Source: Styela clava (taxonomy: Eukaryota > Chordata > Ascidiacea > Stolidobranchia > Styelidae). From it: DNA of 64,000 bases. The stretch is taken from positions 21,948,001 through 22,012,000 of the forward strand of contig NC_135251.1 in the NCBI RefSeq assembly GCF_964204865.1. The letters are read 5' to 3'. The notes beneath the pieces were generated by a model that did not search any database, was not told where the DNA came from, and worked only from the letters and a program-made list of their open reading frames with translations. Below are positions 1 to 64,000 of the stretch, one piece after another. The first letter of the stretch is position 1, and every line of letters begins with the position of its first letter. Made by a program: the position numbers and the translations under genes.

Positions 1-3000
1 ACTCATGCTAATATCGCTGCCGTCATTAGAACGTGATAAAAAAAATGATTTCCAAACGTTATTGTTAGCTCAGGGAAATAACATCTTACGAAATTGTATA
101 CCTGTCCAATAGGTATCAATAATCCCTATTTTGACAAAAGATTTCACCCGCAAAAGAAAACTTCATTGTACCTATTCTGAGGTATCTAAAACTATTATAA
201 GCGTCAATTAACTAAATATAGAATCTAAGCTATATTTACATCACTGACTAACAAAAATAAAAGTTGTAAATCAAAACTATGAAAATAAATTCCGCTCCAC
301 ACATATCTCTAACCATGTGATCTATTAGGCGATAATAAATGTTGGTTAAAGACCGTATCATAATACATGTTATCACATGCTGTTAGTGGTAGCGCGGCAG
401 AAAAAGTACGTTATGGATGCTAGTGTTTGACCGTCGATGTTATAAATGTAGCAATTTTAAAAGTACAAGCAATTTGTAGACAATTATCTTCAAATTTACC
501 CCAAAATAACTTGTAGGTAGTAGAAAATTGCCTCCGTAATTTGAGAATCGGGCATCTAGCTCACATAAATATATACAAATGTTAATATAATTATATTGAA
601 TTTGTATATACTGGCTGTCAATATAAATTTGTAAATATACAGCATTCATCGATGTAAGATCTTATCAGATGTCTGACAAAAATAGGACATTGTCAATGTC
701 GCGTTTTATTACGTTTAGAATGAGTCACACTTTGATCGCGAAATGGCTATAAAATAAATCTTGCAATATTTTCCAGACACTTAGAAGATAATAATTACAT
801 GCTTTGCCACCTGAAACTGGACATTCAAATCATGGATCGTGGGGGCGTTGGATAAACTGTCTTCACGTGATACGTTCAATCTGATATTGGGGGGCAATTA
901 CTTGTATGCATTACTTGATTCATGCATTACAGGTTTATCATTGCACGATGAAATTTTGCAAGATTTTATGATAAGTGGTAACCAATTTTTTAAAAGTTGA
1001 AGAAAACTTGCACAGAAAAGCAAAGACATCAATTTCGAAGAACAAATAGCTAAATATTGCAAAGAGGTCCAATTTGAAAAAATAAAATAAAACTACTGTC
1101 ATTCGTAAGAGCCCATTGTCTACATGCATTGTGAATGCTTGATAACGTCAACGTTAGTTTATTTTCTCTGAAAAGTATATGATGTAACTATTTGTAAATC
1201 AGGCTCTAGCAAATGACATTATTATAACAAGATGAAAATTTCTCAATAATTATGACCCCATAAAAATTCCAATGACCCCAAATCTTAGTGCTAGACGTCT
1301 GACCATCATTTTCGGGTTTATTTTGAAATCCTGAAAAGTGACCTTTACAGTGGAATGCTCCATTAGCAATCCAAAATGACGGAATTGACCTGACTGATGT
1401 CATGAAAGTACCGCCATCTTGTCGTAATATACTTACCTGTCTATACGCAGACTATCAATTAAAGTAGATACGTCGTTATGCCGCGGTTCATGTAAGACTT
1501 TAAAGAATAACTAACTATACCTGTAAGGGTGAATTTCTCAATATAGGAAGTAACTGACCAATTGTCACAGAATTAATATTCCAATGTGGGGTCTCCGGTT
1601 CATGGTTCGGCCACCCAGTTAATAAATGTAGTGTTGACATTAAGTATTTCAATAATTTTGTGACGAGAGATAAGTAAGCTGTTGACAAAACGGATTATTT
1701 TAAATTTGATGGTTGCTCTATTTTCTGTTATACTACAAGAGTGAAAGTTCCCACGTCCTCGAATAACCCACACTTTACGAGTGAAGAATAAAATTTGGTG
1801 TTGCTCAGGTAAACTCTCTCCATGACCCCGGAACCCACGGTGATTGAAAAGGGCTGGGATTCAGTACGGCATAAAACTGGTACAAATGGAATTGATATTT
1901 GACCCCGTGAACAATTGAAAAGCACACCCTATTTATGCATTTAAATTTATCATTTAGTGCGTCTTCTCTTTCAAACGTGAAATTGTATCATGTCAAACAT
2001 TTTCCAAGGATGGGATACTGTTACGCCGATTAAAAAATAATGTTACCAATACCTCACGTTTGGTTAGGTTGCGGTGTCGTGGGTAAATGTTGACGGATGC
2101 CACGCGAGTGGGGTATCAGATTTTTTCATTCGATCTGAGTATCAGACGAATGCAAACAAAAGTCTATCTCTGGGTCATTAGCAACCAGATACATATGGTG
2201 ATTGTTTGGATTGTTCCGTGGTGTGGAATGTCAAATTAGAAGAAATATTTATCTTCTCCTCAGCAAGTTACAGAAAATTCACTTATCCCCCAAAGCGCTT
2301 TAAAAGAAATATTGTATAGTTTTTTAAAAATTAAGTTTGAAATCTTCGGCATGCTGTATGCAAACAAATTGCGTGAAACTTAAACCGTCTCGTTTATTGT
2401 TTGCGATTGTCCGTAACCACCAAACAGCTTGTACACACTACTGAGTCAAATCTAAGTTATTTGGAGTATTTGTATAACTGGGGTTCTGTCGCTGAAAATA
2501 TCAAAAATGCTGTTGGATTCAATGAATCATTCAAGTCCGAACTAAGCTTGAGTTTTCGGAAAAAATTTCAAATTTGTACACATTGTTTGGTAACACTTCT
2601 CTTTAGTATTTATCAAAAAAATATCATAGCGACAATTGTCAATATTCGCACTTTCGAATACGTACGTCATCATTACGTACGTTCAACATTAGGATCTTGT
2701 TTAATCTGGTGATAACTTTATTATAAAGTTAACGTGTACAAATGACCTTATTTGGTAAAGAGGGAAATTTTATTTTTCATAATAAGGTGGGATGTCAATA
2801 CTGAGATGATTGCTAGTTAGAACCTTTTGTTTGATTGAAATGGCCGATACGTAAAATTAGAAAATTGTTCGTATGTAATAAGGCTTATTGTTGGTGTCAT
2901 TTTGGCGTTGAAATTAGTTGTCGTTTGTGGTTGACAAGTTTTGCATAACATTTTTGACAAAAAAAAAATAGAAGAAAAAGAACTCCAACGCGATTTGTAT

Positions 3001-5367
3001 CATATAGAATACTTCATTGGTAATTTTTATGGTAGAACAACTATTTATTCCCCCATTTTTGCTCTTCAAATTCCCTCCTCAAAACTGTCAAATGACCACT
3101 AGGAAATAAAAAAAAAGAATTGCTCTACGGTACTCGCGTATGTCAAATTCTACATGGCGACAATCAAATATTGGGTTACAACGCTGAGTTATTTGATCTC
3201 AGTTTGGCTTGTTGGGCAGTAAGGAGACTTATTTCAAAGACGTGTCATGATATTGCAATACAAATGTGGTCGAAATTTTTATTTATTTATTTTCTGTTCA
3301 AATTGGCAAACAATTATGCTCTAGTTTGCTTGTGATATAAAATGTGTTAAAAAATTAAATTCAAACGTTTTTGAAATTCAGACATATTCAACCCATAATA
3401 ATTGATGCAGCATAATTTCGCGAAGTGACCTCGTTATATTAGTAAAATAACCGAATTTTTACAATGTATCCATGAGTACATGACGCACGAATCACCAAGT
3501 TGTAAACCTGAAATTCGTACGGCTATAGACTGTCACTAGATCCATTCTTAACCACAGTCCTGTTATAATTTGTTTTACCCACGCGATTTGTCATAAGACC
3601 GCAAAGGTCTGGCGTGCGCGATTACTCGGAAACGTGCTGTAATTGTAAATTTTGACCCAATTTGATTTTGGGTCCACCTGCTAAAGATATAAATTACTGA
3701 TATATGAAGTGATTTTATGGGAAACACCACATTTCCGAAAATAATTGGTTTAAATGTCCACATACACAAGTTGCTAATAATGCCAAATTTACGAGGAGAC
3801 ATAATTTTGTTCTATCACTCCCGTCGGAAATGGACTGGTCTAAACATTCGATGTGAAATAAAAGATGATTTCTACTTTTTAATGTTCTATGAAAAGTTTA
3901 AAATCAAATTACAGCCTGAACATCGCGCCACCCCAGGATATGTGTCCAGTATGCCTGCACAGAGTGTAAATATCCCCACGAAAAGTATTACTAAAAGTCA
4001 TTTCATTTATGGGATTATTGTTTTACACATCAGTTCCGCCTATTTCAAAATATTCATTCAATGGTAATGTCGTTCACGCATCCTTATGAAATTATCATCA
4101 ATTTTAATCAGTGATGATACGAATCAAACACAATGAATTCATTAATAATACAACAATGTTGGTGAATTATTGTCTCAATGATTTTGACAGGTCGAGTGCC
4201 CTTCCGCGATTGTTGATAGCAGGTCAACATTACAGCTGACTTTTCAGACGATGCTTCGTCATCATCAACTAACTTTCGGAATTTGACGTTTTTACCGGTA
4301 TTAGTATTGTGACTCAAGAATAACTTGACCTTCGATCAATGCTTCAAAAGTTCGTTACTGGACTGTAAATCTCAACCTCATTTTGCACTGCTTTTTTTCG
4401 GATGGAAAAGAGTTTGAGCTACCTAGCAGCGTTTTAAGAAGAAAATACCTCATATTAAAATTCAAAAACTTGACTGAGTGTTATTAACTAATAATAAGAC
4501 ATTTTTGATTGTTGTCTACTCTATTCCATATAAATCGATAACAGTCACAGCAGTAGTCAGTGTATACCAGGTATAGTATAAATGACTGTTTATGATGGCA
4601 TTTGCTGTAAGACGAATTGGGATTCATGAGCTAAGAATAAAGCTTTGGCGATCACATATTCGCTTAGATAGCGTTAACCACCCCACGCATACGAAATATT
4701 ATAAACCGTTCATTTTTAAATTTCTGAACCTGGCAGTCTTCAGTCTGTCTAACTGAAACAAACTATTTTTACAACCAACAAAAGCAAGTTTTGAGAAGCA
4801 TGTAAAAAACTTTGTTGAATAAATAAATAGATGCAAAAGTGCGAAAATTACCAAAAAGTACCATTTGAAAAATATGAATAATATAGAAAAATTATTGATT
4901 AAGCAGCACAACGGACGACAGAAAAAATGAATCATTAAAAACAATATTTTAATGGGAGTATTTTGCCTCAAAATTTCGAAAATAAAATCGTAAGTTTCTT
5001 TGGTCGAAATTTGATCAAAGCAACTGAATTTAGGATGATTCTAAATTTGGAACAGAGAACTCTATTTAGAGAAATTAATTTTTTGGTGCTGATTTAGCCC
5101 AAACACGAACTAATCAAAACATATCATATGGATTCACATATCGCCAATAATTAGCCAAAGCTATCTAAAATTGGCCAGTCACACGATACCAAATAATTTA
5201 CGGATATTTTCAGAGTGTATTGGTAGCTACTATTGGTTGAGATATACCATCCTTCTATTGTATCACAGTTTTGAGAATTTACGACTTCAAGGTCGAACGA
5301 CTACTTTAGACCTTTGGATTAGCAACATGAGAAATATATTAATTTAGCTTTGTAAAAATAAATATAG
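1..5367. other. intergenic, no recognisable gene
   Basis: AT-rich DNA with only short open frames on both strands. None has a recognisable domain, a signal peptide or a convincing set of splice sites. The longest frame (3717-4067, + strand) encodes low-complexity hydrophobic and basic sequence with no family resemblance. I see no tRNA, transposase or clear repeat here. Confidence 0.6.
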
Positions 5368-5481
5368 TGCTAACAATAAATTTCAAGTCTTTTCGGTCAG
5401 GTGTATAACTTACACAAGGCAGTGGGCAATTTACCTACAATACCGACCGAAAAGATTAGAATTTATTTTTAGCAAACGTAG
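5368..5481. repeat. foldback (MITE-like) element
   Basis: The left arm reads roughly TGCTAACAATAAATTTCAAG then TCTTTTCGGTC. The right arm is its imperfect reverse complement (GACCGAAAAGATTAGAATTT, then ATTTTTAGCA). The arms are about 30 bp and flank a short unrelated centre. No clear target duplication was identified, so the superfamily is unknown. It lies about 740 bp past the stop codon of galaxin-NTR gene A. Confidence 0.45.
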
Positions 5482-6221
5482 CAAGAGAATTACTTAATAA
5501 TAATAATAGATAAATAAGTATTGGGTGGCAGTTGAAAAAATAATAAAAGCATTAACACAAACTGAAATAAATCATCCAATTGGAAAATTTTAGTCAGGAT
5601 AGTAAATTGATTAATTTTATTTAAGCTCTTTGTTTTATAATCGAAATAATAAAGCTTGGCGTTGGTCAAAATTCTTCAGAGTCCAAGAAAATCACATTTC
5701 ATGATCACATGCATTTTTTGTATGTTTTATGTTATTAAAACAAATAATTTGACGTTATTTGGTCGCAGTTAAATAATTTCATATGAAATACTTACATTCA
5801 ATTCTGTTTGTGGGAGAAACATCAATAATAAATAATAGTAGAAAGAGTGAGAGATCAAGAAGCAACAACCATATCAAGCAAATGCTGTATAAATCCAGAT
5901 ATACGTAGAAAAATTAAAGTTTAAATAAAAGGTCTATGGTTTTATCAAGATTTAGAAAATAACACAGAAAAGTCATTGAGATCAATATCAAGCACACTGC
6001 TGACGGTATAATTTTGAAGATACAGCGGCGGTTGAGAAGGAAAGCAACAGTGAAATCCTTTGCGCGGAACTCAGGTACAGCAATTCACCAAATCGTATTC
6101 GCAGAAGTTCACTATGTTCATATTAACACGAATTATATATTCATCCCTTCGTGTTTGTTGGTTCATAGTACGGCGGCGTGAATACAAACCGGCAGTCGCT
6201 CATTTACTGATACTTAAGCCG

Positions 6222-8637
6222 TCACGTGCGTTCTTCGTCAAGAAGTCCCTTTAAAAGTAATCCCATTTCTTCAATTTTAGTAATGGGAATTACAAAATCA
6301 CTCGCCGAAATGTCACTTTTAATAGAAAGTTTTTTACTTCTCACTGGTGAGCGAGTTACAAAAATATATCTTGTGTTTTCCTCGACGTATTCGGCGCAGT
6401 CGCAGTTACGGGATTTGAGGGTCACAGGGGATTTTCCTTTGACGCGTTTTAGTGATATTTGTCCTCGTTTTGACTTGATTAATTTCATGTTTCCCAACTT
6501 CCATTGCCTTTGTGTCTTTCGTTTTGATGGTGGAATTATTTCTTCAACAGTTGCGACGTACACTAAAAATACATAACTGTATTAATAATCTGTTTATATT
6601 ACACAGCGTGCAATTATCGATAATTTTTATTAAGATCAAACCATGTTTCGTTAAAAATCAATTCGAAATTTTAATTAAAAAGTAAAATATGAAAGCAAAC
6701 TCACCATAAACTTTTCCGCGTATAGCTTGGATTTTTTCTGCCGTGATTGTGCATTCTGAAAAAAATACAAACATTTTTTACAAATATAACAATAATTTCA
6801 AACAAGTATGATAAGACATTTCATAGTTATCTTACTTTTCATTTAATGTTTTATATTACCATACAACTATACTCACTTTGTTCGAATAAAGGACATTGAA
6901 TTTTTTCCACTGAATCTCCGTTACAATCATGAGTTTCTGGATAGTAAGGCTTTTTCCGACAGCATCTGTAAATTAAAATGTAATATTTTACAACCAGCAA
7001 TTTAAATTTCATAAAAGTAGTGAATTAAAAAACAATTGAGAATTTATTTTACCTTGCTCCACTGTTGTACGAAACGGCAGCTGAGACTTCATTAACGCAG
7101 CAAATCTGTGTGTCTGGGTCATAATAGTTGGTTCCAGAGTCGCAGCAGGTGTTTCCCAATAGTTTCAGACCTTTATAAAATTTGTAACCGCAGCACAAAT
7201 CAGCTGATGTATTGTAGATTTTACTGGAACCGCACATCGCTTCTTGAGGACCGAGATTGTAAACTCCTCCATTTACGCACACCTGTTGAAGAAAACACAA
7301 AATAAATTAAAATTCGATTGAAAACTAACTCCCAGGAAATCTGACAAGCTCAGTATATTGAGATCAAAATCACTTCGTTTAATTACACTATATATCCACT
7401 TTCAAAGTTAGTTGCACAACAAGTAATGAAAAATTACGTACCGTTTTGTCATCTCTTGTGTAAGGGGTTACTGAAACACCTCCTGACCCTGCATGGAAAC
7501 ATATGTCATTTTGATTCGGATCTGTTTTTTGATATAACTTGCCGCTGGCACACAGAAACGAAAACATGTCATATACTTGTGGTCGAGGCCCCATGCAACA
7601 ACCATGCGTCTTTGGATCGTAGAGTGGAGCTTTTCTTGAACTACCGCAGGATTTGATACCGGGACTAGCTGTTGAAAATAACAGAGAATTTATATTTTTA
7701 ATAGAAGAATAATTTTTAGGATAATTGTTTTTAATATGTAATAATAATATTTAGGACTTTGGTGAATGCACTTATAGTATTTATAATAAAATAGAAAATG
7801 AAAAAATAAAAAAAATGAAGGAAAATTACTTTTGTTATTGACTCGTAGAGCACCGTGTTCTGTATGGTCACAAGATTGCTTCAGGGGGTCGTATGGGACA
7901 TCTAAGCAACACCTTCCGTACGGTAATGCCGTCAAGTTTTGTCTTCTTCTACGCGGGTCGTTGTGTGTCTGAAGACAGCACGTTTGTTCTGACTTTTTAT
8001 ATTTGACCCCCGAACAACAAGAATCATCTGGCCCAGTCAGATATTCTCCTAAGCAACATTCACCACCTGTGGAATAGAAAAAATGTTCGTTTCAATGCGA
8101 GTAAAGATATCGTTGTTACATTGTTTGCATTCGTTCTGTCGACGAATGATTATGTAGTAAATTTTGTAACAAACAGAACTTACCTGGGTGCTTGTTATGT
8201 ATGTTTCCGTTGCAACAAACTTGTGATGTTGTGTTGTAAACGTTCTTACCGCAATTTAATTCTTCTGGTGCTCGCGCTCGTATTGCACCGTGAACACAAA
8301 TTTGATCAAGAATGTTGTACATTCGTCCAGAACCTAAGTAACAAAACAAAAAAATTTCGATATATATCGTGTGCTGGCGGGAAATGGTACACAATTAATT
8401 TACAACGTATTACATACCTTGACAACATTCGAAGCCGTCCCTCATAGAAAGTACTTGGAAGGTTCCTGGATTGGGCCCGTCACAACAAAGCAGTCCTTGT
8501 TTTCGGCAGGAAAATCTTTGATCTCCTCGATAGCATAAATTATTTTTACACGACAAAACAGATGGACTTGACGGTTTGGCAGTTGAAGTTCCCAAGAGTA
8601 GGTACATCAAAACACATATCATCGCTGCAAATAACAT
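6222..8637 (-). CDS. secreted galaxin-like/NTR-domain protein A (8 exons)
   Basis: Exons, in transcript order: 8637-8418, 8333-8184, 8066-7830, 7668-7442, 7282-7053, 6965-6877, 6755-6705, 6562-6222. All have GT-AG borders and sum to 1545 nt, giving 514 aa. The start has a signal peptide (MLFAAMICVLMYLLLGTSTA). Exons 1-6 are cysteine-rich, with repeated CC pairs such as LLCCDG, QVCCNG, ECCLG, TCCLQ, RCCLD, GCCMG, LCCGY, TCCDSG and ICCVN, as in galaxin repeats. The end of exon 6 and exons 7-8 form a netrin-like (NTR) domain: a KCTIT start, an AIRGKVYVATVEEI strand and a CDC motif. Exon 3 holds a basic DPRRRRQN stretch, a possible furin site, followed by an NLT glycosylation sequon. It is longer and more diverged than genes B-D. 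A matrix role is inferred; no enzyme motif is seen. Confidence 0.85.
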
Positions 8638-8870
8638 TTTGTCAGTACTGTTATTGAATTTTAAAATCTAAATGTGCGGAACTTTGCCGGAGGTCAGGGT
8701 CTTCTAACAATGAGGTAATATCTTGTGACTTGTAACACTTTTTAACGTCACTCCCAATTACAGAAACTAATTTCGCAGAAATTTAGTATCTAATGCTTCC
8801 TTCTAAGAAGACAGTTGTGCAGGCACTGAGGGCATTTAAAAGCAGCCGCATCAATGTAACGCCGATTCCG

Positions 8871-8882
8871 GTATTTATATAC
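8871..8882 (-). promoter_or_regulatory. candidate TATA box of gene A
   Basis: On the minus strand this reads GTATATAAATAC, about 235 bp upstream of the gene A start codon. That would leave a 5' UTR of roughly 200 nt. The evidence is motif and position only; no transcript start can be seen. Confidence 0.3.
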
Positions 8883-11800
8883 CGAGCAATTAATCTTTTT
8901 ACGCCATGAAAAAACGCCGGTTTTCGGCGTCATAAGGTATTTGTACGGGATGGTGCAATCCAAAACAACGATTAGGCAAGCGTCGAGTTGAAAAGAACGA
9001 ATGATAACAAACGCACGTGTCTTTGACAGCGCGTGTTCTCTCGTTTTACCGTTCGCTATATTTCATATTCAATGCACAGCACAATCAAATGAAAGGAAGC
9101 TTATTACGTTCAACACAACATATTATAGCGTTCAATACATAATTTAATTGAAGATACGCAATTGTTTCTGTATGATTTCTGATATATACGCAATGTATTT
9201 TAAAAAAATTTTTAAAACCTGTTGGCTAATAACTTTGTGATCGTATTTGTAGGTACAAGATATACCGATAAAACAACTTACCTATTTCACAGTTAGTCAT
9301 CTTTTCTGTTATAAGGATGTTCTCAGTTCAGTTAAACAAATTTCTGTATATCCCAAACCGCTTGTAGCAGGACCTGTGTTTTAGGACGATCACTGTTAAC
9401 TATTCTGCAAAAGGTAATGTCCGTCGTTTTTATATTTGTTTCAAAATATAGTCTGGGCCATTTCAGGGGACTTTTTTCGAGTGAGATCATTTGTCGTCAT
9501 CTACGTATTTTTATTTTTTATTGTACCAATACCTCAGATGAGATGAAAAGAATCGACTTGAAATCGAGATATCTGTGATTTGTTGTTTATGAAAAAGGCA
9601 TCTTTGTTTCACTTCAGTTTCGAGATACGCTAGACTGCACACCACGATTCAAAGAGAATGGAGGATAGACCATAACCACGCCGTGACGCGACCGGCTTTC
9701 GATTGCTTTCTGTCGGCGTTGTCTTTTACCTGGCGCTGGGGAAAGTTTTTGTAGTTTTCGTGGTATTGTGAGTGTGCTGAAGAAGTACAAGTATTAATTA
9801 GTATTCCACATGTGTTTTGGTATTTTGTAGTTATTGTATTTTGACCATGAAAGTTGAGTATATTTTAGATAAGTTTCAGTTTTAGCCGTGAATGTTGGAA
9901 CTGCGCAGAATGGATTTTACAAGGTAAATATGCCGATACCTGTTTACACAGCCCAGCAGCTAGACGGGATATAATCATCGGTACTGTTGTACTGAATTGG
10001 TGCGTACGGTATTATGCTTGTACACGTGAAAAAAAACTTAGTTATACTGTTATAGGTGAATAGTTCGCCCAGCCCAAATACTGGAATAAGATCGTTGGCT
10101 TATGTCATGTATATTATTCATTGGCTATTTTTATCATATTTAATCACGAGTTCTTGAATTAAACTACATTTAACCTGACATTTTATAACCTTCACACTTA
10201 TGTTGTAGTCTAATACAGTAATACTTGTATCAAGTTTTTTTCCAGTATTATCTGCGAACTTTAGGGTGTGTATGAGTATTATAAGTATATAAACACTAAA
10301 AATGAGATTGAACACAGGACCATAAATAACAATATCTAAAAATTGTTAGCTCATTTATTGTCATTTTTGTATTAATATAATTGCATTGAATTGAATACAG
10401 TATTTGGGTAATAGCCATCTTTAATCAGTTTGTTTATTTATTATTTGATGTGTTGCGATGTTGTTAGCCTAGCATATAAAATGTATTCATAATTAAAGTT
10501 TTGTTCATAACAATTCAAACATAATTTATCCTTTCAACATAAAAGTCAGATATATATCATTAAGCAACTGACTGACCTCTACAAGAATTTCTTACTGTTT
10601 GCCTTATTCTAGCACTGAAATGACAAGACTATATTGATGGTTTAAAAGTTTGATTAGAATGGAAATACCTCACTTGTGCTCTTCTCTATAGCTTTTAATA
10701 CGATCTACCTTTTTCGTTGCAAATATATGCGTTTGATATAAATTGCTGACATATTGTGCATTTTTCATAGATTTTGAGTGACTTCCATATCAAATGATAA
10801 CTACCGGTAAATTGTATGAAAATTACCAAAGGTCATGAATTTTTTGCAATTTAGTTTCTGGGGAACTATTGGGTCATTATAGCAATATTCAAGATGTTCC
10901 ACCTGTACCTGGTGGTTTGAAATAGGAAAGTCATCATATATTTTGTCGGTACCTCTCATCCTAAAATATCATACAGGGTTGGACATAAAAATGGGTTTGT
11001 ATTGGGATTACTTTGTCTATATAATTTGGACCTTTGAAATTTTAAATTGCTCTGATGCAAAATATACCATATTTATCTATATAGCTTGTTGTCACCCCTA
11101 AATTTTTTCCAAACTGGTCTCACTCTCAGGAAAAAGGCCTGCCGAATCAATCATGACTATATTGTTTATTTATGGAACCGCTTTGTGAAGGGAGTCAAAA
11201 AAGTTTTTGGAATGATCTATAATAGTTTTCAATGATTATCTGTTGTGTCTGTATTCATGAATATAAATTTAAAAAAATCAACTGCAACGTCATTTGGAAA
11301 TGAAACAAGTGCAATAATGGTTTTGACGAGAAAAATACTCAATAAATATATATAAATATTAACACCATTTCTGACCAAATTAAGGAAATATGCAAAGTAG
11401 TCCCTTGTAGGGGCTGATTCACAAAAGATAAATATAATTCTTACTGGTTAGAGAAGGGGGTTTTAATTTTATCAAAGTGGCAACCTGTTTTTTTTTCATA
11501 TCTCTATTTCTGTTCACTGAATTATCATATTTTAATTAAATAACCATTGCCCATAACACCTTACTCAGTTTCTACTCAATAGTACACACAAAACAGTGAG
11601 TATATCACATGGTAAATATTTTTGACATCTTTGGCAATAATTTATCCTTAAGCTAGGTGGAATAGAAATGTAGTTTAATTGGAGTTTGCTGGTTTCCAAT
11701 ATCTCAATAACTGACATTATTGCTAATATAAATATAATTGACATCTTTAAGTATTTCTAACATAGTAATTTTTGTTTTTTTCAAACCAATTGCCAATGGT

Positions 11801-12453
11801 AAAAAAAAATAATGCCACATTTTTTATTTCAAAATTTAATATGAATCAATGTTATCACATCATCATCATCTGCATTATAACATCACACAATTCTTAAAAA
11901 CCTCTATAAAATTTATAAGCTTCAAATTATAAATTTGAACATTCAAATTTTAAATCTATACACAATAATGACTGTTTCTGCTATATTTACAACTTTCCTA
12001 ATGGTGCTACCAAACTTCCTGCACTGCCTTCTGGGTCCTTTTTAATTGAATGAAGAAGGTTTTGCATTTTTATACAATAAAGAAACAAAACATTTCTCCT
12101 TCTTTCCACATTGGTTGTGTGGTCATGTTCTGGGCAAGTCTGGGCAAGATATCATTATTGACCGCCAATGTCTTGTTTTGTTCTCATGCTATTAGTAATT
12201 GTATTTTTTTTCAATAAGCGATTTATCTCTAATAGTTCACTTACATATTATGAACTTGGGTCTCCTTCTCTAATTGCTGTACCTTTTTCTCTGCTTTTTG
12301 TTTAAACCATAGATATATTATGATGCATTTTATATTTATCTATCAACTGTCTGTCTGAACCTTCATAACTCGGTTGTTGAGATTTTGCCGAACTACTAAT
12401 TTGTCAGACACTGACTGAATTTATATATCTTTGGTCACTTTGGTTTCATCAAA
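8883..12453. other. intergenic between divergent gene A and MED6
   Basis: Gene A reads leftward and MED6 rightward, so this 3.6 kb holds both upstream regions. The part around 9650-9970 is visibly less AT-rich than its surroundings (it includes CGCCGTGACGCGACCGG) and could be a promoter or an untranslated first exon. An ATG at 9910 followed by a GTAAAT donor is out of phase with the MED6 exons. No other coding signal was seen. Confidence 0.45.
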
Positions 12454-15400
12454 ATGGCCAATCCAGAAAAAGGTAAGTCATTAGGATGTATTATATATCA
12501 CTAGTTGCAATTTGTGCTAATTGATCAATTGTCCAGTTTGTATGTACTGGAAGTAATTATCGTATTTTACAAAATGTTTATTTGTTTTGTGCTTTTATGG
12601 TTTTTCTTCAATTGAATAGGCGACTATTTACAGTAGATAAACTGTTATTATTATTAATTTGTCTTGTTTTCACACCTCGTTTGACGCCTTGTTCAATGGG
12701 CTTTTGATGGAATCAGACGGGTGCCTTTTCATGTAGTTGATATTTAAAAGAAAATTGTATCATTGAAGGTGTGAAAATGATTTGTACTTCGGGAAAACAA
12801 TGGTTTTAAAGTGTGATTGGAGAATGCCGGACATTCTTTGTCTTTTACATTTAGTCATCCTCCAGTCTTCGAGGCACCAGCACTGGCATCATTTATTGTT
12901 TGTTTTATGAATGAAAAGATGGAAAGCAATGTGAACAGTCGTCCCATTTGTCGGTTATTGGTAGTTTACAGAGTGCCCATGTCTGATATTTTTTTTTATG
13001 TCTCCAATTATATACAGTGGGTTGTATTATTAGGCTTTTAGCATTTATCCAGTAACAGTTGAATTTGTCGCGTCTGATTGCTACATTCCCTAGACACTGG
13101 CGACATCTTTTCACACCTTTTCGAGACATTGGTGTGATATTACACATGTCCCAACACCTTTGATCCTTTGTCCTCTTATGTTTGTGTTTTTGTTTCTTAA
13201 ATATAATCAATACTAATTATTATTAATAATTTTATAGAATTTTTATACATCATGAGGTCATTCTATTTCGAAATTATTCTACATTGCAAGTATATCTATT
13301 GAAACTTTTTACTAGTTGTACACTAATTGAATGTAATTCATATTGCATCTGGTTTTTGAAATTATCTAAAGGGAGACGAGCAACTTTCATCAACAGTATT
13401 TTGATGAATTGTTTTGAAAAAAAGCCTCCAAACAATGAGGACGTTAATTATTTTAGGCAATCACCCTTGAATAAAAATCACTTGACAAATTTTTTCAACA
13501 CTTAAATAAAAATATACTAGTTAATTAAAGATTCATATCCAATGCAACTAGTGCTGCCTTTCTGATAGCTATAAATCTATCTTTATTACTGTATTGCCAG
13601 TAGATGAGTGTTGACACTAGACTTGAAATAATTCAAGTCAACACTGTCAATTTATTTAAAAATATATATTCTCCTTTATATTGTAACAGTCTCAGCTGAA
13701 AATCCTCTACATCTATCATGGCATGACAGTGCTTGGATTCCTTTGTTGAACAGAGGAAATGTCCTCAAATATTTCTCCGAACGCAGTAACTCTTTTTATG
13801 ACAGCCAATGCAACAATGAAATTATAAAAATGCAAGGATTAAGTCTGGATCACTTGACGTAAGATTGGGTTTGCTTTATAGTATTAGGTCTAAACTTTCA
13901 TTTTAAAATCATTCCTGCTTGTTTTAATGATATTCTTGTTCATTGAAAAGTATACAAGTGATAAGGTAATTGAATATAGTAAAATGGTATAGTCACAATC
14001 ACCAATCACAAATATAAATTTGAATTAATTTTCAAGTCGAAGACCAAAGGTTCACAGAATCTAGGAATGGGTAATTTCCAGAACTTTTTTTTTTTTTAGG
14101 AACATGACAGGTATAGAATACACATTGCTACATTGCCAAGAACCAATATTATACATAATCAGGAAACAAATGAGACATTCACCCACACATGGTAAGTAAC
14201 CAGGTTCCTCTTTGCTAATATGACAATTTATCGATTCAAATTTATTATACTTTATTATTTTCTGTTATCATATACTAACTATGAGACGAGGGTTGGCACC
14301 TAATCAGTGATATAAATGCTTTGCTGATGTGCGCTGATGTCTATCTTAATCGCCACTGACCTACGTATTTGCCACTGACTTACATCACCACTGACTTACT
14401 TAATCATCTACTCCAAAGAAGAATGGGTAATTATTGGAATAAATTGTGAGATTAAAATAAGAACATTAGATTAAAATAAGTTCATATGCTTATCACCATG
14501 AATCATGTGTTAAAATCTGATTCAAGTACCAAGTATAAAAACAATTTCTTTAGGTTATAGCATATTAACGTTTTAGTAAAAATGGCTAATCAAATTGTTC
14601 TTGATAGCCATTGATTTGGAAGTTTAATTTAGTTTTTTGATCATGTTTCCTATGCAAACTTTGAATGACTCCTCTTGACCATAGCCAGTATGAAACTTCA
14701 TTTAGGATCCATTTCTCCTTTAGATTTAAAGTGTGCAAAAGTGATTCATGCTTCAGAAATGCAAACGTAATGGTATTAATGCGTAAGTATTGCCGCCAGC
14801 TTGAAGTGGCAATATTGCATAACATGTGCACTGTACGTATTGCTTTCTTGCCAAAACGACAAATAAATCTTGAGGCAAAATGCCTCATCGTGAAATACCG
14901 AACACGCGTATTGCTCATATATTTTTATCGTAAAGTCAATACAGCAATTTCTTATATAATATTAGCTGAAGCGTTGTTTTCCTTGAAACTCCCAAGTCTT
15001 CCGTAACCATATTTGGCATTTATTTGCCTTCGCTGAACACCTTCAGTTGCGACAGGTTAAAATTGATAAAACATTAAATTTGATGGTAACAATGCACGTG
15101 GGCGACCAATAACAGAACAATTCCTAATTTTTCCCCGCCTACGATAGACTCAAAAGTCTATAGAACTACCTGTAAATTTTTTTCAGGGGTTTCATGAAGT
15201 GTGAAACTGTTTTTAAATACCCTAATTCTCTAACCTACGTTAGAATTGTTCTTTGGAGGTTGTCTTATCACCGGCACATACTTAATACTGTGCAACATGA
15301 CGTGAAAGCACTCGTGCCGGTGATGTAATATTTGATCGTCGGATTCCTGCCCAATGAGGTGAGATACCGGAATAGAACGACCGCTTCTTCCGTAGAAAAG

Positions 15401-18400
15401 TATCTCTCGTTCAATTTTGCATGCTCTATAACTTTGAATACAACGTTCGGTTCTATTGTATTCATTTTTTTTGTTGTGCCGGAATAACTTTTTTCTTGCG
15501 AAAACATTCTACTCTATCGATTTAACGCTTTTCTCATTTAACTCTTTTGAGTTGTCACAAATATTCCCCACCCTATCAAAAATGTTTACAAAAATTATAG
15601 AATTATTATTGTTGTTTGTGGAGTAGGATGTTGCATTGGAAGATTTTCTTTCGAAACTATGTACAACTTACAAGTGAAGTCGCATTTAATATATAAACCA
15701 TACAACTTTAGACTCGACACATATCTCAAAGCTATTCTCGAATGCTTTGACCCCTCGAATTAAATTGTAGACGCCGAGGAAAGTGTTCGACCTGTTGATG
15801 CAATCCAAACCGGCCCTTTCGTTACAGGTTTAACGCTGACGTTGCCCTTTGTATCCACTAAAGCGCGTTAACGTGTTCAACAAGAATGTCAGATTGCAAC
15901 ATCTATTGCCGACGGAGTTTTGAGATTGTTCTAGTCCGTTCTTTAGTATTTTAAAACTGAAATCATTACATCCTGTACGGTTTACACCCGCAAAAGGATT
16001 GCAACATTTATTGCGGAATGAGTTATAAAATTGTTCTAGTCTGTTCTTTCGTATTTCAAAACTGAAATCATTACATCCTGTAGTGTACAGTATCCATCCG
16101 CATTCTTTTTCGTGACTCAGTTGAGTTCGAATTCTCTTGGGTATAGATTGATTGCAAATGAAATATTTCGGACATATCAAGTGAAAATGGGTAATAATAT
16201 TTCATAAGCATTTCAATTTGTCAAGTTTCATTAATCCTCACCTGTGCAATATAACAAGGATTGTTGAATTAGAGTTCTTCCGGTTTACCGTGGTCGTTTT
16301 ATACAGACACTAAAAACTAGCCAGGTTTTGCAAAATGCATATTCTGGATTTAGTCAACCCAGTGGTTTTGAACCTTTTTGCTGGAGTGGAACCCCAATGA
16401 AACATCACAGTTCACAGAGACTTCAGAACCCCTGGATTTTACTGACGAAAGGGTGCAGCGGAACCAGGTTGAAAACCATTGAGTTAGACCAATAGTCCCT
16501 TGCTTATATTAATTACGGTATATTGGCTGCACGGGATTTTTTTCATGACCAACGTCGTTTTGGAGAATGTTTATAAGCTTTCTTGTGTTGTATGAAATAT
16601 CCTCCCTGTACGACGAAAAACTGCGCAACCCGTTGCTGCTAAAATTATACAACTTTTTATTTTGCACGCCATGCTCTTGTAGAGAGAAATATTTGTGGCT
16701 GAGGGGGCGACAATGTATATTTGTCCCCGGTACTTTCCACTGTTTGCTCTCGTGCGCGCGTTTTAGCAGTGAACAAATATATGCTGAGCCGAATAGAACC
16801 CACATTGAATTTGAAAAAGCTTCGAATTGCAAATGTGGGAAACTTTTATGCAAATCTATTGAAACTGTTTATTACTTCTATGCAGTTTCTTTTTGGTAAT
16901 GTAGTAATTTCGTAGCAGAATTCAATTGAGAAAACATCCCCAATGTACGATTATTTTGCGAGAGAATGTGTTTGGATATTTTCTCATATTGCTTCTTATT
17001 GTGTCATAAGAGATTTGTATGAGCGTGGGCGCTCACCTTGCCAGGCTTATAGATATAAAACAAGGTGACTGTAAACAAAATAAACACAACTTCGGACGCT
17101 CGATCCGTGGCCATTGTCCGTCCGCCTACGCATTATCGTTATTGCGGTTCAATCATTGTATAAAATGAAAAAGCAAGCCAATTAGTGTTCCTATAAACGC
17201 GAGTTGGAATTATACTATAATTTTTACATGGAAATTACTGGTTTATTTTGTACAACCATAACTTATTGGTGCTTTTTTTTTAATGCTCGAACGAGCTTTT
17301 ATGCCGCATACATCGCATCTGTAGCATCGATAGGTAAGCAGGTTAACTCGAGTAGCAAGTTTTAAGTTACGCTAAATTAACGTTAATTTAATTCTTCTAC
17401 CTATCGCGTGGGCGTTTTTAAACAAGGTGTAGCGTGCAAGCGAACTGCTTTCTTCTCTGACCTGACCCAAGGGTTTATTTCAGCAAGTGAAACTAAACAA
17501 AACCTTCCGAAATCTACAATTGTAATAACAAAAAGCACGGTTATATTGACATGTCGAATCGTCCTGTTCTCCTCTAAAAATGATAGCGAGTCTCAAGTAT
17601 TAGGATTCGATATAGGATATCCCCGTATTGTTAGTTGATACAGCGTATAGCACCTGGGACTTATGTGGCTTAAAGAATACGTGTAAACAGTATTCGCTTT
17701 TGGAGTGTGTTCGTGGCAGTTCAAAGGTTAAAAAAGTCCATGTTGCATTTCTCCTGTTTCATAATGCCTGGATATTTTACTCTATATTATATTCAGTTGC
17801 ACAACACTGAGAAATTGAAACACTTTGATGCCTCTCACCTCGACTATTAATATACTATCTCATTATATGATCACAATTTTTGCAAGAAATGGTTTTATCA
17901 ACCATTCTGGCTTTACTATTTTAGGTTGGAGTGTCCGCCTCATTTGTAATTCTTAGTTTGCCACAGCCCACGAGACTAATTTAAGTTTTGTACGTACGTG
18001 TGGAAATGCTTTAGAGCTGACTGTTAACCGATGAGCTATTCTATTTTCAATAATTTGCTGAACATTTGGTTGAAGGCAAATCATATCAATAAAGTTTAAT
18101 TTAGATGGGGTAACACAGTTCGACAACCTACGCCAATAGGGTTGAAAAAGCATTTGTCTTCATTCTCGGTAACACTGCAGCACTTATGCGAAAGAAATTA
18201 TTTGCTCGATGCAGTATTGGTAAAAGCAAAATTGATGCGATGACAAAAACTGTTCCATGACAGGAATTCATTCGACTATTGAACAGGAACATTTTTCATA
18301 ATAATATTAGTTTCGCCATTTGTCATCCAAGATTAGGGTAATTAAACAAAAACCGTGAATCGTGAGAAAGTTCATAGAACCTGAAAATGCAAAATTTCAT

Positions 18401-21400
18401 TTATTTTTGGTTTTTACTTCTTCCAAAACGATTGGATCAATAAAATTACTGAAGGATTTGAGATAAATTTAGCATGATATTATTTTTTATTTGAAAAGCT
18501 CCATAATAGATCCTAAGTAGCTGTTAGGGACTCATTACACGAACTTTCGTTTTGTACCGCAAACCGAAAATAGAAACACTCTTATCTTCCTTGAGGGCAT
18601 CTCGACTCCGTTGGTTGGCTCTCAAGTCGCCGCCGGTTTTTGGTGGCGACGCAAAATTTTAAACAATCAAGTTTCAGTAAGGACTAATTATGAATTTGCG
18701 ACCACGCATGGTGCTATTGCAAATGTATTGTATCATGCTTGGTTGGTGATTGGTTTGGGGATTGTGTAAGAAAAGAATCAAGAATACTTATTGAAATTTG
18801 TGTTTGTACTGTTAAATACTAATTCTTCTTGTTATCCCCCAGGTGACCGATCAAATGTTTCCCTTGAGCTTGGTTAGGTTGTGAAAACAAAGAACTGAAG
18901 ATAGACCCCGTGACGTCAATATGACGTGGTTAAGTTGCCAGCTCTTAAAATCTTGTCAATCGCTGCTTATTCTTTCTTTAAGCCGGTTGTGTTGGATATT
19001 TCTGAGTAAAATCGCTCGATATTTCCTTGGTGATGATGTAAACTGCTTAGATCGCCAGTTGCGATAATAATTGATCCACACAAGGCGGGAACAGAACTGC
19101 CTTTGCTTATAGACAAGGGACATTCAAGCTGGTATCGGGAAAGCTAATTTATTTAGATCGGCGTATAATAAAAGTCTGAACGCAAAAATCAACTAACGAC
19201 TTTGACTGTACTACGCCGTTTTTAAATTTCCTGTGCGACTGAACATGCAACAAATTATTCTATATATGATTATATTTATCACTGTACAAACTATATAACC
19301 TTTTACATAGTTCGCACGCTCACTTTAAAGCCATAATAACGATGGCCAATACTACTGATTTAATGCATTGCTGAAACTTTTATACATTTGGACTAAAATC
19401 ATCGTCATTAGTTTATATCGAGGATATAATTTGTGCAACTGATATAGAGTGTGGTGTTACTGCATTTTCCACAGCTTCTGATCCTAATCGGACAAGAATC
19501 GGCCTAATCGGACAAGAACTCCTGGTATCCATGAATCGATCTATCGTAACAGAATGTCATTTGTTAAAATACTACTGTTCTTGCTAGTTAAATATATCAA
19601 ATTTTAACTTTGATTGACTTCCAAAAGTGATTGGTAAAATCGACCTCACTGAGTAGTTATAAATATATAGTATGAAATATATATGAAATATAGTGTGTCT
19701 TTTTTGTTTTTCATCCTTTATGTTATTTGGAGCATTTTCGTGTAGTCTCCCACTTCGATGTTTTCCCCCAAGCAAAGGTATTGACGTAAAAATCACGAAA
19801 TAACAGATAAGAATAATATAATTGTTTATTGTTATATAATATTTGAGTGATTGAATTTCGTTTCACTCACGCATTATCACTAACAATAACGATTTTCGAC
19901 CGTAAACACAGCGAATTCTTATCGATTTCACATAGAAACTGAACTTGACATCAAGAAATACATTCACGGTAATTCTAATTCTACCTTTGATGAAGCGTGA
20001 TCAAAAGAATATGGTTGCAACCGAAAGTTGTTCGTCCGAAAGCTGTTTTTTCGACATGATAATTTAATCTTAGCCTGGAGAACTGTCGTGATAAGATTTC
20101 ATGCATTGAATATTTAATAATGAAAGTTTCAACCTCATACTAATAGAAAATATTCCAGTACATGTTTGGAGGTTTCTAACCGCAGAAATCATTTGACTAC
20201 TCTTTATTCTTCACGAAAATTTGATTTCAAATGTCAAGGAATCTGGGGTCATATGACGCAATATTGGCCAAGGTGATTCCTCTCTATTCCTCTAAATTAC
20301 CCACTTTTCTCGCGCTTCGATGCTGATAGAAAAGTGCATAGTAATCTCATAATTATCTTGTACAAATTTTAACTAATAGACGAATTTGTTTCAAATCTTT
20401 ATTACTTGGAGATGGAAGAGGCTGTTGAACGGAAATTACTTTTCAAATTTTCTATTATCAGTCCCCAATATTTCACCCAAATTTTGTTAGCTTTGGGTAT
20501 ATTGCACCACAGCGTGTCACGTCATTCAATCATGCTGCAAGACCCTCAAGCAGATGAACAGCTCATTGAAATCAAATTGCTCATTTTAAATCCCACATTA
20601 GTTATATATATAGTTTTTCATGTCCATGTTATTGAGCATTGCTCTTGTATTATAGTATGCTTGAAATTGCGAACCTAACAAAAAGAAAATCTTTAACCAC
20701 GGCGAAGAGTATCACGTTAAGTCTAGAATCCCGATTTTAAGCGGTGACATACTCATGAATAATACAACTTTCTAATGTTTTTGCACTATGGGCTTTTTGT
20801 TAGATTTTATTATTCTTCTTTGTCGAATTAATCCATTACATAGACTTCAAATGGTTGCAATTGGACATTAACTTAACATAGTGTAGCATTTATAGTAGAT
20901 TTCCACAGTTTTTTTTTTTGGTGGAAAAGTTCTAGACCGAACTTGCTCAAATAAATCAATGCTGTAACTCGGAGATTCCAATTGAAATTTCTTATGTGGA
21001 TTGTAAAAATTTGTAGCTCATAATATGTAAATTTGATTAAACAAATAATTTTGCCGTTCAACTTAAAATTCTAGCTTATTTTCTCGCGTAAAAAATACCA
21101 AATCCAATCGCCAGCAATGGTTATTAATATTTTTTTGCAATACACATACTGTATTGAATAATTCACTTCTGCGATATACGAGTCTACATTATTTTGTACG
21201 AAAATATTACTGCGAAAAATAAATGAATTACCTGCGCTTTGTCCATCCGTTGCGACGCATTACGTAAAACCACCTGGTTACTAGCGTCGTCATTTTCACG
21301 TTTCTTTGCGGAAAACAGCTGAGAGTTCAATATTACGCCATAGAGACGAAATATATTTATACAAATAACTATTTCTACCAGTGGACTTAGCAAGCGCGTT

Positions 21401-24400
21401 TGTTACTTGATGCTATCATGCCGACTGTGGGTAAAATCGCGTCCCCAGTGTTTGCGTTGCCCAACCGTTGCTAACGAATGACCGTAGGTCGGCCAAGCAT
21501 TCCCCGCATGTAAAGCTTGTTATCAAACGCAAGTTATGTATGGTCCGATTATGGCTATATCAATGATTCTATTTTAAGGTAGCTTCTTTTTGAAGATTTG
21601 AAAGAAACATTCACGTGATTATGTAATGCTTACCGCAATCGTTTTTTATTACTCACATATTTGTGACGTATTTTGCACTGCGGTATTCCCCCAAATCCCC
21701 AGGGTAACGTCGTCGAAATAGACGTTCCGTATTTAGTTTACGCAAGCGAAATAATAAAGGTCGACATAGAGATATATAGCTAAAATAACATAAAATGTGC
21801 CAAAATGGGTAATGTTTCTATAAGGCAGGAGATGATATACAATGGTGAATGCCTTGCAGTTGAGTAAACTTTAATTTTTTATACATAATTTCAACGCCAT
21901 ATCACGATGGGCGCTAGTGATTCTCATTTTTTTCTTTTTTTAATTGTTCACTGTGTATATAAAACGATTTTTGAGACGTGTTGCGACGCCTTTTTGTGAC
22001 CGATTGTACATTATTTGAGATGATGCAATTATCCCGATGTGAAATGAGATCATATTGATATATTTGGATTAGCGCTGTAATACCGTATGTTTGTTTTTAA
22101 TTTCTCTCGTAGCGTGCGCTATTATTCGTACAGATTGTGTTTTTTCAATATTTGTTTTGGCTATTTATTTTCCATTGTTTAAACGATTACACTTCTACCG
22201 CTGTCGAAACATGCAATTTAAGCTTTTCTGATTAAACCCTGTCAATGTCATCGGTTATTCTAAATATGGTATTGATAACACCGATAAGCGTCTCGATTCG
22301 AATCATTTTCGTTATCTGCCCCTGGCGGTATAAAAATCTAAACATGGTTGGAGTGTGGAATCGTGGCAATGTATTCTTTCTCTTTCATGTTGTTACATTT
22401 CGCATTAGCATACGAAACCGCGTGCCAGTTTGGGTCAACATTTACATATTTCGTTTCTTCCTGAAGAAACCTGGTAAATCTCACACGAGAGGAGTAATTC
22501 GCCGTATGTCATATTTTTCGCCAGGACGGTTGAATTTGGATATTTATAGACAACAAAGACTGTTCGCAACCATATTGTAATGGTTTGTCGTCAATCGCCA
22601 CAGGATCCATATCTATTGACCGTCACTTATCCGGTGACGTCAGAATTCACTTTGTTCGATTATCTTGTAATTTTAAGGGTATATGACAGTTCCTAAGTGA
22701 TTTTTCAGGCATTAAGGAAGTCATGACATGTCTGCGTTTTATTTCCCATCATTTAAACGCCGACAATAATTCTTGCTGACCTTGGCCATACATCAGTGCT
22801 CGAAACGAATCATGCTATTCGACGTCTATTGAGAGTTAATAGCAATTTTGTGGAAAGACTCCAGATTGATTCCTAAGAATATTAGGCATGACAATTATGT
22901 AAGCAGCTGATAGTGTTCATTATTTCTCTCTTCTTTTTGCAGTGGTGAGCATTGCTGACTATTATATTATTGCTGGGATCGTTTATCAAGCACCAGATAT
23001 TAAATCTGTCGTAAATTCAAGATTGGTAAGTTGAGAATTCCATTATTCAGCTGGCATGGCTTCTTAGGAAATTCGTGTGATAGCTCGGCACATATTTCAA
23101 GTTGACGTTTGCAAGCTGGGAATTGCGATTAAATGGTCGAATCTGGCCCTTTTCATTTAATAACTGTAGATAAGTTCAATTCTCCAATCCAGTTTATACC
23201 AAATATATGCAATCAAACGGACCGATATGAAATAACAGAAGTTATGATTGTTGTTATTGCAATAACAAACTACTACAGTGAAATATTATCAAACAGAAGC
23301 TCTGATTTACTGTGACAAATTCATTTTATTTTTTGTATACCTTGCAAATTTTCTTATCCTAAACAATATTGTTTATTAGATTTACATAGTATTTTGATTT
23401 TAGACTTCAAGTCTTCATCACCTTGATAGTGCATTTTCTGAAGGTAAGTTGAGTGATTATATTCAAAACAGAATAACAGTGTGGTAAAATAATTAACATG
23501 AGCTGGATTCTCACCAAAAAAATCGGTGCAACAAACAGTCTTGGGAAATTGACTAATTGCAATCACAAGATACATTATAGAATTGAGCATTTTTCACATT
23601 CATGACAGACGTTCAAATGTTAAGGGTATGAAAGCAAACATCCCAACGACATGAAATAGTATTTATTAAATATGTTAATAACAAATGTATTGTTGACTGT
23701 AATATTTCAATGATAAAATTTGGCCACATCAAAATTCATTGTTCGCACTCGTATAATCGGTTATTTGAGACCCCACAAGGTTTGATTCATTCCATATCAT
23801 ATGTCATGATGTGCGAATTATTTGCATGGTGGAATTTTTCGAATTTCTTGCCATCCATATTGAGACTTTCCTAGTAATTTTAAAGCCAATGTGTATGTTA
23901 GGATGCATTAAGTAAATTTATATTTCTTACAAATACTTATTTTCTATCAGCCATTTCATATTCAAGATACCATCCGTCGAAAGGTTATTGGTGGCAATTC
24001 AATGACGATAATAAAACAGAGGGCAAAGAGAAAAAGACGAAAAAAAAGAAAGAAGAGCCCGGGTCATTGTTTCAATGTCGAAGAGTAGATCAATTACTAG
24101 ATAATCTCACTTCGAAATTTCCCCACAAATTTTACCAAGTGAGCAGTTTTAACTTTCTTGGAAATGTTGTATGTAGCAAGGTTAAATGATTTTGAGCCGC
24201 AAATGTTACAACGGTTCGAATTTTTGTAGCGGTGGGTACATGATAAAATAAATTAGTTAACATTTTCAGGTCCAACCGGGAGGACAGCCAGTTCCACTAC
24301 AGAAGGATACCTCTGAAAATGCAGATGCCAAGGCGGAAAGGGTCAATCAACAAACATCTGCGGATGCAACTGCGAAAGCCACCACCGGCGCATTGTCTGG

Positions 24401-24536
24401 TACATCGAATACTCCCGGCAGCATTACTGTGAAATCTTCGCAGTCACCAGCACCGAGTGCTACACAATTGAGAGTAAAGAGTGAGATGAGCGATAATATG
24501 AAACAACCTTTTGAAAAAAGGACTAAATATGTGTGA
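12454..24536 (+). CDS. MED6: Mediator complex subunit 6 (MED6), 7 exons
   Basis: MED6 is a head-module subunit of the nuclear Mediator coactivator, which links activators to RNA polymerase II. Exons: 12454-12472, 13690-13858, 14100-14191, 22943-23025, 23404-23443, 23951-24138, 24270-24536. The sum is 858 nt (285 aa), all in frame with GT-AG borders. Family-typical stretches are [96 protein letters not shown] and [15 protein letters not shown]. The C-terminal exon is Ser/Thr/Gln-rich and poorly conserved, as in animal homologues, and ends KRTKYV. Exon 1 codes only MANPEK plus one base; its start has a good context (AAAATGG). Exon 2 has two in-frame acceptors 6 nt apart. The gene ends tail-to-tail against CSKMT, and its last codons lie inside a tandem duplication. 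Confidence 0.95.
15892..16083 (-). repeat. 105-bp tandem repeat, two copies, open in one frame
   Basis: GATTGCAAC at 15892 recurs at 15997, and the following sequence, including CTGAAATCATTACATCCTGT, is repeated with a 105-bp period; the second copy is incomplete. On the minus strand both copies stay open in one frame (15830-16180) and give a 35-aa repeat with GCNDFSF and NKCCN-like blocks. Because 105 is a multiple of 3 the frame is kept automatically. Coding is therefore only a possibility. Confidence 0.6.
16360..16481. mobile_element. hAT-type MITE (122 bp)
   Basis: Terminal inverted repeats read CAGTGGTTTTGAACC at the left and GGTTGAAAACCATTG at the right. The inner sequence includes GGAACCCC and GAACCCCTGG, typical of this widespread miniature hAT type. 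It is non-coding. The flanking 8-mers match only partly (AGTCAACC / AGTTAGAC), so any target duplication is decayed. It lies within MED6 intron 3. Confidence 0.65.
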
Positions 24537-24933
24537 CAGAACTGACAATTGAGAAGGCGTGTAGCCATGTTAGCCACTATGCTGCTAAACTCAACACTTC
24601 CAAATATTTTTGCATTAGATATTTGCTTGTTCATGATTTCTTTTTATCAATATACAATGACCACAGTTCAGAAACATGACAAATGAAATGTTGCATTAAG
24701 ACTTGCTTACAGTGTACCTTTTGAAAAAAGGACTAAATATGTGTGACAGAACTGACAATTGAGAAGGCGTGTAGAGCCATGTTAGCCACTATGCTGCTAA
24801 ACTTAACACTTCCTAATATTTTTGCATTAAATATTTGCTTGTTCATGATTTCTTTTTATCAATATACAATGACCACAGTTCAGAAACATGACAAATGCAA
24901 TGTTGCATTATTTTCTAAGACTTGCTTACAGTG
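24506..24933. repeat. tandem duplication of the MED6/CSKMT shared 3' region
   Basis: Copy 1 (24506-24715) and copy 2 (24716-24933) both start ACCTTTTGAAAAAAGGACTA and end GACTTGCTTACAGTGT. They differ by a 2-bp and a 6-bp indel and only a few substitutions. Each copy contains the last codons and stop of MED6 on + and the last codons of CSKMT on -. MED6 uses the stop in copy 1. CSKMT uses the stop in copy 2 (24917-24915). The high identity suggests a recent event. Confidence 0.9.
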
Positions 24934-25576
24934 TATAAAAAATAGTCCCTCACAGATGTAAATTGCTGACAGGAAATGCTGATATTAGAAGTAATATCAT
25001 CTGGTAACCTTTTGGCAGCTTCTTGTAGAAGGTCGATGCGCAGTTCTGGTGGTTCGTCTGTCACTTGTATTAAAACTCCATCTTTGCATAATATTTTATA
25101 GATGTTTGCCAACGCTCTGCTTGCTAGTTCAGTTCCTTTAGGTTGCTTTAATATAGAATCTGTAGTACCTTTATCCAGTGCTGCACAGATACTTCCTGTA
25201 GAGAACACTTGTTGCTCTGCTATATTAGCATGAACAAGAGTGCAGTTTCTGACATTATCAAATTTTGAGTTTCCATCCATTTTGTTTTGAAGCCTCCACA
25301 GTGAATCGATTGCAAAATCCAGACAGTATACTTCAACATCTTTCAGATCATATGCAATGTTTGCCCCAAAAGTTGAGTCTCCGCAGCCTATGTCCAGCAA
25401 GTATGGTTTTCTGTTACCTGGATTATCTTGGGCACTCAGTGCAGTTCTTATCATAGGTAGAATGGAATCCTTCAGATCATCATAATTTGCAAACCATTCG
25501 AAATCTGGGTTAGGTTTAGTGGTTCTATAGAATTGATTCCATGTGTCTAACAATCCAAGAGATGAGTTTATGGAAT
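24915..25576 (-). CDS. CSKMT: citrate synthase-lysine methyltransferase-like domain, probably fused to NME6
   Basis: This is a class I SAM-dependent methyltransferase resembling CSKMT (METTL12), which methylates a lysine of mitochondrial citrate synthase in mammals. Visible motifs are FEWFANYDDLKDSILPMI, the SAM-binding LLDIGCGDSTFG, VYCLDFA, the family-typical ALDKGTTDSI and VLIQVTDEPPELR. The open frame continues upstream to 25631, but only through intron sequence and with no ATG; the first Met after the acceptor (CACAG at 25577) lies inside the domain. In frame with the NME6 donor at 25670 it gives ...FHWDK-NSINSSLGLLDTW..., a joint protein of 382 aa. The alternative is a separate mRNA in an operon with an unseen start. 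The stop lies in the second copy of a tandem duplication. Confidence 0.85.
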
Positions 25577-25646
25577 CTGTGAAACAATGTGATTTAATAG
25601 TGAGAATTTGTGTGCAACAGAAACTAACCAACTTATATGAAATGTT

Positions 25647-26321
25647 TTAATGAGGTGGTATAGCCTTACTTTTATCCCAATGAAATTGTGTGTTTGTGTT
25701 ATACTCTTTGGTGGAAGCAATGTCGACTGTGTTTTCCCCAAAAATTATCTCGATTTCTCTGTTGGCAGATTCTTCAGAATCTGATCCATGTGTAGAATTT
25801 CTTGTGTCTGTTAAACCATACTCACCCCTCAACGAGTATGGTTCTGATATATTTGCCTGTGAACATAATTGCAAACATTAATAATATGTATCACACAACC
25901 TGCTTATGTTGTTGTGGAAGCGAATTGGGAGCAATATTTTTCTTTCGCCAACAAGATTTACTGGACTAGGTATGCAACAGAATTCCACATTGTAGTTACC
26001 CCCAATCCGAAAAAACTTGACCTTAAAGACTTTCGTTGGACCCATTAGGCTGCGCCAAACTTTTATAGAATCTTGTCCAGCAAGCACTAAAGCAATTACA
26101 GGACCACAAGTAATGTAATCCAGAAGTCTTTCATAGAAGAATCTCTCACTGTGCTGGTTGTAAAAAATCTCAGCATCCTTTCTTTTCCAGTGAACTGTTT
26201 TCTTTCTCAAAATGCGCAAGTTGTTTTTTGAAATACGATCGGTAACTGCTTTCGTTGCGATGGGATTCAGGGCAATATCTGGCTTTAACAATGCGAGCGT
26301 TAATTGAGTCTTTGATGACAT
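25647..26321 (-). CDS. NME6: NME6-like nucleoside diphosphate kinase, 5' part of probable NME6-CSKMT fusion
   Basis: Exon 1 is 26321-26022 (100 codons) and exon 2 begins at 25856. The product matches the NME6 group of NDP kinases, which in animals is linked to mitochondria. Visible blocks are LTLALLKPD (the KPD motif), RRFFYERL-like ERFFYERLLDY, SGP-like TCGPVIALVLAG, VWRSLMGPTKVFK, and LRGEYGLTDTRNSTHGSDS with the active-site His in STHGSD. Read without further splicing, exon 2 ends at a TAA (25649-25647) after KAIPPH. A good donor (GATAAAA|GTAAGG, 25670) lies just before that stop and joins in frame to the methyltransferase exon at 25576. I therefore think the annotated stop may be intronic. 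There is no space for an independent start of the downstream domain. Confidence 0.88.
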
Positions 26322-26711
26322 ATTTCATGACTACGCAGTAATCTATTATAATTTTAGGTCTAAATTCAAATATGAAGACAGAAATATTTCAATACAAGAC
26401 TACAATAGTAAATGATATTTATCCAAATAAAGAAAAACCATCAACAAGGCAAATAAACCACTGACATTCATTTTTTTACATTATAGTTTGAGCATGCGAT
26501 TAATAGATGTGCCAAATGGACAAACAAAAGTTTTATATCAACAGTCCCTGTGCATAAGCTGATAAAGTAATGGCACAACAAGCTTTTAATTTTAGATATT
26601 TTTGCTTAAACATGTTTTTATCAACAATTATCTTTGAAGAGTTTTGTCATACTCTGTAAACCAGCAAGCGGTGAAAACATTTACTTATGTTTGCTAACTA
26701 TATATAGTGAG

Positions 26712-26717
26712 TTTATT
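26712..26717 (-). terminator. candidate polyadenylation signal of NDUFB4
   Basis: On the minus strand this reads AATAAA (AAATAAA context), about 160 bp past the NDUFB4 stop codon. Motif and position only. Confidence 0.35.
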
Positions 26718-26767
26718 TTTCTCTGCAACTGGAAAAGAAATAAATGCAAAAACATGTATAACACATA

Positions 26768-26842
26768 CAGGGTGAGCCAAAAGTAGGGCAACAGTTATTA
26801 CAATATCAACAATTAACTGTTACCTCAATTTGGCCCACCCTG
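26768..26842. mobile_element. short foldback MITE (75 bp)
   Basis: The arms CAGGGTGAGCCAAAAGTAGG and its partner at the right end (AATTTGGCCCACCCTG) are inverted, with inner halves AACAGTTA / TTAACTGTT also paired. It lies between NDUFB4 and NME6. Both sides have ACATA-like flanks, offset by one base, so the target duplication is unclear. Confidence 0.6.
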
Positions 26843-26874
26843 AACATATATTTTCACACACACGGGGATATGTA

Positions 26875-27471
26875 CTAGTCCATCTGGGCTCGACTATTGA
26901 TACTGGGGTGCAGCGCATGAACATTCTTTTCCATTTTTCTTCGAAGTCCTAACTCGCTATAAGTAAAATACACAATAGTGAGTATTAGGACAACAAATGC
27001 TTTGAAGTAATCATTTGCAGACAACCACTTCGCTGGGTCATCCAGTGTGTAGTAAACACTTCTAACTCTGTTGAACTTTGCAAACATAGGATCGGAAGTG
27101 ATAAGATTAAAATATCTCCAATTAGTGGGATGATACTTCTTTGTCCAAAATTCTCGCCTTAGTCTTCCACGAATCGCTTGCCTCTTTTGGTGCGCTTTCA
27201 GATCCTCCGGGGTCACATTTTTACAGTTTTCGGGGTCAATTTCAGCCGGCATATCATGAGCCCAATCAGCTCTGAAGTCTTTGGTAGGAGCTAAATATTT
27301 TGGAAATAGTTGTTCACCCATAACTTCCGAGTATTGCTTATAATCGATTTGTTTCTCCAACTTGCCATCTTTTGCAGTGACGGATGGTAATGTCGAAAAT
27401 CTTTTATTAGAACAAAGATCCATCATGGCCCTGCAAGCAGGGTAAGGCACCTTCAATCTCAACATCCTCAA
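26875..27471 (-). CDS. NDUFB4: NADH dehydrogenase (complex I) subunit B4-like
   Basis: A single-exon frame of 198 aa. The middle resembles NDUFB4/B15, an accessory subunit of the mitochondrial complex I membrane arm: EIDPENCKNVTPEDLKAHQ, then RQAIRGRLRREFWTKKY, comparable with the [30 protein letters not shown] region of the human subunit. Near residues 160-180 there is one hydrophobic segment (FKAFVVLILTIVYFTYSELG) followed by basic residues, as in the family. The protein is longer than the usual roughly 130 aa because of an N-terminal extension. That extension starts MRMLRLKVPYPACRAMMDL and looks like a mitochondrial presequence. It is on the same strand as NME6-CSKMT, about 550 bp upstream. 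The family call rests on remembered similarity, so is moderate. Confidence 0.7.
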   Translation of the reverse strand: MRMLRLKVPYPACRAMMDLCSNKRFSTLPSVTAKDGKLEKQIDYKQYSEVMGEQLFPKYLAPTKDFRADWAHDMPAEIDPENCKNVTPEDLKAHQKRQAIRGRLRREFWTKKYHPTNWRYFNLITSDPMFAKFNRVRSVYYTLDDPAKWLSANDYFKAFVVLILTIVYFTYSELGLRRKMEKNVHALHPSINSRAQMD

Positions 27472-28578
27472 CGGCTATTTTGTAACAGCGGTAACACCGT
27501 ACCGTGCCCTTCGTACAAGATAACCAAATCCGTGAACACATCACTGCCGTCCTTGGGCGCCGCTAGTGGGCCAAATCAGACCCTTGACCCTAAAAAAATT
27601 CTTCCTGCGAACCCAGAAAAATCGTCACTATACTAACTACGGGCCTTACGCGTTTTTCGCGATTTTAAATTCTATTCGTTAGTTTTCAGTTGTGTTTTGA
27701 AAACTTAAATATAAATCAGATAATTCAATGATCACTCTGTCTTCTTAGGAGTTTTAATTTTATTGCAGTAATAAAAAATTAGTGTAGAAATAGCTGTGAT
27801 AGACTAGGCTAAAATTACCGGTACCTTTAAAAAACAGATTGTTGTATGCGATGAATCATAATGATGGTTTGAACCTCAATGTTTGAAACACATACCCCAT
27901 TTTACAGGCATCAACTCGTGGAAGCACTCTTAAAATAGCCCCGAGAATATTGCAATGGTAAGGTAAAGGAAGGATTTTTCGAGGGTCAAAGGTCCATTGC
28001 AAAATTTTTGAAGCTTACTTTGAGAGTGTTTTAGAGAGTCAGCGCTTACAAACTAGTCTACCTATTCAAACCAATATTATTCTCTGTGATTGGACCACGT
28101 GTCGCTCACAGAATCTGATAGCTATTTTTAGCCTAACCTATCGCAGGTTTTGCGTGACTAATTTTTAAAATTACAACTAAACTCCTTGAAAGAATACGAC
28201 AATTGAGTTATTTGATCTACAACTAATTTAAAATGAAAAGGTTAAAAACTGACATATAACACACAGAGCTACGATAACAAGGCAATGTTGCAATGTTTAT
28301 AACCATGCTTGAATATCTGTCTAAATAAAATTTATAAATGCACTTAACGCCGGTAGAAAAGTTAGGATGGCCCTGTGAATCTATATCTACAAGGTTTGCA
28401 TTGCAACTAGCCTTTTAAATAGAGTTTGAGGCCTATCTCAAATCCGACTTCTCAGTGCTCGAATAAACACATGCTGTGGTTCAACTGTACATATTCAAAA
28501 CGGCGCAGTTACTATCTCATAAAACGCGACTGACCACAAAGTATATATTTCAACTTTACCGCCTTTGTTAGTTTAAAT
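27472..28578. other. intergenic upstream of NDUFB4
   Basis: The first 150 bp above the NDUFB4 start is less AT-rich (CCGTACCGTGCCCTTCGTAC, GGGCGCCGCTAGTGG) and is the likely promoter and 5' UTR. Nothing else was recognised. Confidence 0.4.
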
Positions 28579-29055
28579 CAGGGTGGTCCAAGGTTGTCGG
28601 CTCCGCGGGCCACAAAATTATTTTTGCATTGTTCGCGGGCCACAATGGTGCCAAGAATAGGTAAACAGTGCAATACAAAACAAACACCTTTATTTTGCAA
28701 ACACATAGTTATCAGGCATAGCCATTCTAGACTAATAGAATCTGCATTCGAATTTTAGTTTTCTATGATGCCTATATTGTTTGCATATATTCCCGAACCA
28801 AAAAGTTAAAAAGCCAGATAACAATTTAGACCGCCAAGCACATCATTCAACTTCGCTAGTTTCCCCAGCTATCCATAACACTATTTAGTTCAGTGACAAT
28901 AGTGATGACAATACTTCAAAAGCTTTTTCTGATTTATTTTATGACGAAACAACACGAAATGCGATTTTTTGATTACTCTCCGAATGTGATGCGGGCCACA
29001 GATAATGAAGCGGCGGGACACATGTGGCCCGCGGGCCTGGGTTTGGACCACCCTA
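28579..29055. mobile_element. non-autonomous hAT element (477 bp) with 8-bp TSD
   Basis: The ends are CAGGGTGGTCCAA and TTGGACCACCCTA. The element is flanked by a perfect 8-bp direct repeat GTTTAAAT (28571-28578 and 29056-29063), the hAT target duplication length. Inside each end is the GCGGGCCACA-type sequence common in animal hAT elements. There is no transposase frame. Confidence 0.88.
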
Positions 29056-29063
29056 GTTTAAAT

Positions 29064-31325
29064 ATTGCAATTATCACTTTTCAACCACATCCACTTCTTT
29101 AGAATACTAACGTTAGTTAAAACCGATTTGCATCATGTTAATAACCAGCGAAAAAAATTAATATAAATTTATATCATTCTGCCGAAATGAGTGCAAGAAA
29201 ATTTACACCATTAGGACATTTGCATCATATCATCGGTACTTCATTACTAATATTTGAGGAACTACCCTTCTAAAGGAAGGTCTTGTTGATGAAAACCCGA
29301 GACAGAGTTTTCATCTCTTTTATGTATTTTTTTCATTTAACTTTGAATTTATAATGATTAGAGTATTCAGTATGATATGATTGGCTTTCTTTTGGTAATA
29401 GTCGCTTCAATAGAATACCGCCATGGCTGCCCAAGAAGCCGAGCGAACTACAGGTGTAAGGAGTCTACTTTTAGACTACCCGGCACACATATATTGCTAA
29501 CCATTGGTGTAACCGCCACACTGATATGCCCAAACTCGATAGACGATAATTTGTTGAGCAAGCATATGTTTACCCTCTCTTTACAAGATTTATGACTATT
29601 TTCTGTACAATAAATAACAATAGCTTTACTTCTCTCTCTGTCTAATTATTATTTATTTACATCGATTCCTCTCGATTTGTATATTTTACTAATTTCATTA
29701 TATATGTTAGCGAAGTTGCGCTACATCTTGAGTTACCAAAAATATTTGACTTATAGTCAAAATATGTTCACCATCATGACTATTGCATAGTCAATGTTTG
29801 TAGCGAATGTAAATATTTTTTTATACTTAACCATATATAGGTGTCGCTGCTTGAAGACCCAGTCGGGTCCCTCGCGACTGCTGTCTCACAATTAACATTA
29901 CTAGTTTATTTACTTCCTGTTCTAATCTTTGTGCATTTCTTTTTATGTGACGACAACTAAACGATTGATTGACTGATTGATTATATTAAAAGTATGCTAT
30001 ATGATGCTGGGTGTTACTGTTACATGTTTATAATATACCAGACAGACACCAGGTGTGAGTCATATGGATGGTTTCGAAGATATTGTACGACAGACTGCGT
30101 TTTGTGAAGTTGATCTATTAAATATTTGCGACACATAATTCAAAAATATAACTTATTTATGACATAAACAACAGATAAATGATTTTGTTTATGTGTGTGC
30201 CGCAAACTAACTTCCTTCCCGGTCTGTGTTTGTGGCTACTGCGACATTACATAAACCCAATTATATTTTTGCGTTTGCCGTGTCGGCAACAAATTGGTAC
30301 AATAAAATTGTTCTTGGACAATTTAATTGTATTTTATATTTCCGAGAAGGTAAGAAATAGGTTATTCAGATTTTCGATAAGTCGAAATACGTCACTCAGG
30401 GTACCTTGTTTAGAATTCACAGAACAATGGATGGTTTCCGAAATTATGAAATGCTATAGACAATAAATTTCAGTAAAACAATAAATGGATCTGTACAGAC
30501 GAGTAATTGGTTACTTCTTGTGGCTTATTTGTTGTACTTGAGTCTGCTGTGGATCCGGTTTATAAGTATTTATTATCATGTTTTGTTTATTTTTCCAGTG
30601 TAATTCAGGCATATGTTTCGGACACAATTGTTGAAACACAAAAGAGCTTTTTAGATTATTTATATTTACCGTGGACGAAAGTGAAATTTGCTTATTATTA
30701 ATATTTAGAAGTTTATCGAATAATGCCATTTAGTCGAACCATTTTATAGGTTTGCTTATCGTACGTTGACGGGGATTTCCCATCATTATCTTCATACGCA
30801 ATTGTTCGCATACCGTAGAATAAGAGACATTCTCGCACTATAACATCATTTAAGATATAAAGAATAGAATATAACTCATCTGTATGCAGCATATATAGAT
30901 ATACTTACACTCAATTTAGCATGCGTCGTCTTTCAAAATCACATAGTTTTCATCGTTGCTCATACCCATTATCCTGGACAGTAATTTTTCATATTTTATT
31001 TATTTGCACCAATACGATAGATCATAACAACGTCAAAAACAAAAATGGAATAAATAAACAGCAAATAAAATAACAATCCAAACATTAGAAAAGACGTCGA
31101 GTACAAATTCCTACCAGAAGCAACGTACCCGGGATTTCGTTGAAGAAGAGGGGCCAGCATTGAAAAATTGAAAATTTGCGACGTCACGATATGATGTCAT
31201 ATTTGCTATCTTACACAACGGAGAAAACCTGCTTGGGCGCCAAGCGGGTTTCCGTAAAATGACGCATGATGACGTGATATTGAATTCTATACGAGTCGGA
31301 ACATCTAGGCCTATTATGTATTCGG
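29064..31325. other. intergenic, probable LINE 3' tail near 29820-29985
   Basis: At 29840-29985 a less AT-rich block (GGTGTCGCTGCTTGAAGACC...) ends in GATTGATTGACTGATTGATT, which looks like the 3' tail of a truncated non-LTR element; there is no reverse transcriptase frame. The remainder shows nothing recognisable. Confidence 0.35.
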
Positions 31326-31665
31326 CGCGGCGGTGTGGCTCAACGGACTAAGCGTTAGGAATACGCTCGCTACCGCACCTCTAATTACTCTGCGTGGGTT
31401 CGCAGATTCGAATCCCATGCATGGATGGTTATGTGCGAGAGGATTGCTGGACTCCTCGCCGTCGTTGGGTGGTTCACGTAACCGCTGGTCGGTTACGGCT
31501 TCCTCCGCCACCAAGTCCATGCTTCCGGAAACAAACAATATAACTAATCCCATACCCGACTTGGAATGGTAACCGGACGAGAGGCCGTGGTTCGCCATAT
31601 GGATAAGCCGTTTTATCGGCTTTCCTCTCCCCCGGGATAAATATGTAAATCCTATCCTATTCTAT
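31326..31665 (+). mobile_element. tRNA-derived SINE, full-length copy
   Basis: The head carries an A box-like GTGTGGCTCAACGGACTAAG and a B box GGTTCGCAGATTCGAATCCC. These are followed by a non-tRNA body (including GTAACCGCTGGTCGGTTACG and CCGTTTTATCGGC) and a tail ATCCTATCCTATTCTATG. A possible target duplication is TATGTATTC at the left and TATGTCTTC at the right. The same body recurs at 58190-58503. The + open frame 31333-31572 is a by-product of this element. Confidence 0.8.
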
Positions 31666-33606
31666 GTCTTCATATCCCAATGTTCGAAAAGTAAGTTTTT
31701 GCAGTTACGAGCAAGTATATTTGGTTATAACTCGAATTTTAACGTGAAATATGTATTTCGTTTTCATACTGCTAATATATTTGATCAAAAATCGTGTGGT
31801 GTCACTAAGTACCTAGGCTAAGTTATTGACATATATGTATAAATTGGACAAAATAAATCCGGACTATATGAACAGATTACACAAATGTATATTACAAATG
31901 AGTTCACGAATCATTAATTCACGATTCTATAAATTTTCATAAATCTATCTATAATTTATATATAATTTATCTCAACTAGTCCAAGTACGATACATTGTAT
32001 CAATTCTTCGGCCCATTGGCTAAGATAAAATAACGAGACTGCTCTCCAAATCTTTTTCAGCCTGTGGACTTTGCAAACTTGGTTGATAGGAATCGAAAAT
32101 ACGCAAATTGACCGTTTTTTTTGTGTGATCATGTCCGTGCCTCAAGCCGTGCCTCATGTCCGTGCCCCAATCATACACTGGTAATCCAATGAACAATTAC
32201 CTAGCTTATAATATGCTTGATCAAGTATCTTGCTAAGCGGCTAGCATATTATGCTACGCCTTGAGAATACGCTTTTTACCGCTTCTCTGCTTCCACACGT
32301 GGGTTCGGAAATGGGTACGATTTACCTCTAGATGGCATACGTAGTTTGTTATTGAAAGTTTCAAATTTACGCCAAAGAGAAGTACCCTGTGGCACAAGGC
32401 GGTCGACCCGCGTGTTGTGAATGCAACATTTGTTTGAAAAAGTTAATAAATTTCGAAAGATCAAATGATCCCGTAAATTTTAAATATTTTCACAAGCTAT
32501 ATATGCTTTATCCCAATTTCAAAAGTTGATGCCATTGTTATATATCGGTTCTACAGTATTGTCTATATTTCACGCGGTATCGATAAAAATGTAAATCTTT
32601 TATGTATCAAAAACTCCTTATACATTTCATAAAATTGTCCGATTTAGCGCTTGATAATTATGAGTTGCTACCCATGGATTCTTGATAAATTTTCCGACAG
32701 TTCCGATGAGATTCGTAGGATGCTGAAACTTAAATTCTAATTTTGATTTGATTTGAAATGATCAGATAACATAATTTAGTGTCAATCGCGTAAACTGCTG
32801 TCTGTCACCGATCATTAACTTCAATTTACCTTCATAGACTCAATTTTTAAAAGTGCACTACAACCAAGAATGACCAGTTTTTTTTACTGGACTGTCCGAA
32901 ATTGAAATTATATATAGACATTGAATGATTATCTGTATTTTGCTCACAAATTACTTTTTTGAAATTGCTTTATTTACATGAAAGAAAAATAGGGAATTTT
33001 GTGACAAATAAATAGTATTTTCAGTAAATAAGAGTCTAAAAAATAATGCTACGTCAAAAAACAAATTTCCAGCCGATGGTACTTTGAACAAATCTATTTC
33101 TAGAATGACAATATTGATGCCTATAAACATGTTTAGGATTTTGAAAAGCACGATTCTAAAACATATAGTGAAAATTGAATGTGTTAACTTGAACTGCTTC
33201 AAGTCTCGTCTAAATTGATATTAGGTATAACTTAATGTATTAAAAAAAATCCAAATAGTTTCAGTAGCTGTTAGCAAGTCATTGTCATGATACGATGAGG
33301 TTTTCTATGTTTTTTTGCTGGCAACTTGGACACAACGTGTTTGCCGAACAGCGCCCGCAAACGTCTTTCAAACCTCCAATCTTGTTCACGATTATATCAC
33401 CTGAGCGCGGGTTTCCCCCGTGAACGCATGTGGGTTTTTTGGAGAGCATATACCAACGAAGGGAACACAACTGGAAGTAACCTGCAAAGAAGCACCTGGT
33501 TATCTGTAAAATGTGGTATGTATATATATTCAATGGTAATTCTTGTAAGATCATTTTGACATCGCCTCAGTGGAATACGGACAACAGCTTACTGTGATAT
33601 TACACG
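31666..33606. other. intergenic upstream of gene B, with SINE head fragment
   Basis: At 32231-32309 a fragment (GAGAATACGCTTTTTACCGC ... ACGTGGGTTCG) matches the head of the SINE at 31326 and then stops. Near 32130-32170 GTCCGTGCC-type words are repeated. The minus frame 33285-33554 has a few cysteines (CGRCSANTLCPSC) but no recognised family or splice support. Confidence 0.4.
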
Positions 33607-36600
33607 ATGGCAGTTTTATTGAAAGTTTTTTTTCTTGAGTTAACAATATGTGGTAAGTTTTTTTGTTATTAGTACTATTAAGATATCACAAGTATTAGCC
33701 TATTAACTTGAACAGTCTTATGTCGATTTGGTTAGTATGAAACTTAAATTCATTTAAATTTCGAACCCGGCAATACTATGGTCCGCTCGATTGAACAGTC
33801 AAGCCAGCAATTTATGAATCAAGGGTAAACAACGTACAAAGAGCTTACGAACAGTCAGTACATACTTTCAGGACAGTCGTTTAGGCTCGGAACCCTTGTT
33901 GAAGTTGCTGTCAGAAACGGTGCTATGCTTAGCGATATGAAATTTGATAAGATGAGCTCAAATTAACTCATGATTCGATCAAATATTAAAAATCAGAATT
34001 ATTGTCCCTAGTGGCCATTTTTGCTTAATTACTATCGAATTTGGCCCTGATACAAAATTAGAACAGCCTTGAAATGTATATTACAGATGTAGATTAGGAT
34101 AGGATATACTTTGTAATTGAGATTTAAAACAAAATAGGGATTGCCAATTACTGCTTCCGTTGAATAAATAACGTTTGCTGGCTTTGTACCTTCAGAGTAG
34201 CAAATTAACGCGGTAAAAATTTCCGTCTTTTCTCTGAAAAGAAATATTTTTTGTAATGAAATAATGATAAGGAAAAATAATAAGGATAAGGATAAATAAG
34301 GAAAATTTGGCTCGTATCGAAAACTGTATATTTAACACTTGCCAGCAAATTTATCGAGTTTGAGAATGTTCTGTGGAATATAGTAGCACGTCGGTCAATT
34401 TGGACAGAAACCACTTGCCGGCTATGCGGAAATTCCAGCTGGAAAGTTTTTATGATGAAATCGTAATGAATAAAGATTTCGCAAGAGAAGTTCTGTTCGT
34501 CAGAAGTCGATATTTCTGCGCTACGTAGAGTGCTTTCTGTAAATGTTCACACCGTCTTTCATTCATAAAAAATCTCAGCGGCTTATTCAAGCGTGAATAC
34601 GAGTGAAAAACCAAACAAAAGTGTGAAGTGTACTACGAATTATTGCTGTAATGAAGTCCTAAATTTATTCATGTTTTAGTGTGATGTAAGGTAATGAGTG
34701 ATGAATGGGGCCGACGTGTTTTTTTTGATATACCTGTTTTTAGTGTTAGATCTGAATTAAAAATTTACCATATGACCCTAAGTTAAATTTAAACTAAATA
34801 TAAATCTGGTGAAATTTTGTATTTTAGGTTTTTTAGTGGCATCGACAACGGGTAACGAATCTTCAAATAGAAATGATTACAAATGTACACGACCTGGAAT
34901 TTGCATCGATGGTACGGGAAAAGAGTTCAGATGCGTCGTTAAAAATATGGAATGTTGCTTGAATTCACAAAACATACTCAGTCTTTACCAAGCACCACGA
35001 GGAATGACATGCTGTGGCGGTAAGTTATACACGAACTAAAATTAAGGAGCTGCTGTTGACAGTAGTTAACACCGTGTGGGATCCATACGTTCACGCATTA
35101 TTTCATTCATAAAATCTCAGCGATTCATTCAAGCGTGAAGGCAGGTTATAAACAAACCACAATGGTGACGAAGTATAGTTGCAGTAGGAGCTATGGCGAA
35201 AAGTTCACAAACTCGTTTAGGTATTCATGTACAATAAAGCATATTGTAAGAATTCTGTACAGAAACAAAAATTACCTATATTGTGATTGATTTTTTAGAA
35301 TACAACAGCACTACTTTATTTATCTATCGAAATGTTTTTTATCGATTTTGATACTTTTGTGCTAAACATGCCGATCCTTTACAATTCAGGGGATGGAATG
35401 TTTCATGAACAAACACATGATTGTGTAATAAATGAAAAAGGAGATGGGGAAATACAACTTCGAGAAAATGTCATATTTTGCCCCGGAACTGAAATGTATT
35501 ACAATCCCTCGAGTCAATTTTGTAGTACCGGAGAAAGTGGAAAAACTGAAGTTTTGATGCTGAAAGGTATGAAATATTGTAAGCCAGGCCAAGTCTTAAC
35601 TAAAAAGAAATGATGTGTTGCTAAAATACACTCGCTGTCCAGTATGCTTGATTTTACTGAAAGGCGTCTGATATTAATTACCCTTTGTTTTTTTAGATTA
35701 TTCCCTCAACTCAGCATCGCCATACACCGACGTTAATAGGCCTTATACTTGCGTAAGCTCGCGAGTATGCTCCGATTCATCAGGACGACGGTTTAAGTGT
35801 ACTGAGAAAAATGTAGAATGCTGTTTGAATAGTTTCAAACAGCTTGTTTTCTCCAACGCAAAAAGAGGAATGACGTGTTGTGACGGTAAGCATTGGCACC
35901 AAGTTATACCGTATATATCAACTAAAAATTTGTTCTTTTCTGCCAACTGCAACATTACTTCACAGTAACAATTTTTAAAGCAAATTCATAACAAAATGTC
36001 CTTTCGTAAGTTGATCCAAATGATGACCAGTTGTATCGTTGTAATACAGGAGATGGAATGTATCTGGAACAAACTCAGGAATGTGTTGATGGTAAAATAA
36101 CGCTGAGAAAAAACGCTATAGTTTGTCCTGGCACGGAAATGTACCATAACCCCTCATCTCAGATCTGCTGTACGGGTAGCAGTGGACTAACTGAAATACA
36201 TATGATTGAAGGTAAGGTGCATTTATTTTCCGTGAAATATCAAAAATCATTATTTTTATATTGAATTTTATCCTACTTATTGTACCAACTTTGTAGATGG
36301 TAAACTATGTTGTGGCACAAACTACATTAAAAACTCTACTACGGGTTGCTGCTCCGAAGAAGCATATGACAGAAAGGCTGAATGCTGTAAAAATCGAATT
36401 AAGGCTCCGGCTAAAGAATGCGTTGACCCAACGGGAGATGATTCGAGAAAGAATTCGAGATTGAAATGCACAAAAGAAACAGGTGAGAGAAAATTTCATT
36501 GCAAACTGAACTTACACCACAATGTTTTTATTGAACTAACCCTATTATTGGCCTGAAAACTTGCAAGTCTTAAAAATGAAAGAAATTTTATTTTCAGTTT

Positions 36601-37164
36601 CGCTATTCCAATAAATAGATTCATAAATATTGAATAAATCTTTTTTTCTCAGTATGTTCAGATAGAGATATGGAGAAACGATCGAAGTCATTTAATCACT
36701 GGTCTTACAGTAAGTTTCATTTGATATTTATTTTACTAAAATAATATTTGAATCGCCCGAAAAGTAACGAAAACACTATTTTGAATTTTGAAGCGGGAAA
36801 TATGATTGTTGTTTTTTCATTTTAAATAATTTTAATGAATAATTGAAAATGAAATTTTTTTTTGCATTTTCTTATATGTTTTTATAATTTTTCAGTGTAC
36901 ACATTCGAAGTAAGCAGGTTCAAGCGAGAAACTGAAACTCATCTAGTATACAGAGTTAAATTATGTAGACAGTTTATTGGAACAAGACGCAAAAAGATTG
37001 GAACCGAACAATGCAACTTGAAATATATTGAAATACCCAGATGTGAATGCCCAGGACAACTTGTGCCTGGCGTTAATTATGTTCTACGTACAAGACAAAA
37101 ACTCAATTCTAGAAGAATGGTGTTGAACGGAAAAAAGTTTTATATCTCCCAAAATAAATTGTAG
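33607..37164 (+). CDS. secreted galaxin-like/NTR-domain protein B (8 exons, duplicated modules)
   Basis: Exons: 33607-33652, 34828-35019, 35390-35566, 35697-35885, 36050-36211, 36297-36482, 36653-36709, 36896-37164. The sum is 1278 nt, giving 425 aa; all borders are GT-AG. Exon 1 and the start of exon 2 encode a signal peptide (MAVLLKVFFLELTICGFLVA). The modules run a (exon 2), b (3), a' (4), b' (5), c (6), and then the NTR domain (7-8). Module a has KNMECCLN and PRGMTCCG; b has GDGM, CPGTEMY and ICCTG; c has GKLCCG, GCC and AECCKNR. The NTR part starts VCSDRDMEKR, continues YTFEVSRFKRETETHLVYRV and has the CECPGQLVPGVNY motif. All introns are phase 1 in the module region. Exon 3 has lost one Cys of its CC pair (QFCSTG against QICCTG). 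A function in extracellular matrix is inferred only. Confidence 0.9.
34546..34597. repeat. mini-foldback repeat, copy 1 (intron 1 of gene B)
   Basis: It shares TTTCATTCATAAAA and TCTCAGCG plus TTCAAGCGTGAA with 35090-35139 in the next intron. Its left end (TTCAC) is less well preserved than the right. Confidence 0.5.
35090..35139. repeat. mini-foldback repeat, copy 2 (intron 2 of gene B)
   Basis: A 50-bp unit bounded by TTCACGC and GCGTGAA, an inverted pair. It is similar to 34546-34597 in intron 1. Confidence 0.5.
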
Positions 37165-38386
37165 ATAAAAAGTCGAAATGTATTTTTTCGACAAAGTGTA
37201 TTTTATATTTCTTTGCCACAAATAAGTTATGAGACAATTTTTTTTTCTTTAAAAAAAGATGCATGTGTATTTTTAGTTATTTTGTAATTATATAATACGC
37301 TAATTTAATTTTTCTTATTTATTTGTAAATAATACTTTTCTATATTTTTTTTACCTTTCTACAAGAATTTGATATTATACTGTCACTACTGTACTGACAA
37401 CTGTTATGCTTTTTTTGTGCAATTTTCTAAACAGACTGCTATAATCATTGTATTTTTTTTTTCAATTTTTTCTTATTTATGTGCGATCGCCTTGTTACAG
37501 TTTCATGATAAAGATGCTCCGGTCCAAACGTTTCAGCCATTTTTGCCATGTGGGGTTGACTAGTTTTAACACCGATATTTACAATATTTCATAACACTGA
37601 AAGTTAATCAAAAATTCTATTTTTGGAGCTCGGTTTACAAATTTGAAACATTATTATATTCAGTAAATATCAAACTAGGTTTTGAATATGGAATTATATA
37701 TTAGTATTACAAATTGCCGTGTTGTAATATATTAACAATTGGATTTAAAAATTACATCATGGATTTTACAAAGCAAATTTTCTAAGTTGAATAAAGGGCG
37801 ATTTGGAAACTTTTCAATATACCATGTTACTTTAAGAGAGTTGTAATTGAGCATATTTAACTTTAATTTTGCATAGATGAATTATTTGTCTTTCCTCGTG
37901 TTACATAATATATTCTACATCCAAACAACTTTGCGTTGTTGTACATATTTTTTATCACATATTTATTTAGGTGTACTTTATATCAAAATGTGTTAGCTGC
38001 GCTTTAAAATACGCGACCATTAGATCAGAATGGCCGCCAAAATATTTTTAAAACCAAAGAAATTTTCCAAAAATTATTCTAAACAAATTGGGTGTGCAAA
38101 ACGTGGTGTTTCATGAAATATTTAGTACACATTACTTCATATTTTTGTTATTATTTTCAATATATCTTGATTGGCAATTAGGACTTATTTTTACTAAAAT
38201 CAACCTTTTGTTTATTTCTTTTTTAGGAAAATTGTAGTTTGAATGTAAAGTTTTTTAAGCACATTATTTATATGTATATTTTTAGAAATTTAAGTTTAAG
38301 CCTTTAAGACAATGTAAATGGAATTAAAGTATTGTACATAGCAATATTGAGTTTATGTATATTTGTTGTTATACAATGGTATAGAG
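37165..38386. other. 3' region of gene B
   Basis: Very T-rich sequence after the gene B stop. An AATAAA at 37790-37795 is a candidate polyadenylation signal about 625 bp past the stop. The short open frame 37369-37563 has no recognisable content. Confidence 0.4.
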
Positions 38387-38685
38387 TAGAGGCGGATAAG
38401 GTTCTTGAATCAGGGCCAGAAATTTTGCCCATCCAGACTGGCGGGCCATGTAAGTGTGGTTTAATTTTATGCAAATAGTTACAGTGTTGTTACAAAGCAA
38501 AGGTGGAAAACAATATGCCTCGTGCCAAAACTAAATTTAACCGTATTCTCAACAAATTCCTCGAGCTATTTTTATCTAAAACATCAAAATTTGGTTTCAG
38601 TTTGGTTGTGGTAGTATCGGGCGGGCCAGAATAAATTACCTAACAGGTCAGATTTTGCCCGTGGGCCGTACTTTGCCCATGTCTT
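38387..38685. mobile_element. non-autonomous hAT element (299 bp) with 8-bp TSD
   Basis: It is flanked by a perfect direct repeat GTATAGAG (38379-38386 and 38686-38693). The ends are loosely inverted (TAGAGGCGGATAAG against AAGACATGGGCAAAG) and the inside carries GGCGGGCCA and GTGGGCCGTACTTTGCCC, words typical of hAT elements. It has no coding capacity. Confidence 0.8.
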
Positions 38686-38697
38686 GTATAGAGAGAC

Positions 38698-38994
38698 CAG
38701 TGGTTCCCGTCAGGGTTCCAACAGTATAGTCCAGTGTTTCTGCGAATTTCCATTCAAATCCGAAATTTGTATTTTGTTTATTTAAATATAATCAAATACC
38801 TTAGGTTTGTCACTATATTTAGAAATGCTACATTTCAATAATCCTTTTGTTTTGCCAATATAGTACAATATATTAGGTCAGCTTTTATATATACTTATAG
38901 TTGATACAATTCAGACGATAAAAGATAACTCAAGGGTTCATCGAGATTTGATATGATTCATTGGGCTCCACTAAAAAGGTTTTGAAAACCATTG
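38698..38994. mobile_element. second hAT-type MITE, adjacent to the previous one
   Basis: The left end is CAGTGGTTCCC and the right end GGTTTTGAAAACCATTG. The type resembles the MITE at 16360-16481, with an inner GGGTTC / GGCTCC pair. The target duplication is not clear because the left flank overlaps the duplication of the neighbouring element. Confidence 0.5.
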
Positions 38995-40440
38995 ATATAG
39001 AATAGACTGTCGAGGTGAAATTCATCGCGACCTAACATCATTCTCTGAGTAAGGTGGTCGACATGGAGTTATAACCTTAGAATTTTGAACCTGCTGGTTG
39101 CATACAGTTTCAACAAAGTTAGGTAGAGCTTTCCGACCAAAATCGTCCTTATTAGAAAGTTTGGTCGATTGAACACTCTTATAATTTAGATTTTAGATCG
39201 AAGGTACGAAACAAACTCGGGATATATAAGTCCATAACTTGTGACGTGTATCCTTGCGTCTACCGCATCTGTTTGTTTTAGTCAATCTGAAATAAAGGAT
39301 CGTATTCGAGTCAGAAAACTTCCGATCGCGCTTGGACAAAACAACCATTTCAAACCGATAGGCCATTCCATTTCATTATTTTACTGTGTGACTTCCAAAG
39401 TTCGGTGCTATTCCTCTTTCTGTCGGGGTGAACTGAGTTAGGGTAAAGCACTAGGCTATGTTGCGATACAACCACCAATGGGTCAATATGTAAAGTATGC
39501 TCATAAGGAAAACGTAGTTGTTTTCGACGCACGGGAAATCACCTGACGTAATCTTTACTTCTACAGAGCGCGACCTTTGTCTTCCATATTACTCAAAAAC
39601 ATGTTTTTCGGCATCGGTAGTATCACGTGCTATTATTCAATTTAATAAATTTTTTATGTTCCTGACGTTCTTTGTACGTTAGGTATCTTTCTGCGAAACG
39701 GAAAGTACTTTACGCAATCGACGTAAAGTTACCACCCCGCATGTGATTTTGGTGGTATTTTTTCGGGACAGTCAGCTTACCGGGCTATTATGTCATAGAT
39801 CATAACATGTTTGTCTCACCCATCCGCGATTGATTTTAATTTCATATTACAAAGATTGAACAAACATGTTTTTTAGTCTAAACTGAAGAAATTGCGTCAT
39901 CCTTACGCCATGTGCGACAAACATGTGCGCAAAGAACAACGTTGTTCATTTCTTGTCAAAGAGAAAAGTCATTTTGATATTTTGGTTAATGATGATTTAT
40001 TACAGTTTATATCCTTCTATTGAAGAATATTTGACGGATTTCTTTACTCCACACATTTTGACACGATAATGTACATTATTATGGTGAGAACAGAAACGTT
40101 CTGTCTATCTTTCACCATATATATATCTGTTTTAAATTTCAAAATGTCGTAAATTTTTCTCTGTTTGTAAAATAATTTCATCGGTCAACAAATGCAATTA
40201 ATGACTAAGAATTTATTGAAAATTGTAAACACAAACGTGCAGAATACTAAATCAATAAGAAAAAGACATTTTCCAGAATATAAACCATTTTAAAAAGAGT
40301 CTCGTCGTTTGTCCCCTGTCAGTCACACATGCCAGTACTACCACAAATTATAAATAGAAAACGCCTTATCAAGAGTAAATTGTATATGAAATAGAATATG
40401 GCGGATATTTTAGTAGCAAACAACAAGAGCGATTCTTGAT
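38995..40440. other. intergenic, nothing recognised
   Basis: Short frames only (for example 39241-39441 on +), with no domain, splice or repeat evidence. Confidence 0.5.
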
Positions 40441-40441
40441 A

Positions 40442-40447
40442 TTTATT
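40442..40447 (-). terminator. candidate polyadenylation signal of gene C
   Basis: AATAAA on the minus strand (GTACAATAAATATC), about 220 bp beyond the gene C stop codon. Confidence 0.4.
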
Positions 40448-40664
40448 GTACCTAATGTGTTATAATAAATCACTGGCAGTTTCACTAGTATGAACAGATA
40501 ACGCCTTTGCACGAGTTAACCGGACATAATATGAATTGGAGCTGTTTGTGGACTTGACGAAATTTAATTTATCCATATCATACGTATTATTGGCTTATAT
40601 GAATAAATATTTAAAGTGTTAATTAACAAGTAGAGGCACAAATTATAAATTGTACTTGAAAGTG

Positions 40665-43379
40665 TTATAAGTGAAAAACTTTCGCAAAAACATCTGTTGA
40701 ATTTACGGATAAAATAAAGTATTTATTTCCATGCAAAAACAATTTCTTAAAATATACTTTTGTTTTTGTTATTACAACATAATCAGTCCCGATACGGAGA
40801 TTTTTAGGACACCCACATTTAGGTAAACCAACGATTTTTAAATTCTTTTCTACCGTTTTAATTTTTCCTTTCTTCCCGAGCAGTTGTTTTCCGTATTTTA
40901 CTTTGTAAATTTGGTGAGATGATGTTTCGCCTTTTATTCTTCCTACTTGAAATGTAAACACTGGGGAATAAGATATGAAAACTATTTTTATCATTTTTCA
41001 AAAACTCGAAATACGTACATGATTAATATATACAATAAAGTACTCACTGTACGCCGCCATATGCCGATGCAAATGGAATCTTTTTTCCATAACAAGAGAA
41101 GAACAAACTAAAACGTAGAAAGCATTATATAAAAAAGATTCCAGAAAATGGTTTAAAAATTAATGGGAATTATGAGTCAAAAGAAAGCATAGTTATGGTT
41201 AAAAGAACTAAAGAATAATCAGATAGTTTATAGCCCGTTATGTATAAAATTAAATTTATTGACAATTATGCCTCATTGAGTATGAAGTTCCTGATTCTTT
41301 CCGTTACAATGTCCAAACAGCAAAATGATTGACAAAATAATCGCAATTTATCCCGTAAGTTAGAACGATATTTAAATGAGCTTAAAAGCATCAACTCGAT
41401 TTTGGCTTTTTAGTAGGAATTTCCAAGAATTTTTTTTTATAATTGATTGATTAAAGGAATAAATCGACTGAATTTTTTTTAATTTAGCTGCAGTAATGAA
41501 GAGCGGCCCAAAATGACAGAATTTCAATATGAGTGACGTAGTATGTAAGTAGAGAAAAATTTTCATGGATTAATGGTCTTGAAAATATCCATACGATGTA
41601 ATAAATATTCAAATTCAATAGTATAGAAACTAATTACAAATGTAGAAACCGCTATCGATTATAATTTAATTTTACTATACCTCGTTTTGTACAGTTTGTT
41701 TCACCAAAAATTTTCGAATAATTTTGAGACTTGGTATTAGATAATCCGTGACACTCTCGTATTGGTGATATCAGACTTTTATTTTTGCAACAGAATATAT
41801 TTTTATCGTAGCTTGTATCATTACAACATCCCTTATAATCAGAATGTACGTATTCAATGCCACAACACATCTTTAACCCTGTATACATAAATAAGTGCTA
41901 CTTTGGTATGCGATCTCACTTGCTTTAACGTTATCTTAACCGCATACCAAAGTGGTATCAATTGTGGTGCCACTTTGGTATGCCTCCAATCGCATAAAGA
42001 CATTCTCATAGAATTCAGTTCCCAATCCGGTCTGAAATCACACAGACCATACCGAAGTAGCACCCACAAATATATGTAAAGAAACTTAATATTTTAACAA
42101 TATAATCACTTTGAAAATTATAATAAAACTAATGGATGGATGGTTGATTAAGAAACCAGAATGGGCTCATATTTGAATTGTCTGTAATTTATGTTCGTAT
42201 TCGTTTATATGTATATATATTATTAATATTAATTCAGTAATTTGGAGGGAACATGACCATATTTACCGTATTTGTCAATCTTGAAATTTTCATTTACCTT
42301 CTGTTAGATATTGCATTGATTGATTACCCCCATGTAACGTGCAGCATGTCTGCGTATCTTGATTATAGAAACTATTTGATCCGCATGGTAGCACATTTTT
42401 TCTGTTGAGTAGTGCTCCATTAACACATTTGTGAGTTTGAACGTCGAATATGCCCGCACCTGATTAAAATGTTGCAATTGATACAGTATTTTAAATTCTA
42501 ATTTTGGTTTATTTTTATGCTTGGGTCTGATTTATGTACTTTAAGCACCTTCACAACATTCCTTTCCTCGAGGATATTCCTCAACTGCCAAAGTTGCATT
42601 ATTTTTCCGACAACATTCAACATTTTCTTCTGAGCATCTGAATGTATTGTTGTTCACATCAATGCAAGAAAATGGTTTCAAGCATCGAAAAGGTTTCCGT
42701 CTAGCACAAATGACATTGCTTTCTGTGTTAAATATTAAAATATGGAATTAGGCAAGGCAATCCTTTACGAAATTTTACTCGAGAACCTTGTTTGTACTGT
42801 GACGAGATTGCTTGCCCAAGGCCCCACGGGAGAGAGAAAAGGAGAGAGCAGTCAACCGTTACTGGAAATACCCGTCCGTTCCCACGCATATTTATTATTG
42901 ATCAATAGTTTTTGCATCTTGCTCTCAGAACTAGACTCGAATTCGTCTTTAATGGGAAATTGCATCTTTTCTATGCAAAAGTTAAAAATTCGATAAACAT
43001 GCATATGAAATGCGCTTAGTCTTTAGGAATAAGATTTGTGGGCTTCACGATTTTATTTTTCAATTTTAACATGTATTTGTATATTTTAAAATAAATTTTG
43101 CATTATAGCAAAAGGAAAATTAAAAAAATATTTCAACATAAAATCTTATGATTTCAATGTTAACGTGCACTAAAAGCACTTGAAAGCAAACATCAATAAC
43201 GTTTAGATTTTATTGCCTTAATTAATATGTGTCTAATTTTCATGAAAATTGCATGTGTGAATATTCCACATGAAGCAAATTTCACACAGACGTATATTAA
43301 ATCTTCAGTAAAACATTCACGTACCTCCGTATATCCACAGCCCGCAAAATACAAAAAAGAAGACTTGTTTGAATACCAT
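40665..43379 (-). CDS. secreted galaxin-like/NTR-domain protein C (6 exons)
   Basis: Exons, in transcript order: 43379-43325, 42722-42549, 42459-42298, 41878-41681, 41107-41048, 40960-40665. The sum is 945 nt, giving 314 aa; all introns are phase 1. Exon 1 encodes a signal peptide (MVFKQVFFFVFCGLWIYG) found by frame and donor match. Exon 2 is module a (RCSEENVECC, PRGKECC), exon 3 module b (GAGIF, KCVNG, TQTCCT), exon 4 module c (KMCCGIEYV, KGCCND, FCCKNK), exon 5 the linker VCSSLVMEKRF, and exon 6 the rest of the NTR (FTFQVGRIKGETSSHQIYKV, PKCGCP). The exon layout is the same as gene D. Compared with B and D, the two middle NTR cysteines are both missing (VKYGKQ and VEKNLK instead of VKLCRQ and TEQCNLK). 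A MITE lies next to the acceptor of exon 4. Confidence 0.88.
41895..42063. mobile_element. foldback MITE in gene C intron 3
   Basis: The terminal inverted repeats are GTGCTACTTTGGTATG at the left and CATACCGAAGTAGCAC at the right. The interior holds another inverted pair (CGCATACCAAAGTGG / CCACTTTGGTATGCC). The left end stops only about 14 bp from the acceptor AG of gene C exon 4 (41878). Confidence 0.75.
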
Positions 43380-46300
43380 TTTCACACTACTATAAAGTCC
43401 TGCAAGCTTTACCCAGTTGAAAATCAAAATTGATTCAATAAACTTTATTGTCGTCCTCATCTACTTATATATTCTCGATTTTTCTACTTGTCGATTTTAC
43501 TCTCAAGAGTCCAGAATGATAACCCACGTCGTTAGATTTTGGAAATAACGTAACGGGAATTCTCTTTTCAAGAAATGAGGAAGAGTGGGTGTCACGAGCA
43601 ACGATTATTTTACAAGCATCAGAGTCATTTTGATACATACATAATGCGACTTCATCGTTCTAAAAAAAATCAACTTCCAATAATTAAAAAAGTTATATAA
43701 TTTAACGCACATAATTTTTGCAATTTTAGTTTAAATTTAGAATTCTTATTATGTAACATAACATTTTGATACACAAGCGAACTATTTCTTTTAATAATTT
43801 CAATAAAGATTTTAAATTTAGATGCATAACGGATTTCATCGTTTTAATTGAACGAAGAGCAAAATGCCCTCACTACTTTTATGCAAATTATATGTCAAAA
43901 TAAACCATGATGCTCTGACGACGGACGTAACAACTCACAAGTTTACTTGCAAAATTTGAGTCTTTTTTCCCTTTTCATTATTTTCTTATTTCTCGTACAT
44001 GCAGGAGAGACCTTGACGCGCAGGGAGTCGTGACCGACTAACTCACGGGGAAATTTGCTTTTTCGAGAAGTGGCGTGACCCAACATACGAGTCGGTCAGT
44101 TCGTGGGGAGGGGTCTTTATTTTTGTAAACCCCCTTCATTGTAATTGTGGTATTATAACCGGTGTGCGTTTTATCACAAGCCTTATCACGCACGTATTTT
44201 TTATATAAAAATTTCTGTTACTTTGAGTGGAAGAATAGAAATGCAATTTCCAAGTTTGTTAATTAAAACGTTTGCCATTATTAGTCAAACTTCGTGACTT
44301 ATACAGAAGAATAAGTGAAATATCCATTTGTGTATATGCCTAACAATGTAAATTTTGTTTTAAGACGTCTTCCGGCAAATCTTAATATACAACTGGGAAA
44401 AACATTATTTGGGAAATTTTGTTATCTCGCTTCAGCATGAATACACACTCTGGTGTGTGACTATTAAGTCAATCCGCCAATGTAACAGGCCCACTGGTCG
44501 ACTAATATTCGCTTTGAAAGCAACCCTGCTCTAAAAGTTTCAATCATACATTTTTATCAGGTGTGTCATTTTTCCGAGAAGAAATTTTGCCAATACGCAT
44601 TTTGCAAATTTCATTCTCAACTACATCTTTTGATGATCATAATTGATAGACTTGTGCATGTTTTCGAGGAACGAACACTAAAACTAAAAATACTTGTAAT
44701 GGGGGAAAAAAGGAGTGAATGTATTTTAACAAATATACAACGAATAATATAAATTTGAGTGGATAATAGTGAAAGTGGACTTCTTGTACATTAGAAATTA
44801 TTCAACATTTCAGCATTTATAAGTCAATATATTTTTGCATCGTTTCTTATTTATCTACAATACGCATAAAGTACTTTAAAGTGTTTCAATTTCGCCTTTT
44901 TGATAACAAAAAATCTTTTATTATTGGGGTCGTATTTTTAGCTTTTTGAGCGCAGAACAAAAGATTTTAATAATGAAAGTATTTCACTGAAATCCCATCT
45001 TAATATAGCTGTTTTAATATAAAATACAAAAGATTTATATTTATTACAACACATAATCATATTAGGCTGAATGTACAACATTAAATAAGTTAGGCTATTT
45101 TAAAACGTATATGTTAAGTGAGTGGTATATGAGACACTATTTTATTACATACAAACAATGATCATGTGATATAATATGTGTCTATAATTTTCATCTTTAT
45201 ATGTTGGTTTTCAAGCTAGTGATATCATATGTAAAAAGACCCATTCAATCACGATATTTTATAAAAATGAACAAAAAAAACGACACTATAGTTGAAATAA
45301 TTGTGCTAAATATACACTGGGATTTGTAAAAAAGGTGCATCACAGGAGCAAAGTTTGAAAGAATATTTCATATTTATAAACGGTGAAGAAAAGTGGATAA
45401 GAAAGCATCATATGATGAATTATCGACTCTCTCCCGGTTTCGGTAAACAGGCTTCAGTTGCGTGCTATTAGAATGTGGACAAAGCCGTAATTATTTGGTA
45501 GTTACGTACGTCACCCTGTTCTTGGGCTATCCCTATTTTTCTGGTTTTCTTTGGTTCTGATTATGTTCGGTTAGGATAAGTTAAAGTCAAATAAATCAAA
45601 TATAAAAAATATTATAAAATAGGTGATGGGCAATAACGGCATAGTACCCATACTTGATACTGACTGTTAGTTTCACACAGATGAACACCCTCGCATTTGT
45701 GTTTGAGGTTTTGTGTGCCTATTATTTCTCCAGTATAGAATTGTGTAATTTGAAATAGCAAGTGCGATATTGTACTCTTCTGGTTGTATATCATGTGCAA
45801 TCAAGCAACTATATTAATTCAATATAAATCAGTTTATGGGCACCACAAATGGCTGTTTTTTTATATTTCTGATCATGCATATGTGCGTAGTCTGGTCCAC
45901 GTAGAAAACGAGACCAACATACCGGCTAATCGTTGCTCTCTCCTATTTAGATAATTCTCTCGTTTCAACAAACAACCTCGTGACTCGGACGTAATCACGA
46001 AATTTATTTGATCATAATAGCGGAGAAGAGAATAACAATACATAATATGGCATTTCTCTTTGGCTTCAAGTCTTTTCCACATGGATAATGATTTCAGCAC
46101 AACACTTAATTAACCCATTCAAAGCAACTTTACAGTGAAAAAAATTACAACTGTGTACAGGAATCCGTAATTGCGAAAAGAATTCATGTAACTTGTTAAT
46201 ACTTAGATTTTGTTGTGAAATCCTTTGAATTCGTGAAAACCTACAATTTCCCCAACTTTCACACCTCGGGTAGTGCTCAGGTCTCTCTCCGTGTTTATAT

Positions 46301-47703
46301 TATTATGCTGATAACTTGTTGTTTAAATTGGCAAAAATGAATCACTGATTCCAGCGGATTTCATCATCATCATATGTTGACGAAAGATAGAAACACGAAA
46401 CCCATTGTCTATTGTTACGTCAACCGAGCCGCATCTAGTGCATACTTCCGAGACGAGACAATCCACGAAGGGCTTCTTGTCGATGTTCCTGTCACAAACG
46501 GTATAATACCACGCCCCCTTTGAACTTTCGCTGCGTATCACGCGTATTATTCCATGTACCTTTCAAATATCCATGATTTTGAGTTCTGTGCCGTGGAAAT
46601 GTTTCTATAATTTTCCATGAGCATGTTTTCGTAATTATTCCTAGCTTCGGCTGCATATTGGAAAAATACAAACTAAAAAATACTAACGTATACATCTAAA
46701 CATAGATGGTATAAAAATAACTTTACTTGGTGAATATTATGTAATGTTGTCATTACAAAAGCGTAAACTACCCACATTAGATTTGGGGATCATGTTTAGA
46801 TTCATTCTTTCTCGTCAATCTGGTCAACGAAATGCGATGTTCTTTTTTCTTGTAATTTTCAATCTTTGATTGATACCACCCTATTTGCAAATTAAAACAG
46901 CATTTCAGCGGATCATAATATGATGCAATATCATGCAAATCTCAGTGTATGCTATCAGATTTATCAGATTTATAAAATGGATAGGAATTCACAATCTTAT
47001 ATATGGATTCTTCATATGTCTTTGTGAAAATTATTGAAGATACTATTATATATAGTCTGAAGTAATAATTATATGTACTATATAGCTTGGGAAGTATGGT
47101 ATTTTTAATTTTTCACCTATTCATAGAAATTGCCTCATTCTCACGATTTGATTCTTGTTTAACATAAAGTATAATTAATTGTAATTAGCCCGACGCCCTT
47201 CTTATTCTTTCTCGCATTTTTAATTACTATTAAAAACATGATCTGCGTAATCATGTGATGTTCTTGTTCCTTGTAATTTTTATTTCTATTCCAATACTTT
47301 CGGGGAATTGATTTCTGGGGCCTCTTAACCGGGCTTAAAACTCAAAAATTCATATTTCTTCTATTGTAATTATGATGCCTGCTTTAGAGTGTCCTGTCTT
47401 GGTAGAATCTTACCTTAGGGGTCGGTCGACCTTGTTGACCTTGGAAGTCTTGCCCGTCCCCTTCCGTATACATTTTTATGCTTATTGTTATTTGCTCATG
47501 CTTATTGTATTATGTACTTGTATCGGAAATAAATTATTATCTATCTACCAGAAATGGCGCTCATAATCAACAATCAATTATGTGTTTGTTTAAATTATAC
47601 CAAAAATTTTTCGAAACAATCACAATAAAAATTGACAAATTATTGAAAAATAGCAATTCCAGCATTTTGAAATCTATTTACATAAAAAGTAAATTAAAAT
47701 TAG
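43380..47703. other. intergenic, with probable LINE 3' tail near 47290-47560
   Basis: Near 47380-47560 a less AT-rich block ends GGAAATAAATTATTATCTATCTACC, resembling the 3' end and simple tail of a truncated LINE. There is no reverse transcriptase frame. The other open frames (44561-44752 on +, 45873-46100 and 46492-46695 on -) show no family resemblance. Confidence 0.35.
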
Positions 47704-47937
47704 ATGTCATATTTCGTGGGAGAAAATATGTGCTCGGTTTCGAAAGATTGTTGCAATAATTTATCGCTGGATTTAACCATTAACCAGACCCTTTCTAACA
47801 GGAGTAAAATAGTTACTTGTTGTGCTCATGTCGTTTGGGAGAAATGTTTGAATGGTTTCGGCAAATGTTTTGAAAGTAAGCAAGCCAGGCCTTGGTTGGA
47901 TAATGCTTGGAATAAGGATGGATATATGGACCAATAA
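47704..47937 (+). CDS. possible small Cys-rich exon or ORF, unrecognised
   Basis: A 77-aa frame with eight cysteines: NMCSVSKDCCNN, VTCCAHVVWEKC and GKCFE. An acceptor-like AAATTAAAATTAG directly precedes the ATG, and a donor GAAA|GTAAGC occurs after CFE (about 47876). There is no signal peptide in the frame itself. It could be an internal exon of a secreted protein or a chance frame. It is not an obvious galaxin module of the neighbouring family. Confidence 0.25.
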   Translation: MSYFVGENMCSVSKDCCNNLSLDLTINQTLSNRSKIVTCCAHVVWEKCLNGFGKCFESKQARPWLDNAWNKDGYMDQ

Positions 47938-50030
47938 TCACCATTTGCATCTATCAACGCATAACGCGGTCTTATACTAATCTCAATTCAGTGTAAACAA
48001 ACCTTTCTTCCTTTTGTGATCTCATATGTCGCATGTAAAATTTATTTGGATTGAAATTGGTCGCTCTAATATCCCAGTATAACAAAGCGCCGACTCTCGA
48101 CACACTAGCAAACAATAAAAAATCACGCATGCCATTTGAATTTTGCACACTATTGAAAATAATTCAAAACAATTCGGACCATAAAACCAGAGAACCTTGA
48201 AACCGAGATTACATTTTACGCCTTTTCATCACGCATGTCGTCTTAAATATCCCAACACATTAAACCCGCCAGTTACTCAAAGGTCGTCCTGTCGTACACA
48301 GAAGGGTCATTCCCGTGGGTCATTTCTACGATATAAATGATTCTATTTAAACAATTAGTCACCTAAATTCACGTGAAAGAATCATTACTTCCGCAGCCGT
48401 TCCGTTTACCCTACTTTATATCAGGTATTGCATCACTGAATATCCGTATGTCGAAAGCATTAGAAATAATAAATTTGTTGGTTGCGATATTACGTAGCGC
48501 AGAGTTGTTTGTAGGTTGTTCTTTCACGTCATGCTAACTGTAATTTTCCATTAAATTTCCTAATCAATTTTTTCAAACTGAATTTAAAGTATATTACCGC
48601 ACTATTCTCACGAAGAACTTTAAATCAACCACATATATTTCTGTATTGATCGTGTCACTTTGGCGTGATTTGCAATGCGAACAATAAAGGGCTTAAATAT
48701 CTGTAAATCCCTTTAAAGCCACTAAGAAAATACAAGGATAAAGTAGAAACTCCATGCGAAAATCTACCCAGCAACCTGCGAAGATTTTCCCAACAACTAC
48801 AACGTGACAAATTTTTTCACTGACTAATCTTGGGTATGGTCTTCCATTAATTAAAACACAGGGTCGACATAAAACACTGCTTACGCGTGGTATTTACCGA
48901 AAATGAATATGCTTCGTCGCACGACGCAGAGCTGAACTAATTTTCTTAGTATATATATTCAACACAAGTTGAGCGTGTAAATATTTTTATTGACATAAAT
49001 ATAAATTAAAAAACCCCAAACACATTGGCACAAAAAGCAATAATAAACAAGTTGAACTAATGGATTTTATATTGTGGTTGGAATAGCGAGTTCAATATAG
49101 TAGAAATTACCACTAGTAGGCCTACCAAAAACTTGTTGTTTGAATATTCAATTGTTTAATGTTGTTGGACATAATTAACATTGTTGTTCTGTCGAAAATT
49201 ATGACTTCCTGAGACAAATATACTTGACCAGAAAAACTGAGAAACCTATGATTCATGCTCTGAATATGTAGATTCTATTCGAAGTATTATAAACACAATG
49301 AACAGAATAGTATTTTAACATTCTTTATAACACCAATACAGAACTAGAAAAATTAGACGAGATGAGATTAAAAAATGCGGTGTGTGAAAAAACATCTACT
49401 ATGTGGGATAGTGAAAAATAATTAAAGCTGTAACCAAAATATATTGAAGCCTCAGGTAAGTGTTATGTTTGAAAGTATAAAAAGTATAAATACAACTGAC
49501 AGGATGAAAACTAATTGAGAACTATACGAAATCGATCGAGAAAATCTTAGGTATCGCATATTGTCAAACATTAATCACGATTACGTACAGCTAATGATAC
49601 GCAACTGCTATGGATCGTTGTTTTTGTGCTATATTTTTATTTTTTTTCAGGCGCCAACCTGAAACATGATTGACTAACATATGTACATGGTTTAGTGACA
49701 AAAATAAATAGAAAATAAAAATTAATTTAAAGTGGACAACAATACATCTGCGGAGGTGACATAGAATGTAATTTCTATAAAAAAACATTGGAAGAAAAAA
49801 TGAAATATTAAAATGACGAGATACTAGTAACTTGCTGTCCAGGCGAGTATCTTGTGTCCGGAATATATATATATTTGACTTTATAATATAATTATAAAAC
49901 CAATCTATCACAATCATAAATAAATTACGATCGAGGGTAAGAGAGGCCGAGGTCTAACATATTAATGAAATATAACAGTGGCACAAAAATTCTTTATGCA
50001 AAAATGTTGCTTATATATATATGCTATATT
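47938..50030. other. intergenic, downstream of gene D
   Basis: AT-rich. A minus-strand AAATAAA near 49633 may serve gene D. The minus frame 49591-49917 is hydrophobic and has no recognised domain. Confidence 0.4.
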
Positions 50031-53000
50031 TTAAAAAAGGTTATTGCGGGTAATATAGTAATTTTTCCCATCCAACATCAACTTTTTCATAACTATTTTT
50101 TGTCTTGTTTTTAAAATATAATTGAATCCAGAAACAAGCTTTCCAGGGCATTCGCATTTTGGAATGTCGATGAATTTCAAATTGCATTTCTTTGTGCGAA
50201 TCTGCTTTTTTCGCTTTCTTGTACCAGTGTATTGTCTGCAGGAATTTGCTTCATAAATAAGATGAGTTTCCGTTTGTTGATTGAGTTCACCAACAGTGAA
50301 TGAATACACTAAAAAGAAAACACAATTTCAGTTTACGTACACCATAAAATCATGCGGGACAAATACACGAGAAAAAATAGCTAAAGAAATTTATTGAAGA
50401 TAGAAGAACTCTTGAGTTTTCACCAGCTGATAACGATTTGATTAAAATGTTGGAATCTGGTAAAACTTGATTATCACGCAGCTGAAACAAAAGGAATAAA
50501 GAAACTAGCTTTACGGTAATTCAAAATAAATTAGAATAGCCAAAATCAAACTTACTATATGAAGGCTTGTGTGAATGAGAGTGAAATGTTTTCTCCATAA
50601 ATTCCTCTGAACATTCTGAAATAAAGTTTTATTTAGAAATTCTGATTAGAATATTGCATTAAATCAAGTAACGGAAAGTTTTAATATAATTTCTATTTAA
50701 TAATTACTATTTTAGTGTAAAAAAAAATCAGATAAATTTATTATTCCATAATAATTCTCTATATTTTTATAACTACTAGGCACTACAGTAGTGGATACGA
50801 AAACTTCTCTTACCTAGTTCTTTGTGGCATCCTATTTTTTCAAAAACTTCATGTTCTTTCGAACAATCTTGAGCTGAAACTATCATTCTGTTTTTGCAAC
50901 ATTCTGATTTCCTGTTGTATTCTTGACCATTACAACATCCCTTCGTTGAGTTTTGTATATAATTTTCTCCACAGCAAACTTTACCATCTAAGTTTAAAAA
51001 TTTCATTTCATTTATAGTAATATATTATTCAGTTAAAAAAAAAATACGGAGTATATCACAACTGAAAGATATTCTCTCAAATACAAATCCCACACAACAG
51101 AAAATTGTTCGACATAACAGACTATAAACCGGTGGAAAATTGAAATGAAAATCGCTTCACAATGGGTAGTTTAAAAAAAAAACGGCCTTATTTTATCTTA
51201 TAGGGAGAGGGCAAAGAATCTACAATGAAGAAAGGTAAATCTATACTAACAAATTTAAGTTGATTCAATCATTCAGCGTTGGTCATATCAGAGAAAGATG
51301 TCGGGGCTTTTTTCTTAATTAGAAAATTGTTTCATTCAAAATGTGTTTCGTCTTAATTTCTTACCTTCAAGTAAATGAACTTTCGTCTTCCCACTTTTGC
51401 TTGTGCAGCATGTCTGTGTTTTCGTGTTGTGCCATTCATCTATTGTGTTAGGACAAGTTCTAACATTTAGTCGTCGAACAATTTCTCCATTAACGCATTT
51501 TTCTATTTGCTCGTCAAACATACCGGCACCTATACACGAAGTAATAGATAGGTAGATAGTAGTTAGATTGGTGTGTGAATGAAATATTAAACGGTGGCCG
51601 GAAATTTGTGCCGCGTACACGTTAGTCGTACAAGTGAGAAGTTATATGAAGTGCTGTTAATTGAGTATCAGGAGATTACAATTTCATATGATATAGTGAG
51701 TTAGCATGGTGATAATATACATTTATTTCATGCACATAGAGCTGATAATTTTTGAATATATAAGTCAAATCTTACCTGGGCAACAAAATTCCCCTCGTGG
51801 GGCATTGAATAGAACAAATTGGTCTTCTGTTTTTATATGGCAGCATTCAAGGTTTCTTGTAATACACCTGAATTCGTTGTCATTTTCATCGTAGCAAATT
51901 CCTGCTGATTTACATTTGTATACAGAGATATTATCTGAATCCGGTCGAAACGTAGGCAACGCATTGATTCCTGAAATGAATATTTAAAATAGTCCAAGTG
52001 GTCGGAAGATTTAAATTTTAAAATAGCAATTAGATATGATGAATTGTCATAATAATAATAATGACGATCTTAATTATTATCACTGCCATTTAATATTTCC
52101 ATGGCAATATCAGGTACAATACGCTCTCACATCTCGCGGCTGTGAGCACTCGAGCGTAAAGAGGCAAACAAAATTCTTCTTTGAATGGAAAGTACCGCTA
52201 AGCGAAAACGTTATGTTAACTGATATATACCAGAAGTTGTAATCACTTGTCTAGCTTAATGAAATTTAAGTTGAATCGGCAGCTTTTACGATAACAGGTA
52301 ACGGGCGGATAATATAATAAGTCTGACTTCAGTTTGCTTATACTTCGCTAATTTGGAATAATCACAATGCTAGTTATGTGGCAAACACACATACGAGTAT
52401 ATAGGCCTACTGCGAAATGGCAGTGAAATGTCACTTTCATATTATCGCTATTCATTCAAGTCATTCGCCTAACGTTACTCTAATTTTGACGTCCTATGAA
52501 TTGTAACGTTTCTAAGTTGGCCATTCATTTCTATACCGGTTGTAAATTTTCCGCCCCATTTTAACGAAAAACATCGAATTAAAAAAAAAATTATTCGATT
52601 TCAAAACCCTTTTAATGCCATTTTTTAAAACTTAAATAAACCATCTGAAGTCTTACTCTCTGATTCGATCATTACCTCTGTCACTCGTTTTCAGTAATAT
52701 ATCGATGAAGATATCATTAACAAACAAGATTTTTCGTATCGGCCACGGCATTTCCAGAAAACAATTGAATTTCGTCCGTTCGGTACAATATATATCACAA
52801 GAAAATGTCTTTTCGAAATCAGACTCACGAGGTACATTCTTTATGACTCCAACTTTCAAATTTCGAGATTTTTTGACTTTTAAAATTCGTTATAGACTGG
52901 CTGCTCACGATATTTTCGACAGCGAATGTCAGATATAATTTTCAAAAACCTCACAACGATCATACCGGCGTCAGTATACTGGAAGCAAGCAATTCCTACA

Positions 53001-53291
53001 TTCCATAAAAATCTCAGCAAAGCATCGTTAAATATCGTACAGCGAGACACTCACATCTGCCCACCGAGCGCGGATTTTGCGAGTGAAATGAATTTATTAT
53101 TCGTCAAAGCTCGCGGCGAAGGAAGTTTACTTTACACACAGCGGATTTGCGCTTAACCCATTGAGTCGTGATGCGACGAACAACGCTTGTCGGAACTTCA
53201 TAATAGAAGATCCGAAGTGTTATAAATAATTTCAACAAGGCAATGGCGACTCACCTCCCAGTAAGATAACCATGAATTTGAAAACGTCCAT
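50031..53291 (-). CDS. secreted galaxin-like/NTR-domain protein D (6 exons)
   Basis: Exons, in transcript order: 53291-53255, 51970-51776, 51529-51365, 50987-50814, 50615-50556, 50308-50031. The sum is 909 nt, giving 302 aa; all introns are phase 1 with GT-AG borders. The signal peptide is MDVFKFMVILLGGINA, split by intron 1. Module a has EFRCITRNLECC and PRGEFCCP; module b has GAGMFDEQ, KCVNG and TQTCCT; module c has GKVCCGENYI, KGCCNG and SECCKNR. The NTR starts ECSEEFMEKTF and runs YSFTVGELNQQTETHLIYEA, SCRQYTG, KKCNLKFID and KCECPGKLVSGFNY. It is closest in layout to C and in NTR sequence to B (ETETHLIY/ETETHLVY, ITRNNL/ISQNKL). A matrix or adhesion function is inference. Confidence 0.88.
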
Positions 53292-53634
53292 GAATTTTTG
53301 TGATTCCGTACAATCTCTTCGATGTCGGGCCTTGGTTGTGAAAACAGGGTCTATCCGATGCGATTTTTATAGACACTTGATTTTCGTTTTTATTAGTTAC
53401 TTCGATTTACCAGGGTCTTCCCCAGGTTTTGATAAAGGTGATTCAGGTAGTACCGTGATGCGCTAGACGTCACTTAAAATGGGATTCACATCAAAGAACC
53501 CACAGCTATACACGTGACATGCTTTTATCACCTATATTTTATTATTGTGTTTGTTGAGCAAGTTCAGCTTAAAAACGTTATCAAAAACAGACTTTTCTTA
53601 AAACATAAGCTATCATTTATTAAACTTAACTCAC

Positions 53635-53706
53635 CTGGGCAACGAACCGATGTGACGTTGGGTGGAATTATACTTGAAACTAAATATACTCCAATGGTTG
53701 ATTCGC
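53635..53706 (-). pseudogene. exon-like fragment upstream of gene D
   Basis: A 72-bp phase 1-1 stretch bounded by a TTTCAAACAG acceptor and a GTGAGT donor. It ends GTTGCCCAG|GTGAGT, very like the end of gene D exon 2 (GTTGCCCAG|GTAAGA). The encoded end is SVRCPG against EFCCPG. There is no other CC pair and no matching signal exon. It could be a decayed module-a exon or a chance match. Confidence 0.25.
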
Positions 53707-54294
53707 CTGTTTGAAATATTGAATACCTTTGTGGGAAGATGGACACTGCGGAAACATGCCCAGAATCCTTTATATGCTCTCCCCGTGGTTTACTCCCGTT
53801 GACAACAACAAGAAACAAAACAAAAATCGAACTGTGTGTTCATCAATTTGGCGTTGTTATTGTGATTCAGAATTTCCATCAACTTTATATATATTCTGCG
53901 GCTGCGATAAAAAATTCGAAAATATGTCATAGCATTTGGTCGTCCTCGAATGGCGGATTGTATATGATGAACGAAGAATAATGTTTAAAACTACCACGCA
54001 GAAGCCTCATTTTGCAATCCAATTGTAGTTTGACTATCAAAAATAAGGTTCATGTAATTTTTCATATAGGAAATTAAACGAGGACTGTTTGATTCAACTT
54101 TTCTCATGTGTTGAACACATTTCTAATAATGGGACATTGAGAATGTCATCGACCAATTAGGTGTTATATCCACGCTACGTTTTGGCTCAATTGAACACAA
54201 TTATGCGCGAGTGAATACCCGCCGCTTCAGACCTAATCATTTCGTGCGGGTCATTAAACCCTGGTTCAAAACATAGAACTATCTATACTGGCCG
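53707..54294. other. intergenic, nothing recognised
   Basis: Overlapping short frames on + between 53729 and 53981 lack splice or domain support. Confidence 0.45.
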
Positions 54295-56042
54295 TAGAGC
54301 TCGACCGATATCACTTTTTGGCACCGATACCGATAACGATATATCGGCCAACTAGTGACCGATAACCGATATCGACATACCGATATCTACAACCTGAACC
54401 CGCGATAAATACAAACAGAAAGAAAAATTCAGTTTCAGTCAATCAAAAGTTTATGTTGAAAAATAAAGCAGTCCTACACAGTGCTTGCATCATTGATAAA
54501 AGTTTCACAGCAATTAATAAGAACACACATTAATGCACAAAACTGAAGGCAAAGTTTGAAAAAACCAAGCACGAAAGAAAAAGGGCAATCAGTAAAAAGC
54601 TTATAGAAGTCCACTTTGATCCATACAGTAGTAGGTGGGGACTAGGCTTGCACGTAATTTAGGGAATTACGTAATTATTTCGAGTTACGGAAAGAAAGTT
54701 ACAAATTACGTAAAGTCGCCATCCCGTTTGAGCGTTTGGTTTCACGATCAAAATGATATTATTATGAGCGTTATCACCGTAACGCAATTAACACCGACAG
54801 ACTTTTTTGTCTTCACGATTTGGTATCTTTTTTATTCGGCGCTGATAACGATAAATAAGAATGTGTGATAGTTGATTGTAATTCCGGAAGGCGTATTTTT
54901 CTTTCTCTCCGTGAAACAGACATGAAACGAATTTTACCGCCGCTATGGAGCAAAGGGAGAGAAGGCTACTTTATTTTCCCGACTCAAACACTTTTATTAA
55001 TACAAATTACAGCACATTAAAAAACAAAATAGAATTTATTAGCATTAATTTACAACGAGTTACGGGTAAGAATTTACCGCCGGCTAAATAATTAATATGT
55101 GATCTAAATTTATCGCAAATAATGTTATAACATTTAGGCCGCGAAATGATCTGATATAAAATGAAGCTTGGTAATCGGAATATCGTCAATAATTCAGCAT
55201 CAATAATTATTGCAAAATGCTAACTAGGTAGCAAAGTCGGATAATGTAAAAAACAGAGCAATAACAAGTGTTCGTCGCGAGGCAAGCGCAGGTAAAATCA
55301 AACGAAAGAATACGCTCGTCGTTGATTAATAACTTGGAAACCCGACATTTTTATTCAATACGAAAGTCGATTTAAAAAAAAGGCAACTATTGTTTCATAA
55401 ATATCCGTATACCAGTGTTGGTAATGATAAAATTGATCGCATAAAATTGGGACGGTTAATTTCCGAAGGTGATAAAGGAAAATCAAATCAACACAAAAGA
55501 TAAAAATCAGAATAAATACAATTTGAATTCACTCCTTGGTATTTGTCTTTAACATCTGTCGCCGGCGTGTAGTACTGTCGGGATATGAAAACCAAACTTC
55601 GATGTCCCATTCGGAAAAGAAGTGGTTTCAAATGGTTTTTATGATAGGTTTAAATGCGTGAAAAAATATCGCAATTACGGGGTCATTACGTAATCGATTT
55701 TGCCGTAATTACAAAATTGATTTTTGTCGATTACGTGCAAGTCTAGTGGGGACGCAAGATATTCGAAGGCGAGGATTTTGCGCCGCACGAAGAGATAAAA
55801 GAGAGAAATATAGAAGAGAACTCTCTGTTCATTGAGAGGCAAAATGAGAGAAGCGAAAAAAAGAAAACGCTCGGCCGCAGATATTTCCCGGGGAAAAAGA
55901 CTCATTTTTTAGAACGTGGAAAAGAGACTAACGCTGATATATATCGGCCAGATATATCGGCCGGTTGGGCCGATATGATATATCGGCAAACACGCAATAT
56001 CGGCCCGATATATCGGTTGGCCGATATATCGGTCGAGCTCTA
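54295..56042. mobile_element. outer DNA transposon (TIR TAGAGCTCGACCGATAT)
   Basis: The ends are TAGAGCTCGACCGATATC at the left and ATATCGGTCGAGCTCTA at the right. Many further ATATCGG/CCGATAT words form subterminal repeats within about 120 bp of each end. No transposase frame remains. The ends resemble hAT-type elements known in animals. Its target duplication could not be assigned. A second element is inserted inside it at 54643-55745. Confidence 0.8.
54643..55745. mobile_element. inner hAT element (1103 bp) with 8-bp TSD
   Basis: The inverted ends are TAGGCTTGCACGTAAT and ATTACGTGCAAGTCTA. It is flanked by a perfect 8-bp duplication GTGGGGAC (54635-54642 and 55746-55753) that lies within the outer element. 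The subterminal parts carry repeated TTACGTAA-like words. No transposase is visible, so it is non-autonomous. Confidence 0.9.
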
Positions 56043-57834
56043 AATTACTGGGTTTATTAAATGAGGTAATCTATATCTCAAACCCAAAAGCCTTCGGCCC
56101 TTGCAAGTACAGATGGAGATACTAAACAAAGATATACCTTAATTGTGTTTACTTAATTAGAATTTAAAAATAGTTTACAATAACTCGAGGAAGTAAGGAA
56201 GTGCTTTATTTTGGTAAATAATGTCACATGATATGGTAAACATTGTGCTATTTTGAAACTGTATTTGATTATGAAGCAATTCCGTTAGTAGACATTATCC
56301 ATGGCAACTTTTTGAGTTCTGAGGTAAATACATTTGTTTAGTTCAATAGAGAATTCCATGGAAACCCGTACACCCATATCATATTGTTTAGAATAATCAA
56401 ATATCTATATAAAACAGGAAGATGGTTAAATGAATGTATTTGAGAGGCCCCGATATCACACGTAATCGTGGGCGAAGAAATGTTCGTTTGCCAAATCGGG
56501 ATTGCATAGGAGGAGGAGATATTGAACGGGGTAATTTCAGAAAACTTGTAATAGCTTGATTTCATAGCGGTATTATTTTGATTTCATAGCGTAAAAGTTT
56601 GTTATCTATTTGCATTTCTGATAACAAATTGTGAATTGCAATATAGGACGCATCTCCATAACATATAATTTAGCATTTTCAGTTTCATATTGTTTCCCCG
56701 GGGAAATACATCATATTATATTGATTGTGCTTCGACAGTTACTCAACGGTCATAATGCTTGTTCATACTTACGACGCATTCTTCGTTGTCAATAATAATT
56801 TAATGTTTACGGGCATTTGCTTAGCCCTGGTCGTCATCTACTAAGCGTGGGAAAATTGACTCTTTTTGACTCAATCAGACCACGAATCAAGCCTAAAACA
56901 AAGTATTCATATTCGTTATGACTTAGCTCACACGAACGGCGATTTGGTTCCACTCTCCATCCATGGTTTAATCGATGACGTTCGGGCGCGATGGTGAAAT
57001 AGTTGGGCTCAACAATATTAGTGACGCATGTGTGAGATCTCGTGTCTTACTTCTGTATCAATCAAAGTGTTAGGGAATGCAAAATAAGAAAGATTCTGGT
57101 CTTCATAGAAATAGTAGATCCATACGTATCAGCGGCTGCTGAGTCATGTTCGTAGCGAACGTGATAAAGACGTCTGACTGTGCTCAGAAGACGACGTGCT
57201 CCGACTAAAATTCTTCCTTAAAAATTATACCTGCCCGCGTATCAAGTGAATATCGTATAGCGCCTCGCTCAAAATAAAGATGTGAAAACGTGGGACTGTC
57301 TGTTGTTTGAGACGTTACTTATTTACACTATAATGCTATAAACCTGTTTTTACTTACCATGTCCGCATAGATTGCGACATATATGCGCAAGACAATCGCA
57401 GTAACCAAACAACAGGTCTGTTGATGCGAAAGAATCAACAGGAGAAGGGGAAAGGATCAACTGGCGGGGGAGTTGTCACCTGATACACCACCCCTACAAG
57501 AATGACGGGAAATTGTTAGGTGGGAGGTGGGTGCGACTGCATATAACACTGAGTATATTCTACAAATTCATAGCAATTGCGCTACAAGAGTAATGTCTAT
57601 TTAGTATGCTTTTTGTGTAGGCACCGGGCTGCAAGACCTAACCACGCTTCGCGTCAACATCCTAACCATTTTTCACAAATACAAAACACTCGGGAAATTG
57701 TTATTGTGTGATACAGCGAACTTTCATGGGCACATCAGGGTTATACCAAAATTCACAATTTTTAAGTCGCGTTTTATTTCAATAAACAAAAAAAAAATGA
57801 AATAAATTTTAGAAATTCAAACCACGCAACACAT

Positions 57835-57837
<3 letters not shown>
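56043..57837. other. intergenic, nothing recognised
   Basis: No gene or repeat could be supported. The frame 56338-56565 on - has no resemblance to a family. Confidence 0.5.

Positions 57838-57883
<46 letters not shown>
57838..57883. repeat. (ATC)n microsatellite
   Basis: About fifteen uninterrupted ATC units. Confidence 0.95.
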
Positions 57884-57885
<2 letters not shown>

Positions 57886-58189
57886 TGGAATATAATGAAA
57901 ATCGAAGTGCAAGTTCAGTAAGTGTATCAATATGCATTAAACGCCTTTAGAGACTATCCATTGGTAATAAATTATTAAAAGAGTCATAAAACGAAACGTT
58001 CCTGTTCACATTGTGGTGGAGCATTATTATTTCTATCTTCGTCGTTTGGGTGTACCACCCGCAACAAGAATCGGCGTTGTTCCAGCCATACTGGACGGCT
58101 TTTTCACAATGACACGTCCTTTAGAAACCTTGAAAATATAATATTGTACTTGTCAATAAAACATCAAATCACACAGTGCTGGACATTGT

Positions 58190-58503
58190 CAGCTCGCTTC
58201 GAGCGTCTTGTCAGGAATATGCTTGCCACCCCTCCACCCTACGTGGGTTCGCAGATACGAATCCCGATAGGGTATGAATATGTGCCACAGATTGTGGGAC
58301 TCCCCGTCGTCGTATGGTAATACACGTAACCGCTAGTCGATTACGACATAATTCAGCACCAATTTCATGCATCTGAAACAACTGGTATACTCGATTACTC
58401 GATTAACTGGTAACCAGACGAGAAGCCTGGGTTAACGATTGAAATAAGTCATTTTATCGCTTTTTCTCTCCATCGTGATAAATATGAAATTCCTATCCTA
58501 CCT
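58190..58503 (+). mobile_element. tRNA-derived SINE, diverged copy
   Basis: The B box ACGTGGGTTCGCAGATACGAATCCC-like region, the body (CACGTAACCGCTAGTCGATTACG; GGTAACCAGACGAGAAGCC) and the tail TTCCTATCCTACC align with the copy at 31326-31665. The A-box head is strongly diverged. No intact target duplication was seen. Confidence 0.75.
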
Positions 58504-60662
58504 TACCATTTGCAAATCCCGATCTAGTAGGCTACGCCGTGATCGCCGGCATGCATAACATGAAGACTAAAATCTGTCAAGCTAATTGGTTCAGAGTTTA
58601 TGTGTTTGAAGTAACGTTTTATAACCAATTTTGTGAACATAATAAGGGTACCTGCCACCTTCCATTCAGAAGTAGATCAGTGGCCAAAGGTAACAAAAAC
58701 TAAAAAAAAAAACGTTTCCGGTTATGTACCATAATAAAAGGAGCTTTGTCGTCAGTATATCGCGTAGTTGCAATCCATAGGAAATTTATCATGCTGTAGA
58801 TGGGACATGGCGTACATTATTCAGTGAAGTTGTGCGAGAGAATGCCATGCAAATTTTGCACAGCCATGCTATATAGTAGCAGCAAAGACGTATTCTCAAT
58901 GGTATTTCGTGATGTAAGCACGTCAATAACTTTCTCTTTAAAAGTGCCATCAACTTTTGAAAAGTGCGCCAATTTGACAGCAATTTTGAGGTGGATGCAT
59001 AATACAGTTACCCAGCGATTCCGATTACTTCGACTTAACATTTATACTCGGCATACAAGATAAAAATAGCATATAAACGCATGTGAATAGAATGAATAAA
59101 ATGTTAAGTTTTGCGATTATTTTTAAACACAATATGTGAGTCTGGAATATGTCGTTAGTGACGGATTGTGGCGCCATAACTTGGTGAACCAATAGGCTAC
59201 TTTCTGTAAATTTTTACACTGTAAAATATACCCAAATACGGTAACAGAAATATATTTTAAAATTACGTATTTAATATCTTTCTGGTGATGAAATGTGTAC
59301 AATAAGAAAAGGTTTTTATTCGAACACAAAAACGAATTTTACAAATATTAATTCCCGAAAATGATCCCGTTGTCTTTTGTTATTTTCCCCCCACCCACCT
59401 CCTCTGTTACCTTACAAAAATATTTTGAAATGGATACTTTTGCAAACGATGACATTGGATTAAGTAAGAAACTAGTTTCTATTTGATCCGAGAATTTTGA
59501 CATTTTTTAAATGACTTAATATGAGAAAATTACGGGACGAAATCAACCGAAAAATATATTCAGCCCATACTTGCCCACATATTCCAGGGTACATATAAGG
59601 AGAATTTCCCATATACAATCTTTTGAAAATCAAAAGCCTGCAATATTATTGAAGCGAGCAAAGCGTGTAATATGATGGAACACACGACGAAGCCCTCGCA
59701 AACATTTTATCACAAATAAAAACGGCTATTGGAAGTTAGGAGAAAGTGGCAGAAGTACCGTTTGGGGATTTCCACGCGATCAAATGTTTTGTTTAGCCTT
59801 ATTTGGTTGCAGTTTTCGATGGTCACGCAACCCTATTGGGCGACATATGATGCAGAAATGATAAAAAATTATTGATACATTAATGAACAATGCGGAATAA
59901 TACCGATAAATGTGTTTCTAATATCTTAACAACCAGTTTGAGACCAAAGTGCTTTCTCTCGGGTGTAAAATCTATCGAATGGGGTTCCAATTTAACCTTT
60001 TCGATTTGTTAAAAGAGTGTTTATATGGATGGATGTTATGCTCAATTATAACAATTATCAAAAATTTTACCCAGTTATATTGAAAAGCGCAAATAATTAA
60101 AACGACAGTCTCGTAATGGCAGAAATTCTCATTGTTGTTTTCATTGCAGCCAAGTACGTCATATCAACTTGATGAGGGTAATGTTTGTTTATTGCGACAT
60201 TGCTCCCATTGCGACATTGCTCCCAAATATGGGATCGGAGTTGAACGCAACGAAATTTTTTAGTTATGTGTGTGGGCGATTTGTCCAAAATTCGATTGCA
60301 AAACTAAACTAGCATGATACAATTGAACGACACATGATGTTCAACGATGTATCATGCATAGCCAGCTATCGACTATCAATCAAAAATTTTGAAAAAACTT
60401 CGAAAAGTAACTGGGTTTATTGTTTTTTTGCGGCAGTAAAAAATAAATAACTTGCCATGCATGCATTGGTTTTGTGTACCGTAGATCTCTATGTAGCGTT
60501 TATCTTTGATGAGTACATAGAAAACTCAACCAACTGCGAGCAATGACGCAATTGCCGGCTAAGTAAAACTTCCACCGACAATTGTCTTGAACACATGTAA
60601 ACATAATTCAACCCACGCAAATTCCATTACCCTCAGATATTGTTCTATCTTTATATTTGTAC
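58504..60662. other. intergenic, nothing recognised
   Basis: A 17-bp word ATTGCGACATTGCTCCC is repeated in tandem near 60194-60228. Open frames around 58800-59063 overlap on both strands and show no family resemblance. Confidence 0.45.
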
Positions 60663-60732
60663 TAAATCGGGTATGTGCGAATGATAAATCGCGCCGCCGA
60701 GGCGCGGTTTATCAATAGCACATAGCCGATTA
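60663..60732. repeat. 70-bp near-perfect inverted repeat (hairpin)
   Basis: The arms (TAAATCGGGTATGTGCGAAT then GATAAATCGCGCC, and GGCGCGGTTTATCAATAGCA then CATAGCCGATTA) pair with a few mismatches around a 5-base loop GCCGA. The GC-rich apex stands out from the AT-rich surroundings. Confidence 0.75.
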
Positions 60733-63534
60733 AAACAGTTTTAACTGAATAATGTTCGTAACTTTACTGTATATTCCGCCGCCTTACTTGGTCCTTAATT
60801 AAAGCACCTGATATGGCTGACATAAGGCCGGTTATTTTTCGCGTGCAATTACACATTATGTTAGCCGGACAAATAAACGTGATGGATTAAAATTGGAATT
60901 CGACGTAATGTGTCGTTTATGAAAAAAAATTTCGATAGAGCTTCATATCTACCCTACTTCCTAATTTTCAATCCCTTTGTCATGCCGATTAAAATAATTG
61001 CCTTACGCAAGGTTCAACCGCTCAGTCGTGAAATATGGAGCGTGATAAAATAGGTATTGATGTAATAAAACTGAGGACTATATGAAATTTAATGAAGAAC
61101 TATAAATACGTGGACGTGAATTACAGATATTAATGAATGAAGTATTGGACATGAATGGATCGTTTTGTTGTTGTTATTGTTGTTTAGTGGTGATATTCTT
61201 TTTCTTGTTGTTGTTATTTTTGTTGTTGTGAAACAATTCTATCGTTAATTATAGGACCAATTGCTTTGACAATTTCAGTGGTTGAAGATTGTATTTTTCG
61301 CTGGAAGGCTACTTTCATTTATTTCAAAAATTTCTGTGGGCTTTATGAGATTTGTCATTTGTGTGCGATGACGTCGTCGAAATTAAAAACTGCGAACCTA
61401 GTGGCGGTCTAGCGTTCGCGTTGGTTGTTTTCTAGCGGTCAGGCAAAGTCGTGAAGGCTCCGGTAAGGGTACTCTACTGTAAAAGATCGCATACCCGTGG
61501 TACTCGTGGTCGTTTTGATTTTCGTGTCCGCATATATCTGAGCATAGCTTTTCTTGTTTTAAATATAAATTTTTAATTTGCGTGAATTGCGCGATACGTG
61601 TATTACTGGACTCACACTCAATTTGCCATTCCAAAATTACCATTACCGTATTGTCAAATTTGATATTAACATGAATGGTCTTTCATTAAGCGCTTTACTT
61701 GCCCCGGCATTAAGTAGGCCAATTTAACCAATTAAATAGGGTGGGCTCTCTCAATATTGAAAACACATCCGGAAAAATTAATACAAAGATGATAATACTT
61801 CACACCAATAATTCAATATTACTACTATTGACTAAACATCCGATTTGAAAATTTCTTCTTATGAATTTTACTTTAGATATCAGAATAGATTACCGGTCAT
61901 TCTGAATAATAATTGACTTTGATCGGCTATGGGATTGTAATATGAATGCGCTCGTGGAAATTTTTGATAAAAGTTTTATTGAACAAATTGCCCGGCACCA
62001 AACCTCACACGAAATAACATTTACGCAATAGAAATCTTACAGGCAGCATATCCGGGGATACACCCCTTGTTTTTACTAAACCATGATTCATATATGACAA
62101 GTTTTTGAATGGAACATAACAAATTATAATATTTTATGGACGCTTTGTCATGGCGCCGTCGCGATTGTACCACATCGTATATTTGATAAAAACCAATAGA
62201 TAAATCAATATGAAAACATACACTAAAAAACTCCGCCTTGAGCTATTTCCACGAATAGAGTGGGAAATCATACAAGACACGCGTTTTGAGAATTTTCTAA
62301 TATATCTGCATTACCTACTGTGAACAAATAAAGTCGCGGCTAAAACTCGGGCCATGAGTGATGCATACTTGACATTCAATATCGGTGAGATTGTCTTGAA
62401 CACAACAAGTGACTAATGCGCGTATGCTTGACAGCTACTGGGAGTAATATAATCAGTGGCATATAGCTAGCCATCTGACTCCATCTTTTTTTTCAACTAT
62501 CCTAACTTCCCGTCGCATCATCAACCTGGGGACACATTTATATGAATATTTTCCTGACAAACACAGATGAAAATTATAACGTATACGTCATCGAATGATG
62601 TCACCTTATGGGGTTTGTAATCAAAATTTACCAGTATCAAATTAAAAAAATCAACCAAGGAAAATAATCTTTTCATAAAACTGACAAAACTAGATTCATG
62701 TAAAATATAATATTGTTTGTATTACGTTGTATTTAAACAATAAACTTTATATTATATAAAATTTATGCTAACAGGTTTATCAATTATTTCCCCTGGTTGA
62801 CGTTTTTTGCGCCATCGGTGATTTATAAATTACAATACCCTGCGGTGACATCAACCAATGACGTATTTATTTTGTGAATCTCCGTTGCTGTTAGTTGCTA
62901 GTTTAGTTTTGAACACAAGATGTCACGGGTTGTTTATTATTTATTTAACCACAGTGAAATACGGTAGTTTAAAAAACTGAGAATGACCATTGACGTCAAT
63001 GGATGATGTAAAGATATTGAGTTTGTATTCCTTCACTTCTGTATAATTTATAATAAAGTAATTGTAAAGTCAATACTGGTTTATTTCGCTTTGCTTTTCA
63101 TACAGTCTATCGACTATCTATACATATGTGACACGTTATAGTGGCGCTCATTACGCGTAATTCGTCCACATTGGGCCATTTAAAAATCAAAAATACGTCA
63201 CTTTTATGATGATCACAACCAAGTACAACAATACTTCTATGATGCATTGAGGGTTTGAGGCATTTAAAATATTGTATTGGGACTATTGAATATGCAAACA
63301 ATTGAACTACTGAGCATATAAAAAATGTTTTTCCGGGGTATTTTATTTTCACATGAAGCAAAATCTAACGACTTGCTTATCATCACGCCCCGTCCCGGGG
63401 TACGGCACCGTGATCATTATTTTTAACCCTACAGTGTGAGTGACATTAATTTTACAATTTCGAAATTGCTAAACATGTATTTCAACTACAAATAATTTAG
63501 AACATTCACAGACGAATTTGTTGTACACAATTGA
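60733..63534. other. intergenic with a CRE-like palindrome
   Basis: TTG-rich simple sequence lies near 61165-61230. A perfect 16-bp palindrome CCATTGACGTCAATGG sits at 62987-63002. No gene was recognised. Confidence 0.45.
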
Positions 63535-63902
63535 ATGTGGAAAGTGTTGCTGAAAATAGTACGGCTGCGGCGTGTGCTAAAAATTAATTGTAATAAATAT
63601 TTTTGGAAAAAATATTCAACTGTATTTAAAAATCATTCATCTGATAACCATAGAGTATTTTTTAAATTTATTTTAATATGCTATGTTTTATCATGTTCCG
63701 TTTTAATACAGTCAAATACGTAATTTGGCATCGGAAATTCCGATATGACGTTTATGAGCGAGAGAAGTTATCAGAACAATTATTAACGAGATTAAATATG
63801 TGGATTTTACCCCAACGAGACCACGATGCGGAACTGATGATGTTCAATCGCGAAATGGTGAAATTGTGGTCAAAGTTTAATTTTAGCTTTTTCCCAAAAT
63901 AG
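63535..63902 (+). CDS. possible small gene or terminal exon, unrecognised
   Basis: Two overlapping frames. The first (63535-63723) begins MWKVLLKIVRLRRVLKIN, which resembles a basic mitochondrial presequence, followed by a hydrophobic segment (FFKFILICYVLSCSVLI). The second (63678-63902) ends in a more protein-like charged region (KFRYDVYEREKLSEQLL, LPQRDHDAELMMFNREMVK) after a possible acceptor TTTTAATACAG. A donor at CGGC|GTGTGC could join them in phase, but this is weak. No family is recognised, and chance is possible. Confidence 0.25.
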
Positions 63903-64000
63903 CGTAAAGTCACGAATAGAAGCTTTTTTTTACCTCATAAAAATTACTTTCCCGTATTTATATATTCAACTGTCCTTTATGGATAAACTTTATTAAAAAG

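Follow-up and report, generated by a model that had tools for sequence, protein, structure and literature searches.

A local family of four putative secreted proteins in Styela clava with galaxin-like di-cysteine modules and a probably NTR/C345C-type C-terminus

Introduction

Most of what is known of galaxins comes from coral skeletons and, more recently, sponge spicules. Those of corals (Galaxea, Acropora) are secreted, cysteine-rich proteins with repeated di-cysteine motifs; the cited parts of two accounts put their cysteine content at about 12-13% (PMC2726143, PMC4890752), and their genes lie in local pairs or triplets according to the sections cited here of a study of sponges and corals (PMC12419799). 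The same sections describe the calcarins of Sycon ciliatum, which are galaxin-like, arranged in tandem and diversified via duplication, galaxin-like proteins of a calcareous sponge with predicted beta-hairpins joined via di-cysteine disulphides, and large sponge proteins of about 5000 residues in which fibronectin III and laminin EGF domains surround a di-cysteine region (PMC12419799).

Netrins, PCPE (PCOLCE), sFRPs and complement C3-C5 end in an OB-fold module that follows other extracellular domains. These partner domains of NTR/C345C proteins are CUB, laminin-EGF, frizzled or thioester domains. Here we describe four genes, A to D, located in a window of 64,000 nucleotides of the Styela clava genome, whose predicted products carry di-cysteine modules in the place of those domains. 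They resemble the coral galaxins in being putatively secreted, cysteine-rich, built on repeated di-cysteine motifs and encoded by neighbouring genes, and they share the joining of di-cysteine and other extracellular domains with the large sponge proteins, from which they differ in size and in partner domain. On the other hand, B, C and D use specific modules (a, b and c), unlike the coral galaxins, and all four have an NTR-like C-terminal domain which is not mentioned for coral galaxins in the cited accounts, while the words "netrin" and "NTR" are absent from the main text of PMC12419799 where the calcarins are described. Nor do the cited parts of PMC7853314, PMC6697025 and PMC9100110 describe a protein in which a galaxin repeat and an NTR domain are joined; in the first of these a C345C domain appears in the figure of an agrin-like protein and the galaxin-like proteins are separate. 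In agreement with a first-pass annotation of this DNA, which knew of no named family joining the two, we found none in the literature, covered mostly outside subscription journals, and the combination may exist unremarked in other animals.

Results

Read from the sequence alone, the four genes are real. They were assembled by script with GT/AG boundaries at all introns and a single terminal stop per gene, which bears out the four-gene family of the first-pass annotation, and a hydrophobic N-terminal segment was recognized by eye in all four translations. Gene C (six exons, 314 residues; 43379..40665, minus strand) and gene D (six exons, 302 residues; 53291..50031, minus strand) have one and the same exon plan in both assemblies, as had been noted: a signal peptide (C, 43325..43379; D, 53255..53291), module a (42549..42722; 51776..51970), module b (42298..42459; 51365..51529), module c (41681..41878; 50814..50987), a "linker" exon with which the C-terminal domain starts (41048..41107; 50556..50615) and a last exon with the NTR-like domain, its CxC motif and the stop (40665..40960; 50031..50308). 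Gene B (eight exons, 425 residues; 33607..37164, plus strand) does repeat the a-b pair, and assembly and splice sites place its predicted signal peptide at 33607..33652, the first copies of a and b at 34828..35019 and 35390..35566, the second copies at 35697..35885 and 36050..36211, module c at 36297..36482, the "linker" that starts the C-terminal domain at 36653..36709 and the last exon, with the NTR-like domain, CxC motif and stop, at 36896..37164. The two b copies are identical at 35 of 53 positions and the two a copies at 26 of 62. Exon 1 of B is the best of four candidates returned by a scan of the 7.3 kb upstream for a donor and hydrophobicity: it is the nearest to exon 2 and has an ATG, 15 hydrophobic residues and a phase-1 GTAAGT donor. 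A TATA-like box lies 86, 92 and 80 bases upstream of the ATG of B, C and D, respectively, and none was seen before gene A in the upstream stretch taken.

Gene A (eight exons, 514 residues; 8637..6222, minus strand) is longer and diverged, as first described, and it contains module b twice. Its exon 1 (8418..8637) encodes the signal segment together with module a and ends in a phase-1 GT donor; exon 2 (8184..8333) is a module b; exon 3 (7830..8066) is a di-cysteine region at the position of module c, and exon 4 (7442..7668) is an extra di-cysteine exon that has no clear counterpart in B, C or D, both being delimited by their splice sites. Exon 5 (7053..7282) holds the second module b and a galaxin repeat, the di-cysteine region ends with exon 6 (6877..6965, delimited by splice sites), and exons 7 (6705..6755, the "linker") and 8 (6222..6562, with the stop) encode the first part and the remainder of the NTR-like domain.

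B, C and D have 17 introns in total, every one of them in phase 1, so that the internal modules a, b, c and the linker are symmetrical exons. The intron phases of gene A are, in order, 1,1,1,0,2,1,1, with phase 1 at the outer boundaries and phases 0 and 2 within its extra part. Of 21 pairwise comparisons between modules, 20 showed the most variation at the third codon position (in the exception, the short linker of D against that of B, the three positions were equal), and this, together with the splice sites, indicates that A to D are coding genes under constraint at the protein level. Their di-cysteine parts contain 12 (A), 8 (B), 6 (C) and 6 (D) CC pairs, compared with 13-19 reported for Acropora digitifera galaxins in the source sections cited above, and 9.9-11.2% cysteine, below the coral values.

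Between A and the B-C-D group there are three ORFs on the minus strand (24915-27474), each intronless over 148-243 codons, which are NDUFB4-like (PF07225), NDK-family (PF00334) and methyltransferase-like (PF08242, under the cut-off). A 212-base tandem duplication (24506-24910; 1.9 copies, 96% matches) lies immediately downstream of the methyltransferase-like ORF, and a perfect ATC microsatellite of 15.3 copies is found at 57838-57883. Another ORF with CC pairs (15833-16201, minus strand) was considered as a family member and rejected, because Pfam returned nothing for it at E <= 0.01 and the module profiles did not match it in any meaningful way; it includes a 105-base repeat of 1.8 copies (15892-16082).

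The kinship of A with the other three genes was analysed with profiles made from the B, C and D modules and run over the 1620 ORFs of the window. After the training exons, gene A was the next match for module a, module b and the last exon (E 0.0072, 6e-7 and 0.004, respectively). Because cysteine spacing alone can mislead, the di-cysteine modules were compared with shuffles in which the cysteines stay fixed: 9 of 3000 shuffles of exon 1 scored as well against the module-a profile, and none of 3000 did so for either exon 2 or exon 5 against the module-b profile, while 118 of 3000 shuffles of exon 3 were as good against module c, which is therefore not distinct. Thus, at the level of the predicted translations, modules a and b tie B, C and D to A beyond cysteine spacing, and A is a real, distant and collinear relative in which module b occurs twice. 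Last exons are 38-54% identical among B, C and D and 17-20% identical to that of A.

Predicted protein A is beyond doubt of the galaxin type. The Pfam galaxin repeat PF24748, whose cut-off is 28 bits, scored 79.5 bits in A (best stretch, residues 226-369, to which exon 4 contributes; exon match at C2:21955073-21955288, in exon 5), 35 in C, 28.3 in D and 26.2, just under the cut-off, in B, so that three of the four pass. In a control on the di-cysteine parts, none of the four reversed sequences matched, but one of six cysteine-fixed shuffles did (a shuffle of C, 26.4 bits). A second profile, built from seven modules of the other galaxin loci of this genome, gave 64.8 bits for A (equalled by 0 of 1000 cysteine-fixed shuffles), 6.6 for B (3 of 1000), 14.2 for C (12 of 1000) and -2.7 for D (124 of 1000). 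Resemblance to other galaxins beyond cysteine spacing is therefore found in A, appears weak in B and C, and is not seen in D taken alone. The galaxin-like nature first attributed to all four proteins is accordingly clear for A and less firm for the other three. B, C and D would be galaxin-like mainly by way of their relationship to A, as cysteine spacing alone can yield Pfam scores equal or close to theirs.

No convincing fifth copy was found within 80 kb on either side, where the best E value among 7536 ORFs, outside the four genes, was 0.23. In searches of the 376.6 Mb assembly, in which only the best candidates are scored, all 15 matches of a B-type query (E <= 1) fell in genes B, C and D, and eight of the nine matches of the gene A query fell in A, the ninth being weak (E 0.27) and located in a galaxin locus on C10. 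As each query missed the genes of the other, a relative separated from the query by a distance like that between A and B would escape such a search. There are two other galaxin loci in the genome, L013-L014 (C10:3457400-3471880) and L016-L017 (C5:11118980-11124160), and no convincing NTR-like exon was found in the 30 kb around each of them, which makes the NTR-bearing galaxin form look special to the window. The C-terminal profiles gave just two matches there at E <= 1, and both were deemed chance matches: C10:3482365-3482511 (E 0.01), on the opposite strand about 10 kb past the last di-cysteine exon listed, and C5:11125428-11125634 (E 0.058), on the strand opposite to the di-cysteine exons. 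Module c of B, C and D matches a di-cysteine exon at the C5 locus (E 0.0016) and so is not specific to the A-D family. Beyond its last di-cysteine module, the C5 locus has a Gly/Arg/Pro-rich stretch. Pattern stretches were confirmed in 0 of 36 cases in the viral and 0 of 25 in the prokaryote collection.

The C-terminus is probably of the NTR/C345C type, judging from profile and model comparisons in which gene A takes the main part. The NTR/C345C profile PF01759 (cut-off 21.9 bits) gave 18.4 bits (E 0.0019, sub-threshold) with exons 7 and 8 of A alone and 13.7 bits with exon 8 without exon 7, which indicates that the "linker" exon is part of the C-terminal domain. The earlier description of a short linker exon was correct in that it is present in all four genes, but it is not a mere linker, since it begins this domain. 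Control sequences of the A domain did not match NTR in any of ten cases. There was no match of PF01759 at E <= 1 to whole-length A, B, C or D, nor at E <= 10 to the isolated C-terminal domains of B, C and D, and the C-terminal domains did not match the netrin-type exon of this genome; they are too diverged from known NTR/C345C proteins for a match at the curated threshold. A motif of the form CxC(P) ... G..Y is typical of the NTR/C345C family, and the best PF01759 exon of the genome, L009, has a stretch resembling it, SCCHKLRPYRHYLLMG. All four C-terminal domains have a first cysteine, in the linker exon, and the CxC of the CxC(P) motif that had been ascribed to them; the proline follows in B, C and D, but in gene A the next residue is alanine. 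Two further cysteines are present in B and D and absent from both C and A, a hint that this pair forms one disulphide. The computed net charge of these domains is +12 to +18 (pI 9.7-10.1), whereas that of the di-cysteine parts is +8 in A, +6 in C, -2 in B and -3 in D (pI 6.0-8.5).

Structure prediction, named in the first-pass annotation as a check for an NTR beta-barrel, gave no confident barrel (mean pLDDT 46.0 and 52.5, low confidence), and a weak model of A resembled complement C345C in VIA-align, with complement rows that span the whole model. The claim of an NTR-type C-terminus is thus supported for A, by the sub-threshold Pfam score of its isolated domain and this weak C345C-like fold, and reaches B, C and D only via A. 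It is somewhat unlikely that the domain is instead another small beta-rich or OB-like one, in which CxC(P) and the basic charge mimic NTR. Such a reading would account for the missing Pfam matches of B, C, D and whole-length A and for the unmatched netrin-type exon, as well as for the many non-NTR chains that rank beside or above C345C in the VIA-align listing and for the best Foldseek rows, which are ribosomal and other chains with E of at least 0.17; it is opposed by the PF01759 score of the isolated domain of A, with its clean controls, and by complement rows that cover the entire model.

Discussion

On balance we lean towards viewing A to D as a locally duplicated tunicate family in which a secreted galaxin-type region is joined to a basic NTR/C345C tail that anchors the protein in a matrix. 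The di-cysteine part would probably consist of short beta-hairpins which disulphides hold in shape and which would be stable in the extracellular space, and the C-terminal part ("linker" plus last exon) would be a strongly basic OB-fold domain of the NTR/C345C type, which could dock the protein on sulphated polysaccharides or proteoglycans present in the matrix, in the manner of PCPE-1. The disulphide-rich region could form or cross-link a scaffold; the tunic and the surroundings of hemocytes are two conceivable sites. A matrix and docking function of this kind is plausible: in the cited sections, NTR domains serve as anchors of proteins on heparan sulphate proteoglycans (PMC11567036), and the NTR domain of netrin-1 is linked with heparin binding, yet it is dispensable for heparin-induced filaments (PMC9984387).

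The same two-part architecture could also serve defence, with the galaxin part hitting microbes, the basic tail binding microbial or host polyanions, and the duplications reflecting a host-microbe conflict. As the squid galaxin-like protein EsGal1 is reported to be antimicrobial (PMC7853314, in the part cited), such an immune role has to be weighed seriously, and a galaxin transcript among the hemocyte responses of mussels (PMC6697025, in the part cited) points in the same direction, as do the basic C-terminal domains and the strong divergence of the paralogues in their last exons; nevertheless, the excess of variation at third codon positions speaks for constraint, and we consider this role unlikely. 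Far less probable is that the four proteins regulate extracellular proteases or processing enzymes, in which case the NTR domain would be a TIMP- or PCPE-like inhibitor or enhancer and the di-cysteine region a spacer. NTR modules do occur in TIMPs, but the inhibitory ridge of a TIMP requires the N-terminal cysteine of the mature protein, and in all four genes the domain is C-terminal; for PCPEs, the presence of NTR modules is documented in the cited part of PMC11567036.

If the matrix-anchored reading is followed, a tunicate galaxin-like family with a C-terminal anchor would link di-cysteine scaffolds to polysaccharide-based matrices in a testable way, and the uniform phase-1 introns, with module edges that coincide with exon edges, would make A-D a concrete case of exon shuffling. 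A bolder extension, which we regard as doubtful, is that these "anchored galaxins" are a class of the tunicate lineage that arose when exon shuffling in phase 1 joined a galaxin scaffold to an NTR domain capable of binding polyanions, with dedicated matrix proteins of tunic or spicules as the outcome. Were this true, a widespread di-cysteine module would have been tethered to sulphated polysaccharide in cellulose-making animals, and to our knowledge tunicates are the only animals that make cellulose.

Regarding the host, COX1 was not found in the assembly. A GH6 exon (L035, C9:16179895-16180164; E 1.5e-6) was detected, and near it, by eye, an exon rich in membrane segments. As far as we know, a cellulose synthase that is membrane-bound and carries a GH6 domain occurs, among animals, in tunicates only, so that the two exons support a tunicate host.
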